NCBI GenBank assembly: GCA_963556255.1 | Contig: OY744616.1 | Coordinates: 2,118,831 to 2,182,830 of the forward strand | Reading direction: 5' to 3' | From: Allolobophora icterica | Taxonomy: Eukaryota; Annelida; Clitellata; Crassiclitellata; Lumbricidae | DNA length: 64,000 nucleotides | In this document: positions 1 through 64,000 of the stretch, piece by piece | How positions within the stretch are numbered: the stretch's first letter is position 1 | Layout of the letters: every line of letters begins with the position of its first letter | Translations under genes and position numbers: made by a program | The notes under the pieces: generated by a model | Told to the model about the DNA's origin: nothing | Seen by the model: only the letters and a program-made list of their open reading frames with translations | Databases searched by the model: none

Positions 1-81
1 CGTGGAGGAATCGGTTTCATCGGAAACGTATGCTACGGGGGTCAGGTCATCGCTAACGGAAGAGACATGGAATGGGAATAA
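1..81 (+). CDS. 3' end of the last exon of the GGI-repeat gene (partial, cut by window start)
   Basis: The window opens inside the second motif copy of the plus-strand gene family described at 17315. The 26 visible codons read RGGIGFIGNVCYGGQVIANG followed by RDMEWE and a TAA at 79-81. The C-terminal RDMEWE and the CYGG spelling group this copy with those at 10081 and 18089 rather than with the shorter WGQ copies at 34150, 51428 and 60103. One residue differs from the usual GGQVIVNG (Val to Ala). As in every other copy, a TCTG-rich tract begins within about 20 bases of the stop. Function is unknown. Whether the missing upstream part includes exon 1 cannot be seen. Confidence 0.7.
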   Translation, partial: RGGIGFIGNVCYGGQVIANGRDMEWE

Positions 82-99
82 TTGAGTCAATGCCTTCGT

Positions 100-433
<334 letters not shown>

Positions 434-801
434 TCTCGGTAATATCTCACAAGTTATATTAACTTCAAATAACAAATGTGGTTAAATCTAAGTAAACGGA
501 CGATTCGAGTAATAGAATTCGATTATCTGCCTCGGTTGGAGTATCATATTAGTCCATCGTAAATTTCTATATAAGGAACGTGTTCTTTGCATTGGACGTT
601 TTTCACTCACTTTGTATGCTAATTTAAAAATACTAACGCTGTAAGTAAAACCATAGTAGCTGAAGTAGCAAAGCAGGGTTTAGCTAATGTACGGTCTGAA
701 TTGGGATATTATGATAAATTATAATAAATTTCTGTGACATGAACTTGTCTTTTGCCTCTTATAGCGAGGATCATGATGATGACGATGATGATCCCTATCA
801 T
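434..801 (+). other. Conserved 3' flank of the plus-strand gene with a candidate poly(A) signal
   Basis: This unit-wide conserved non-coding stretch contains an AATAAA at 723-728 within TATAATAAATTTCTGTGACATG, repeated in the other units near 18948, 27750, 35810 and 61578. It is the best candidate polyadenylation signal for the gene ending at 81. The empty TA target in ATGTACGGTC lies at 690-691; the same position carries the TAGGCCTA micro-insertion at 10881 and 61536. I see no coding sequence. Confidence 0.4.
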
Positions 802-1024
<223 letters not shown>

Positions 1025-1079
1025 ACAACAACAACAATATGAACTTTCAATATGATGGACAGGAAATGTTGTTGTACAG

Positions 1080-2777
1080 TAGGGTGGTGCGAAAAAACTA
1101 AAGTGCGAATTTACAAACGTAATATTGTTTAAAAGTTGCATTTGGTAAAAGTAAATGACTGTGCAAAATTTGGTTGAATTATTTTGAAGTTCAGAGGTGC
1201 CCCAGCGGCGTCGTCGAAGTTCGATTCTATACCCCTGTTGCTAGTGCATTAGAGCCAATTCATATTAAGGCGAACCTTCATTCTTCAATGTCCTTCATCC
1301 CTTCAATCCTCCATTTTAAGCGAACCGGTAGTGGGCTTACCACCATTGGCGTAATTTTTTAGAGTGGGGGTACGATGGGTACCGTACCCCCAGTTTTTGG
1401 ACTGGGGTACCGCACCCCTACTTTTAAAACAATGTCAATCAATATTTTATTATTGAGCCAGCCCAGAAATCGCAGTCTTTGCCTTGCTTCGTGTATGGAA
1501 GAAATTGGTTTCCCCCACTTTTTAGACCAAAGTTATGCCCCTGCCTACCAGGTCATATGTCATATTTCAGGGCACGATGTTAATTGCATAATATATTATA
1601 AATGTCATGTATAAAAGTTTGTAGAAATTCGGTTTATCGGAATTTTTTTTTAAAGAAGTCTTTTCGATCAGTTATCCAAAATCAAAACAAGAACCGCTGA
1701 AAAATGATTTTGGATATTCGTGCGAGTTACCGAAAAATGTCTTGCCAACTTATGAAGACGTTATGAGGCACTACAATTATATTAACCATAACATCAACAG
1801 AGTCAACACGGAAGGAACCAAAGAATCTACTGTCACTCAAACAGCAGAAATCGTAGCGACACATCGTAGCTATATGGAGAAAAGCGTCCATCGTGGCAGT
1901 TTCACATACAAGAGTTCTGAAGGTGATAAGAGCATTCCACGATGAATTTCGATCGCCGACCTATTAGGTCGAAAAAGTTGTAGTATATATCGTAAAAATG
2001 GCAAAACTCTTAACATAAATGTAGAGAAAAAGTTTTACATCGAAGCTTGCAAATATACCGTTGACAATTGTAAGTGTCCCAAAGCCAGAAAGGTGCCAAA
2101 CGATGAACATGATATCGAGTTCCTACATGATCAGCGGACGATTAGAGTTATGATTATTGCGGTCAAGATAAGATTGCATCAACTAAACTAAAGAAGCGGC
2201 ATGAGCGAAAGCTGACCGAGCACCTAAGATGTCGCAAACATTGGATTTCAGCAATGAACAAACATTAGCAGACAGTAATGATCAAAATTCCGCAGCGGAA
2301 AGAGAAATAGATCCAGACTAAACCAGTACAGAGTCAAAGCTTAGCAGACGAAGAAGACATGGATGCGTCAGAAAACCAAGTAGGCCCTACCTTCATAGAA
2401 GTAAATAAACCTAAGCAAACGAGAAAAAACTTACCAAACTGTCCATAACAATGATCGTCAACTTCTTAAAATTTGTGTTTAGAAATGTTCAATAACCAAA
2501 CGTATAATTTAGTGAAGGGTTGTTTAGTTATTTGTGACAAATATATTGATAATCACTTGCGCAATGTGTATTAATCGTTATGGTAAGTAATCGCGTATTA
2601 GTATTTTGCATGCAACTGTTACTGCTAAATTTCAAAGTCGTTGGGGCAGTTCAAGAAATAGCACTAGCAACTGACAAATTTAGCCACAAGTTCACCTCTC
2701 ATAGACACAACTTTTTCACACTATTACAATTAATAATTCAGAAAAATGTTTTTTACCATTACGTTCGCACCACCCTA
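1080..2777 (+). mobile_element. DNA transposon with 14-bp TIRs and 8-bp target duplication; degenerate coding capacity
   Basis: The element starts TAGGGTGGTGCGAA and ends with the exact reverse complement TTCGCACCACCCTA. TTGTACAG flanks it on both sides (1072-1079 and 2778-2785). The homologous site near 28022 has a single TTGTACAG, which confirms an insertion of 1698 bp. An 8-bp duplication fits the hAT, P or Merlin superfamilies. Coding remnants lie on the plus strand. One, around 1742-1945, reads LPTYEDVMRHYNYINH. A second, around 2035-2200, has a Cys-rich stretch CKYTVDNCKCPKARKVP followed by FLHDQRTIRVM. I recall similar Cys-rich DQR segments from uncharacterised transposon proteins, but cannot check this. 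Frames are broken by stops, so the element is dead. It interrupts the 3' side of the ZNF-A unit. Confidence 0.85.
1344..1543. mobile_element. Probable nested hAT-like MITE
   Basis: Inside the larger transposon, CCATTGGCGTAA with a following AGAGTGGGGGT faces an inverted CCCCCACTTTTTAGACC ending TTATGCCCCTG. The ends are imperfect inverted repeats of the CAGGGGCATAA kind. A palindromic GGGTACCGTACCCCC lies near 1378-1391. Flanking CTTACCAC and CCTACCAG are a possible eroded 8-bp duplication. It has no coding capacity. Confidence 0.4.
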
Positions 2778-2785
2778 TTGTACAG

Positions 2786-3641
2786 TCTATATGATGTTGA
2801 GTTTGGTGTCAATGTGTATTTATAGAAATACGCCAGAGTGTTAGGGCATACAATAAAGTCATATTAAAGGACGACCTGTTCACTGTGTATCGAATAGGCC
2901 GTGGATGAACAGAGAACTAGTTTGATGAAATAATTGGTTGAAAACTGAAATAGTCAGATTTCTCTTTTTGTAATTATAAATGAAAAACAAGAAGTAAGCA
3001 ACAAAAGACTAGTTTTTCATGCGAGGCATAATCACAGCAGAAATAAAATAGCTCAGTATACTGAAGTGCTGACTTAGACACATGCTTAATCAAACTAAAA
3101 ATGTTTTTAACGCTGAACATATAACCAACAGGTCTAAATTGTACTTATTAATCAAACAAGACAAGTCAATTTCTGCTTAACTAAAGACAATTACTTTGAA
3201 AACAAACATCAATAAGGATAAATGCATGCATAGGCCTACTGCCAGGCATTGATTAACTGAACACTTCTTCTCTGTTTCATCCACCAGATAATTTGTTTCG
3301 ACCCTCATATGATATCTTCTCAGATATTTAAGATAATTTCTTTTGGTCAGTTGATATTACGGAATTTCTTAGTTTGCAGTATCCGGTAAATACGTCATCA
3401 CATAATCATTCAGCATCCATAATATTTCCCCTAAAACGATTTTGTAACCTAAACAGAGAGCAACTGTTTTCATTTCATAGGACCTTCTGTGGTTACGATA
3501 AGATCCTGAATATGCATGGATTGTGATTTGTCTCCAACAAGACTGGTATTTTAAGGTTCCCTAAATGTACTTCTTCCATTGTGAATCTGCAGAGCCGCAT
3601 TGTTTGAGAATGTTTTTCTAGAAACCTGACGCAAATGGTTT
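2786..3641. other. Non-coding 3' flank of the ZNF-A unit
   Basis: This stretch is homologous to the region between the (ATC)n array and the zinc-finger ORF in all units (for example 19110-19910, 28040-28850, 53590-54430). ACAATAAAG near 2849 is a second conserved possible poly(A) signal for plus-strand transcripts. A TAGGCCTA micro-insertion lies at 3231-3238; the homologous site at 11732 is empty (GCATACTGCC). Unlike other units, most of the decayed finger sequence beyond the ORF is deleted here. Confidence 0.4.
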
Positions 3642-3922
3642 CTATAGAGAGTGAGTTTTTTCATGATGTTTCAGACCTGAAGAGAGTAAGATTGTTTTCT
3701 GACATACCTGCCAAAGGTATGGCTTCTCTCCGCTGTGAATCTTTGCATGACGTCTTAGACTGGAAGAGGTAGTAAAACGTTTTGGACATACCTGGCAATG
3801 GTAAGGTTCATCTCCAATATGAATTCTAGCATGCTCTGTAAGAATGTCAGATCGGGAAAAACGTTTTTTACAGGTCTGGCATTGGAAAGGTTTATCTCCG
3901 GTATGGATTCTGACATGACTTA
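3642..3922 (-). pseudogene. Disconnected last fingers of ZNF-A
   Basis: The sequence matches the last three fingers of intact ZNF-F (motifs equivalent to [18 protein letters not shown] and the final [11 protein letters not shown], with TAG at 3642-3644). It lies in a different frame from the upstream ORF. The ORF shifts frame inside the preceding finger and stops at 3923-3925, leaving these fingers untranslated. Confidence 0.65.
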
Positions 3923-5614
3923 CTAGACTGGATGAATGGGAAAAACTTTTTTTACATACCTGTACCTGGCAAAGGCTGCGGAATGGGTTCTCACGTGACT
4001 TTTCAGGTCACACTGGTATGCGAAAACTTTTGCACATTGCTGGCATTGGTATGGTTTCTCTCCAGTATGGATTCTCTGATGACTCTTGAGATAAAACCGG
4101 CACGAAAATGCTTTTGAGCATAACTGGCATTGGTATGGTTTCTCTCCAGTATGGATTGTACCATGAATTTTCAGTTGGTAAGATCTGAAAAATGCTTTTT
4201 TACAAACCAGACAAAAAAATGGTTTCTCCCCAGAGTGGCATTTTTCATGACTTCTCAGAATTGAAATGCATGAGAACGTTTTCTGACATATCTGGCAAAG
4301 GTATGGTTTCACTCCAGAGTGGCATTTTTTATGACTCCTTAGACCTGAAGTGTATGCGAACGTTTTTTGACATATCTGGCAAAGGTATGGTTTCGCTCCA
4401 GAGTGGGATTTCTCATGACTTTTTAAGCTTGCAGTGCTTGAGAATGTTTTCTGACATACCTGGCAAAGGTATGGTTTCTCTCCAGTATGAATTTTAGCAT
4501 GATCTTTTAGACTGGAAGAATATGAAAATCGTTTTTGACAAATATGACATAGATATGCTTTCTCTCCAGTATGTGTTCTCTTGTGAACCAGCAGACTACC
4601 GCTATGTGCGAATGCTTTTGGGCATAACTGGCATTGGTACGGTTTTTCTCCAGTATGTATTCTTATGTGCCTCTTTAGATAGCTTTGATACTTAGTTTTA
4701 AAGTCACATGACTGACATTGGTATGGTTTCTCTACAGTATGAATTCTGACATGATTTCGTAGACTGTAAGAAACTAAAAATCTTTTATGACATATTTGGC
4801 ATTGGAAAGGCTTTTCTCCAGTATGGAGTCTAAAATGGCACTGCAGACTATAATAATGAAAAAATGCCTGTTTACATATCTCGCACTGAAATGGTTTCTC
4901 TCCAGAATGGATTCGAAGATGACATGCTAGATGGGCATATTGAGAGAAACCTTTTTTACACATGTGGCACTGGAAAGGTTTCTCTCCTGTATGGGTTCTG
5001 ACATGAATTTTTAACGAGAAATATGTGGCAAAAAGTTTTTGGCAAACCTGACACAGAAATGTCTTCTTTCCAGGGTGATATTTTTCATGACTTCTCACAG
5101 CTGAAGCGCTTGAGAATCTCTTCTGACATAACTGGCAAAGGTATGGTTTCTCTCCAGTATGTATTCTTACGTGCCTCTTTAGATAGCTTTTATACTTAGT
5201 TTTAAAGTCGCAAGACTGGCATTGGTACGGTTTCTCTTCGGTATGAATTCTCGAATGACATTTTAGATTGGAATATTGGAGAAAACGCTTATGACATACT
5301 TGGCATTGGAAAAGTCTCTCTCCGGTATGTGCTGTCATGTGATTCTTCAGGTTTGATTGCCTTACAAACGATTTTGGGCATATCTGGCACTGGTATGGTT
5401 TCTCTCCAGTATGAATTCTCGTGTGACTTTTCAGGTGACAGGCGTACTTAAACATTTTCTTACATAACTCGCATTCGTATGTCTTGTCTTTGGAACGGAT
5501 TTTCTTCTTTTCCTTCGTATGAGTATCCAACACAAATGATTTCTGACTTAGCTGGGAACTTTGCGTCTCTTCTTGAGCGGCACTTCCAAGCGAATGAGAA
5601 ATGCTTTGCGACAT
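3923..5614 (-). CDS. ZNF-A: poly-C2H2 zinc-finger protein, C-terminally truncated
   Basis: A single ORF encodes about 18 tandem C2H2 fingers joined by [13 protein letters not shown] linkers. This family binds DNA, so the product is presumably a nuclear sequence-specific DNA-binding protein; the target is unknown. The N-terminus ([18 protein letters not shown], then a Ser/Lys-rich spacer) has no domain I recognise. I chose the MSQ start at 5614 because it is shared by the paralogs; an in-frame ATG 33 bases upstream (5647) exists only in this copy. Typical fingers are [19 protein letters not shown] and the family-specific [14 protein letters not shown] type, which occurs twice. After finger 18 the frame slips and the protein ends [19 protein letters not shown], losing the last four fingers found in ZNF-F. 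It may still be functional, since all retained fingers have complete Cys/His sets. Confidence 0.8.
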
Positions 5615-5640
5615 CGCTAATGATTGTGACGATTTCGGAG

Positions 5641-5656
5641 GCTGCATGAAATATTA
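5641..5656 (-). promoter_or_regulatory. Conserved candidate 3' splice site upstream of the zinc-finger ORF
   Basis: Read on the minus strand, TTTCATGCAG is followed by CCTCCGAAATCG and, 27 bases on, the MSQ start. All seven paralogs keep a pyrimidine-rich stretch ending in CAG here (variants TTCTTACAG, TTTCAAACAG, TTTTAAGCAG). Where the frame is kept, the 27 bases are an in-frame extension of the ORF (PPKSSQSLA). This suggests that the large exon is entered by splicing from an upstream exon that I could not locate. Confidence 0.45.
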
Positions 5657-6130
5657 ACGTAATGGCACATGATATCAATTCGTTCTCTTTTATTGTTTCA
5701 TTGTGTAATTTCTACTAAGGCCTATGTTAATCTTCAAGGACACGTGTACATACCATTCTTCTAAAAACAAACTTAGTCTTGCATTGTGAGGTGAGGAGCA
5801 GCAATCGACCTGACAATATAAGATGCAAAATCGTTTGCAAAATGGAACGGTCCTCAACTGCTAATAATAATTATAGAGGAGTAGAAAGGAGACGAAACCC
5901 ATGTCAAAGGCTTCCTGGAAGACTATTCTAGAGTTAGGGATTGCCGATGACAAAGCTTTCCATCGCACATCACCATGCGTTGCAGAGAGATGATACCTGC
6001 GGCAAGATACGGTTGACTCTGAAATACGTACGGTAGCTATCTATCATATGAAGGGCACAACCGGTCAGGCAGTTACGTATCAACGTATAGAAGCAAGGGT
6101 CTTAAACCTAATGAGTCTTCGAATAGGGAA

Positions 6131-6132
<2 letters not shown>
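5657..6132. other. Conserved upstream region of ZNF-A
   Basis: This block recurs upstream of every zinc-finger ORF, with landmarks such as CTTAGTCTTGCATTGTGAGG, AGGAGACGA and CACAACCGGTCAGGCAGT. It should hold the promoter and any leading exon of the gene, but I cannot identify a convincing exon or TATA box. Confidence 0.35.
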
Positions 6133-6222
<90 letters not shown>

Positions 6223-6228
6223 TATACA

Positions 6229-6282
<54 letters not shown>
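6133..6282. repeat. (TA)n microsatellite
   Basis: About 150 bases of alternating TA with three TACATATA interruptions near 6216-6248. It directly abuts the tandem duplication that follows. Ile/Tyr-alternating reading frames here are artefacts. Confidence 0.97.
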
Positions 6283-6285
<3 letters not shown>

Positions 6286-7619
6286 CGCCTCGCATGTAGC
6301 TATTTATATTGCTTGATTGATTATATGGCTAAGCTATCGAATCCATCCATCTAGCGGAGCTTCAGAGTTTAAAGCGTTGGTAGGGCCTACTCGGAACTAA
6401 AATATCAAACAGAATTAATTACCTGAGCCAGAAAGGGTTCGTTGAGAAATCTTAAAACTCTTTCCACTTTAAGAAATGTAACTAAAGTTACTGAAGGGCT
6501 GCTGATTCTAGTAGTCTCCTGTTGCTTTAGAGATGACACGAAGGCAGTGTTTCAACTTTCAAATTTAATTTCCGTTGAAACGCACAACTGTTCAATTTTG
6601 ATATCGTAGATTATTAATGACGTCACTACTAAACAATTATCAGATTATGTACGTCATTGGGATATAATTATTGGATTATCCGATTACTATATTATTAATT
6701 ATATTTCAATGATTCGTAAAAACACAGGAATATAATAACTTACCAAAGAGCACAATAGCAACGAAAGTAAAGTTATAGATTGTAGCTCTCTCGCTTTTGT
6801 CAAAATGGCGTTACGTGAAAAGGGCCGTCCATAAATGACGTGACGTATCTAAGGGGAGGGTTTTTGAGAAATGTGAAGCCAAATCACGTCTACATAATTA
6901 AATTTAACAATTACATTAACTTTGAATAATTTTCATCATTTTTTCGATATATTTCGCCTCGCATGTATACTATTTATATTGCTTGATTGATTATATGGCT
7001 AAGCTATCGAATCCATCCATCTAGCGGAGCTTCAGAGTTTAAAGCGTTGGTAGGGCCTACTCGCAACTAAAATATCAAACAGAATTAATTACCTGAGCCA
7101 GAAAGGGTTCGTTGAGAAATCTTAAAACTCTTTCCACTTTAAGAAATGTTACTAAAGTTACTGAAGGGCTGCTGATTCTAGTAGTCTCCTGTTGCTTTAG
7201 AGATGACACGAAGGCAGTGTTTCAACTTTCAAATTTAATTTCCGTTGAAACGCACAACTGTTCAATTTTGATATCGTAGATTATTAATGACGTCACTACT
7301 AAACAATTATCAGATTATGTACGTCATTGGGATATAATTATTGGATTATCCGATTACTATATTATTAATTATATTTCAATGATTCGTAAAAATACAGGAA
7401 TATAATAACTTACCAAAGAGCACAATAGCAACGAAAGTAAAGTTATAGATTGTAGCTCTCTCGCTTTTGTCAAAATGGCGTTACGTGAAAAGGGCCGTCC
7501 ATAAATGACGTGACGTATCTAAGGGGAGGGTTTTTGAGAAATGTGAAGCCAAATCACGTCTACATAATTAAATTTAACAATTACATTAACTTTGAATAAT
7601 TTTCATCATTTTTTCGATT
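6281..7619. repeat. Recent local tandem duplication, two copies of about 669 bp
   Basis: Copy 1 (6281-6949) and copy 2 (6950-7619) are nearly identical. The few differences I see include TAGCTATT versus TATACTATT, CGGAACT versus CGCAACT, GTAACTA versus GTTACTA and AACACAGG versus AATACAGG. Other units hold a single, more diverged copy (for example 40614-41670 with insertions). Each copy carries TGACGTCA and a GGGCCGTCCATAAATGACG stretch. No gene is seen. Confidence 0.93.
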
Positions 7620-8150
7620 TGATTATTTAAATAAACGGCAACTGATAGGTTGTATCGCGAACGAAGAAAATTGAGAGAATGTAGACTGGATAGACGAAGA
7701 AAAGCTTGATCTGAATAGAATATCCATTCAACATGATGAAGAGATCCATGCTCTGGCTGTTCATTTAATTATACAGCACTTTTCTTCGCCATGGGTGAAT
7801 GAAGAATTATAAATTTTGCAAATTTCTGTAGCCCAATCATTGTTATTAAACATTTTAATTCTAATGACTCTACCAGAGTGTTTCATTCTGTGAAATGAAT
7901 ATGTCATTGTTATAATTCTACTCTCTTCATTTTGCTCCGTTCTACTATAAAGTTTCAAGTATTTTTTAATAGTTAGGCCTATCACTTTTCACTTAGAAAT
8001 ATTCATCGTCTAACAAATAATACAGATGTTCAGAATATTAAAATAATATTCTGTATAGGGCCTATCTGTAGTAATTGGTTAGACGACGAATATTTTCAAG
8101 TTCATTTTATGAATATATTTATATATTTTTTTAAAATTTAAATAGAATGT
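7620..8150. other. Type-alpha spacer, no gene seen
   Basis: AT-rich spacer shared with 25290-25780 and 41670-42036. TAGGCCTA fills a TA at 7974-7981; the same position is also filled at 25654 but empty at 42009-42010 (AGTTATCAC). A related TAGGGCCTA lies near 8051. Confidence 0.5.
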
Positions 8151-9345
8151 GCTTACTTCAATCAATCAATCAGGGAATTTATATAGCGCCTCTTCAAGGC
8201 CTGAACTCAGAGGCACATTACTTACTTTACGCTATTTCCTCTCTGACAGGTCCATATCTGTGGTCTTTGGATCACATCGTACTCCTTGGGCCACTACCTC
8301 CTATGGTCTCCCCCAAGGCTCTGTTCTTGCTCCTCTGCTCTTCATCCTATATACTTCGGACCTTGGGGGATTTTCCAGCAGTATGGGGTTTCGTCTCATC
8401 AGTATGCTGATGACACCCAGTCTCTAATTCATGGTCCAGCCTCTTCTGCTGTCCAAATGGTCGAACGCATCTTAGCAGCAGCCTCTGCTCTGGATTCTTG
8501 GCTTTCCTCTAATCGCTTGCGGCTGAACCCCGACAAGACTCAGTTTATCTGGCTCGGTGGTCGCCTCCAACTCAGCAAGATTGATTTTGAATCTCTACAT
8601 CTTAGGTTTCCCCTCATTCAATTTTCCTGCTCTGTTCGTGACTTGGGGATTGTCCTTGACCCTACCCTCTCCTTTACTGATCAAGTTAACCTTGTATCCA
8701 GATCTTGCTTTTATCATCTTCGCCAGCTCCGATCCATCCGAAAGTCTCTTTCATTTCATGCTGTTACTACACTGGTCCATGCTCTGATCTGCACTAGGGT
8801 AGACTTTGGCAATGCTGTGTACATTGGCCTTTCCTCCTCCAATATGCACAAACTCCAGACTATCCTTAATGCTGCTGCTCGGCTTATTGGTGACATTCCC
8901 AAGTTTGCCCACATTTCTGCCTTTATCCGTGATTCCCTCCACTGGCTCCCTGCTCAACAGCGAATTCAGTTTAAAACCCTCACTCTCATGCGCAACTGCC
9001 TTACTGCCTCTGCTTCGTCTTACCTAATGAATTTTTGCAACCCAGTTTCTTCCTTGCCTGCGAGGGCTTCCTTGCGATCTTCGGCTCGCGGCCTTATGGT
9101 TGTCCCTCGCATGCGATCTTCCACGGCACAATCCAGAAGTTTCGCCTATGTTGGCCCCTCTGCTTGGAACTGTCTCCCCTTGTTTCTCCGCCAAGAGCTT
9201 CTTCCCCTCTCTCCTCTCCAGTTCCGTAGACGCCTGAAAACTTTCCTTTTTGCCGGTGCCGGCATTGATGCGGGTTGAAAGCGCCGCTGATTTGAGTGGC
9301 GCTATATAAGTTTTCGGTTACAATTACAATTACAAAAAAATTACT
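8151..9345 (+). mobile_element. 5'-truncated L2/CR1-like LINE with reverse-transcriptase C-terminal half
   Basis: The plus strand encodes reverse-transcriptase motifs in order: YGLPQGSVLAPLLFILY near 8296, the catalytic HQYADDTQ near 8400, then SSNRLRLNPDKTQFIWLG near 8509-8560 and the C-terminal thumb-like region ending about 9278. The YADD box is in a different frame from the PQG box, so a frameshift lies near 8380 and the copy is dead. The 3' end GTGGCGCTATATAAG followed by TTACAATTACAATTACAA is a typical tail of this LINE group. The first 60 bases (about 8160-8215) contain an inverted, related tail (TATATAGCGCCTC), suggesting a 5' inversion or an older element at the insertion site. The same site in the type-alpha unit at 25770 is empty. 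Confidence 0.9.
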
Positions 9346-9379
9346 TGTTTACTTACTTATGCTAATTTCAGCTTTCCAA

Positions 9380-9800
9380 CACCTTCTATTTAATACGCTA
9401 CATAGCTTTCTCCTTGCAACACCAGAGTGCAGTGCCACATCAAATACTTATTACAATGACAATAGATGTGATTTGAAACAGGCTATATCATGATTTTTGA
9501 ATGAGTTTTACTTTTTGTGACGATGTGTGAAATCAGAATTAGAATTAAATTGGCATCTTCGACCTATAAGTCCTCACAATGTGCACTCCTACCTACCTTC
9601 AACCACTACTCTCAACTTAGGCCTACATCCCGACACACAGTCTGCGATCTTCTGTTATGGGGTCTTTTGGTTGAACCTAGTTGTAGCACTGCCTGAAACT
9701 ACTCGCCCATGTCAATGCTGTATTGTGGCTCAACCAAAAGACACAGCTGATGGTCGCAAACTGCATGATGGGTGTATTGTGTATTGAGGTATTGATGGAT
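9380..9800 (+). repeat. Type-alpha specific conserved segment upstream of the exon-2-only copies
   Basis: A block shared by three units (also about 25790-26210 and 43230-43650) and absent from the units that have exon 1. All three copies stay open in one frame (CYGVFWLNLVVALPETTRP near 9655-9705, ending HDGC), with some substitutions. I recognise no protein and cannot tell a decayed exon from non-coding sequence. TAGGCCTA at 9618-9625 is absent from the copy at 43477. Confidence 0.35.
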
Positions 9801-10080
9801 GTAAGAAGATACTAGTGGTTGAAGGTTAATCACAATCATAGTTTTCATCATTATTATGCTATCGTGGCATACATCGAGATTGCGGAGTAAATGTTACGAG
9901 AAACATGGGTCAGATCCTAAATAAATAAGCACTCGAGAATAAGCTGGTGCCCTGGGCAAGCCTTTAGAAATTTGGAGTTTACGATTACGAAGAAGCATTA
10001 AATGTAATATAAACTTAGGTAGTTCCTCTGAGACTACTAATGTTGTTTAACCTGCAATAAATATGCTTATGTTATTTTAG

Positions 10081-10471
10081 TCGTGCTCAGGCTGCACCGA
10101 GCAACCGCTCTATGGTAGATATTGAGGATGATGTTGTAAGCCTCAATGCACCGGGCGCAAGGCATTCGACGTACGGGAGCAATGTCTCTATCTCGCGGTC
10201 TGTGGATGGAAATACGAGGATCGAAGTATGCGGTGGAATAGGAACCGTGTGCTACCGGGGTCAGGTCATCGTCAACGGGAGTCGTATACCCAATTCCACC
10301 CTGACAACCGGTAACTTTGAGGCGAACCTGAATCACGTTCCTTCGACTTCTCGTCAGAACCAGGGCACCGGTCATCCATCGATCATAGTACGAGGAGGAA
10401 TCGGTTTCATCGAAAACGTATGCTACGGGTGTCAGGTCATCGTTAACGGAAGAGACATGGAATGGGAATAA
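10081..10471 (+). CDS. GGI-repeat gene, exon 2 only
   Basis: The exon starts after the acceptor TTATTTTAG (ending at 10080) and runs in phase 2 to TAA at 10469-10471, giving about 130 residues. The two motif copies are GNTRIEVCGGIGTVCYRGQ and SIIVRGGIGFIENVCYGCQ, both altered relative to the consensus (Cys for Arg, Arg and Cys for Gly, three residues missing before TVCY). No basic exon 1 lies upstream; instead there is the conserved segment at 9380-9800. The copy is therefore either spliced to another, unrecognised first exon or is a decaying duplicate. The open frame over the full exon argues that decay is recent. Function is unknown. Confidence 0.55.
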
Positions 10472-10495
10472 TTGGGTCAATGCCTTTGTAAAGCT

Positions 10496-10633
10496 CTGTC
10501 TGTCTGTCTCTCTATCTCTATGACATGATTGTGTCTTTCTGTCTCCGTGTCTTTGTCTGTCTCTCTGACTGTCTGTCTTTCTCGCTCTCTTTCTATCTAT
10601 CTATCCATCTATCTATCCATCTGTCTATCTGTC
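10496..10633. repeat. TCTG/ATCT pyrimidine tract
   Basis: Short, interrupted version of the tract that follows the stop codon of every plus-strand gene copy; here it has only a few ATCT repeats. Confidence 0.9.
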
Positions 10634-12099
10634 TCGGTTACATCTCACAGGTTATATTAGTTTCAAATAAGAAGTGTGGTTAAATCTAAGTTTAATGAAC
10701 GATTCGAGTAATAGAATTCGATTATCTGCCTCGGTTGGAGTATCATATTAGTCCATGGTATATTTCAATGAAAGGAACGTGTTCTTTGCATTAGACGTTT
10801 TCACTCACTTTCTATGGTAATTTGTAAACACTAACGCTCTAAGTAAAACCATTGTAACAAAAAAGGCTTTATATCTAATGTAGGCCTACGGTCTGAATTG
10901 GTGCATTATAATAAATTATATTACATTTATGTGACATGAACTTGTTCTTTGCCTTTTACAAGCAGCACATCCAAGTCATTTCATCGCTCTATGGTCTTCG
11001 ATTTCGATAGGAGAAAATTATTATGGGGAGATACCATATCAGTAATATCCAATTCCGGGTTTACAGTGTGTATATAATTATACACATACTTTGCGGGCCT
11101 AGGGGGTCGACGTTAAGGCGAAAATCTACCAGAGGACGTAACCTGAGTAGTGCGCCATAATATGACGTGTGAGACAATTCTAAAATATTTAAAGGAGTGT
11201 AATCAAGTGTAATTTGCAGAAAGAAAGAGAGACATACAGAGGCGTCAACCCCCCCCCCAAGTCATTGGAGCAACTTCCCTTTCCCCTTCTGTTTGCCCCC
11301 TCCTTCTTCCTCCACCCTCCCCCAAACGGTAGCACACACACACTGACAGATCTTCCCACCCAATTTCTTGGAATGAGCATTTGCAGAAAGAGAAGAGACA
11401 TATATATGTATATATATATATATATATGTATATATAAATATATATAGTCAGATTTCTTTATTTGTAATTGTAAATGAGTGAAAACGAGAAGAAAGCAACA
11501 AAAGACGACGGAAACTGCCAGTTTTTTCATGCGTAGTATATCATCACTGCAAAATAAAATAGGTCAATATACTGAAGTGCTGACTTAAATACATGCCTAG
11601 TCAAACTGAAAATGTTTCATTAACGCTGAACATATTACCAACAAGTCTTAAATTGTGCTTAATCAAACAAGAAAAGTCAATTTTTGCTTAACTGAAGCCA
11701 CTTACTTTGAAAACATAAACTCATTCATGCATACTGCCAGGCATTGATAAACTCGACACTTCTGCTCTGTTTCATTCACCAGATAATTTGTTTCGACCCT
11801 CATATTATGTGATTATATATTCTCAGATATTTAAGATAATTTCTTTTGGTCAGTTGATATTGCGGGATTTCTTAGTTTGCAGTATCTGGCAAATACGGCA
11901 TCACATAATCATTCAGCATCCCCCTTAAATGATTTTGCAACCTAAACGGAGAGCAACTGTTTTCATTTCATACGACCTTCTGTGGTTATGAAATGATCCT
12001 GAAGATGCATGGATTGTGATTTGTGATTGGTTTCTAACAAGACTGCAATTTTAATGTTCCTTAAATGTACTTCTTCCATTGTGAATCTGCAGAACAGCA
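10634..12099. other. Non-coding flank with simple-sequence islands
   Basis: The usual 3' flank up to about 10960 is followed by sequence with no paralog (about 10970-11390) that replaces the (ATC)n array. It includes a poly-C run near 11250, a pyrimidine-rich stretch to 11370 and a (TA)n/(TG) patch at about 11399-11446. From 11450 the shared flank resumes. TAGGCCTA fills the ATGTACGG site at 10881-10888. No gene is seen. Confidence 0.5.
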
Positions 12100-12703
12100 T
12101 GATTTGAGAATGCTTTCGAGCATAAATGGCGCCTGAATGATTTTAAACAGAATGAGTTCTAACATGATTTTTTAGAGTGGAATAGTTGGAATGTTGTGCT
12201 ACAAAGATGCCATACAATGGTTTTCTCCTCATGAAAGGCCATGAAAACTTTTCAGACATATTTAACGCAGGTAGAGTTTCTATTCAGATTATGTGATCGA
12301 ACGCTTCTTTAGACTACTGAACCTCACATAACTGATGTTGCCTGAGTATGAATTTTAACATGACAATGCCTGAGTATGAATTTTAACATGACATTGTAGA
12401 CATAAAGATCGGACAAATACATTTTGACATACTGGCTTCTCTCCAGTATGAGCCATCATGTTAGTCGTGAAAGAAGAAAGTGTGAAAACGGCTGCAGATA
12501 CACTTTCTCTCCAGTATGGATACTCGTATTCATGAGTTTTCAGATCACAAGATGGTTTCTGTCAATATCTGCAGAACAGAATTCCATGAAAATGTTCTCT
12601 AGGAAAACTGCCATTAGGATAGTTTTCTCTAGGAAGCATTCGAACAATGTCATGATTTTGTGCTTTGGGAAATGTTCTTCTACAAACCTAACGCAAATGG
12701 TTT
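12100..12703 (-). pseudogene. Decayed zinc fingers beyond the ZNF-B ORF
   Basis: On the minus strand, fragments of finger linkers survive (for example CATACTGGAGAGAA near 12435-12450, and more eroded GAAGAG-like linkers) with repeated finger spacing but many stops. This is fossil finger sequence downstream of the present stop codon. Confidence 0.55.
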
Positions 12704-12985
12704 CTACAAAATGTGCGTTTTTTCATGATGTTTCAGACCTGAAGAGAATGAGAATGTTTTCTTACATACCTGCAAAGGCATGGTTTCTCTCCGCTGTGAA
12801 TCTTCGCATGAGTTTTTAAACTGAAAGAGGCAGTAAAACGTTTTGGACATACCTGGCAATGGTAAGGCTTATTTCCAGTATGAATTCTAGCATGCTCTGT
12901 CAGAATGCCAGATCAGGAAAAACGTTTTTTTACATATTTGGCTTTGGAAAGGTTTATCTCGGGTAATGGATTCTGACATGACTTG
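12704..12985 (-). pseudogene. Disconnected last fingers of ZNF-B
   Basis: Matches the last three fingers of ZNF-F, but out of frame with the upstream ORF and with further single-base changes (ACCTGCAAAGG for ACCTGGCAAAGG near 12770; an added base in CGGGTAATGG near 12960). The original stop equivalent is TAG at 12704-12706. Confidence 0.65.
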
Positions 12986-14608
12986 CTAGATTGGATGAAT
13001 GGGAAAACGTTTCTTACATAGGCCTACTTGGCATTGTAAAGGCCTCTCGCCGGAATGAATTCTCGTGTGACTTTGAAGTTCACACTGGTATGTGAATGCT
13101 TTTGCACATTGCTGGCATTGGTATGGTTTCTCGCCAGTTTGGATTCTTTGATGAGTTTTGAGATGAGATTGGCATGAGAATGCTTTTGAGCATAACTCGC
13201 ATTGGTATGGTTTCTCTCCAGTATGAAGTGCAACATGAATCTTCAGTTGAGAAGATCTGAAAAACGCTTTGTTACAAGCATGACACAGAAATGGTTTCTC
13301 TCCTGTATGGATTCGTCCATGTGTTTTCAGAATTGAAGCACTTGCGAATGTTTTCTTACATACCTGGCAAAGGTACGGTTTCTCTCCAGAGTGGGCTTTT
13401 TCATGATGTCTCAGACCCGAATTGCACGAGAACGTTTTCTGACATATCTGGCAAAGGTATGGTTTCTCTCCAGTATGAATTCTGAAATGACATCTTAGAC
13501 GGGAAGTATTTACAAACCTTTTTTGACATATCTGGCATTGGTAAGGCTTTTCTCCAGTATGGAGTCTAAAATGGCACCGCAGACTATTATTTTGACAAAA
13601 TACCTGTTTACATATCTCGCACTGAAATGGTTTCTCTCCAGAATGGGTTCGTACATGACTTGCTAGATAGGAATACTGGGAGAAATCTTTTTTACAAATC
13701 TGGCACTGGAAAGGTTTCTCTCCTGTATGGGTTCTTACATGAATTTTTAATGTGAAAGATGTGGCAAATAGTTTTTGGCAAACCTGACACAGAAATGTCT
13801 TCTTTCCAGGGTGATATTTTTCATGACTTCTCATAGCTGAAGCGCTTGAGAATGTCTTCTGACATAACTGGCAAAGGTATGGTTTCTCCCCAGTATGAAT
13901 TCTTAAGTGCCTGTTTAGATAGCATTTATACTTAGTTTTAAAGTCACATGACTGGCATTGGTTCGGTTTCTCTTCCGTATGAATTCTCTCATGGCGTTTT
14001 AGATCGGAGTATTTGGGAAACCGCTTTTGACATGCTTGGCATTGGAAAAGTCTCTCTAATGTATGTGTTCTCATGTGAATCTTGAGGTTTTGTTGGTTTG
14101 CAAACGATTTTCGACATATCTGGCATTGGTATGGTTTCTCCCCAGTATGAATTCTTATGTGCCTCTTTAGATAGCTTTCATACTTAGTTTTAAAGTCGCA
14201 TGACTGGCATTGGTATGGTTTCTCTGTGGTATGAATTCTCGAATGACGCGCTAGGTCGTAAGATTTGGGAAAACGCTTGTGACATACTTGGCATTGGAAA
14301 GGCCTCTCTTTTTTATGTATTCTCATGTGAATCTTGAGGTTTGGTTGGTTTGCAAACGATTTTGGACATATCTGGCATTGGTATGGTTTCTCTCCAGTAT
14401 GAATTCTCGTGTGACTTTTCAGATGATATGCGTAACCAAACATTTTCTTACATAACTCGCATTCGTATGTCTTGTCTTTGGAACGGATTTTCTTTTTTTC
14501 CTTCGTATGAGTATCCGACAGAAATGATTTCTGACTTAGCTGAGAACTTTGAGTCTCGTCTTGAGCATCTCTTCCAAGCGAATGCTTGGAAGAATTGCTT
14601 TGCGACAT
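12986..14608 (-). CDS. ZNF-B: poly-C2H2 zinc-finger protein, 17 fingers, C-terminally truncated
   Basis: Single-ORF protein of 540 residues, starting MSQSNSSKHSLGRDAQDETQ and followed by 17 C2H2 fingers with HTGEKP linkers; predicted nuclear DNA-binding protein. Fingers 2-4 and 5-7 are a direct duplication with a 252-base period, absent from other copies. Finger 16 has lost its last ligand (RIQ for RIH). The C-terminus is doubly altered. A TAGGCCTA micro-insertion at 13019-13026 adds Gly-Leu between the two Cys of the next finger (QVGLC). A missing T a few codons later shifts the frame, so the protein ends KKRFPIHPI. ZNF-A ends at the same place (FPIHPV). The start is the MSQ Met shared by the family, 27 bases after the conserved CAG acceptor-like site. 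Confidence 0.8.
   Translation of the reverse strand: MSQSNSSKHSLGRDAQDETQSSQLSQKSFLSDTHTKEKKKIRSKDKTYECELCKKMFGYAYHLKSHTRIHTGEKPYQCQICPKSFANQPNLKIHMRIHKKERPFQCQVCHKRFPKSYDLARHSRIHTTEKPYQCQSCDFKTKYESYLKRHIRIHTGEKPYQCQICRKSFANQQNLKIHMRTHTLERLFQCQACQKRFPKYSDLKRHERIHTEEKPNQCQSCDFKTKYKCYLNRHLRIHTGEKPYLCQLCQKTFSSASAMRSHEKYHPGKKTFLCQVCQKLFATSFTLKIHVRTHTGEKPFQCQICKKDFSQYSYLASHVRTHSGEKPFQCEICKQVFCQNNSLRCHFRLHTGEKPYQCQICQKRFVNTSRLRCHFRIHTGEKPYLCQICQKTFSCNSGLRHHEKAHSGEKPYLCQVCKKTFASASILKTHGRIHTGEKPFLCHACNKAFFRSSQLKIHVALHTGEKPYQCELCSKAFSCQSHLKTHQRIQTGEKPYQCQQCAKAFTYQCELQSHTRIHSGERPLQCQVGLCKKRFPIHPI
13019..13026. repeat. TAGGCCTA micro-insertion inside a zinc-finger codon series
   Basis: ZNF-F and ZNF-E read CTTACATACCTGG or CTGACATACCTGG here; ZNF-B reads CTTACATAGGCCTACTTGG. 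The TA has become TAGGCCTA, adding 6 bases in frame and changing the Cys-X2-Cys spacing of the finger to Cys-X4-Cys. Confidence 0.9.
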
Positions 14609-16080
14609 CGCTAATGCTTGTGACGATTTCGGAGGCTGTTTGAAATATTAACGTAATAGCATACCATATAGCACCTCGTTCTTTTGCATTGTTTCATTAT
14701 GTAATTTGTACTTAGACCTATGCTAATCTTTAAGGGCAAATTTACATAGCCATTCTTCTAGTAAACTTATTCTTCATTGTGACGTCAGGAGGAGCACTTG
14801 ACCTGACAATGCAAGATGCAAAATCGTTTGCAAATTGAATGGTCTCATCTGCTGGTAATAATATTTTAGAGACGTAGAAAGGAGACGACACTCGGCTAGA
14901 TCTATATGGTTGACTCCGAAATACATAGGTACATGTATTTATCCTATGAATTTATCCTATGAAGGGCACAACCGGTCAGGCAGTTACGTATCACCATAAA
15001 GATCATAGGCACCGACCTTTGCTTTTGTCTCTGGGTGCATGGATCCTCCCTCACTTCCCCTTAGAAATCGCCTATCCCTTCTCCTCCTCTCCCTACCTCT
15101 TTCTCCTCCCCTTAGGTAGTCGAGTTATTAGCGGATTTTCGGAGGAAGAAAATTGTTTTCTAGTCAACAGTTACGAGTTTAGAAAAGGTATTGGAAATCG
15201 GAGACGTTCTGACGTTCCAGTAGGCCTACATGTAATTGTTTATTATTTTAAATAATAAAAAAATTAATAATTTATTTATGTAAGGGCTGTGACTGTGAGA
15301 TCATGCAATGTTGGGTATTTGTGTTGTAGTTGTATTTCTCAAGTTTTAAGATTATTTAGGTGTAAAAAATTTGAATTTAAGGTCCGAATTCTTTTGGCTG
15401 CGACACACCCACTGAACTTTCTCTCTGAGTGCATTCGCACCCAAGGCTCCCAAAGAGCCGGCGCCTATGAAAAGGATCTTAAACCTAACGAGTTTTCGGA
15501 TAGAGGACCAATATAGATCACCTCGCATAGCTATTTATATTGATTGATTGACTTATTGATTATATTGCTAAGCTTTCGAATCCTTCCATCGAGCTGAGCT
15601 TCACAGCTTAGAGCTTTGGCACTCGCAACTAAAATATCAAACAGAATTACCTGAGCCAGGAAGGGTTCCTTGAATAATCTTAAAACTCTTTCCACTTCAG
15701 AAATGTTACTAAAGTTACTGAATGACTACTTAATCTAGTAGTTTTTCTATTGCTTGAGAGATGACACGAAGGAAGTGTTTCAAATTTAATTTCCGTTACA
15801 ACGCACAACTGTTCAATTTTGACTCCGTCGTGTATTTATGACGTTACTACTAAACAATTATATTTAGATTAAGTGCGTCATTGGAATATATTAGATAAAC
15901 CGATTACTGTTTTATTAATTTCATTTCAATAATTCGTAAAAACACAGGAATATATAACTTACCAAAGAGAACAATAGCAACAAAAGTGAAGTTATAGATG
16001 GTAGCTCTCTCGTTTTTTCTCAAAATGGCGTTACATGAAAAGGGGCCGTCAATAAAATGACGTCACGCAGTTGCGCTGTT
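14609..16080. other. ZNF-B upstream region and type-beta spacer
   Basis: Contains the conserved block upstream of the ZNF ORF (to about 15000), then a unique C-rich stretch near 15010-15200. TAGGCCTA is at 15221-15228. Spacer shared with 31190-31640, 47950-48180 and 57330-57540 follows. No supported gene; short frames here look random. Confidence 0.4.
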
Positions 16081-16302
16081 TCCATAATTATTATCCTCTG
16101 CAAGCAAAATTCAATATATTTAGCGCCTTTGTAGTTTTACAAAGGTCTGCAAAAAATTCGAATCATGCAGGTAATGGTTTTCGCCAAGATAGGCTGTAGC
16201 GTACCAAAACCCATACACTAAGCAACAGTTGTTTTAAACCCTGTCTGGAAACTTCCAATTTTTGGTCTGGTCTCCTCTATGGCTTTTACAAAACAAGACC
16301 CA
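16081..16302. other. Type-beta spacer block
   Basis: Shared with 48170-48310 and 57550-57690 (landmark GGCTGTAGCGTACCAAAACCC). Non-coding as far as I can see. Confidence 0.4.
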
Positions 16303-16310
16303 TCGATTAC

Positions 16311-16627
16311 CAGTGTTGTTTTAAGGCATGGACACACTGGGCAGTCGCCAGGGGCACCAAAATTAAAAAGACTAAAAACCGAATGTGTGCGTGACCTCCC
16401 CGCGCGGCAGAAGTGAAACTTCGTAGCCTAGTTTTGAGCTGATTCTTCGCCTTGCAGTGTGTTTCTTTGTGTTTAAACATTCATTTTGTTACAAACTGAA
16501 TGTTATAGAGCCAATAAATCCATAGGTTTAATTTTATTGACCGTCTAAATTTTTATCCCGAGTGGATGGGGAGACGCCCCTGTGCATTGCTTTGCCCAGG
16601 GTTTACAATGCTGTTGAGACGGCACTG
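16311..16627. mobile_element. hAT-like MITE with 8-bp target duplication
   Basis: The element begins CAGTGTTGTTTTAAGG and ends GAGACGGCACTG (reverse complement CAGTGCCGTCTC). It is flanked by TCGATTAC at 16303-16310 and 16628-16635. The 317-bp interior has no ORF. The CAGTG ends and 8-bp duplication fit a non-autonomous hAT element. Confidence 0.75.
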
Positions 16628-16735
16628 TCGATTACTAAAACATTACATGCAGAAAATAGTAATGATTGGGAACACTTAACCTTTCCTTGCTTTAACTTAA
16701 CTTATCTCTATATGACGCTGGATACCTGAACTCAC

Positions 16736-16847
16736 CTGAAGGATCGTCGATTGGCATCTTCTCGACTCTGTCATGGTTGAATGCATCAGCCGTTGCAAAC
16801 AAGCAGACTGCCAGCAAAACGCAACCAGACACTTTGTCCAACGCCAT
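16736..16847 (-). CDS. Orphan first exon encoding a signal peptide
   Basis: On the minus strand, ATG in good context (AAAGATGG) opens MALDKVSGCVLLAVCLFATA, a classic n-region and hydrophobic core with a likely cleavage after ADA. It continues FNHDRVEKMPIDDPS and then hits CCTTCAG/GTGAGTTC, a strong 5' splice site (donor GT at 16734-16735, phase 1). It looks like the first coding exon of a small secreted protein. No second exon is evident to the left, where a hAT MITE and duplicated spacer follow. It is seen once in the window, so it is either a remnant of the pre-duplication locus or the start of a gene whose remaining exons were lost or lie inside introns I cannot resolve. Confidence 0.55.
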
Positions 16848-17022
16848 CTTTCGAAATGTGGTTTCAGCTGCAAACTCATAGACACCAACATTGCAAAAGT
16901 CGAAGACAAACAAAATTAACCAGTCTCATTCAATAGTTATAGGGTCAGAAGAATATTTAATACTTAGTGGCTACATCAATTTCTAGCTGTATCATTAACT
17001 ACAAATACCGTTCAATTAAATA

Positions 17023-17024
<2 letters not shown>

Positions 17025-17113
<89 letters not shown>
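17025..17113. repeat. (GAT)n microsatellite, about 29 repeats
   Basis: Pure GAT repeats about 200 bases upstream of exon 1 of the plus-strand gene; not present at this place in other units. Confidence 0.97.
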
Positions 17114-17114
<1 letters not shown>

Positions 17115-17139
17115 AAATTAAACGAGCTAGCTTGTTGAA

Positions 17140-17184
17140 TGACGTCACTGTTTATTCTGGAAACCAATAACAACGGTCAATCAG
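17140..17184 (+). promoter_or_regulatory. Promoter-like cluster: CRE plus CCAAT boxes
   Basis: TGACGTCA at 17140-17147 is followed by CCAAT at 17164-17168 and a second, weaker TCAATCAGA box near 17178. The same order recurs before all four copies of exon 1 (33959, 51221, 59897), while much of the surrounding spacer differs. CRE is the CREB/ATF site and CCAAT the NF-Y site in animals, so this is the probable promoter, about 130-175 bases upstream of the ATG. Confidence 0.6.
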
Positions 17185-17314
17185 AATGATCTCCTTTCTC
17201 CGTTTAAGTAAATATTGGGCCTCGCAGCGGCTTAGATTTTATGCGTTACAGTTACAGTTACTATAATTTAATTGATTCATAAAATTCGCGAACTCAACCG
17301 CTTATAGACCGCTT

Positions 17315-17623
17315 ATGGAGAACGATTTGACGAGACGCGAGAAGCAACGAAAGAGACGGGTCCAACGTCGTATCCGATTGCGTCAAAGCGGACTAGTCTC
17401 CGATCCACAAGATAGTCGTCACGCTTCGACTGTTCATCTGTACGTTCACAACTATGCACATTTCATGCCACATTTAACTTATAGGCCTACAATATATTAT
17501 TAATATTGTCATTACTAGGTTTCTTATTATTCATATTTTTGTTATTATTTCTCCGAATTAAGCATAATAATTTGTCAGAAAGCAAACAAATAATAAATAT
17601 CATCATCATCATCATCGTCGTCG

Positions 17624-17655
<32 letters not shown>

Positions 17656-18482
17656 GTCGTCGTCGTCGTCGTCGTCGTCATCATCTTCATCATCATCATC
17701 GTCATCATCATCTTCATCATCGTCGTCCTCATCATCATCACTATTATTATTACACAGATGTTTAACTTTTAACACGTGAAAGGCACACAGAAATGCGACG
17801 CTGATTGATGCTTGGTTAGTCAGTCGCCAGGTGAAGAGCAGTTAGATATCCAGATGTTTAAAGCTAACGATAACCCGTGCTCTCAACGTTACGAGAAACA
17901 TGGATCAGTTCCTATATCAGTTCCTCGTGGATAAACTGGTGCCCTGCTCTTAGCTTTCGAGTGGCGCTGTATAAATTTGGAGTCTACGATTACGAAGAAG
18001 CATTTAAAATGACCTGGGCCTTACGTATCTTCTCTGATATTTTAAATGTTGTTTTAGTTGTAATAAATATGCCTTTATGTTATTTTAGTCGTGACCAGGC
18101 TGCACCGAGCAACCGCTCTATGGTCGAAGATGATGTTGTAAGCCACAATGCACCGGGCGCAAGGCATTCGACGCTCGGGAGCAATGTCTCCATCTCGCGG
18201 TCTGTGGAAGGAAATACGAGGATCGAAGTACGCGGTGGAATAGCAATGATCGGTAGCGTATGCTACGGGGGTCAGGTCATCGTCAACGGATGTCGCCCAA
18301 CCAATTCTAACCTGACAACCGGTAACTTTGGGGTGAACCTGAACCACGTTCCGTCGACTTCTCGTCAGAACCAGGGCACCGGTAACACATCGATCATAGT
18401 ACGAGGAGGAATCGGTTTCATCGGAAGCGTATGCTACGGGGGTCAGGTTATCGTTAACGGAAGAGACGTGGAATGGGAATAA
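17315..18482 (+). CDS. GGI-repeat gene, complete copy 1 (two exons)
   Basis: Predicted exons are 17315-17439 and 18089-18482 (519 nt, 172 residues). Exon 1 encodes MENDLTRREKQRKRRVQRRI and a Ser/His-rich end; its Arg/Lys block resembles a nuclear-localisation or nucleic-acid-binding basic region. The donor is CATCT/GTACGTTC and the acceptor TTATTTTAG/TCGTGACC. The join is phase 2 and in frame (HLRDQAAPSNRS), and exon 1 is exactly 125 nt in all four complete copies, which supports the model. Exon 2 has two copies of an alternating-hydrophobic, Gly-rich motif: GNTRIEVRGGIAMIGSVCYG and GNTSIIVRGGIGFIGSVCYG, each followed by GQVIVNG. They are separated by about 35 residues rich in Asn, Thr and Ser. 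This suggests a two-repeat beta structure. I know no family match. Its promoter faces that of ZNF-B about 2.7 kb away. Exon 1 here is the most diverged (RLRQSGLVSDPQDSRH). Confidence 0.6.
17599..17741. repeat. (ATC)n/(GTC)n microsatellite in the intron
   Basis: Imperfect ATC repeats with a GTC block (about 17655-17680), inside the predicted intron of the gene at 17315. The homologous intron at 34438 has a long pure ATC array; those of 51428 and 60103 have none here. Confidence 0.95.
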
Positions 18483-18504
18483 TTGGGTCAATGCCTTTGT
18501 AAAG

Positions 18505-18660
18505 CTCTCTCTCCCCCCTCTGTCTGTCTGTCTGTCTGTTTCTCTCTGTCTCTCAGTGTCTTTGTCTGTCTCTCTGTCTTTGTCTATCTGTCTGTTTGTC
18601 TGTCTGTCTGTTTCTCGCTCTCTATCGATCTATCTCTCTATCCATCTGTCTATCTGTCTT
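18505..18660. repeat. TCTG-rich pyrimidine tract
   Basis: Immediately follows the stop codon of the plus-strand gene, as in every unit; short and interrupted here. Confidence 0.9.
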
Positions 18661-19919
18661 GGTTATATCTCACAGGTTATATTAATTTCAAATAGGAAAT
18701 GTGGTTATATCTAAGTAAACGAACGATTCGAGTAAAAAAATTCGATTATCTGCCTCAGTTGGAGTGTCTTGTTAGTCCATGGTAAATTTCTATGAAAGGA
18801 ACGTGTTCTTTGCATTAGACGTTTTCACTCACTTTCTATGTATTTTAATTTAAAAACACTAACGCTGTAAGTGTAACCATAGTAGCTGAAGTATCAAAAA
18901 AGGCTTTAGCTAATGTACGGTCTGAATTGGGATATTATGATAAATAATAATAAATTTCTGTGACATGTCTTTTGCTCTTATAGCGAGGATCATGATGATG
19001 ACGATGATGATCCATATCATATCATCATCATCATCATCATCACCATCATCATCAAGAACAACAATATCAACTTTCAATATGGTGGACAGGAAATGTTGTT
19101 GTACCGTAAATATGATGTTGGTTTGGTGTCAATGTGTATATAATTATAGAATTGCCAGACTCTTTACACGCCAGAGTGTTAGGGCATACAATAAAGTCAT
19201 ATAAGGACGACCTGTCCACCGTGTATCGAATAGGCCGTGGATGAACAGAGAACTAATTTGATGAAATAGTTGGTTGAAAGCTGAAATAGTCAGATTTCTC
19301 TTTTTGTAATTGTAAATGAGTGAAAAACAAGAAGAAAACAACAACAAAAAACAGTTTTTTTCATGCGAAGCATAATCACAGTAAAATGAAATAGCTCAAT
19401 ATACTGAAGTGCTGACTTAGACACATACTTAATCAAACTAAAACTGTTTCGTTAACGCCGAACATATAACCAACAGGTCTTAACTGTACTTAATCAAACA
19501 TGAAGTCTATTTTTGAATAACTAAAGCCATTTCTATGAACACAAAAATTAATGAACATCAACTCATTCGTGCATACTGCCAGACATTGATTAACTCGACA
19601 CTTCTGCTCTGCTTCATCCACCAGATAATTTGTTTCGACCCTCATATGATATATTGTCAGATATTTTAGACAATTTCTTTTAGTCAGTTAACATTACGGA
19701 ATTTCTTACTTTGCAGTATGAGGTAAATACGTCAGCACATAATTGTTCAGTATCCATAATGATTTTGCAACGTCAACAAAGAGCAAATGTTTTAATTTCA
19801 TACGACCTTGTGCGGTTATGATGTGATCCTGAAGATGCATGGATTGTGATAAATTTATAACAAGACTGGTATATTAAGGTTCCTTAAATGTACTTCTTCC
19901 ATTGTGAATCTGCAGAGCA
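18661..19919. other. Conserved non-coding flank between the two genes
   Basis: Contains the shared 3' flank with an empty TA at 18916-18917 (ATGTACGG), AATAAA near 18948, a short (ATC)n at about 19018-19053 and ACAATAAAG near 19189. No gene is seen. Confidence 0.45.
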
Positions 19920-20561
19920 GCATGATTTGAGAATGCTTCGGACAGAATGAGTTCTAATATGATTTTGCAGAGTGGAATAGTTGTCATGTTGTGCTACAAA
20001 ACTTTCATGTACACGAAAGTCCGGTTAGCAGTTGGTTCAATAAAGGATATAGTTACTCGCAACATTGGTTTTCTCCTCGTGAAAGATCATGAGAACTTTC
20101 TGACATAATAAACGCAGGTAGAGGTTCTCTTCGGAATGTGCTCTCGAATGCTTCTTTAGATTACTATAATAATATCCTACTGAACCTCATATAAATGTCG
20201 TTGCTAGAGTTTCTGTTCAATATGAATTCTAACATGACATTGTAGATATGAAGATCGGACAAATCCATTCTGACATACTGGATTCTCTCCAGCATGAGTT
20301 ATCATATTAGGCGTCAAAGCAGAAAGTGTGAGAACGGCTGCAGATTTCTCTCCACTGTGGAGACTCACGCGTGTTTTGAGATCACAAGATGCTGATACAT
20401 TTTATACAGTTTCTGTCTATATCTGCAGAACAGAATTCCAGCAAAATGTTTTCTAGCAAAAACTGCTGTTAGAATGGCTTTTCTCCAGAAGTATTCGAAC
20501 CTGATTATGTGCTTTGGAGGAGTTGGGAAATGTTTTTCTACAAACCTGAAGCAAATAGTTC
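19920..20561 (-). pseudogene. Decayed zinc fingers beyond ZNF-C
   Basis: Minus-strand relics of finger linkers (near 20285-20300 and 20350) and of LKKHSRAHSEE-like helix/linker remnants (near 20120-20160), with many stops. Equivalent to fossil stretches beyond the other zinc-finger ORFs. Confidence 0.5.
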
Positions 20562-22360
20562 CTATACAGGGTGCGTTTTTTCATGATATTTCAGACTGGA
20601 AGAGAATGAGAATGTTTTCTGACATACATGGCAAAGGTATGGCTTCTCTCCCCTGTGCATCTTTTCATGATTTCTTAAACTGCTAGAGGCAGTAAAACGT
20701 TTTGGACATACCCGGCAATGGTAAGGCTTATCTCCAGTATGAATTCTAGCGTGCTTCGTTAGAACGCCAGATTGGGAAAAACGCTTTTTACATATTTGGC
20801 ATTGAAAAGGTTTATCTCCGGCATGGATTCTAACAAGACTTGCTACACTGGATGAGTGGGAAAAACATTTCTTACATACATGACATTGGAAAGGCCTCTC
20901 TCCGGAATGGATTCTCATATGACTTTTAAGTTGACATTGGTATGCGAACGCCCGTGCACATTGCTGGCATTGGTATGGTTTATCTCCAGTGTGGATTCTC
21001 TGGTGAATCTTGAGATAAAATTGGCATGCGAATGCTTTCGAGCATAACTCGCACTGGTATGATATCTCCCAAGTATGGATTCTAACATGAATTTGCAGTT
21101 GGGATGATCCGAAAAATGCTTTATGACATACCTGGCAAAGGTATGGTTTCTCTCCAGAGTGGCTTTTTTATGACTTCTCAGACTGGAAGTGTATGCGAAT
21201 GTTTTCTGACATACCTGGCAAAGGTATGGTTTCTCTCCAGTATGAATTTTGGCATGACCTTTTAGACTGGAAGGATATGAAAATCGTTTTTGACAAACAT
21301 GACATAGAAATGCTTTCTCTCCAGTATGTGTTCTCTTGTGAAGTAGCAGACTACCGCTACGTGTGAATGCTTTTGGGCATAACTGGCATTGGTATGGTTT
21401 TTCTCCAGTATGAATTCTCACATGATATCGTAGACTGGAAGAAACTATAAATCTTTTCTGACAGATCTGGCATTGGTGAGTCTTTTCTCCAGTATGGAGT
21501 CTGAAATGGAACTTCAGACTATTATAATGAAAAAATGCCTGATTACATATCTCGCACTGAAATGGCTTCTCTCCAGAATGGATTCTAACATGACTTGCTA
21601 GATAGGAATACTGGGAGAAACCTTTTTTACACATCTGGCACTGGAAAGGTTTATCTCCTGTATGGGTTCTTACATGAATTTTTAATGCGAAAGGTGTGGC
21701 AAATAGTTTTTGGCAAACCTGACACAGAAATCTCTTCTTTCCAGGGTGATATTTTTCATGACTTCTCACAGCTGAAGCGCTTGAGAATGTTTTCTGACAT
21801 AACTGGCAAAGGTATGGTTTCTCCCCAGTATGAATTCTTATGTGCCTCTTTAGATAGCTTTGATACTTAGTTTTAAAGTCACAGTACTGACATTGGTACG
21901 GTTTCTCTTCCGTATGAATTCTCTCATGACGTTTTATTTCGGAAGATTTAGGAAAACGCTTATGACATACTTGGCACTGGAAAAGTCTCTCTCCGGTATG
22001 TGTTCTCATGTGAATCTTGAGGTTTGGTTGGCTTGCAAACGATTTTGGGCATATCTGGCATTGGTATGGTTTCTCTCCAGTATGTGTTCTCATGTGAATC
22101 TTGAGGTATGATTGCCTTGCAAACGATTTTGGGCATATCTGGCATTGGAATGATTTCTCTCCAGTATGAATTCTCGTGTGACTTTTCAGGTGACAGGCGT
22201 ACTTAAACATTTTCTTACATAATTCGCATTCGTATGTCTTGTCCTTGGAACGAATTTTCTGCTTTTCCTTCGTATGAGTATCCGACACAAATGATTTCTG
22301 ACTTAGCTGGGAACTTTGCGTCTCTTCTTGAGCGGCACTTCCAATAACGCTTCCAGACAT
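20562..22360 (-). pseudogene. ZNF-C: 20-finger zinc-finger gene broken by a 1-base deletion
   Basis: The reading frame from [15 protein letters not shown] (22360) encodes 13 C2H2 fingers. At about 21169 the run AAAAATGCCAC of the paralogs has lost a T, and the frame reads out of finger register to a stop at 20915. The remaining seven fingers continue in the next frame, open to the normal end at 20562. Finger 17 has lost its first His (ASLVRIH). The N-terminus is a few codons shorter than in other copies but in frame. As it stands it could give a 13-finger protein with an unrelated tail, or nothing useful. Linkers and finger types match ZNF-F throughout, so the deletion is recent. Confidence 0.85.
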
Positions 22361-23074
22361 CGCTATTGATTGTGACGATTTCGGAGGCTGTATGAAACAT
22401 TAACGTTATAGCATACTATATATTATCAGCTAGTTCTTTTAAATTGTTTCATTATGTAATTTGTACTTTGGCCTATGGTAATCTTTAAAGGAACGTTAAC
22501 ATAGCCAATCTTCTAGTAGGCCTAAACTTAGTCTTGCATTCTGAGGTCTTTTCATCTTGCATTCTCGACCTGACAATGCAAGATGCAAAATCGTTTACAA
22601 ATGGAATAGTCTTCAACTGCTGTTAATATAGAGGCGTAGAAAGGAGACGACACTCGTGTCAAATGCTTCCTGGAAGACTATTCCATGGGGGTCGACGTCG
22701 ACAAAGTTTTTCAGCGTGGAAATACGGGATGGGAAGCAACCATTTCACCATGCGTTGCAGTGCCATGATATCTGCGGCCAGATACGGTTGACTGAAATAC
22801 ATAGCTATCTATCATAATATGAAGGGCACAACCTGTCAGGCAGCTGTTTATCAACATGTATATTGTATAAGGATTATAAACCTAACGAGTCTTCGGATAG
22901 GGAACTAATAGAGATCGCCTCGAAAGTAGCTATTTATATGGCTGAGCTTTCGAATCCACCGATCTAGCGGAGCTTCAGTTTTTAAAGCGTTGGCAGTCGC
23001 AATTAAAATATCAGACAGAAAGGGTTGCTTGAGAAATCTTAAAATTCTTTCCACTTTAGAAATGTCACTAAAGT
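22361..23074. other. Conserved upstream region of ZNF-C
   Basis: Shared upstream block with the acceptor-like TTTCATACAG just before the ORF. TAGGCCTA at 22517-22524 (empty at 14762-14763). AGGAGACGA and the CACAACC-GTCAGGCAG landmarks are present. No separate gene is seen. Confidence 0.4.
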
Positions 23075-23681
23075 GGTAAACGTACGTTTTAGCGTAATTA
23101 ATTATTGGACGAAATGTCCACGTGCGCTTTAGCGTAATTAATTATTGGAAGCTGGATGAGCGATGAAAATAGAAATCAAACTGGAAGCTGGCTGAGCGAT
23201 GAAAATGGAGATCAAACGAGATGCTGGATGTGCGAAGGAGGTAATCCTCCAGTTTAGGTGCTTTAATTCTTATAGTGGATAGTTATCAGCAATTGTGATG
23301 ACTGATGTAAATATAACTCAAACTAGAAGTTGGATGATTGATGAAAATATTATTGAAACTAGAAGCTGGATAAATTATGACAATATTACATAATAAAACG
23401 GAAACTAGAAGTTGGAATTGCGATGAAACTATAATCGTTCAACGCCGATATCATTGCCGTGGATGAGCGATGAAAACATTTCATAGTAAAACTTAAAATA
23501 GAAGCTGGATGTGCGATGAAAATGAGCTAAAACTGGACGCTGGATGGATGAACGATTAAAATATGTAGGCCCTAATATTAAAACTTAACTAGAAGCTGGA
23601 AGGTAGATGAAATAATTATTTACGCTATTCATTTTTTCGAAATCCTGCCAATAATTAATGACGCTAAAGCGTACGTTTACC
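23075..23681. mobile_element. Foldback/MITE with GG...CC ends and internal minisatellite
   Basis: Inverted ends GGTAAACGTACGTTTTAGCG and CGCTAAAGCGTACGTTTACC are flanked by ACTAAAGT at 23067-23074 and 23682-23689. The interior is a degenerate minisatellite of about 36 bases built on AACTAGAAGCTGGATGAGCG and GATGAAAATATT, in one main orientation. The same internal repeat occurs in the elements at 39675 and 40949 and inside the one at 26887. Paralogous units have one uninterrupted ACTAAAGT here. No ORF. Confidence 0.85.
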
Positions 23682-23879
23682 ACTAAAGTTACTAAAGGAG
23701 TACTGAATCCAGCAGTTTTCCCGTTTCTTTAGAGATGACACGAAGGCAGTGTTTCAAATTTCATTTCCGTTGTACCGCACAACTGTTCAATTTGGACTTC
23801 GTCGCGTATTTATGACGTCAAACAATTGTACCATTAAGTAGGCCTACGTTATTGGAATATAATTATTAGATTAACCAAT

Positions 23880-23894
23880 TAGGGCCTAGGCCTA
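23880..23894. repeat. Nested micro-insertion TAGGGCCTAGGCCTA
   Basis: Paralogs read CGATTACTG (for example near 48950 and 57950). Here the TA has become TAGGGCCTAGGCCTA, as if one micro-insertion was followed by another at its right-hand TA. A further TAGGCCTA at 23839-23846 lies 40 bases upstream. Confidence 0.85.
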
Positions 23895-23958
23895 CTGTTT
23901 ACAATTACAATAAATTATACTGCAATGATTCGTAAAAACACAGGAATATAACTTACCA

Positions 23959-25074
23959 CAGTGTTGCCAGTGAGGTTTTTCAGATTTCCCAAGATTTCGT
24001 TCCAAAAAATCCCCAGATTTCCCCAGATTATATAAACACAATTTATGAGACATTATAACACTATTTAAGAGTGACATACCTACTTACAGTTACATTAAAA
24101 ACAATATATTCCTCAATTGAGTGGAATCAAAAAAAATTATACTGACTTGTTATTTTTTTTAATTGTCACTTGTCAATGACTCAAAGTGTCGGCGAGTCGG
24201 CATACAAGTCGACGACAACTGCTGTTTCGTTAAGATCATATAACTGCTTCACGGGACACCAGCGTCTTTTACATAGCATGAACACTTTATGTTTCTGGGC
24301 CTAAACTACATCTTGTATTAACTGGAACTGGAGATTTCTTTTACTACTATTCGAAGAATAGAAGTAGACATTCTTCATGAAAATTTCAAGACAAGATGGT
24401 AGGCGGTTGATGGCAACGTTTGCACAAAGTGCAAATGAATGATAGACAAATGTTTATTACTTCAAGCCGCTGTAACTAGATCACATACGCAGCACTGCGC
24501 TTCGGTGACATTTTTTTAGCTATTGTGCTGTCTGGAAACATCTGCTTACTATATTCCATCAAATGACCTGCTTATGTTCAGTATTATGTTCTGCCATGAA
24601 AGCCGTCAACAATATCACCACTTTAACAATTTGTCTTGACGACCGGGCTCTTTTGGTTTGTTGAAAAACTTGTTAATGTTCAGAGTTGCGGCGTGCACGA
24701 CGTTATGTCGTTAACCCGCTACAACTACCTCGCGTACATTCATCATCGCTCATCCATTAACAGAAATTTGAAACTATAACAGGAAATAGAAATACAATCA
24801 CTAGAATGACCAGATAGTTGATGACGTCATTGAGATGGTTTAAACAAGAAGTGCCTTTGGTGGAATGAAAACTATACTGCGCATTATTTTTTACATTCAA
24901 TTACAATTATATAAAGATAGTATCTAATGCTTAGTGCACACAAAATACATACATTGTCAATCAAATTTTCAAAATAGTCAAATTTCCCCAGATTTGGCCA
25001 AAAAATCCCCAGATCCCCAGACGAAGGCCGAAATCCCCAGATCTAGGGAAAAATCCCCATCTCTGGCAACATTG
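23959..25074. mobile_element. Non-autonomous DNA transposon with CAGTGTTGCCAG ends
   Basis: The left end is CAGTGTTGCCAGTGAGG; the right end TCTCTGGCAACATTG is its imperfect inverse. Both ends carry repeated AAATCCCCAGAT motifs. The flanks ACTTACCA (23951-23958) and TCTTACCA (25075-25082) are an 8-bp target duplication with one change. The 1.1-kb interior shows no convincing protein. It interrupts AACTTACCAAAGAGCAC, which is intact in other units. Confidence 0.75.
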
Positions 25075-25082
25075 TCTTACCA

Positions 25083-25789
25083 AAGAGCACAATAGCAACG
25101 AAAGTAAAGTTATAGATCGTAGCTCTATCGCTTTTGTCAAAATGGCGTTACGTGAAAGGGGTCGTCCATAAATGACCTGACGTACCTAAGGGAAGGGTTT
25201 TGAGAAATGTGAAGCCAAATCAGGTCTACGTAATTAAATTTAACAATTTAATGTTAACAACGCAACACAACACTAATTTTGAGAAATTTTCATTATTATT
25301 TTTTGATTATTTAAATAAACGTGAACTGATAGGTTGTATCGCGAACGAAGAAAAATGAACAGAGTGCAGACTGGATAGACGAAGAAGAGCTTGATCTGAA
25401 TGGAATATCCATTCCACATGATGAAGAGATCCATGCTCTCTCTATTTATTTCATTAAGTGGCATTTTTGCTTCGCCATGGGAGAATGGAGAAGCATAAAT
25501 TTTGTAAATTTTTGTAGCCCAATTATTGTTATTAAACCTATTAATTCTAATGATTCTACCAGAGCTTTCATTCTGTGAATATGTCATTGTTATAATTCTA
25601 CTCTCTTCAGTTTGCTCTGTTCTACTATAAAGTTTCAAGTATTTTTTAATAATTAGGCCTATCAGCTTTTACTTGGAAATATTCATCGTCTAAGCAATAA
25701 TACAGATGCTCAAAGTATTATAATAATATTCTGAACAACTGCAGTAATTTGTTAGACGATGAATATTTTCAAGTTTATTTTATGCTAAT
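25083..25789. other. Type-alpha spacer, no gene seen
   Basis: Homologous to 7400-8100 and 41470-42030. TAGGCCTA at 25654-25661 (empty at 42009). Confidence 0.5.
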
Positions 25790-26428
25790 TTTAGCTCTCC
25801 AACACCATTCAATAGGCTACATGACTTCTCCTTGCAACACCAGAGTGCAACGTCACTTAAAATACTTATTACAATGACAATAGATGTGATTTGAAAGAGG
25901 TCTTGTTATCATTTTTGAAGGAGTGTTACTTTATGTGACGACGTGTGAATTCAGAATTAGAATTAAATTGGCATCTTTGACCTATAAGCCCTCACAATGT
26001 GCACTCCTACCTACCCGCAACCACTAGGCCTACTCTCTCCTTACAACCCGCCACGCAGTTTGCGATCATCTGTTATGGGGTCTTTTGTTTCAACCTAGTT
26101 GTAGCACTGCCTGAAACTACTCGCCCATGTCAGTGCTGTATTGTGACTCAACCAGAAGACACACCTGATGGTCGCAAAATGCATGATGGGTGTATTGAGT
26201 ATTGATGTATTGATGGATATATTGATGGATTTAAGAAGATACTAGTGGTTGAAGGTTAATCACAATCATAGTTTTCATCATTATTATACTATAGGAGCCT
26301 ACATCGAGAATGCGGAGTAAATGTTACGGAAAACATTGGTCAGGTTCTAAATACATTGGCACTCGAGAATAAGCTGGTGCCCTGGACTTAGCTTTCGAGA
26401 GGCGCTTTAGATATTTTTTCTTTGTCTG
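25790..26428 (+). repeat. Type-alpha conserved segment; exon 2 deleted downstream
   Basis: Copy of the segment at 9380-9800 followed by the intron-like GAATAAGCTGGTGCCCTGG block. The sequence then jumps directly from GGCGCTTTAGATATT into the pyrimidine tract, so this unit has lost exon 2 of the plus-strand gene. TAGGCCTA at 26025-26032 is absent from the copies at 9607 and 43466. Confidence 0.6.
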
Positions 26429-26429
26429 T

Positions 26430-26442
26430 CTCTGTGTCTTTG

Positions 26443-26492
<50 letters not shown>

Positions 26493-26653
26493 CATCCATC
26501 CATCCATCCATCCATCCATCCATCCATCCATCCATCCATCCATCCATCCATCCATCCATCCATCCATCCATCCATCCATCCATCCATCCATCCATCCATC
26601 CATCCATCCATCCATCTATCTATCTATCTATCTATTTATCTATCTATCCATCT
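26430..26653. repeat. (ATCT)n-(ATCC)n-(ATCT)n compound microsatellite
   Basis: ATCT repeats flank a central ATCC (CATC) block from about 26490 to 26615. It sits at the place occupied by the post-stop pyrimidine tract in other units. Confidence 0.97.
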
Positions 26654-26886
26654 ATTTGTCTCGGTTATATCTCACAGGTTATATTAATTTCAAATAAGAA
26701 ATGTGGTTAAATCTAAGTAAACGAACGATTCGAGTAGGCCTAATAGAATGCGATTATCTGCCTCGGTTGGAGAATCATATTAGCCCATCGTAAATTTCTA
26801 TGAAATGAACTTGTTCTTTGCATTAGACGTTTTTCACTCATTTTGTATGCTGATTTAAAAGCAAGCACTAGCGCTGTAAGTAACAC

Positions 26887-27699
26887 GGTACACCGTCAAA
26901 AGCGCCCCGGACAAAAGCGTCCCGACAAAAGCGCCCCGACAAATGCGCCCCGTCACATGCGCCCCGACAAATGCGCCCGACAAATGCGCCCCGACAAATG
27001 CGCCCCGTGGACGAAATCTAGTTTAATCCAGCCTCTAGTTTGAACAATATTTTTATCGATCTTCCGGCTTCTAGTTTGAACAATATTTTCATCGATCTTC
27101 CACATTCTAGTTTGAACAATATTTTCATCTATCTTCTGGCTTCTAGTTTGAACAATATTTTCATCGATCTTCCAGCTTCTAGTTGGAGCTATGTTTTCAT
27201 CACTCAGCCAACTGGTTGTTTGGATCATCGTTGAATATATAAATGAAACCAGAAGCGATGAAAACATAGCTCAAGCTAGAAGCTGGAAGATCGATGAAAC
27301 CAGAGTTGAAAACATAAATCTTTACGTAATTAACAGAATAATCTGTACCAAATATCAATTGTACCAAATATCTGTAATTCCTTACACGATTCTAATTAAA
27401 TTGTACCAAATGTCCGAAATTCAATTGTAATAACTATATGAAATTAAATTTGAAATTGCAGTTACGTATGCTTCTCAACTGTCTTTTCGTCGCGTGTTCA
27501 TCAAACTTAATAGAGTCGTTAATGCAACATGCAAGCACTACGAAAAAATAATGAGGTTCCATCTGACCAATAATGTGGCGCAAATGTCGGGGCGCATTTG
27601 TCGGTGATTTTGTGGCGCATTTGGCGGGAATTTCTGTGGCGCATATGTCGGGGCGCATTTGTCGGGGCGCTTTTGTCCGGGGCGCTTTTGACGGGTAAC
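26887..27699. mobile_element. Large foldback element with GCGCCCCGACAAAT sub-repeats
   Basis: The left arm contains repeated GCGCCCCGACAAA(T/A) units (about 26892-27005). The right arm (about 27580-27695) is the inverted equivalent (ATTTGTCGGGGCGC). The outermost CCGTCAAAAGCGCCCCGG matches on both arms. The interior starts with about five direct copies (27024-27200) of a 36-base repeat containing CTAGTTTGAACAATATTTTC, then an inverted piece. This is the same minisatellite as in the GG...CC elements, so it was captured or shared. A clean target duplication is not visible. Paralogous units lack the insert. Confidence 0.8.
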
Positions 27700-27830
27700 A
27701 AACAAGGCTTTAGCTAATGTACGGTCTGAATTGGGATACTATGATATATAATAATAAATTTCTGTGACATGAACTTGTCTTTTGCCTCTTATAGCGAGGA
27801 GCATGATGATGACGATGATCCCTATCGTAC

Positions 27831-28849
<1,019 letters not shown>

Positions 28850-29396
28850 GAGAATGCTTTCAGCCATAAGTGGCGCTGGCATGATTTTATACAGAATTAG
28901 TTCTAAAATGATTTTGTAGAGTGGAATAGTTGGGAGTGTTTTCCTACAAAGATGCCACACAATGTTTCTCTACTCATGAAAGATGAAGAGAACTTTTCTG
29001 CCAGAATTAACGCAGGTAGAGTTTCCCTTTAGAATGTGCTCTCGAATGCATCTTTAGATTACCGATTACCATAACATTCTATTGAACATCACATAACTGA
29101 TGTTGCTGGAGTGTCTTCAGTATGAATTCCTACATGGCATTGTAGACATGAAGATCGAATAAATCAGTCTACGGTATAAGTTATCATATTAGTCGTAAAA
29201 GCAGAAAGTGTGGAGACTAACATGAGTTTTCATATCACAAGATTATTATACGGTTTCTGTTTATCGCTGCAGAACAGAATTCCATGAAAATGTTCTCTAG
29301 CAAAACTTCTATTAGAACTGCTAAGAAGTTTTCGAACATGATTTTGTGCTTTGGAGGAGTTGGTATGTTTTTCTACAAACCTCACGCAAATGGTTT
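28850..29396 (-). pseudogene. Decayed zinc fingers beyond ZNF-D
   Basis: Same fossil finger stretch as in the other units, with eroded linkers on the minus strand near 28970 and 29030-29070 and many stops. Confidence 0.5.
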
Positions 29397-30634
29397 TTAT
29401 AAAGAGTGAGTTTTCTCATGATGTTTCAGACCTGAAGAGACTGAGAATGTTTTCTGACACACCTGGCAAAGGTATGGCTTCTCTCCTCTGTGAATCTTTG
29501 CATGGATTCTTAAACTGGAAGAGGCAGTAAAACGTTTTGGACAAACCTGGCAATGGTAAGGCTTATCTCCAGTATGAATTCTAGCATGCTCCGTTAGCAT
29601 GCCAGATCGGGAAAAACGTTTTTTACATATTTGGCATTGAAAAGGTTTATATCCGGTATACATTCTAACATGAATTGTTAGACTGGATGAGTGAGAAAAA
29701 CTTTTCTTACATGCCTGGCATTGGAAAGGCTTCTCTCCGGAATGGATTCTCATGTGACGTTTAAGTTTACACTGGTGTATGAATGCTTTTGCACATTGCT
29801 GGCATTGGTATGGTTTCTCTCCACTGTGGATTCTCTGATGAATCTTGAGATAAATTCTGCATGAGAATGCTTTCGAGCATAAATTGCACTTGTATGGTTT
29901 CTCTCCAGTGTGGATTTTCTGATGAGTGTTGAGATAAAATTGGCATGAGAATGCTTTAGAGCATAACTCGCATTGGTATGGTTTCTCTCCAGTATGGAGT
30001 GTACCATGAATTTGCAGCTGAGAAGATCTGAAAAAGGCTGTGTTACAAACATGACACAGAAATGGTTTCTTCCTGTATGGAGTCTTCCGTGTGTTTTCAG
30101 AGCTGAAGTGCTCGTGAGTGTTTTCTGGCATACCTGGCAAAGGTATGGTTTCTCTCCAGAGTGGGATTTTTCATGACTTTTTAAGCCTGCAGTGCATGAG
30201 AACGCTTTCTGACATACCTGGCAAAGGCATGGTTTCTCTCCAGTATGAATTTTAGCATGACCTTTTAGACTGGAAGAATATGAAAATCGTTTCTGACAAA
30301 CATTACATGGAAATGGTTTCTCTCCAGTATGTATTCTTATGTGCCTCTTTAGATAGGTTTGATACTTAGTTTTAAAGTCACATGACTGGCATTGGTATGG
30401 TTTCTCTCCAGTATGAATTCTCGTGTGACTTTTCAGATGACAGGCGTACTTAAACATTTTCTTACATAACTCGCATTCGTATGTCTTGTCTTTGGAACGG
30501 ATTTTCTTGTCTTCCTTCGTATGAGTATCCGACACAAATGATTTCTGACTAAGCTGGGAATTTTGGGTCTCTTCTAGAGCGCAATTTTCGATGAGGCTTC
30601 TAAGTGAATGCTTGGACGAAAAGCTTTGTGACAT
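29397..30634 (-). pseudogene. ZNF-D: shortened zinc-finger gene with a frameshift
   Basis: From MSQSFSSKHSLRSLIENC (30634) the frame encodes five C2H2 fingers. It shifts at about 30072, where TTTCTCTCCTG of the paralogs reads TTTCTTCCTG (one base lost), and reaches a stop at 29750. The other frame carries eight more fingers to the normal end HHEKTHSL at 29397. Only 13 fingers remain because the central block present in ZNF-A, C, E, F and G is missing: finger 1 is followed directly by a [14 protein letters not shown] finger and then the CQKRFSYSS finger, so the deletion removed whole fingers in register. Finger 10 ends RMYTGYKP, with His changed to Tyr. Without repair of the frame the product would be a five-finger protein with an unrelated tail. 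Confidence 0.85.
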
Positions 30635-31640
30635 TGCTAATGATTGGTGACAATTTCGGAGGCTGTAAGAAATATTAACGTAATAGCATACCATATAATT
30701 ATCACCTCGTTCTTTTCCATTGTTTCATTATGTAATTTGTACTTAAACCTGTGTTAATCTTTAAGGGTATGTTTACACAGCCATTCTTCTAGTAAACTTA
30801 GTCTTGCATTGCGAGGTCAGGAGGAACACCCGACCTGACAATGCAAGATGCAAAATCATTTGCAAATGGTATGGTCTTCAAATGCTGGTAATATAGAGGC
30901 GTAGAAAGGAGACGACACTCATGTCAAAGGCTTCCTGGAAGACTATTCCAGAGTTAGGGGCCGCCGATGACAAAGCGGAAATATCATAGGCCTAATGCGT
31001 TGCAGAGCGATGATACTTGCGGCTAGATACGGTTGACTCTGAAATACATAGCTATCTACTATATGAAAGGCACAACCGGTCAGGCAGTTTCGTATCAAGG
31101 ATTAAGGATCTTAAACCTAATGAGTCTTCGGATACGGAAACAATATTCTAAGACTTAGATGCCTAGCATGTAGATATTTATTTATATGGCTAAGCTTTCG
31201 AATCCACCCATCTAGCCGAGGTTCAGAGTTTAAAGCGTTGGCACTCGCAACTAAATTATCAAAAGAATTAAGTTTACCTGAACCAGAAAGGGTTCCTTGA
31301 GAAATCTTAAAACTCTTTCCACTTAAGAAATGTTACTAAAGTTACCGAAAGACTACTTAATCTACTAGTTTTCCTATTGCTTTAGAGACGACACCAAGGC
31401 ATTGTTTGAAATCTAATTTCCGTTACAACGCACAACTGTTAAATTTTAACCGTCGCGTATTTTTGACGTCCCTACTAAACAATTATACGATTAAGTACGT
31501 CATTGGAATATAAGTTGAGTAACCGAATAATGTCTTATTAATTACATTTCAATAATTCGTAAAAAATACAGGAATAGGCTATAAGTTACCAAAGAGCACA
31601 ATAGCAACGAAAGTGAAGTTATGCATCGGAGCTCTCACGC
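30635..31640. other. Conserved upstream region of ZNF-D
   Basis: Upstream block shared with other units. TAGGCCTA at 30987-30994. Shorter variant TAGGCTA near 31576, where paralogs have AATATAAGTT. No gene is seen. Confidence 0.4.
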
Positions 31641-31800
31641 TTTGTCAAAATGGCGTTACACGAAAAGGGGACGTCCATAAATGACGCCAATCACCTAAGA
31701 GGAGGGGGTCAGAAATTTGTGACGATGTGTGACACGAGGGGAGGGGTTTTTGAGAAATGTGAAGTCAAATCAGGTCAACTTTGGAAGAAACTGATAGATC
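31641..31800. repeat. GTCCATAAATGACG / GTGTGACACGAGGGGAGGGG dispersed repeat
   Basis: A fuller version of the short GGCCGTCCATAAATGACG block present in every spacer, with GGAGGGGGTC and TTTGTGACGATGTGTGACACG landmarks. It resembles a widespread invertebrate short repeat, but I cannot name it. The frame open through it is probably chance. Confidence 0.4.
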
Positions 31801-33059
31801 ATGCATTGGACACCTACGGGTATTCGGCCCACGAATCATGATGACGATGATGATGAACCAACAATACAGATGTTCAGAATATTTTAATATTAGGCCTATT
31901 CTGGACATCTATAGTAATTGGTTAGACGATGAATATTTTCAGGTAGGCTAATTTCAGCTTTCCAACACCTCCTATTTAATACAAACAAAAATAAATAAAT
32001 ACATGCATAGGGGGCCTACATAGGGCCTACATATATCAATGATTAGACCTGTTTGGAGTTTAATTAATTTATTAATCGTTGGCCATGTAGGCTAAATTTG
32101 ATATATGATAATCATGTGAACGTCACAAAGCCAAGTCACGCAACTGAAGGCACAGTTGAAAACTTATGATAATATATTTGTGCAGGGAAATGCCAGAGCA
32201 TTATTTTAATTAAACCGGATGTGACAGTCAGCGAGAATGATCGTTTGAAGTGATAAAGGAAGTCAGTTTGTTCTGCGCATCCTTTAACGTTTAACGTGCG
32301 ATCTATTAATAGAGTCTGCACTTAAATTTGCTTTGGGGTTTTTAGCACGTGATTCAAAATACAAAGGACACGAGATCTGATGGCAACCTTGAACAGAGAC
32401 TCGTATGAAGGCATTATTGGTTCAAACAGCTTAGCCATAGCCACCAAGTTAGCGATCTTCCTCTCAACCTTAACACAGCCAACCGTAACAGATCCACTTC
32501 TGGTCTCCTCAGAAACCGGACCTTGTAGTTTATACGATATCTCTTTATAACCCCTCTGACTTGACGAAGCCCGGGGCCACTGAGGATTTGTTTAGCGTTT
32601 CTGGTCCAAAACTAAGCTGCTTTGGTATTTATCTCAGTAGGTATTCGTTGACGGTCGTTGTGGTATAGCTTGGAGTACACCATATCAGTAGGCAAACTGA
32701 TTAGAAGTTGCTCACTTGAATATAATTTTTAGCGAATGAAACTTACAGTGGGCAAAAATTCTTTTCGAAATTTATTCAAATGACGAGAAACAGCAAATGG
32801 ACAAAAGTTCCTTTTATTCAGACGTCTACCTTTAAACGCTCAGAATGTTCTTTAAAATCGCCGTTTAGGGTTTAAATGTCCGAATACAAACACACATTTA
32901 CATGTGCCACCTGGTTGTCCTAACGTTATGGTTATGACGTTATGATTTTCCTATTCCGGAAATGCTGTCGCTATCAGATCCATGTTACTCCTTGCAATAG
33001 GCGTGTCTTGTTACCAGACAAATTAATTCAGTTTTTCAGAGTTCCGCGTGCTAGTCTAC
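31801..33059. other. Spacer with about 1 kb of sequence unique to this unit
   Basis: The start shares type-alpha spacer motifs (TAGGCCTA at 31891-31898; GATGAATATTTTCAGG). From about 31985 to 32990 I find no paralog in the window. No convincing ORF, tRNA or repeat is visible. The end (about 32990-33056) joins the SINE-bearing spacer shared with 59010-59090. Confidence 0.35.
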
Positions 33060-33392
33060 TTATCTCATATTATCTTATATGATTATTTATAAAGCGCCTC
33101 TCACAGTATAGACTATTCAGAGGCGCTCCCAGCGTGTCAGCCCCGAGGGAAAAGAAAGGTCTTTAGGCAGCGCAGAGAAGAGGGCGAGATCCCAAGCAAT
33201 ATCTTGCTACGGAGAGGGGGGCAGGTCATTCCATAAGGAAAAGCGCCAAGGATGGCAAAAGCACGATGCTGAGCCGTAGAAGTCCTTACGCGAGGGACAA
33301 GTATATCAAGGCGGTCAGCAGACCGCAGAGGTCGGGAAGAGAGAGCAGATAGAGGTTTACGCATTAGGTCACAGAGGTATTTAGGAGCTTTA
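33060..33392 (-). mobile_element. 3' fragment of an L2/CR1-like LINE (minus strand)
   Basis: Minus strand encodes the C-terminal LINE segment with PKYLCDLMRKPLSALSSRPL, ILVPRVRTSTAQHRAFAILG and RCLKTFLFPRG. The TTTATAAAGCGCCTC end at 33086-33100 is the inverted 3' tail. The insertion splits the tRNA-like SINE head whose other half resumes at 33393. Confidence 0.8.
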
Positions 33393-33570
33393 CTAGTTAG
33401 CGTGACTGTCAACCGAGACGTCGGGGGTTCAAACTCCGCAAAGGCTGAAGTTTTTTTTCGAGATTTCTGCTTACTCTGCACCCCGCAGCCAACTCAGCTA
33501 TAATGACTACACTGGCCATACACTGTCGTAGGGCAGATGAGACGGCGAGGGAGATGCCTGGCCACCCGCC
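33393..33570 (+). mobile_element. tRNA(Asp)-derived SINE, head interrupted by a LINE
   Basis: GTTAGCGTGACTGTCAACCGAG and GGGGGTTCAAACTCC match an A-box/anticodon/B-box layout with GTC at the anticodon position, followed by a conserved body (CTGCACCCC, GATGAGACGGCGAGGGAGA). Related copies are at 50661 and 59080. Confidence 0.6.
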
Positions 33571-33958
33571 CTCCTATGCCGACGTTAAGAAAAATGAAGT
33601 CGCCAACACTTCATACCCATGGCCGCCTCTCTGGGTTAAGTTAAGGTATTCGTCTTGCTACGTAATTTGTAAGATTACGCTGCATTGAATACATTAAAAG
33701 GAACTGTAATACGTCATCAAACCGTTGCTAGGCAACAGGCATTATATCGTTGTTAGATGTTGTGGCTGCTACGGTAAAGATTTAATTTGACTACTGATCG
33801 TAAATCCAAATATAATATATCTAAAAATCTGTGAAACTCCAGGGCTTAACTTTAGTCATTGTAATAGTAGGTATTCCGGGTCTAGAAAACGACCGATACA
33901 ACAACAAAGGGCAATTAATTAAACCTTAAACCTAAATTAAACGAGCTAGCTCGTTGAA
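33571..33958. other. Type-beta spacer, no gene seen
   Basis: Shared with 50940-51220 and 59330-59580 (landmarks GGAACTGTAATACGTCATCAA and CGTTGCTAGGCAACAGG). Confidence 0.45.
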
Positions 33959-34010
33959 TGACGTGACTTTATTCTGGCTGGAAACCAATAACAACGGTCA
34001 ATCAGAATGC
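33959..34010 (+). promoter_or_regulatory. Promoter-like cluster before exon 1 of copy 2
   Basis: TGACGTGA (CRE with one change) at 33959-33966, CCAAT at 33985-33989 and TCAATCAGA near 33999. Same layout as at 17140, 51221 and 59897. Confidence 0.55.
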
Positions 34011-34149
34011 GTCATTTTCATGCGCAAAGGATTCTGGTATGATCGTCTCTCTCCGTCAGAGTCCGTCTAAGTAGCGGCTTAGATTTATGCGCGATATAGT
34101 ATTTAAAATTTAATTGATTCATAAAATTCGCGACCACAATCGACCGCTT

Positions 34150-34463
34150 ATGGAGAACGATTTGTTGAGACGGGAGAAGCAACGAAAGAGACGGGTCCAA
34201 CGCCGCATACGGTCTCGTCAAAGCCGAATACCATCCAACCCACCAGATCGTCTTCAATCTTCGACTTCTCACATGTACGTTCACAACTATGCACATTTCA
34301 TATTTAACTTATAGGACTACAACAATATTATTCATATTTTTATTATTAGGTCTATTATTATTCATATTTTTATTATTATTATTTCTCCGAATTTAAGCAT
34401 AATTTGTCAGGAAGCAAACAAATTGTAACAAAAATATCATCATCAGCATCATCATCATTATTT

Positions 34464-34548
<85 letters not shown>

Positions 34549-34549
34549 A

Positions 34550-34606
<57 letters not shown>

Positions 34607-35368
34607 TTTTATTATTACACAGATGTTTAACTTTTAACACGCGAAAGGCACACAGAAATGCGAAGCTGATCGATGCTTGGTTAGTCAGTCGCCAGGTGAA
34701 GAGCCGTTAGACATCCAGATGTTTAAAGCCAACGAGAAATAAAGTGAAGGTTCGAACCCGTGCTCTCCACGTTACGAGAAACATGGATCAGTTCCTATAT
34801 AAATAAGAGCTCGTGGATAAACTGGTGCCCTGGGCTTAGCTTTCGAATGGCGATTTTGGAAATTTGGAGTTTACGATTACGATTGCAAAGAAGTATTAAT
34901 TATGACCTAAACTTAGGTAACTCCTCTGAGATTATTAATGATGTTTTAGTTGCAATATAATATGCTTTATGTTATTATAGTCGTGACCAGGCTGAACCGA
35001 GCAACCACTCTACGGTCGAAGATGATGTTGTACGCCTCAGTGCACCGAGCGTAAGGCATTCGATGTTCGGGAGCAATGTCTCCATCTCGCGGTCTATGGA
35101 TGGAAATACGAGGATCGAAGTACGCGGTGGAATTGGCGGAATCGGTACCATTTGCTACGGGGGTCAGGTCATCGTCAACGGGAGGCGCCTACCCAATTCC
35201 ACTCTGACAACCGGTAACTTTGAGGTGAACCTGAATCACGATCCGTCGACTTCTCGTCAGAACCAGGGCACCGGTAACACATCGATCATAGTACGAGGAG
35301 GAATCGGTTTCATCGGAAACCTATGGGGTCAGGTCATTGTTACCGAAAGAGACATGGAATGGGAATGA
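34150..35368 (+). CDS. GGI-repeat gene, complete copy 2 (two exons)
   Basis: Exons 34150-34274 and 34981-35368 give 513 nt (170 residues) in frame through a phase-2 junction. Exon 1 reads MENDLLRREKQRKRRVQRRI and ends STSH before the donor CACAT/GTACGTTC. Acceptor is TTATTATAG. Motif 1 is GNTRIEVRGGIGGIGTICYG followed by GQVIVNG. Motif 2 has lost six bases, so CYGGQ becomes WGQ (GFIGNLWGQVIVTERD), a change shared with copies 3 and 4. It ends MEWE-TGA. The intron holds the long (ATC)n at 34438 and a remnant with B-box-like GGTTCGAACC (34749). Basic N-terminus and paired Gly-rich motifs are as described for copy 1; function is unknown. Confidence 0.6.
34438..34605. repeat. (ATC)n microsatellite in the intron
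   Basis: About 50 ATC repeats with isolated AGC, TTT and AAC interruptions. Confidence 0.97.
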
Positions 35369-35392
35369 TCGGGTCAATGCCTTTGCAAAGCT

Positions 35393-36040
35393 CTCTCTCT
35401 GTCTGTCTGTCTGTATCTCTCTGTTTCTCTCTGTGACTTTGTCTGCCTTTGTCTTTGTCTATCTGACTGTCTGTCTGTCTCTTTCTCGCTCTCTATCTAT
35501 CTCTCTATCCATCTGTCTATCTGTCTCGGTTATATCTAACAGGCTATATTAATTTCAAGTAAGAAATGTGGTTAAATCTAAGTAAACGAACGATTCGAGT
35601 AATAGAATTCGATTATCTGCCTCGGTTGGAGTATCATATTAGTCCATCGTAAATTTCTATGAAAGGAACGTGTTCTTTGCATTTGACGTTTTCACTCACT
35701 TTGTATGCTAATTTAAAAACACTAACGCTTTAAGTAAAACCATAGTAGCTGAAGTATCAAAAAGGCTTTAGCTAATGTACGGTCTGAATTGGGATACTAT
35801 GATAAATTATAATAAATTTCTGTGACATGAACTTGTCTTTTGCCTCTTATAGCGAGGAGCATGATGATGACGATGATGATCCCTATCATATCATCATCAT
35901 CATCATCATCATCAACAACAACAACAATATGAACTTTCAATATGATGGACAGGAAATGTTGTACAGTCTATATGATGTTGGGCTAGGTGTCAATGTGTAT
36001 GTATGAGATTGCTAGACTCTTTACATGCCAGCGTGTTAGG
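35393..36040. other. Post-stop pyrimidine tract and conserved flank
   Basis: TCTG/ATCT tract to about 35530. Then the shared 3' flank with an empty TA target (ATGTACGG near 35777), AATAAA near 35814 and a very short (ATC)n (35888-35912). Confidence 0.6.
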
Positions 36041-36327
36041 CAGTGGCGGATCCAGAGGGGGGCGATTGGGGCGATCGCCCCCCTAAGAGTCCAGAAAATA
36101 TTTTTTTTAAATAAAAAAATTTGATATACTACACTGTACCACAGGATAAATGTCATGTGATTATTATTACGCATGTACAGCGCCGGACTGCAGTTGGAAT
36201 ATTACTTCTACACGCCCTTGCTTTAATCATGCTCTAAACTTGATAAGTTATTTTAATTTTAATTCCTTTGACCTTGGGACGTCCATGAAATCGCCCCCCG
36301 TAAAGTAAAAGTCTAGATCCGCCCCTG
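36041..36327. mobile_element. hAT-like MITE (CAGTGGCGGATCC type)
   Basis: Starts CAGTGGCGGATCCAGAGGGG and ends CTAGATCCGCCCCTG. GTGTTAGG flanks both sides (36033-36040 and 36328-36335). Paralogous units read GAGTGTTAGGGCATAC without the insert, so the 287-bp element entered after duplication. No ORF. Confidence 0.9.
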
Positions 36328-36335
36328 GTGTTAGG

Positions 36336-37089
36336 GCATACAATAAGTCATACCAGGACGACCTGTTCACCTTGTATCGAATATATGGTGGATAAACAGA
36401 GAGATAGTTTGCTAAAATAGTTGGTTGAAAACTGAAATAGTTAGATTGCTCTATTTATAATTGTAAATGAGTGAAACACAAGAAGAAGGCAACAAAAGAC
36501 CAGTTTTTCATGTGAAGTATATCATCACTGCAAAATAAAATAACTCGATATACTGAAGTGCTGACTTAGACACATGCCTAATCAAACTAAAAATGTTCCG
36601 TTAACACTGAACATATAACCAACAGGTCCTTAATTGTGCTTAATCAAACAAGAAAAGTCAAATTCTATCGTAACTAAAGCAATTTTCTTTGAAAACAAAA
36701 CAATGAGTATAACTCATTCATGCATACTGCCAGGCATTGATTAACTCGACACTTCAGCTCTGTTTCATCCACCAGACAATTTGTTTTGATACTAATATGA
36801 TATTATATTCTCATATAAAAATTATGTCAGATAATTTTTTTAGGTAAGTTGACATTGCGGAATTTCTCAGTTTGCAGTATGCGGTAAAAAGTTTTCGCAT
36901 AATTATTCAGTAGCCATAATATTCCCTCTGAAATTATTTTACAGTGTCAAAAGAGAGGAAATGTTTTCATTTCATACCACCTGTGGTTATGATAATTTTT
37001 TATGATCCTGAATATGCATGAATTGTGATTGGTTTCTAACAAGACTGGTATTTTAAGGTTCCTTAAATAAGCTTATACTTTTTCCATTG
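36336..37089. other. Conserved non-coding flank
   Basis: Shared flank between the plus-strand gene and the zinc-finger gene; no gene is seen. Confidence 0.45.
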
Positions 37090-37725
37090 TGAATCTGGTG
37101 AGCAGCATTGTTTCAGAATTTTATCGGGTATAAGTGGCTTTGGCATGATTTTATACAGAATGAGTTCTAACATGATTTTGTAGAGTGGAATAGTTGGAAT
37201 GTTTTGCTACAAAGGTGCCACATAATGGTTTTCTCCTCATGAAAGATTACGATAACTTTTCTGACATAATTATCCCACGTCTAGTTTCTGTTCAGAATGG
37301 GCTCTCCGGTGCCTCTTTAGATTCGATAATATCCTATTGAATATCACATAACTGATGTTGCTAGAGTTTGTCTTTAGCATGAATTCCAACATGACACTGA
37401 AGACATGAAAATCGGACAAATGCAGTTTGACATATATACTGGCTTCTTCCAGTATGAGTTATCATATTAGTCGTCAAAGCAGAAAGTGTAAGAGTGGCTG
37501 CAGATACAATTTCTCTCCACTATGGAGTCTCACATGAGCTTTCAGAACACAAGTTGTTGAGACATTTTACACGGTTTCTGTCCAAATCTGCAGAACAGAA
37601 GTGCATGAAAATGTTCTCTAGCAAAATTGCTATTAGGATGGCTTTTCTTTAGAAGTATTCGAACATGATTTTATGCTTTAGAGCTGTTGGGAAATGTTTT
37701 TCTACAAACCTGACGCAAATGGTTT
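37090..37725 (-). pseudogene. Decayed zinc fingers beyond ZNF-E
   Basis: Minus-strand linker relics near 37215-37235, 37290-37315 and 37510, with stops throughout; same fossil stretch as in the other units. Confidence 0.5.
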
Positions 37726-39381
37726 CTACAGAGTGTGAGTTTTTTCATGATGTTTCAGACCTGAAGAGAGTAAGAATGTTTTCTGACATACCTGGCAAAG
37801 GTATGGCTTCTCTCCGCAGTGAATCCTTCTATGAATTCTTAAACTTGCAGAGGCAGTAAAACGTTTTGGACATACCCGGCAATGGTAAGGCTTATCTCCA
37901 GTATGAATTCTAGCATGCTCTGTTAGAACGCCAGATCGGGAAAAACGTTTTGTACATATTTGGCATTGGAAAGGTTTCTCTCCGGTATGGATTCTGACAT
38001 GACCTGCTAGACTGGATGAATGGGAAAAACTTTTCTGACATACCTGGCATTGGAAAGGCCTCTCTCCGGAGTGGATTCTCATGTGACTTTTAAGTGGATA
38101 CTGGCAGGCGAAAGTTTTTGCACATTGGTGACATTTGTATGGTTCCTTTCCATTGTGGATTCTCAAATGTGTCTTGAGATAAATTTGGCATGAGAATGCT
38201 TTCAAGCATAACTCGCATTGGTATGGTTTCTCTCTAGTATGGATTGCATCGTGAATTTGCAGTTGGAAAGATCTAAGAAATGCTTCATTACAAACCTCAC
38301 ACCGAAATGGTTTCTCTCTAGAGTGGAATTTTTCATGACTTCTCAGACCAGAAGTGTGTGCGAACGTTTTCTGACATATCTGGCAAAGGTATGGTTTCGC
38401 TCCAGAGTGGGATTTTTCATGACTTTTTAAGCTTACAATTCATAAGAAAGTTTTCTGACATACCTGGCAAAGGTATGGTTTCTCTCCAGTATGAATTTTG
38501 GCATGACCTTTTAGACTGGAAGGATATGCAAATCGTTTCTGACAAACATGACATAGAAATGCTTTCTCTACAGTATGCTTTCTCTTGTGATGCAGCAGAC
38601 TACCGCTTTGTGCGAATGCTTTTGGGCATAACTGGCATTGGTATGGTTTTTCTCCGGTATGAATTCTGACATGACATCTTAGACTGGAAGTATATACAAA
38701 CCTTTTTTGACATATCTGGCATTGGTAAGGCTTTTCTCCGGTATGGAGTCTAAAATGGCACTTCAGACTATTTTTATGACAAAATACCTCTTTACATATC
38801 TCGCACTGAAATGGTTTCTCTCCAGAATGGCTTCGAACATGACTTGATAGACAGGAATATTGGGAGAAAACTTTTTTACACATCTGGCACTGGAAAGGTT
38901 TCTCTCCTGTGTGGGTTCTGACATGAATTTTTAACGCGAAAGATGTAGCAAATAGTTTTTGGCAAACCTGACACAGGTGCCTCTTTAGATAACTCTTTCC
39001 AGGGTGAAATTTTTCATGACCTCTCACAGCTGAAGCGCTTGAGAATGTCTTCTGGCATAACTGGCAAATGTATGGTTTCTCCCCAGTATGAATTCTTATG
39101 TGCCTCTTTAGATAGCATTTATATTTAGTTTTAAAGTCACATGACTGGCATTGGTACGGTTTCTCTTGGGTATGAATTCTCGTGTGACTTTTCAGATGAC
39201 AGGCGTACTTAAACATTTTCTTACATAACTCGCATTCGTATGTCTTGTCTTTGGAACGGATTTTCTTGTCTTCCTTCGTATGAGTATCCGACAGAAATGA
39301 TTTCTGACTTAGCTGGGAACTTTGCCTCTCTTCTTGAGCGGCGCATCCAAGTGAATGGTCGGAATACATGCTTTGCGACAT
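37726..39381 (-). pseudogene. ZNF-E: zinc-finger gene with an in-frame TGA
   Basis: From [19 protein letters not shown] (39381) the frame encodes nine full C2H2 fingers and half of a tenth. A TGA at 38440-38442 replaces a TGC seen in paralogs (TTCTCATGCACT versus TTCTTATGAATT). The same frame continues without another stop through eight more fingers to the family end (37726), so a single point mutation breaks an otherwise open 18-finger gene. A second oddity is in finger 4. The linker [10 protein letters not shown] reads [13 protein letters not shown] because GTGCCTCTTTAGATA has been copied in from about 120 bases away. Readthrough or a nine-finger product are possible, but pseudogene is the simplest call. 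Confidence 0.85.
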
Positions 39382-39674
39382 CGCTAATGATTGGGAATTT
39401 GGGATGATTTCGGAGGCTGCTTAAAATATTAACGTAATAGCATACAATATCACCTCGTTCTTTTCCATTGTTTCATTATGTGATTTGTACTTAGGCCTAT
39501 GTTAATCTTTAAGGGCACGCTTACATACCTAGGCCTATTGTTCTAGTAAACTTAGTCTTGCATTGTGAGGCCAGAAGGAGCACTCGACCTAACAATCCAA
39601 GCTGCAAAATCGTTTGCAAATGGAATGGTCGTCAACTGCTGTTAATATAGAGTCGTAGAAAGGAGACAAAACAT
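39382..39674. other. Conserved upstream region of ZNF-E
   Basis: Acceptor-like TTTTAAGCAG lies just before the ORF. TAGGCCTA occurs at 39492-39499 (probably ancestral, since related forms occur in other units) and at 39530-39537. Confidence 0.4.
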
Positions 39675-39913
39675 GGTAATCCTGGGTTTTAGCGTCGGAA
39701 ACTATTTACATTGCATGAGCGATGAAAACATTTCATAGTAAAATTCGAACTAGAAGTTGGAAGATTGATGAAAATGTTCACGAAACTAGAAGCTGGATAA
39801 TCGATTAAAATATAACTGAAACTAGAAGTTGGATGAACGATGATTATATATTGTATTATTGTATTAGAACTTTGCAATGTAAATAGTTTCCGACGCTAAA
39901 ACCCAGGATTACC
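39675..39913. mobile_element. GG...CC foldback MITE, 239 bp
   Basis: Near-perfect inverted ends (GGTAATCCTGGGTTTTAGCG and its complement at the right) extend about 40 bases. CAAAACAT flanks both sides (39667-39674 and 39914-39921). The interior has a few copies of the AACTAGAAGTTGGA minisatellite. Same family as 40949 and, more distantly, 23075. Confidence 0.9.
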
Positions 39914-40073
39914 CAAAACATATCAAAGGCTTACTGTAAGACTATTTCAGAGTTGGGGGTCGACGACGACAAAGCTTTCAGCGTGAAGACACGGGATGGG
40001 AAGCACCCATATCACCATGCGTTGCAGTCCCATGACATCTGCGGCTAGATACGGTTGACTGAAATACGTAGTA

Positions 40074-40499
40074 GGGTTCTTGTCGGTTAATTCACCGCCA
40101 CAGTTTACCACCATATATGACCGTATATTCCCCTATATTTACTCACGGGTTTTCAGTGACGTCAGAAGAGAGGAGTTATATAGCGAAAGTAGGGTCGTTT
40201 AGGGCTCAGGGTAAGCGAAAGTAGGGTCGTTTAGGGTTCAGGGTAAGCGAAAGTAGGGTCGTTTAGGGCTCAGTGTTAGGGCTGTTGTTGTCGATGTAAT
40301 GTTGCTCGATGATGGAATTCAGGGTTAGTGTAATGATGGTAGCTTAGTGAGATTCAGGGTTAATGTAAGGGCGGGATTTTAATGAAAGCCAGGTTTAAGG
40401 TTGCGAAGAATTCCCGTATCACAGTCACATCATGTCCGCGGGCAAAATCCCCCAGTCTGTGTAGTATGTGTGTGGCGGTGAATTAACCGACAAGTACCC
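40074..40499. mobile_element. MITE with GTCGGTTAATTCACCGCCACA inverted ends
   Basis: TTGTCGGTTAATTCACCGCC at the left is mirrored by GGCGGTGAATTAACCGACAA at the right, flanked by GGGTTC / GTACCC. The interior has three direct repeats of about 32 bases starting GCGAAAGTAGGGTCGTTTAG (40180-40270). Paralogs read AATACGTAGCTAT without the insert. The target duplication is short or unclear (possibly CGTAG). Confidence 0.8.
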
Positions 40500-40948
40500 G
40501 TAGCTATTTATCATAATATGAACGGCATAACCTGTCAGGCAGTCATGTAATATCAACAATCAACATGTATAAGGATCTTAAACCTAATGAGTCTTCGGAT
40601 AGGGAACCAATAGAGATCGCCTCGAAAGTAGCTATTTATAATTAGGCCTATGGCTAAGCTTTGGAATCGACCGATCTAGCGGAGCTTCAGAGTTTAAAAC
40701 GTTGGTACTCGCAACTAAAATATCAAACAGAATTACCTGAACCAGAAAGGGTTCCTTGAGAAATCTTAAAACTCTTTCCACTTAAGAAATGTTACTAAAG
40801 TTACTGAAGGGCTATTGAATCTAGAAGTTTTCCTGTTACTTTAGAGATGACACCAAGGCAGTGTTTCAAATTTTATTTCCGTTGCAACGAACAACTGTTC
40901 AATTTGGATTTCGTACCTTATTTATGACGTCACTACTAAACAATTTAT
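40500..40948. other. Type-alpha spacer
   Basis: Shared spacer; TAGGCCTA at 40643-40650 in CTATTTATAAT...TGGCTAAG. No gene is seen. Confidence 0.45.
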
Positions 40949-41361
40949 GGTAATCCTGGGTATTAGCGTCGGAAATTATTTCATTGAAAAGTTCTAATAC
41001 AATAATACAATAAATAATCATCGTTCATCCAACTTCTAGTTTCAGTTATATTTTAATCGATTATCCAGCTTCTAGTTTCGTGAACATTTTCATCAATCTT
41101 CCAACTTCTAGTACGAATTTTACTATGAAGTGTATTCATCGCTCATACACGGGAATAATATCGGCACTAAAACGATATATTTTCGTCGTAATTCCAACTT
41201 CTAGTTTGACTTTTATTATGTAATATTTTCATCGCTCATCCGGCTTCTAGTTTCATTGATATTTTCATTAATCTTCCAACTTCTTGTTTGAGTTTAACTG
41301 TGAAATGTTATCATCGCTCATGCAATGTAAATAATTTCCGACGCTAAAACCCAGGATTACC
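40949..41361. mobile_element. GG...CC foldback MITE, 413 bp, inverse orientation
   Basis: Ends GGTAATCCTGGGTATTAGCG and CGCTAAAACCCAGGATTACC, flanked by CAATTTAT at 40941-40948 and 41362-41369. The interior minisatellite runs opposite to that of the copy at 39675, so the two insertions, 1 kb apart, are in opposite orientations. Unit A has the uninterrupted ACTAAACAATTAT. Confidence 0.9.
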
Positions 41362-41369
41362 CAATTTAT

Positions 41370-42036
41370 ATTAGAATATGTACGTCATTGGTATATAGTT
41401 ATTAGTTTATTTAATTACTATAATATTAATTATATTTCATTGATTCGTAAAAACACAAGAATATACTTACCAAAGAGCACAATAGCAACGAAACTAAAGT
41501 TATAGATCGTAGCTCTCTGGCTTTTGTCAAAATGGCGTTACGTGAAAGGGGTCCATAAATGACGTAGCGTACCTAAGGGGAGGGCTTTTGAGAAATGAGA
41601 AGCCAAATTAGGTCTACGTAATTAAATTTAACAATTTAATGTTAACAATAACAACACTAATTTTGAGTAATTGTCATCATTATTTTTTTGATTATTTAAA
41701 TGAACGTGAACTGATAGGTTGTATCGCGAACGAAGAAAACTGGAGAGAGTGCAGACTGGATAGACGAATATTCCACATGATAAAGAGATCCATGCCCTGG
41801 CTATTTACTTAATTAAGGAGCACTTTGCTTCGCCATGGGAGAATGGAGAATCATAAATTTTGTAAATTTCTGTAGCCCAATGATTCTTATTAAACATTTT
41901 AATTCTAATGATTCTACCAGAGCGTTTCATTCTGTGAAATGAATATGTCATTGTTATAATTCTACTCTCTTTATTTTGCTCCGTTCTACTACAAAGTTTT
42001 TTAATAGTTATCACTTTTCACTTGGAAACATTCATC
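41370..42036. other. Type-alpha spacer, no gene seen
   Basis: Homologous to 6640-7980; carries the informative empty site AGTTATCAC at 42007-42013. Confidence 0.5.
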
Positions 42037-43117
42037 TCTGCTCTGCTCTCAGCCATCCTCGGTTCGAGGTTCGGCCGCATCATGCACAATGTTCCTCCAA
42101 CGCCTCCTGTCCTCCGTCAGTCTTAACAATTCTCCTATTGCCAATCCCGTCCATTCTTTTATGTTGCCCAGCCAGTTTGTTCTCGGTCTTCCTCTTTTCC
42201 GGGCTCCCGGCAGCGTGCCCTGTATGATGTCTTTCTCCATGCATGCTCCTTCTCTTCTCATGACGTGTCCAAAATATATCATTTTTCTTTCCTTCACCGT
42301 CCTCAGTAAATTCCTCTCTACTCCTGCTGCTTCCAATACCCATTCATTTGACCGCATTTCCGTCCAAGATATATTCATAATCAATCTCAGACACTTCATC
42401 TCGAATGCCTCTATTCTTCTTGCCTCCTCCTTCCTCAATGTCCAGCTCTCGCATCCATATATGGCCACAGGCCAAACCAGTGTCTTCCACAACTTTAGCT
42501 TCGTTTTATTTGTAAGATCATGACTCCTCCATATCCTTTTGAGGTCCGTAGCTACCGTACTGCATAACCCTTTGCTAAACGTGTTCTGATCTCTGTACCG
42601 CAAACGCTGTTTTCATCAATGGTTGAACCCAAATACGTAAATCTGTCCACCTGTTCTAGTTCCTTCCAGTCGCCGACTTTCCGACCCTGTCCTGGTTGCC
42701 CAACAGGGGACGCGGACCTTGTATAACCGGGCGACGTCCGAGCCGGCATGGTTTATCTTTGGATTCCATTTTTCATGATGCTGTTTGGAGATGTTGAGAT
42801 GGTAGGTTCCCCAATTCCTTTCCATCTCGCAGTAAGGAAGCCTTGTTCCGGTTATACCAGATATGCCTTCCATTCGATATGAACCTGCCGTTGTCCTTCC
42901 TCTGGATCATCCGTCAAGTCCACTGAAGTCTCGCTGCTGCCCGAAACCTGCCGCTCACGTTAGCCAATCTTTTCAGGGTTCCTGCTGAGCCTGTCCAACA
43001 CGCGTAGCGCCCTAGGTGGTACTTCGGTCAAGACCTTCTCCACTGTTGGCATAGCCCCAGCAGGCAATCCCCTACTTGACCGTTCACCCCCTCACCACGT
43101 TGAGGTGTGAGTCGGAC
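42037..43117 (-). mobile_element. Internally deleted non-LTR retrotransposon (minus strand)
   Basis: The minus strand encodes a reverse-transcriptase C-terminal region: RFTYLGSTIDENSVCGTEI, then after a frameshift near 42600 LWKTLVWPVAIYGCESWTLR, VMRREGACMEKDIIQG and GARKRGRPRTNWLGNIKEW. The catalytic domain is missing. The minus-strand 5' part (about 42900-43117) is non-coding and includes CAACGTGGTGAGGGGGTGAA, which looks like a LINE 5' leader. The body therefore seems deleted between leader and 3' region. TTCATC lies at 42031-42036 and 43118-43123; unit C shows the empty site AAATATTCATCGTC. Confidence 0.8.
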
Positions 43118-43123
43118 TTCATC

Positions 43124-44002
43124 GTCTAAGCAATAATACAGATGTTCAGCATATTATAATAATATTCTGAACATCTTTAGTAACTGGTTAGACGACGAAT
43201 ATTTTGAAGGTTATTTTATGCTAATTTCAGCTTTTCAACACCTCTTATTTAATAGGCTACATGACTTTCTCCTTGCAACACCAGAGTGCAGCGTCACATC
43301 AAAAACTTATTACAATGACAATAGATGTGATTTGAAACAGGTTTTATTATAATTTTTGAAGGAGTGTTACTTTTTGTGACGACATGTGAATTCAGAATTA
43401 GAATTAAATTGGCATCTTTGACCTATAAGCCCTCACAATGTGCACTCCTACCTACCTTCAACCACTACTCTATCCTTACATCCCGATACGCAGTCTGCGA
43501 TCTTCTGTTATGGGGTCTTTTGGTTGAACCTAGTTGTAGCACTGCCTGAAACTACTCGCCCATTTCAGTGCTGTATTGTGGCTCAATCAAAAGACACAGC
43601 TGATGGTCGTAAACTGCATGATGGGTGTAATGAGTATTGATGTATTGATGGATATATTGATGGATGTAAGAGGATACTAGTGGTTGAAGGTTAATCACAA
43701 TCATAGTTTTCATCATTATTATGCTATAGGGGCCTACATCGGGAATGCGGAGTAAATATCATGCTATACAATCATGTACATCGAGAATGCGGAGTAAATG
43801 TTGCGAGAAACATGGGTCAGGTCCTAAATAAATAAGCACTCGAGAATAAGCTGGTGCCTTGGGCTTAGCTCTCGAGAGGCGCTTTAGACATTTGGAGTTT
43901 ACGATTACGATTACGAAGAAGCATTAAATATGACCTTTTCGTAGCTCCTCTTAATTATTAATGTTGTTTTAATTGCCATAAATATGCTTTATGTTATTTT
44001 AG
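43124..44002 (+). repeat. Type-alpha conserved segment
   Basis: Third copy of the segment seen at 9380 and 25790, with the empty micro-insertion sites CACTACTCT (43466-43467) and CTTACATCC (43477-43478). It ends in the acceptor TTATTTTAG. A duplicated stretch with CATCGAGAATGCGGAGTAAAT occurs near 43740-43800. Confidence 0.4.
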
Positions 44003-44380
44003 GCTGCACCGAGCAACCGCTCTGTGGTAGATGTTGAGGATGGCGTTGTATGCCTCAATGCACCAAGGCATTCGATGCTCGGGAGCAATGTCTCTATCTC
44101 GCGGTCTGTGGATGGAAATACGAGGATCGAAGTACGAGGACGAATTGGGATGATCGGTACTGTATGCTACGGGGATCAGGTCATCGTCAACGGGAGGCGC
44201 CTACCCAATTCCACTCTGACAACCGGAAACTTCGGGGCGAACCTGAATCACGTTCCGTCGGCTTCTCGTCAGAACCAGGGCACCGGTAACACATCGATCA
44301 TAGTACGTGGTGGAATCGGGTTCATCGGAAGCGTATGCTACGGGGGTCAGATCACCGTTACCGGAAGAGACGTGGAATAA
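44003..44380 (+). pseudogene. GGI-repeat gene, exon 2 only, with shifted splice phase
   Basis: The usual TTTTAG/TCGTGACCAGGCTGC reads TTTTAG/GCTGC, because ten bases after the acceptor are deleted. The exon therefore starts in phase 0, not phase 2, and no exon 1 lies upstream. The frame is otherwise open for both motifs (GNTRIEVRGRIGMIGTVCYG; SIIVRGGIGFIGSVCYGGQ) and ends GRDVE-TAA, three residues early. The post-stop pyrimidine tract is absent. It is probably a dying copy, though a phase-0 upstream exon could still rescue it. Confidence 0.5.
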
Positions 44381-44499
44381 GGAAAATAGGGTCGATCCTG
44401 TTGACATACTGGCTTCTTTCTTGTATAAATTAACACGCTGGAATGTAGAGTCTACCAATTTTATGCATACACACTGACACCTAACACTTGTAGACATAT

Positions 44500-44562
44500 A
44501 GCCCTATATATATATGTATATATATGTGTATATATATATGTATATATATATATATATTTACA
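44500..44562. repeat. (TA)n/(TG) microsatellite
   Basis: Alternating TATATATG repeats. Confidence 0.9.
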
Positions 44563-45289
44563 CAGCGTGCAAGGGCATACAATAAGTCATATCAAGACGA
44601 CCTGTTCACCTATGGAATGGATGAAATAGTTGGTTGAAATAGTTGCTTGAAAACTGAAATAGTCAGGTTTCTCTATTTATAGTTGCAAATGAATGAAAAA
44701 CAAGAAGAAAGAAATAAAAGACCAGTTTTTTATGCGTAGTATATCATAACTGCAAAATAAAACAGTTCAGCATACTGAAGTGCTGACTTAGACACATGCC
44801 TAATCAAACTAAAAATGTTTTTAACGATGAACATATAACCAAGAGGTCTTAAATGTACTTAATGAAACATGAAAAGTCAATATCTGCTTAACTAAAGCCA
44901 TTTACTTTGAAAACAAAACAATAATGAGCATATACTCGTTCATGCATACTGCCAGACGCAACGCTTCTGCTCAACACTTCATCCACCAGATAATTTGCTT
45001 CGACCCTCATATGACATATTCTCAGATATTTCAGATAATTTCCTTTGGTCAGTTGACATTGCGGAATTTCTTAGTTTCCAGTATGTGGTAAATACGTCAT
45101 CAGATAATTATTCAGCATCCATAATATTCGCCCTTAAACGATTTTACAGTGTCAACACAGAGAAAATGTTTTCATTTCATACGACCTTCTGTGGTTATGA
45201 TAATTTTTTATGATTCTGAATATGCATGGTTGTGATTGGTTTCTTACAAGACTGGTATTTTAAGGTATGTACTTCTTCCACTGTGAATC
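44563..45289. other. Conserved non-coding flank
   Basis: Shared flank without an (ATC)n array in this unit; no gene is seen. Confidence 0.45.
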
Positions 45290-45929
45290 TGCAGAGCAGC
45301 ATTGTTTGAGTATGCTTCCGGGCATAATTGGCGCTGGCATGATTTTATACAGAATGAGTTCTAGTATGATTTTGTAGAGTGGAACAGTTGGAATGTTTTG
45401 CAACAAAGATGCCACACAATGGGTTTCTCCTCATGAAAGATCATGAGAACTTTTCTGACATAATTAACGCAGGTAGAGTTTCTCTTCAGAATGTGCTCTC
45501 GAATGCTTCTTTAGATAACTATAATATCCTATTGAGCCTCACATAACTGACGTTGGTAGAGTGTGTCTTCAGTATGAATTTTAACATGACATTGAAGACA
45601 TGAATATCGGACAAATGCAGTTTGACATAATACTGGCTTCTCTCCAGTATGAGTTATCGTATTATTAGACGTCAAAGCAGAAAGTGTAAGAGCGGCTGCA
45701 GATACACCTTCTATCCACAGTGGAGACTCACAACATGTTGAGACATTTTACACGGTTTCTGTCTACATCTGCAGAACAGAAATGCATGAAAATGTTCTCT
45801 AGCAAAATTGCTATTAGGATGGCTTTTCTCTAGTATTCGAACATGATTTTGATTCGAAGTATCCGAACATGATTTTGTGCTTTAGAGGATTTGGGAAATG
45901 TTTTTCTACAAACCTGACGCAAATCGTTC
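45290..45929 (-). pseudogene. Decayed zinc fingers beyond ZNF-F
   Basis: Minus strand keeps linker relics (CATACTGGAGAGAAGCC near 45640; CATGAGGAGAAACCC near 45425) and helix relics reading LKKHSRAHSEE near 45480-45520, with stops in every frame. Even the intact paralog therefore has extra, dead fingers beyond its stop. Confidence 0.6.
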
Positions 45930-47744
45930 CTATAGAGAGTGAGTTTTTTCATGATATTTCAGAGTGGAAGAGAATGAGAATGTTTTCTGACATGCCTGGC
46001 AAAGGTATGGCTTCTCGCCGCTGTGAATCTTTGCATGACTTTTTAAACTGGAAGAGGCAGTAAAACGTTTTTTGCATACCCGGCAATGGTAAGGCTTATC
46101 TCCAGTATGAATTCTAGCATGCTCCGTTAGAATGCCAGATCGGGAAAAACGTTTTATACATATTTGGCATTGGAAAGGTTTATCTCCGGTATGGATTCTA
46201 ACATGATTTGCTAGACTGGATGAGTGGGAAAAACATTTCTTACATACCTGGCATTGGAAAGGCCTCTCGCCGGAATGGATTCTCATATGAATTTTAAGTT
46301 TACTCTGGTATGCGAATGCTTTTGCACATTGCTGGCATTGGTATGGTTTCTCTCCAGTGTGGATTCTCTGGTGAATCTTCAGATAAAATTGGCATGAGAA
46401 TGCTTTCGAGCATAACTCGCATTGGTATGGTTTCTCTCCAGTATGGATTGTACCATGAATTTGCAGTTGGGTAGATCTGAAAAATGCTTTACTACAAACC
46501 TGACACAGAAATGGTTTCTCTCCAGAGTGGCAGTTTTCATGACTTCTCAGAATTGAAGTGCGTGAGAACGTTCTCTGACATATCTGGCAAAGGTATGGTT
46601 TCGCTCCAGAGTGGGATTTTTTATGACTTTTTAAGCCTGCAGTGCATGAGAACGCTTTCTGACATACCTGGCAAAGGTATGGTTTCTCCCCAGTATGAAT
46701 TTCAAAGTGTTCTTTTAGACTGGAAGAATATGAAAATCGTTTTTGACAAACTTGACATATAAATGCTTTCTCTCCAGTATGCTTTCTCTTGTGAACCAAC
46801 AGACTACCGCTTTGTGGGAATGCTTTTGGGCATAACTGGCATTGGTATGGTTTCTCTCCAGTATGAATTCTGACATGATATCTTAGACTGGGAGTATTTG
46901 TAAACCTTTTATGACATATCTGGCATTGGTAAGGCTTTTCTCCAGTATGGAGTCTAAAATGGCACTGCAGACTATTATAATGACTAAATACCTGTTTACA
47001 TATCTCGCACTGAAATGGTTTCTCTCCAGAATGGATTCGAACATGACTTGCTAGATGGGAAGACTGGCAGAAACCTTTTTTACACATCTGACACTGGAAA
47101 GGTTTGTCTCCTGTATGAGTTCTGACATGAATTTTTAACGCGAAAGATGTGGCAAATAGTTTTTGGCAAACCTGACACAAACATGTCTTCTTTCCAGGGT
47201 GACATTTTTTATGGTTTCTCACAGCTGAAGCGCTTGAGAATGTCTTCTGACATAACTGGCAAATATATGGTTTCTCCCCAGTATGTATTCTTATGTGCCT
47301 CTTTAGATAGTCTTTATACTTAGTTTTAAAGTCACATGACTGGCATTGGTACGGTTTCTCTTGGGTATGAATTCTCGAATGACGTTTTAGATTGGAAGAG
47401 TTGGGAAAACGCTTGTGACATACTTGGCATTGGAAAAGTCTCACTCCAGTATGTGTTCCCATGTGAACCTTGAGGTTTGGTTGGTCTGCAAACGATTTTG
47501 GGCATATCTTACATTGGTATGGTTTCTCCCCAGTATGAATTCTCGTGTGACTTTTCAGGTGACAGGCGTACTTAAACATTTTCTTACATAACTCGCATTC
47601 GTATGTCTTGTCGTTGGAACGGATTTTCTTGTCTTCCTTCGTATGAGTAACCGACAGAATTGATTTCTGACTTAGCTTGGAACTCTGCGTCTCTTCTTGA
47701 GCAGCACTTCCAAGCGAATGCCTGGAAGAATTGCTTTGCGACAT
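45930..47744 (-). CDS. ZNF-F: intact 20-finger C2H2 protein
   Basis: The best-preserved member: 604 residues, [20 protein letters not shown], a short Ser/Lys-rich region (about 1-55), then 20 C2H2 fingers to the C-terminus HHEKTHSL... ending [13 protein letters not shown] at TAG (45930). I see complete Cys2His2 sets in all 20 fingers and mostly HTGEKP linkers, which favour DNA-bound tandem arrays. The [14 protein letters not shown] finger (finger 4) is a family hallmark. Helix contact residues differ from paralog to paralog while the scaffold is kept, as usual for expanding zinc-finger families. The start is supported by conservation, and a CAG acceptor-like site lies 27 bases upstream, so an additional N-terminal exon is possible. 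Predicted nuclear DNA-binding protein; target unknown. Confidence 0.88.
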
Positions 47745-48584
47745 CGCTAATGATTGTGACGATTTCCGAGGCTGTAAGAAACATTACCGTCATAGCATAC
47801 AATATCAAATCGTTCTTCTCCATTGTTTAATTATGTAATTTGCACTTAGTCCTATGTTAATCTTTAAGGGTATGTTTACATAGCCATTCTTCTAGTAAAC
47901 TTAGTCTTGCATTGTGAGGTCAGAAGAAGCTCTCAAATCAAATCAAATAACTCACAATGCAAGATTAAGTGCGTCATTGGAATATATTAGATTAACCGAT
48001 TACTGTATTATTAATTACATTTCAATAATTCGTAAAAACACAGGAATATATAACTTACCAAAGAGAAAAATAGCAACAAATTGAAGTTATAGATCGTAGC
48101 TCTCTCGTTTTTCTCAAAATGGCGTTACGTGAAAGGGCCGTCCATAAAGGACGTCACGCAGTTTCGCTGTTTCCAAATCATCCTCTGCAAGCAAACATTT
48201 AGCGCTTTTGTAGGTTTTCACAAAGATCTGTAGAAAATTAGAATCATACAGGTAATGGTTTCGCAAAAATAGGCTGTAGCGTACCAAAACCCAAATGCTA
48301 AGCAACAGTTAGCAATACTTTACGAATCCATCCATCTAGCGGAGCTTCAGATTTTAAAGCGTTGGTACTCGCAACTAAAAGAACAAAACAGAATTACTTT
48401 AGCCAGAAATGGTTCCTTGAGAAATCTTAAAACTCTTTCCACTTAAGAAATGTTCTTGAATTTCCGTTATAAAGCGCAACTGTTCAATTTTGACTCCGTC
48501 GCTTATTTATGACGTTACTACTAGACAATAATAGGCCTATTATTACTTAGATTAGGCTAAGTGCGTCATTGGAATATATTAGAT
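47745..48584. other. ZNF-F upstream region and type-beta spacer
   Basis: Nearly collinear with 57095-57930 (unit G). TAGGCCTA at 48532-48539 (empty at 57900-57901). A shorter TAGGCTA near 48553 also lacks a counterpart in G. No gene is seen. Confidence 0.5.
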
Positions 48585-48936
48585 CAGGGGTCTCCAAAGT
48601 ACGGCCCGCGGGCCACATCCGGCTCGCCAAGGTCTCTATTCTGGCCCGCATAACTCTCCTTGAAAAACAAAATAAATTGGGAAAATTGATAATTTTAACG
48701 CCGCTGTAGGCCTACTCTGACATGCATCTGGACCTGTCATCTGTCCTAGAGCCTGTTGTTTCCACTGTTAACATTTAACTGTTGAAATTCTGCACTGCAT
48801 CAGACCTCAGGAATAAATAGTCTGTTAACAGTACTGTTAGGGCCTATTCATTCGCGGTTTTTTTCGGAGTTTTGGCCCGTGGAGCTTTAGAAAGTCAGCA
48901 ATGTGGCCCCCCGCTGGAAAACCTTGGAGACCCCTG
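48585..48936. mobile_element. hAT-like MITE with exact 8-bp duplication and a known empty site
   Basis: Starts CAGGGGTCTCCAAAGTACGG and ends AACCTTGGAGACCCCTG. TATTAGAT occurs at 48577-48584 and 48937-48944. Unit G reads GGAATATATTAGATTAACCG (about 57927-57946), the empty site. Inner arms share GCGGGCCACAT and GTGGCCCCCCGC. Length 352 bp, no ORF. It carries its own TAGGCCTA at 48707-48714. Confidence 0.95.
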
Positions 48937-49088
48937 TATTAGATTAACCGATTACTGTATTATTAATTACATTTCAACTGAACTAAATTGTAAAAAAAAC
49001 TATAAGAAAGTGGTACACATGATGGTCCAGGGTGCGATTTCTTGGAGATTTGAAAGCATGATGAACGAGCAGAAAGAGTAAAAAGAAC

Positions 49089-49772
49089 GGTCTGGGGGCG
49101 TTTCGTCTTGGGACGATTCATCACGGACGATTCGTCCTGGGACGATTCATCACGAGGACGTTTCGTCTCGGGTCGAACTGTTCGTCAACGAGGGTTGCGT
49201 AAATGGACCGTCTTTAAAAGAGGTCTCTGTAAAGAAGTACCGTAATTTGATTGCGAGAGTTAGGCGTGCGGTTCAGGGTTATAACAGAACAGATGTTCTT
49301 ACAATCATATCTTCGTGCAATAGCCCATCTCTCTCACAACTAGTAGAATTTTTAAGTACTGGAACCTGTATTGATGATGACACTATCGTATTATTCGGCT
49401 TTAGTCTGTTTTCTCGTTTTAGTATGTAGCCTACCTATGTCTTTTTAGACAATCGATCTTTGTTAGATTTGTTGAGTTTTAACATTTAGTGTGTTTTCTC
49501 GTTTTAGTATGTAGGCCTACCTAGAACTAAACTGTTAAGATTTGTTACCATGACAGTCTATCGTTTTAGTGTTTTTAGTCTGGAATGACAATGACAAGCG
49601 AGCCTTTTAGTCTGTAGTTGACAATAAATGTTTTAGTCTTTTTAGACAATCGATCTTTTGTTAGATTTGTTGAGTTTTAACATTGGACAATCGATCTCTT
49701 CGTCCTCGAGACGAATCGTCCGGAGACGAAACGTCCGTGACGAATCGTCCGGAGACGAAACGTCCGCATACC
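49089..49772. mobile_element. Foldback element with GGACGTTTCGTC/GGACGATTCGTC arms
   Basis: Both arms consist of alternating GGACGTTTCGTC and GGACGATTCGTC units (about 49095-49175 and 49695-49765). Ends are GGTCTGGGGG and CGCATACC. AAAAGAAC flanks both sides (49081-49088 and 49773-49780). Unit G has the near-empty site GTAAGAAGAACATTT at 58084. The 500-bp interior includes a plus-strand frame (about 49190-49428) with protein-like composition (IARVRRAVQGYNRTDVLTII), possibly a captured fragment, then a duplicated TTTTAGACAATCGATC stretch with a TAGGCCTA at 49512-49519. Confidence 0.88.
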
Positions 49773-49780
49773 AAAAGAAC

Positions 49781-50660
49781 ATTTAGGAACATTATTCGTA
49801 GGCTGTCCGATGAGGTCAAAGGATTATGCTTCGAAAACATGTTGAAATAAAATGGATTTTGCTATGGCCTATAATTATAGCCATGTAATATATCTGGTCA
49901 TTGTTGAGCGTCTCTTAAGGACCTCATAAGAACACTTAACATTGCAACTAAGATCAGACAGTCTGGCACACTAGTACGTGCTGTGCGGTATCGTAAAACA
50001 TGATTCTAAACTATGAAGCTACGAATAATTTATCTGTGCAGTCATTTGGTGGCATAAACAATAATTGTTTACATTTCGTCGCAATCTGAATAGTACCTTG
50101 GTAAGTCCCAAATCTTCCCATGTTGCCTCTTTTTCTAGTCTTCTAAGTGTCGTCCTCTGTAAAAATTTAAATCTTGGGCTAGCACGGTCCGTACACGGGG
50201 CTTTAAATGTCGTGATACCCATTCAAACGGACAGCGGTGGTGAAGGATCTAACCCGATCAATTCAGTGAAAAATGAGCGGGGTCGAGACTATACGATTGC
50301 TGTAGAAAACATGGACATCTACAATAAGATTGCTTTGTATGACTAAACTAATGCAGCTGGCTACAGAGGGTCCTATGGTTAGAAGCGACCTGTTCCTCGG
50401 TGGATTTGTCACTCAGGAGCAAGTAAAGTCCCAGGCAAAGTGATGTGCCGACTAATCCGGAAATGATGATGATGGTGATGATGTTGATGAGGATGATGAT
50501 GATGATATTCGTTTATTGTTTATAAAGTAAATACACGTTGACAAACCGCAGCATGTAATAAAGTTACATAGAGTTTTGAGAAGTAGATAATGTTGAGTAT
50601 AGTGTTCGGGAAATAGATTCTGTATTGTCTTTAACTGGAAGACAATGCTGGTGATTCTGG
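49781..50660 (+). other. Type-beta spacer with decayed coding-like segment
   Basis: Homologous to 58090-58960. The frame that is open in unit G (58526-58786) is here interrupted by TAA (GACTAAACTAATG near 50341) and a further stop near 50382. TA sites at 49975-49976 and 50216-50217 are empty, whereas G is filled. Confidence 0.4.
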
Positions 50661-50840
50661 ACAAGTGGTTATCGTGCTGGACTGTCAACCGAGACGTCGG
50701 GGGTTCAAACTCCGCAAAGGCAGAAGTTTCTTTCGAGAGTTCTGCTCGGTCTGCACCCCTAACAAAATCAGCTGAAATGACCACATTGATTGTGCACTAT
50801 TGTAGTTAAGATGAGACGGCGAGGGAGAGGCCTGGCCACC
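50661..50840 (+). mobile_element. tRNA(Asp)-derived SINE
   Basis: AAGTGGTTATCGTGCTGGACTGTCAACCG and GGGGGTTCAAACTCC give A-box-like, GTC anticodon-like and B-box regions, followed by the body shared with 33393 and 59080. The first bases of the head are deleted compared with 59080. Confidence 0.6.
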
Positions 50841-51220
50841 CGCCATCATATGCCGATGTTAAGAAAAATGAAGTCGCTAACACTTCATACACATGGCCTC
50901 CTCTCGGGGTTAAGTTAAAGTATTCCTCTTGCTACATAAGTTTTAAGATTACGCTACACTGAACCAATTAAAAGGAACTGTAATACGTCATCAAGGCGTT
51001 GCTAGGCAGCAGGCATTATATCGTTGTAAGATGTGGCAGTAACGGTAAACATATAATTTGACTACTGATCGCAAATCCAAATATAATATATCTAAAATCT
51101 GTGAAACTCCCGGGCTTAACTTTAAGTCATTGTAAATTCGGATCTAGAAAGCGACCTATACAACAACAAAAGGCAATTAATTAAACCTTAAACTTAAATT
51201 CAGCGAGCTAGCTCATTGGA
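50841..51220. other. Type-beta spacer
   Basis: Non-coding spacer leading to the promoter cluster. Confidence 0.45.
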
Positions 51221-51259
51221 TGACGTCACTATTCTGAAAACCAATGACAACGGCCAATC
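51221..51259 (+). promoter_or_regulatory. Promoter-like cluster before exon 1 of copy 3
   Basis: TGACGTCA at 51221-51228, CCAAT at 51241-51245 and CCAATCA at 51253-51259, the best-preserved version of this conserved layout. Confidence 0.6.
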
Positions 51260-51427
51260 AGAATGCGTCATTTTCTTGCGCAAAGGATTCTGACCTGATC
51301 GTCTTTCTCCGTCTAAGTAAACTGGTCGTCTAGATATTTAATTAGCCTCGCAGCGGCTTAGATTTTATGCGTGATAGTAGTTAAAATTTAATCGATGAAT
51401 AATAATCACGACCTCAATCGACCGCTT

Positions 51428-52079
51428 ATGGAGAACAATTTGACGAGACGGGAGAAGCAACGAAAGAGACGGGTCCAACGCCGCATACGGTCTCGTCAAA
51501 CCCGACAACCCTCCAACCAAACAGATCGTCTTCAGTCTTCGACTTCTCACATGTACGTTCACAACTATAATTCACATTCATACTATATAATATTATTTAC
51601 TGAGTGGAGGAGGCTCGAACCCGTACCGTACTCTCCGTGTTACGAGAAACATGGGTCAGGTCCTATATAAATAAGGGCTCGTGAATAAGCTGGTGCCCTG
51701 GGCTTAGCTTTCGTGTGGGGCTTTGGAAAATTGGAGTTTACGATTAGGCCTACGATGACGAAGAAGCATTAAATATGACCTTTGCGTAGCTTCTCCTGTA
51801 TTATTAATGTTGTCTTAGTGGGGTCCATAGAGTAGTGGTAACATCGCTGGCGTGAAAGAGGTAGCGGGATCGCTTCCCGCAATCCTCCCAAATTTAGGTC
51901 CACTCAGCCTTTCATTCGCGAGATGGCGCGTTGTTAAAATGAGATGTAGGACGTGATGGGCGCCTTGCATGGATGCCGTGTACAGTTAAAATTCGACTCC
52001 TGTAATAATTTGTGATCATCCGTTCACACTGATTTGTAACCATACTGCGTTATTATCAGTTTGAAGATATTAAACGAAG

Positions 52080-52178
<99 letters not shown>

Positions 52179-52597
52179 TAGTTGCAATACATATGCTTTA
52201 ATGTTATTTTAGTCGTGACCAGACTGCACCGAGCAACCGCTCTATGGTCGAAGATGATGTTGTGAGCCTCAATGCACCGGGCGCAAGGCATTCGACGCTC
52301 GGGAGCAATGTCTCTATCTCGCGGTCTGTGGAAGGAAATACGAGGATCGAAGTACTAGGAGGAATCGCTATGATCGATAACGTATGCTACGGGGGTCAGG
52401 TCATCGTCAATGGGAGTCGCCTTACCAACTCCACTCTGACAACCGGTAACTTTGGGGCGAACCTTAACTACGTTCCGTCGACTTCTCGTCAGAACCAGGG
52501 CACCGGTAACACATCGATCATAGTACGAGGAGGAATCGGATTCATCGGAAACGTATGGGGTCAGGTCATCGTTAACGGGAACGATGAATCAGGATGA
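51428..52597 (+). CDS. GGI-repeat gene, complete copy 3 (two exons)
   Basis: Exons 51428-51552 and 52213-52597 give 510 nt (169 residues). Exon 1: MENNLTRREKQRKRRVQRRI followed by RSRQTRQPSNQTDRLQSSTS. Donor CACAT/GTACGTTC; acceptor TTATTTTAG; phase 2. Motif 1 is GNTRIEVLGGIAMIDNVCYG plus GQVIVNG. Motif 2 is the six-base-shorter form GFIGNVWGQVIVNG. The C-terminus is NDESG-TGA in place of RDMEWE. The intron carries a SINE with an (ATT)n tail. Closest to copy 4 at 60103, with which it shares the SINE and the C-terminal change. Confidence 0.6.
51819..52177 (+). mobile_element. tRNA-like SINE with long (ATT)n tail
   Basis: GGGGTCCATAGAGTAGTGGT (A-box-like) and GGGATCGCTTCCC (B-box-like) head, a body with GAGATGGCGCGTTGTTAAAA, and a tail of about 31 TTA repeats (52080-52177). 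The same insertion at 60470 has a short tail, so it predates the last unit duplication and the tail expanded later. Confidence 0.65.
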
Positions 52598-53107
52598 CCG
52601 GGTCAATGCCTTTGTAAAGCTCGGTCTGTCTCTGTCTCTGTATATTTGTCTGTCTGTCTTTGTCTGTCTCTCTCTATCTATCTATCCATCTGTCTATCTG
52701 TCTCGGTTATATCTCACAGGCTATATCAATTTCAAATGAGAAATGTGGTTAAATCTAAGTGAACGAACGATTCGAGTAATAGAATTCGATTATCTGCCTC
52801 GGTTGGAGTGTCATATTAGTCGATGGTAATTTCTATGAAAGGAACGTGTTCTTTACATTAGACTTTCTCACTTTCTATGGTAATTTTAAAACACTAACGC
52901 TCTAAGTAAAACCATTGTAACAAAAAGGCTTTTGCTAATGTACAGTCTGAATTGGTGTGTTTGTAATAAATTATATTACATTTCTGTGACATGAATTTGT
53001 TTTTGCTTCTTATAAGTATCCATTTCATCACTCCAAGGTCATGATAATGACGATGATCCTCACCATATCATCATTATCATCAACCATTGACATAGGCCTC
53101 TCATCAA
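52598..53107. other. Post-stop pyrimidine tract and conserved flank
   Basis: TCTG/ATCT tract to about 52705, then the shared flank; the (ATC)n site is shortened and holds a LINE insertion. Confidence 0.5.
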
Positions 53108-53575
53108 CATCTTGCGCTCCGCAGCGCGCCTTATTGGCCAACTACCCTATTTTGGTCATGTTTCAAGTTATATGCTGGAGGTCATGCATTGGCTGCCTGT
53201 CCGACAGCGTATAGAGTATAGGATCGCCTCCCTGTGTAGGTGTCACCTGGGTCTCGCACCATCTTACTTGCTGGACCTCTTCGGCCTTGTCTCGTCCTCT
53301 CGGACTGTTCGCGTACTCCGCTAGGCGGGGCGAAGGTGCTCTCAGTCCCATTTGCCCGTACTGCAATTATGCAAACCCGTGCCTTCTCGGTGGTTGGCCC
53401 GACCATATGGAATGGCCTCCCTCCTGAGTTGCGTTTGCTTCCTGGCTCTTCCTCCGACAATTTCTATGAACGCCTGAAAACTGTTCTTTTTCGCCGTGCT
53501 GGAGTCGGGAGCGCCTACGAGTAGTTCTCTTGAAGAGGCGCTATACAAATCTATGAATGAATGAATGAATGAACA
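53108..53575 (+). mobile_element. 3' fragment of an L2/CR1-like LINE
   Basis: Encodes ILRSAARLIGQLPYFGHVSS and MHWLPVRQRIEYRIASLCRC, then, after a frame change, SVVGPTIWNGLPPELRL and FYERLKTVLFRRAG, the C-terminal part of the LINE protein. It ends CTTGAAGAGGCGCTATACAAA with a (TGAA)n tail (53555-53572). Confidence 0.85.
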
Positions 53576-54429
53576 ACAACACTTTGAACTTGCAATATGA
53601 TGGACAGGAAGTGTTGTTGTACAGTCTATGTGATGTTGGGTTTGGTGTCAATGTGTATGTGTACAATTCCTAGACTACATTCCAGCATGTTAGGGCATAC
53701 AATAAAGTCATATCAGGACAACCTGTTCACCATGTATTGACTACGGAGTGGATGAACATAGAGCTAGTTTGTTAAAATAGTTGGTTGAAAACTGAAGTAG
53801 TCATATTTCTCTATTTGTAATTGTAAATGAGTAAAACACAAGAAGAAAGCAAGAAAAGACCAGTTTTTTCATGCATAGTATATCATACCTGCAAAATAAA
53901 ATAGCTCAGTATACTGAAGTGCTGACTTAGACACATGCTTAAGCAAACTAAAATTGTTTCGTTAACGCCGAACATATAACCAACAGGTCTTAACTGTACT
54001 TAATCAAACACGAAAAGTCTATTTTTGCTTAACTACAGCCATATACTTTGAAAACAAAAATTAATGAACATAAACTCATTCATGCATAGTGCCAGGCATT
54101 GTTTAACTCAACACTTCTGCTCTGCTTCATCCATCAGACAATTTGTTTCAATACTAATAATATGATGTATTCTAAGATATGTCAGATAATTTCTTTTGGT
54201 CAGTTGACGTTGCGGAAATTCTCAGTTTGCAGGTAAATACGTCATCACATAATAATTGTTCAGTATCCATATTATTCCCCCTTATATGATTTTTGCAACC
54301 TCAACAGAGAACAAATGTTTTCACTTCATACGACCTTTTGTGGTTGTGATTTGATCCTAAAGATGCATGGATTGTAATTGATTTCTAACAAGACTGGTGT
54401 TTTCATGTTCCTTAAATGTACTACTTCCA
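53576..54429. other. Conserved non-coding flank
   Basis: Shared flank with ACAATAAAG near 53700; no gene is seen. Confidence 0.45.
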
Positions 54430-55021
54430 TTATGAATCTGCAGAGCGGCATTGTTTGAGACTGCTTTCGGGCACAAGTGGCGCTGGCATGATGTTATACA
54501 GAATGAGTTCTAACATGATTTTGTAGAGTGAAATAGTTGGAATGTTTTGCTACAAAGATGCAACACAATGTTTCTCTCCTCATGAAAGATCATGAGAACT
54601 TTTCTGACATAATTACTGCAGGCAGAGTCTCTCTTCAGAATGCTTGTTTAGACTACTTAATATCCTACTGAACATCAGTAGGAATTTTAACGTGATACTC
54701 AAGACATGAAGTTCGAAGAAATCATTTTGACATACTGGCTTCTCTACGGTATGAGTAACCATACTAGTCGTCTAAGCAGAAAGTGTGAGAACGGCTGCAG
54801 GTATACACTTTCTCTCCAGTAAGGAGACTAATATTAGTTTTCAGATCACAAGATTTTGAAACATTATACGGTTTCTGTTTATCGCTGCAGAACAGAATTC
54901 CATGAAAATGTGCTCTAGCAAAACTGCTAATGGGATGGTTTTCTTACGAAGTATTCAAACATGATTTTGTGCTTTGGATGAGTTGGGAAATGTTTTTCTA
55001 CAAACATGACGCAAATGGTTT
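54430..55021 (-). pseudogene. Decayed zinc fingers beyond ZNF-G
   Basis: Linker relics on the minus strand near 54570-54590, 54735 and 54805-54820, with stops; same fossil stretch as in the other units. Confidence 0.5.
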
Positions 55022-57094
55022 CTATAGAGAGTGAGTTTTTTCATGATGTTTCAGACCTGCAGAGAGTGAGAATGTTTTCTGACATACCTGGCAAAGGTAT
55101 GGTCTCTCTCCGCTGTGAATCTTTGCATGACTTCTTAAACTGGAAGAGGCAGTAAAACGTTTTGGACAAACCTGGCAATGGTAAGGCTTATCTCCAGTAT
55201 GAATTCTAGCATGCTCTGTTAGAACGCCAGATCGGGAAAAACGTTTTTTGCATATTTGGCATTGGAAAGGTTTATCTTCGGAATGGATTCTAACATGAAC
55301 TGCTAGAGTGGATGACTGGGAAAAACTTTTCTTACATGCCTGACATTGGAAAGGCCTCTCTCCAGAATGGATTCTCATGTGAATTTTAAGTTTAAACTGG
55401 CATATGAATGCTTTTATACACTGCTGGCATTGGTACGGTTTCTCTCCAGTGTGGATTCTCCGATGAATCATGAGATAAGTTCTGCATGGGAATGGTTTCG
55501 AGCAAAAATTGCACTTGTATGGTTTCTCTCCAGTGTGGATTCTCTGATGAATCTTGAGATAAAATTGGCATGAGAATTCTTTAGGGCATAATTTGCATTT
55601 GTATGGTTTCTCTCCAGTATGGATTCTAACATGAATTTGCAGTTGAGAAGATGTGAAAAATGCTTTGTTACAAGCATGACACAGAAATGGTTTCTCTCCT
55701 GTATGGAGTCTTCCGTGTGTTTTCAGAGCTGAAGTGCTCCTGAATGTTTTCTGGCATACCTGGCAAAGGTATGGTTTCTCTCCAGAGTGGGATTTTTCAT
55801 GACTTTTTAAGCCTGCATTGCATGAGAACGCTTTCTGACATACCTGGCAAAGGTATGGTTTCTCTCCAGTATGAATTTTAGCATGATCTCTTAGACTGGA
55901 AGGATATGAAAATCGTTTCTGACAAACATTACATGGAAATGATTTCTCTCCGGTATGCGTGCTCTTGTGAGCCCGCAGACTACCGCTTTGTGCGAATGCT
56001 TTTTGGCATAAATGGCATTGGTATGGTTTTTCTCCAGTATGAATTCTGACATGAATTTGTAGATCGGAAGAAACTCTAAATCTTTTCAGACATATTTGGC
56101 ATTGGTAAGGTTTTTCTCCAGTATGAATTCTGATATGAGTTCGTAGAGTGTAAGAAACTGTAAATCTTTGCTGACATATTTGGCATTGGTAAGGCTTTTT
56201 TCCAGTATGAATTGCGACATGAGTTCGTTGACTGGAAGAAACTTTAAATCTTTTCTGACATATTTCACATTGGTAAGGCTTTTCTCCAGTATGGAGTCTA
56301 AGATGGAACTGCAGACTATTATAATGACAAAATACCTGTTTACATATCTCGCACTGAAATGGTTTCTCTCCAGAATGGATTCGAAAATGACTTGCTAGAT
56401 TGGAATACCGGGAGAAACCTTTTTTGCACATCTGGCACTGGAAAGGTTTCTCTCCTGTATGATTTCTTAAATGAATTTTTAACGCGAAAGGTGTGGCAAA
56501 TAGTTTTTGGCAAACATGACACAGAACTGTCTTCTTTCCAGGGTGACACTTTTCATGACATCTCATAGCTGAAGCGCTTGAGAAGGTCTTCTGACATATC
56601 TGGCAAAGGTATGGTTTCTCTCCTGTATGTATTCTTATGTGACTTGTTAGATAGCTTTTATACTTGGTTTTAAAGTCACATGACTGGCATTGGTATGGTT
56701 TCTCTTCGGTATGAATTCTCGCATGACGTCTAAGATGGGAAGGTTTAGGAAAATGCTTGTGACATACTTTGCATTGGAAAGGCCTCTCTTTTGTATGTGT
56801 TCTCATGTGATTCTTGAGGTTTGGTTGGTTTGCAAACGATTTTGGACATATCTGGCATTGGTATGGTTTCTCTCCAGTATGAATTCTCGTGTGACTTTTC
56901 AGGTGACTAGCTTTCTTAAACATTTTCTTACATAACTCGTATTCGTATATCTTGTCTTTGGAACGGATTTTCGTGTCTTCCTTCGTCTGAGTATCCGACA
57001 CAGATGATTTCTGACTTAGCTGGGAACTGTGTGTATCTTCTTGAGCGGCGCTTCCAATTGAATAGGCCTACTTGGAAGAAATGCTTTGCGACAT
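55022..57094 (-). pseudogene. ZNF-G: 23-finger zinc-finger gene with a micro-insertion stop near its start
   Basis: The longest member. The family start ATGTCGCAAAGC is at 57094, but after eight codons (MSQSISSK) a TAG appears, created by TAGGCCTA at 57063-57070. Beyond it the same frame is open to the family end at 55022 and encodes about 23 C2H2 fingers, three more than ZNF-F, including an expanded CQKRFKVSS / CQQRFTVSY / CLKRFRVSS set. The first finger has lost its first Cys (YEYELC), while the others look complete. No ATG occurs between the TAG and finger 1, so normal initiation would give nothing. Initiation within finger 1, or entry from an upstream exon by different splicing, would be needed. 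The many intact fingers show the inactivation is recent or that the body is still used. Confidence 0.8.
57063..57070. repeat. TAGGCCTA micro-insertion creating a nonsense codon in ZNF-G
   Basis: On the coding strand ZNF-B reads TCTTCCAAGCATTCGCTTGG; here the equivalent is TCTTCCAAG, then TAGGCCTA, then TTCAATTGG. The net gain is 6 bases, so the frame is kept, but the new codon after AAG is TAG. Confidence 0.9.
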
Positions 57095-58061
57095 CGCTAA
57101 TGATTGTGACGATTTCGGAGGCTGTAAGAAACATTAACGTAATAGTATACCATAATTATAATTATCAGGTCGTTCTTCTCCATTGTTTCATTATGTAATT
57201 TGTACTTAGTCCTATGTTGATCTTTAAGGGCATGTTTACATAGCCATTCTTCTAGTAAACTTAGTCTTGCATTGTGAGGTCATAAGAAGCACTCAAATCA
57301 AATCAAATAACTCACAATGCAAGATTAAGTGCGTCATTGGAATATATTAGATTAAACGATTACTGTATTACTAATTACATTTCAACAATTCGTAAACAAA
57401 CACAGGAAACTAAGTTACCAAAGAGACCAATAGCAAAAAATTGAAGTTATAGATCGTAGCTCTCTCGTTTTTCTCAAAATGGCGTTACGTGAAAGGGCCG
57501 TCCATAAATTACGTCACGCAGTTGCGCTGTTTCAAAATCATCCTCTGCAAACAACAATCAATAAATTTAACGCCTTTGTCGGTTTTCACAAAGATCTGTT
57601 AAAAAATTAGAATCATACAGGTAATGGTTTCGCAAAAATAGGCTGTAGCGTACCAAAACCCAAATGCTAAGCAACAGTTAGCAATACTTAACGAATCCAT
57701 CCATCTAGCGGAGCTTCAGATTTTAAAGTGTTGGCACTCGCAACTAAAAGAACAAAACAGAATTACCTGAGCAGAAAGGGTTCTTTGAGAAACCTTAAAA
57801 CTCTTTCCACTTAAGAAATGTTACTGAATTTCCGTTATAAAGCGCAACTGTTCAATTTTGACTCCGTCGCTTATTTATGACGTTACTACTAAACAATAAT
57901 ATTATTATTTAGATTAAGTGCGTCATTGGAATATATTAGATTAACCGATTACTGTAGGCCCCTATCATTAATTACATTTCCACTGAACTAAATTGTAACA
58001 AAAACTATTAGAGGGTGGTACACATGATGGTCCAGGGTGCGATTTCTTGGAGATTTGAAAG
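57095..58061. other. ZNF-G upstream region and type-beta spacer
   Basis: Near-copy of 47745-49030 without the hAT insert. Contains a longer micro-insertion form, GTAGGCCCCTATC near 57955, where unit F reads GTATTATT. Confidence 0.45.
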
Positions 58062-58163
58062 CATGATGAACGAGCAGAAAGAGTAAGAAGAACATTTAGG
58101 AACATTATTCGTAGGCTGTCCGATGAGGTCAAAGGATTATGCTTCGAAAACATGTTGAAATAA
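58062..58163 (+). CDS. Possible terminal exon fragment, unidentified
   Basis: One frame reads HDERAERVRRTFRNIIRRLS then DEVKGLCFENMLK and a TAA, a strikingly protein-like, amphipathic-helix composition. In unit F the same sequence is split by the foldback element at 49089. There is no ATG and no clear acceptor, so this is a guess at an old exon rather than an annotated gene. Confidence 0.2.
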   Translation, partial: HDERAERVRRTFRNIIRRLSDEVKGLCFENMLK

Positions 58164-58525
58164 AATGGATTTTGCTATGGCCTATAATTATGGCCATGTA
58201 ATATCTGGTCATTGTTAAGCGTCTCTTAAGGACTTCACAAGGACACCTAACATTGCAACTAAGATCAAACAGTCTGGCACACTAGTAGGCCTACGTGCTG
58301 TGCGGTATCGTAAAACATGATTCTAAACTATGAAGTTACGAATTTATCTGTGCTGTCATTTGATGGCATAAACAATAATTGTTTATTTTTCGTCGCAATC
58401 TCAGTAGTATCTTGGTAAGTCCCAATTCTTCCCATTTGCCTCATTTTCTAGTCGTCTAAGTGTCGTCCTCTGTAAAAATTTAAATCTTGGGCTAGCACGG
58501 TCCGTACACGGTTTTTTTTAATGTC

Positions 58526-58786
58526 GTGGTAGGCCTACCCATTCAAACGGGAAGCGGTGGCAAAGGATCTCACCAGATCAATTCAGTTAAAAATGAGCAG
58601 GGTCGAGACCATGCGATTGCTGTAGAAAACATGTACATCTACAATAAGATTACTTTGTATGACTCAACTAATGCAGCTGGCTACAACAGGTCCTATGATG
58701 GGAAGCGAACTGTTCCTCGGTGGATTTGTCACTCAGGAGCACATAAAGTCACAGGCAAAGTGATGTGCCGACTAATCCGGAAATGA
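58526..58786 (+). CDS. Unidentified small ORF, possibly an old exon
   Basis: An 86-codon frame with mixed, protein-like composition (GRDHAIAVENMYIYNKITLY; KRTVPRWICHSGAHKV; ends VMCRLIRK). The homologous stretch in unit F keeps the same frame for about half its length and then has stops. I recognise no family. It overlaps the TAGGCCTA at 58530-58537. Confidence 0.25.
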   Translation: MVGLPIQTGSGGKGSHQINSVKNEQGRDHAIAVENMYIYNKITLYDSTNAAGYNRSYDGKRTVPRWICHSGAHKVTGKVMCRLIRK

Positions 58787-59079
58787 TGATGATGGTGATG
58801 TTGTTGATGAAGAAGAAGATGATGATATTCGTTTATTGTTTATAAAGTAAACACACGCTGACAAACCGCAGCATGGAACAAAGTTAGATAGACTTTTGAG
58901 AAGTAGATACTGTTGAGTATAGTGTTCGGGAAATAAATTCTGTATTGTCTTTAACTGGAAGACAATGCTGGTGGTTCTGGGAATGCATTATTCTGAAAAG
59001 CTGTCGCAATGGAATCGATGTCACTCCTTGCAATAGGCGTGTTTTGTTACCAGCAAAATTAATTCAGTTTCTCAGAGTT
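58787..59079. other. Type-beta spacer
   Basis: Short imperfect (GAT)n near 58785-58825 and a shared spacer; no gene is seen. Confidence 0.45.
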
Positions 59080-59260
59080 CTGCCCGATAGTGTAGTGGTT
59101 AGCGTGCTGGACTGTCAACCGAGACGTCGGGGTTTCAAACTCCGTAAAGGCAGAAGTTTATTTCTAGATTTCTGCTCGGTCTGCACCCCTAACCAAATCA
59201 GCTGTAATGTCTACATTGATTGTGCACTGTCGTAGTTAAGATGAGACGGCGAGGAGAGGC
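59080..59260 (+). mobile_element. tRNA(Asp)-derived SINE, most complete copy
   Basis: CCCGATAGTGTAGTGGTTAG (A-box region), GGACTGTCAACCGAGACG (GTC at the anticodon place) and GGGGTTTCAAACTCCG (B-box region) line up with an animal tRNA-Asp. A body shared with 33393 and 50661 follows. Stem pairing is too poor for a functional tRNA. Confidence 0.65.
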
Positions 59261-59619
59261 ATGGCCCTCAAATGCCGATGTTAAGAAAAATGAAGTCGCT
59301 AACACCCCCATGGCCTCCCCTCGGGGTTAAGTTAAAGTATTCCTCTTGCTACATAAGTTTTAAGATTACTTTACATTGAACCAATGTAAAAGGAGCTGTA
59401 ATACGCCATCAAAGCGTTGCTAGGCAACAGGCATTATGTCATTGTAAGGTGTAGTGGCTGCTACGGTAAAGATATAATTTAACTACTGATTGTAACTTCA
59501 AATATAATATATCTCGAAATCTTCGAACTCTTGGGCTTAACTTTAGTCATTACAAATTAGACCCGAATTACAATTCAGGTCTAGAAAATGACCGATACAA
59601 CAACAAAAAGCAGTTAATG
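59261..59619. other. Type-beta spacer
   Basis: Non-coding spacer shared with 33571-33900 and 50840-51170. Confidence 0.45.
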
Positions 59620-59860
59620 TGGGGCGTGGTGACTCAGTGGTAAGCTCGGCGCCTTGTGACCGGAGGGTTGCAGGTTCGAATCCCACGCTAGCCGCTGCGT
59701 ACGGACCTTGGGCAAGTCCTTCACTCGCGATTGCTCGTGGCGCTTCGGTGTGAAAACTCCGACACAGTATACCAATGCTGTAGTCGGAAGTGCCCCTGAG
59801 TAGCACTAGACTTGAGGAGGCGCTATAGAAATATCCGAAATAAATAATAGAAATAATTAA
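59620..59860 (+). mobile_element. tRNA-derived SINE with L2-type 3' tail
   Basis: A-box TGACTCAGTGG (59630-59640) and perfect B-box GGTTCGAATCC (59673-59683). The body has CTTGGGCAAGTCCTTCACTC. The 3' end CTTGAGGAGGCGCTATAGAAA matches the tails of the LINE fragments at 9298 and 53530, as expected for a SINE mobilised by that LINE. The corresponding place in unit F (about 51170) is empty. Confidence 0.85.
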
Positions 59861-59896
59861 GCCTTAAACCTAAATTAAACGTGCTAGCTCGTTGAA

Positions 59897-59925
59897 TGAC
59901 GTCACTTTTTATTTTGGAAACCAAT
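59897..59925 (+). promoter_or_regulatory. Promoter-like cluster before exon 1 of copy 4
   Basis: TGACGTCA at 59897-59904 and CCAAT at 59921-59925; the second CCAAT is changed to CCACTCA. Confidence 0.55.
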
Positions 59926-60102
59926 GACAACGGCCACTCAGAATGCGTCATTTTCATGCGCATAGGATTCTGGTATGATCGTCTCTCTCCGTTTAAGTGA
60001 ACTGGTCGTCAAGATATTAGCCTCGCAGCGGCTTAGAGTTTATGCGTGATAGTAGTTAAAATTTAATCGATGAATAATAATCACGACCTCAATCGACCAC
60101 TT

Positions 60103-61181
60103 ATGGAGAACGATCTGACGAGACGGGAGAAGCAACGAAAGAGACGGGTCCTACGCCGCATACGGTCTCGTCAAACCCGACTACCCTCCAACCCACCAGA
60201 TCGTCTTCAGTCTTCGACTTCTCACATGTACGTTCACAACTATGCACATATCCATACTATATTTACTGAGTGGACGAGGCTCGAACCTGTACTCTCCGTG
60301 TTACAAGAAACATGGGTCAGGTCCTATATAAATAAGCGCTCGTGAATAAGCTGGTGCCCTGGGCTTAGCTTTCGAGTGGGACTTTGGAAAATTGGAGTTT
60401 ACTGATGACGAAGAAGCATTAAATATGACCTTTGCGTAGCTTCTCCTAGATTATTAATGTTGTCTTAGTGGGTCCATAGAGTAGTGGTAGCATCACTGGC
60501 GTGAAGAGCAAGAGGTAGCGTGATCGCTTCCAGCAACCCTCTCAAATTGAGTTCCACTCAGCCTTTCATTCGCGAGATGGCGCGTTGTTAAAAATGAGAT
60601 GTAGGACGTGATGGGCGCCTTGCATGGCTGCCGTGTACAATTAAAATTCGACTCCTGTAATAACTTGTGATCATCCGTTCATACTAATTTGTAATGATAC
60701 TGCGTTATTGTCAGTTTGAAAATATTATACGAAGATTATTATTATTATTAATTTATTATTAGCTGCAATACATATGCCTTTATGTTATTTTAGTCGTGAC
60801 CAGGCTGCACCGAGCAACCGATCGGACAATATTGAGGATGATGTTGTGAGCCTCAATGCACCAGGCGCAAGGCATTCGACGTTCGAGAGCAATGTCTCCA
60901 TCTCGCGGTCTGTGGAAGGAAATACGAGGATCGAAGTACGAGGAGGAATCGCGATGATCGATAACGTATGCTACGGGGGTCAGGTCATCGTCAACGGGAG
61001 GCGTCTACCCGAATCCACCCTGACAACCGGTGACTTTGGGGTGAACCTGAATCACGTTCCGTCGACTTTTCCCCAGAACCAGGGCACCGGTAACACATCG
61101 ATCATAGTACGAGGAGGGATCGGATTTATCGGAAACGTATGGGGTCAGGTCATCGTTAACGGGAACGATGAATCAGGATGA
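60103..61181 (+). CDS. GGI-repeat gene, complete copy 4 (two exons)
   Basis: Exons 60103-60227 and 60794-61181 give 513 nt (170 residues), phase 2. Exon 1: MENDLTRREKQRKRRVLRRI then RSRQTRLPSNPPDRLQSSTS. Exon 2 begins RDQAAPSNRSDNIEDDVVSL. The motifs are GNTRIEVRGGIAMIDNVCYG plus GQVIVNG, and SIIVRGGIGFIGNVWGQVIV. The C-terminus is NGNDESG-TGA, as in copy 3. All splice signals match the other complete copies. The intron contains the SINE at 60470. The predicted product is small, basic at the N-terminus and acidic around EDDVV, with two Gly-rich beta-like motifs; its role is unknown. Confidence 0.6.
60470..60740 (+). mobile_element. tRNA-like SINE with short (ATT)n tail
   Basis: Same insertion as at 51819 (GGGTCCATAGAGTAGTGG, GAGATGGCGCGTTGTTAAAA) with only a few ATT repeats. 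Confidence 0.65.
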
Positions 61182-61202
61182 CCGGGTCAATGACTTTCTA
61201 AA

Positions 61203-61649
61203 GCTCTGTCTCTGTCTCTGTCTCTGTCTCTGTATCTTTGTCTGTCTCTATCTATCTATCCATCTGTCTATCTATCTCTGTTATATGTCACAGGTAATAT
61301 TAATTTCAAATGAGAAATGTGGTTAAATCTAAGTAAACGAACGATTCGAGTAATGGAATTCGATTATCTGCGTCGGTTGGAGTATCATATTAGCCTAGTC
61401 CATCGTAAATTTCTATGAAATGAATGTGTTCTTTGCATTCGACGTTTATTACTCACGTTCTATGCTAATTTTAAAACACTAACGCTGTAAGTAAAACCAT
61501 AGTAGCTGAAGTATCAAAACAGGCTTTAGCTAATGTAGGCCTACGGTCTGAATTGGGATATTATGATAAATTATAATAAATTTCTGTGACATGAACTTGT
61601 CTTTTGCCTCTTATAGCGAGGATCATGATGATGACGATGATCCCTATCG
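61203..61649. other. Post-stop pyrimidine tract and conserved flank
   Basis: TCTG tract to about 61275. TAGGCCTA fills the ATGTACGG site at 61536-61543. The variant TAGCCTA near 61396 stands where other units read ATTAGTCC. Confidence 0.55.
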
Positions 61650-61675
61650 TACCATCATCATCATCATCGTCGTCG

Positions 61676-61716
<41 letters not shown>
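61650..61716. repeat. (ATC)n microsatellite with GTC interruption
   Basis: About 22 triplets followed by (AAC)n, homologous to 802 and 27833. Confidence 0.95.
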
Positions 61717-61717
<1 letters not shown>

Positions 61718-61889
61718 ACAACAACAACAACATCAACAACAATATGAACTTTGAATATGATGGACAGGAAATGTTGTTGTAGTCTATAATACTCTATATG
61801 ATGTTGGGTTTGGTGCCAATTTGTAGGGCCAACAAATAGAATGCTGGACTCTTTACACGCCAGAGTGTTAGGGCAAACAATAAAATCAT

Positions 61890-62236
61890 TGTTTTGTATT
61901 GTATTAACGAATTTATAAAGCGCCTCTCGCAGTACAACCTAATCAGAGGCGCTCCCAGTGCGAAGAGCCCCGTGAGAAAAGAAAAGTCTTAAGACAGCGA
62001 CAAGTAGCAGCAATGCCCCCAGTTAGCATCTGAGAACGAGTCGTGGAAGGAAGATCATTCCATAGGGAAGCCCAACAGATGCGTAGGCACGTGTTGAGCC
62101 ACAGAAGTCCGGGTCCGAGGGACCAAGAGGTTATGTCGGTCTAATGAACGGAGAGGACGGCCAGAGGCAGCCGAAAGAGGTCGACAGATAAGATCACAAA
62201 GATAACGAGGAGCTTGGCCTTTGAACGCTCGAGAAG
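61890..62236 (-). mobile_element. 3' fragment of an L2/CR1-like LINE (minus strand)
   Basis: Minus strand encodes APRYLCDLICRPLSAASGRP and RHNLLVPRTRTSVAQH, related to the fragment at 33060. The inverted tail TTTATAAAGCGCCTC lies at 61912-61926. AATCAT / AGTCAT flank it as a possible eroded target duplication. Confidence 0.8.
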
Positions 62237-62851
62237 TCATATAAGGTTCGTTCGCCGTGTATTGAATATGGCGTGGAGAAACATAGAGCTAGTTTGTTAA
62301 AATAGCTATAAATCTGAACTAGTCAGATTTCTCTTTTTGTAATTGTAAATGAGTGAAAAACAAGTAGAAAGCAACTATCGACCAGTTTTTTTCATACGAA
62401 GCATAATCACAGCAAAAATGAAATAGCTTAGTATATTGAAGTGCTGACTTAGACACATGCTTAGGCAAACTAAAAATGTTTCGTTAACGCTAAACATATA
62501 ACCAACAGGTCTTAACTGAACTTAATCAAACATGAAGTCTATTTTTATATAACTGAACAAATTTACTATGAAAACAAAAATTAACGAACATAAACTCATT
62601 CGTGCATACTGCCAGGCATTGTTTAACTCAACACTATGCTCTTTTTCATCCACCAGATAATTGACGTATTCTCAGATATGTTAGATAATTTCTTTTGGTC
62701 AGTTGACATTGCTGAATGTCTTAGTTTGCAGTATCTAGTAAATACGTCCTCACATAATCATTCAGTATCCATAATATTCCCCTTAAATTATTTTGCAACA
62801 TCACCAGAGAGCAAATGTTTTCATTTCATACGACCTTCTGTGGTTATGATA
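62237..62851. other. Conserved non-coding flank
   Basis: Shared flank, no gene is seen. Confidence 0.45.
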
Positions 62852-63240
62852 CAGTGTTTAATCTAGTCCCCCTCGTCTGGGAGGGGAAACAAGGTTTCTG
62901 GGGGGACCAAAGAATTTACACAAGATTTTTTCTTCCATCTTGAAAAAGTTTAAGACTTTTTTCTAATTTCATCTTCAAAAAAAGTTGATGACCTTTTTTT
63001 GTCCTTCGTCCGATTTTTTACTTTTTCCTACACCAATTGCTCTCTCAAAAAAGTTGATGACCTTTTTTTTAGGAATCCATCTCTCTGGGGGGGAACCCAT
63101 GTATCCACATGTATCCTGGGAGGGGGAATTTTCATCCACTAATCGTCTCTACATTGTAATATTGCTGGCCTCTGGGGGGGGGAAACATCAATGCTGGGGG
63201 GGGGACATTTCCCCCCCAGAGACGTCTAGATTACTCACTG
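62852..63240. mobile_element. hAT-like MITE with G-rich arms
   Basis: Starts CAGTGTTTAATCTAG and ends CTAGATTACTCACTG. GTTATGATA flanks both sides (62843-62851 and 63241-63249). The interior has two AAAAAAGTTGATGACC repeats (about 62980 and 63048) and a GGGGGGG...CCCCCCC hairpin near 63196-63218. Other units read GGTTATGATATGACC or similar without the insert. Confidence 0.85.
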
Positions 63241-63329
63241 GTTATGATATGACCTGAAGATGCATGGATTGTGATTAAATTCTAATAAGACTGGTATTTT
63301 AAGGTTCCTTAAATGTACTTCTTACATTG

Positions 63330-63935
63330 TGAATCTACAGAACGGCATGGTTTGAGAATGCTTTCGGGCATAATTGGCGCTTGCATACATTTTTACAGAA
63401 TGAGTTCTAAAACGATTTTGTAGAGTGGAATAGTTGGAATGTTTTGCCACAAAGATGTCACACAATGTTCTTCTCCTCATGAAAGATCTTGAGAACTTTC
63501 CTTGCATAATTAACCCAGGCAGAGTTTCTCTTTAGAATGCGCTCTCGAATGTTTCTTTAGATTACCGATTACCATAACATTCAAATGAACATCACATAAC
63601 TGATGTTACTAGAGTGTGTTTTCATTGTGAATTTTAACATGACATTGCAGACATGAAGATCAGACAAATCCATTTTGAAACACTGGCTTCTCTGCAGTAT
63701 GACTTAGCATATTATTCGTCAAAGCAGAAAGTGTGAGAACGGCTGCATGAGTTTTCAGATCACAAGATTTTGTGACATTACACGGTTTCTGTCTATAGCT
63801 GCAGAACAGAAATCCATGAAAATGTTCTCTAGCAACATTGCTATTAGGCTGTTTTTCTCTAAGAAGTTTTCGAAAATGATTTTATGCTTAGGGGAGTTGG
63901 GAAATGTTTTTCTACAAACCTGACGCAAATGGCTT
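63330..63935 (-). pseudogene. Decayed zinc fingers beyond ZNF-H
   Basis: Same fossil finger stretch as in the other units (linker relics near 63470, 63525 and 63690). Confidence 0.5.
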
Positions 63936-64000
63936 CTATAGAGAGTGAGTTTTTTCATGATGTTTCAGACCTGAAGAGAGTGAGAATGTTTTCTGACAAA
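63936..64000 (-). CDS. 3' end of an eighth zinc-finger gene (ZNF-H, partial)
   Basis: The minus strand reads the last helix of the final finger, [10 protein letters not shown], and TAG at 63936-63938, matching the ends of ZNF-D, F and G. The gene continues beyond the window, so its integrity is unknown. Confidence 0.75.
   Translation of the reverse strand, partial: CQKTFSLSSGLKHHEKTHSL

What the first reader, a model, noticed from the sequence alone, without database searches (positions are those of the whole stretch)
3231..61543. Recurrent TA to TAGGCCTA micro-insertion throughout the array
Exact TAGGCCTA occurs at least 27 times by my reading (for example 3231, 7974, 9618, 10881, 13019, 15221, 17482, 22517, 23839, 23887, 25654, 26025, 26735, 28671, 30987, 31891, 39492, 39530, 40643, 48532, 48707, 49512, 51745, 57063, 58286, 58530, 61536). 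About one is expected from base composition. Paralogous units give direct filled/empty pairs: 10881 and 61536 versus 690 and 18916; 26735 versus 510; 3231 versus 11732; 7974 and 25654 versus 42009; 9618 versus 43477; 26025 versus 9607 and 43466; 22517 versus 14762; 23839 versus 31496; 48532 versus 57900; 58286 versus 49975; 58530 versus 50216; 51745 versus 9985. Each time a single TA becomes TA-GGCC-TA, a net 6 bp. It looks like a 4-bp palindrome inserted with TA target duplication. It could be an excision footprint of a TA-targeting transposon whose ends are GG...CC, or a so far unnamed templated micro-insertion. I know of no description, but could not search.
Basis: seen in the sequence. Interest (0 to 1): 0.88.

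Follow-up and report, generated by a model that had tools for sequence, protein, structure and literature searches.

The report
Recurrent GGCC insertions at TA sites
An earthworm genome carries hundreds of thousands of copies of the word TAGGCCTA, many of which look like recent tiny insertions at TA dinucleotides, perhaps scars left by a jumping gene that has not been identified.

Summary
In detail: 27 exact TAGGCCTA at the 27 stated coordinates, 0.46-0.79 expected from low-order composition. The window lies in the earthworm Allolobophora icterica. The word is genome-wide: 273,201 copies against 7,459 for the reversed word. In the window it arises mainly by insertion: of 23 sites with a testable paralog, 19 have an empty copy, against 9 of 50 control TANNNNTA words. 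Of eight copies read of a 98-99% identical Tc1-like element, one has a clean TAGGCC insertion at G|TA|C and 7 are empty.

New here: the insert is a series, TA-GG-C(n)-TA in either orientation, n = 1-4 counted genome-wide. One side is almost always exactly two bases: TAGGGCCCTA shows no excess, TAGGGCTA little. Single-substitution relatives are near background, so most copies look young. G flanks the TA on the fixed side in 47%, on the variable side in 28%.

Best reading (about 0.5): end-joining scars of a TA-inserting transposon with GG...CC termini. No such element was found in the roughly 0.3 Mb read. A one-step micro-insertion process remains open.

The parts
3231..3238 (.). TAGGCCTA; insertion at TA
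   Evidence: 4 of 7 paralogs empty, 3 unclear
7974..7981 (.). TAGGCCTA; filled also at 25654, empty at 42017
9618..9625 (.). TAGGCCTA; insertion at TA
   Evidence: 2 of 2 empty
10881..10888 (.). TAGGCCTA; insertion at G-TA-C, same TA filled at 61536
   Evidence: 5 other units empty, 1 filled; 4 empty, 1 filled
13019..13026 (.). TAGGCCTA near the end of zinc-finger ORF 12986-14608 (-); in-frame, adds GL, C-X2-C becomes C-X4-C
15221..15228 (.). TAGGCCTA; no paralog in window
17482..17489 (.). TAGGCCTA; its paralog at 34316 carries TAGGACTA (shared, decayed)
22517..22524 (.). TAGGCCTA; insertion at TA
   Evidence: 3 of 4 empty, 1 unclear
23839..23846 (.). TAGGCCTA; insertion at TA
   Evidence: 4 of 5 empty, 1 unclear
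23887..23894 (.). TAGGCCTA sharing its first TA with TAGGGCCTA 23880-23888
25654..25661 (.). TAGGCCTA; filled also at 7974
26025..26032 (.). TAGGCCTA; insertion at TA
   Evidence: 2 of 2 empty
26735..26742 (.). TAGGCCTA; insertion at TA, clear polarity
   Evidence: 6 of 6 other units empty
28671..28678 (.). TAGGCCTA; insertion
   Evidence: 6 of 7 empty, 1 unclear
30987..30994 (.). TAGGCCTA; alignment unclear
31891..31898 (.). TAGGCCTA; insertion at TA
   Evidence: 4 alignments (two of them opposite-strand matches of nearly the same place) all empty; not testable
39492..39499 (.). TAGGCCTA made by point substitution, not insertion
   Evidence: 6 of 6 paralogs hold same-length relatives
39530..39537 (.). 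TAGGCCTA; most paralogs about 6 bp shorter, exact junction unclear
40643..40650 (.). TAGGCCTA; alignment mostly unclear
   Evidence: 1 empty, 2 unclear
48532..48539 (.). TAGGCCTA; insertion at TA
   Evidence: 4 of 4 empty
48707..48714 (.). TAGGCCTA; no paralog in window
49512..49519 (.). TAGGCCTA; no paralog in window
51745..51752 (.). TAGGCCTA; insertion at TA
   Evidence: clean empties at 43905 and 34876
57063..57070 (.). TAGGCCTA; most paralogs read TG at the site
58286..58293 (.). TAGGCCTA; insertion at G-TA-C
   Evidence: 1 of 1 empty (49974)
58530..58537 (.). TAGGCCTA; insertion at TA
   Evidence: 1 of 1 empty (50216)
61536..61543 (.). TAGGCCTA; insertion at G-TA-C, same TA as 10881
   Evidence: 4 empty, 1 filled
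2381..2389 (+). TAGGCCCTA, n=3 form, no paralog
6381..6389 (-). TAGGGCCTA, n=3 form, shared with 7051 (tandem duplicate)
   Evidence: 1 filled, 6 empty
7051..7059 (-). TAGGGCCTA, n=3 form, shared with 6381
   Evidence: 1 filled, 6 empty
8056..8064 (-). TAGGGCCTA, n=3 form (paralogs read CA)
   Evidence: 3 of 3 empty
23566..23574 (+). TAGGCCCTA, n=3 form
   Evidence: 8 of 8 empty by score; loose alignment
23880..23888 (-). TAGGGCCTA, n=3 form, next to 23887
32008..32018 (-). TAGGGGGCCTA, n=5 form, no paralog
32021..32029 (-). TAGGGCCTA, n=3 form, no paralog
43727..43736 (-). TAGGGGCCTA, n=4 form (paralogs same length, so not a clean insertion)
48838..48846 (-). TAGGGCCTA, n=3 form, no paralog
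57955..57964 (+). TAGGCCCCTA, n=4 form (paralog reads TC)
   Evidence: 1 of 1 empty
48553..48559 (+). TAGGCTA, n=1 form, clean 5-bp insertion
   Evidence: 2 of 2 empty
61391..61397 (-). TAGCCTA, n=1 form, clean 5-bp insertion
   Evidence: 6 of 6 other units empty

Best explanation
Most copies are end-joining scars of a cut-and-paste DNA transposon that inserts at TA (preferring G-TA-C), duplicates the TA, and has termini beginning GG and ending CC. SHOWN: the net change is TA to TA-GG-C(n)-TA in either orientation; it is derived where polarity can be read, and recent in the clearest case; the words are in excess genome-wide; one side is almost always exactly two bases. INFERRED: excision cuts two bases inside each end, so each flank keeps a two-base GG 3' overhang, as I recall for Tc1-type excision. 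GG and GG cannot pair, so end joining keeps one overhang as it is (the fixed GG) and copies the other with a slippage-prone gap-filling polymerase (C opposite GG: n = 2 when faithful, 1 or 3+ when it slips). The scar is inherited through the germ line. The element itself was not found.
For: TA duplication and 6-bp net gain in paralog pairs. Polarity clear in a young element family: 1 of 8 copies read filled at G-TA-C. Genome-wide excess over the reversed-word control: n=2 265,742; n=1 130,269; n=3 63,210; n=4 13,359; but TAGGGCCCTA 729 versus control 1,508 and TAGGGCTA 17,155 versus 13,991, where two independently varying sides would give about 3,760 and 15,500 extra. This one-side-fixed pattern is what copying one of two retained GG overhangs gives. 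Extra bases between TAGG and CCTA are almost only G or C: 22 of 23 at spacing 1, 6 of 8 at spacing 2. Target preference: G before TA in 80 of 180 flanks, 2.3-fold. Copies cluster: 14 neighbours within 120 bp versus 6.5 in the null, p=0.0025. Tc1/mariner elements leave short footprints (2-4 bp in general; 0-3 and 0-4 bp in two studies; passages of PMC7913693 and PMC9976928).
Against: No TA-flanked GG...CC element was seen: among window filled/empty insertions, among TAGG...CCTA pairs up to 4 kb apart in about 0.3 Mb (outside L017 and an inverted mitochondrial-like stretch, no pair matches at more than 16 of 22, like shuffled pairs), at alignment borders, or in 16 DDE_3 loci, where 12 of 13 recognisable TIRs at a TA begin CAGT. 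A young DDE_Tnp_4 family exists, but no inverted repeat was found within 2.7 kb on either side of the one copy read. One-overhang scars (TAGGTA/TACCTA) are at 86 versus 86 expected, whereas published footprints are heterogeneous. No consistent third element base is retained. The flank asymmetry, 47% versus 28% G, is not predicted. One TAGGGCCCCTA in 224 kb breaks the one-side-fixed rule.
Confidence: 0.5

Rival explanations
1. A one-step micro-insertion process with no mobile element behind it: an enzyme (possibly a domesticated or abortive transposase) cuts at (G)TA with a two-base stagger, and a polymerase writes GG and C(n) while the ends are joined.
For: No element found; insert composition almost purely G then C; one side fixed, one variable, with oriented flank preference; no single-overhang scars.
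Against: Needs an unknown enzyme that yields GG on one side nearly every time; TA duplication and a palindromic target are typical of transposases; I recall no comparable process.
Confidence: 0.28
2. The filled state is ancestral and empty copies arose by deletion between the two TAs.
For: TA...TA six bases apart could favour slippage deletion; two sites are filled in two paralogs each (10881/61536, 7974/25654).
Against: 1 of 8 copies read of a 98-99% identical element family is filled and 7 are empty; 6 of 6 other units empty at 26735 and at 61391; deletion cannot create a 37-fold genome-wide excess.
Confidence: 0.04
3. The word is a functional highly iterated palindrome kept by selection or biased repair, like HIP1 in cyanobacteria (recalled).
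For: Little decay halo; exact palindrome; genome-wide.
Against: Paralogs mostly show length change at TA rather than conversion of near-matches; n=1, 3 and 4 variants are abundant; only 1 of 38 window copies lies in nine ORFs taken as zinc-finger, against about 4.9 expected from TA content.
Confidence: 0.05
4. The copies are somatic scars of programmed elimination of TA-bounded germline elements (the sequenced tissue was posterior body).
For: Tissue was posterior body; no intact elements seen; little decay halo.
Against: A tandem duplicate pair shares the less common TAGGGCCTA form (6381 and 7051), as an inherited state would; published k-mer completeness of 99.98% leaves little room for mixed junctions at hundreds of thousands of sites (inference).
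Confidence: 0.05
5. Telomerase or telomere-fusion sequence inserted at breaks (TTAGGG/CCCTAA).
For: TAGG and CCTA resemble telomeric repeat ends.
Against: T before TA is depleted (0.63-fold) and G enriched; TAGGGCCCTA shows no excess.
Confidence: 0.01

Closest known systems
Tc1/mariner excision footprints
   Same: TA target duplication; small net insertion at TA; palindromic remnant of inverted termini; end joining
   Different: Tc1-like families read here mostly have CAGT ends (12 of 13 TIRs at a TA), so other letters would be expected; published footprints vary 0-4 bp; here the forms are one strict series in hundreds of thousands of copies; no source element found
PIF/Harbinger-ISL2EU (PHIS) transposons with TA target duplications, e.g. 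fungal PHISTA (PMC12730594, passages)
   Same: TA duplication is documented for a PHIS lineage; a young DDE_Tnp_4 family is present here
   Different: Termini of the family here not determined; a GG...CC terminus is recalled, not tested
IS3EU transposons, ends TAYGG..CCRTA (PMC12730594, passage)
   Same: Ends contain TA, GG and CC
   Different: 6-bp target duplication and an extra Y/R base; the change seen here duplicates only TA
HIP1-type highly iterated palindromes (recalled)
   Same: One palindromic 8-mer far above expectation genome-wide
   Different: Here most window copies arise as insertions at TA

Membership tests
Tc1/mariner-type excision scar | Sits at a TA, with TA on both sides and a single TA in the empty state | tested here: met
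Tc1/mariner-type excision scar | Retained bases match the terminal bases of an element in the same genome | tested here: inconclusive
   16 DDE_3 loci read of 150 matches scored: 12 have TIRs beginning CAGT at a TA, 1 (L029) GTGTAGTG, 2 (L035, L040) no TIR found, L043 is a compound inverted repeat; the 911-aa and 351-aa families were not readable
Tc1/mariner-type excision scar | Scars are derived relative to empty sites | tested here: met
   (7 of 7 other copies read are empty)
Tc1/mariner-type excision scar | Intact insertions with the same ends exist at some TA sites | tested here: inconclusive
   none seen among window insertions or among TAGG...CCTA pairs up to 4 kb in about 0.3 Mb; that sample could miss a family of the order of 10,000 copies (estimate)
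PIF/Harbinger-ISL2EU (PHIS) source element | DDE_Tnp_4 transposase present and young | tested here: met
   13 loci at the same top score, 10 with a 438-aa open frame; HTH_Tnp_4 in the one read
PIF/Harbinger-ISL2EU (PHIS) source element | Flanked by TA with GG...CC termini | tested here: inconclusive
   no TIR within 2.7 kb either side of the one copy read
Telomeric insertion | TTAGGG register and length | tested here: not met
Highly iterated palindrome under maintenance | Gain mainly by point mutation from near-matches | tested here: not met
   1 of 27 window copies (39492) is clearly substitution-born; near-matches near background, 66 versus 55

The most novel reading that the evidence does not exclude
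A standing mutational process in an animal genome writes GG-C(n) at (G)TA dinucleotides in one step, without a mobile element, at roughly 0.7-2% of the substitution count, and has produced several hundred thousand micro-insertions.
Probability: 0.27. Interest if true: 0.92.

Novelty: new variant of a known kind. Interest (0 to 1): 0.72.

Why it matters
If these are scars, a genome keeps a record of very many excisions of one transposon type, giving a natural data set on how end joining treats non-pairing two-base overhangs in an animal germ line. If they are not scars, a sequence-specific insertion process is acting in an animal genome. Either way it is a strong class of small insertion that indel models and comparative genomics of this worm should know about, and it helps to order young paralogs and alleles in time. 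Whether other lumbricids or other animals show it is untested here.

Tried and rejected
Deletion origin, telomere origin and selection-kept palindrome: see rivals.

Independent G-tailing of both broken ends (first favoured from the 224-kb sample): rejected by genome-wide TAGGGCCCTA and TAGGGCTA counts. The third test of independence, TAGCTA, was not counted genome-wide; in 224 kb it is 40 versus 38, too few to decide.

Source element: TA-flanked inverted repeats in 224 kb (345 hits, only 60 printed, so not used as evidence of absence); TAGG...CCTA pairs (5,779 pairs, best 25 all in L017, a different element with internal repeats; 6,369 pairs in 289 kb without L017, 8 perfect ones in the inverted mitochondrial-like stretch L027/L028, the rest at most 16 of 22, as in shuffled pairs); alignment borders at TA|GG (51 borders; the recurrent one belongs to a family starting CATAGGCGTA with 8-bp target duplications in two copies); large insertions among window paralogs (none with a TA duplication); 16 DDE_3 loci; one DDE_Tnp_4 copy. 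None gave GG...CC at TA.

Tc1 control: TACATGTA, the expected two-overhang scar of CAGT families, is only 1.9-fold over expectation.

Zebrafish: one zebrafish promoter primer contains GTAGGCCTAC (passage), and I recall the word from fish sequences, but papers with TAGGCCTA and zebrafish number 12 against 27 for the reversed word, so there is no support for enrichment there.

Literature: ten searches of an open-licence PMC library; no paper in the listings shown appears, by title and start of abstract, to describe this motif or process. Listings were partial for (40 of 182; 20 of 30; 20 of 42; 26 of 27). Subscription journals and preprints were not searched.

Failed scripts: one search returned no alignments (bad BLAST gap settings, redone). 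One search stopped with an error after printing the tables used here. Several scripts only waited for a busy server (74, 87, 99, 105, 113; partly 80, 103, 115).

Full report
ORGANISM. The window is contig C19:2118831-2182830 of a 1,117.69-Mb genome. Mitochondrial COX1 (read with code 13) is 96% identical to Eisenia nordenskioldi. Of the 16 large contigs read, 15 match the published chromosome lengths of Allolobophora icterica wcApoIcte1.1 to 0.01 Mb and one to 0.02 Mb; C7 equals the published N50 of 71,293,672 bp (PMC11530748; outline with abstract, section 5 and passages read). The held copy has 328 contigs, the published assembly 356 scaffolds. Reads came from posterior body; k-mer completeness 99.98%. 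The window is a C2H2 zinc-finger array: 6 of 8 ORFs scanned are zinc-finger proteins.

OBSERVATION. Exactly 27 TAGGCCTA at the stated coordinates; 0.46-0.79 expected under Markov order 0-3. Sixteen 10-kb stretches from 16 chromosomes (of 20 requested, 4 did not exist) hold 35. Genome-wide there are 273,201, against 7,459 for the reversed word. The excess is therefore a property of the genome; the window has about 1.7 times the genomic density.

INSERTION, NOT DELETION OR SUBSTITUTION. A list of gaps among window paralogs, made without regard to sequence, gives 295 clean indel events (not all independent); 41 are 6 bp long, and 12 of these are TAGGCC at TA. With the 5-, 7- and 8-bp forms, 18 of 295 events belong to this class. 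A score test on all 27 sites found 23 with a testable paralog, 19 with an empty copy and 10 with only empty copies; control TANNNNTA words (70 drawn) gave 50, 9 and 0 (Fisher p = 2e-7 and 2e-6). At 26735 all 6 other units are empty. The clearest case lies outside the window: of eight copies read, on seven chromosomes, of a roughly 625-bp Tc1-like element (seven of them 98.4-99.4% identical to the eighth, L030), L030 alone carries TAGGCC at G-TA-C, and it differs from the eight-copy majority at only 2 bases. Those eight copies show 1 insertion per 46 substitutions. In 8,395 columns of ten best window pairs there are 5 per 758 substitutions. Results against: 39492 is substitution-born; two TA sites are filled in two copies each; 4 of the 23 sites have no empty copy (two of these have one).

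THE INSERT IS A SERIES. In 224 kb (16 loci plus window, order-2 expectation): TAGGCCTA 62/1.9, TAGGCCCTA class 19/0.75, TAGGCCCCTA class 6/0.15, TAGGCCCCCTA class 2/0.03, TAGGCTA class 43/17, but TAGGTA class 86/86 and TAGGGCCCTA 0/0.07. Genome-wide, both orientations, reversed-word control in brackets: TAGGCTA 214,153 [83,884]; TAGGCCTA 273,201 [7,459]; TAGGGCCTA 65,378 [2,168]; TAGGCCCCTA 13,835 [476]; TAGGGCCCTA 729 [1,508]; TAGGGCTA 17,155 [13,991]. If the two sides varied independently, TAGGGCCCTA should show about 3,760 and TAGGGCTA about 15,500 extra. TAGGGCCCTA shows none and TAGGGCTA about 3,200. So one side is nearly always two bases and the other varies from one upward, falling about fourfold per added base beyond two. 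One TAGGGCCCCTA in 224 kb is an exception. Counts include duplicated DNA (e.g. TAGGCTA every 6,057 bp at C1:1.256-1.298 Mb) and so overstate independent events; the TAGGCTA control contains CpG and may be low, although the order-2 expectation in the sample gives a similar ratio. How many genome-wide copies are insertions was not tested outside the window and a few fetched loci.

AGE. The 12 distinct single-substitution relatives sum to 66 seen against 55 expected, so decayed copies are few: the process is recent or ongoing, or old copies are lost.

TARGET. G before TA 80 of 180 flanks (2.3-fold), C 0.38-fold, T 0.63-fold; beyond that only a weak A preference at positions -2 and -3. Among 65,378 n=3 sites, G flanks the fixed side in 30,965 (47.4%) and the variable side in 18,500 (28.3%). 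Copies cluster within 120 bp twice as often as TA sites drawn at random within each stretch (14 versus 6.5; p=0.0025; at 15 bp 3 versus 0.9, p=0.07). One of 38 window copies lies in nine ORFs taken as zinc-finger (six of them scanned), about 4.9 expected from TA content (p=0.04).

MECHANISM. Shown: the net change, its polarity and recency in the clear cases, target preference, one nearly fixed and one variable side, and a shared n=3 form in one duplicate pair, as inheritance predicts (6381 and 7051). Inferred: two GG 3' overhangs left by excision of a GG...CC element at TA; one retained, the other copied by a slipping polymerase. This predicts the missing TAGGGCCCTA and TAGGGCTA. It does not predict the flank asymmetry, and it is weakened by the absence of one-overhang scars and by not having found the element. 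With about 0.3 Mb read, a family of the order of 10,000 copies could have been missed, so absence is weak evidence. A young DDE_Tnp_4 family (13 loci with the same top score, 10 with 438-aa open frames; 150 of 264 candidates scored) is a candidate, because a lineage of that superfamily duplicates TA (PMC12730594 passages), but no inverted repeat was found within 2.7 kb on either side of the copy read.

NOVELTY. Footprints of TA-inserting transposons are known (passages of PMC7913693 and PMC9976928). A single strict series in hundreds of thousands of copies was not found in the searches listed under Tried and rejected. I file it as a new variant of a known kind, with the one-step reading kept open.

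Noticed in passing
window 13019-13026, ORF 12986-14608 (-): The insertion adds two residues (GL) inside a C-X2-C pair near the end of the zinc-finger ORF, making C-X4-C.
   Followed up: yes
window 6278-7618: A 670-bp tandem duplication, 99.3% identical, whose two copies share a TAGGGCCTA insertion.
   Followed up: partly
G000 many chromosomes, e.g. C4:62588392, C5:55912199, C20:11325455: 21 listed loci with the same partial DDE_3 score (38.0 bits), 11 of them inside 911-aa open frames: a very young, apparently intact family; termini not read (150 of 1,803 candidates scored).
   Followed up: no
G000 C19:42527017, C20:3378640, C13:41889699 and others: Thirteen DDE_Tnp_4 loci with the same top score, 10 with 438-aa open frames: a young family of the PIF/Harbinger-ISL2EU group.
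   Followed up: partly
G000 C8:61145195-61147845: Head-to-head pair of COX1-like stretches with in-frame TGA, probably an inverted nuclear copy of mitochondrial DNA.
   Followed up: no
G000 C257 and C274: C257 carries a 721-aa COX1-domain frame without internal stop (perhaps a bacterium); C274 carries a DDE_3 element with TIRs unlike the others.
   Followed up: no
G000 C10 and C9:66.9-67.0 Mb: Two matching pairs of DDE_3 hits suggest that C10 is a second haplotype of this stretch, useful for an allele test.
   Followed up: no
G000 C1:1255681-1298086: TAGGCTA recurs at exact 6,057-bp steps, eight times: a long tandem array.
   Followed up: no
window 48577-48936 and 49081-49772: Two insertions absent from the paralog with 8-bp target duplications; the first has hAT-like CAGGGGTC termini, the second begins GG and ends CC.
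   Followed up: partly
window 40067-40498: Element with a CGTAG duplication, TIR around CTTGTCGGTTAATTCACC and a 32-bp minisatellite inside.
   Followed up: partly
L021, L024, L034: A short (about 145-bp) hAT-like element starting CATAGGCGTA, with 8-bp target duplications readable in L021 and L024.
   Followed up: partly
L023:7158-7184: Two n=4 words, TAGGCCCCTA and TAGGGGCCTA, face each other in a short inverted repeat.
   Followed up: no
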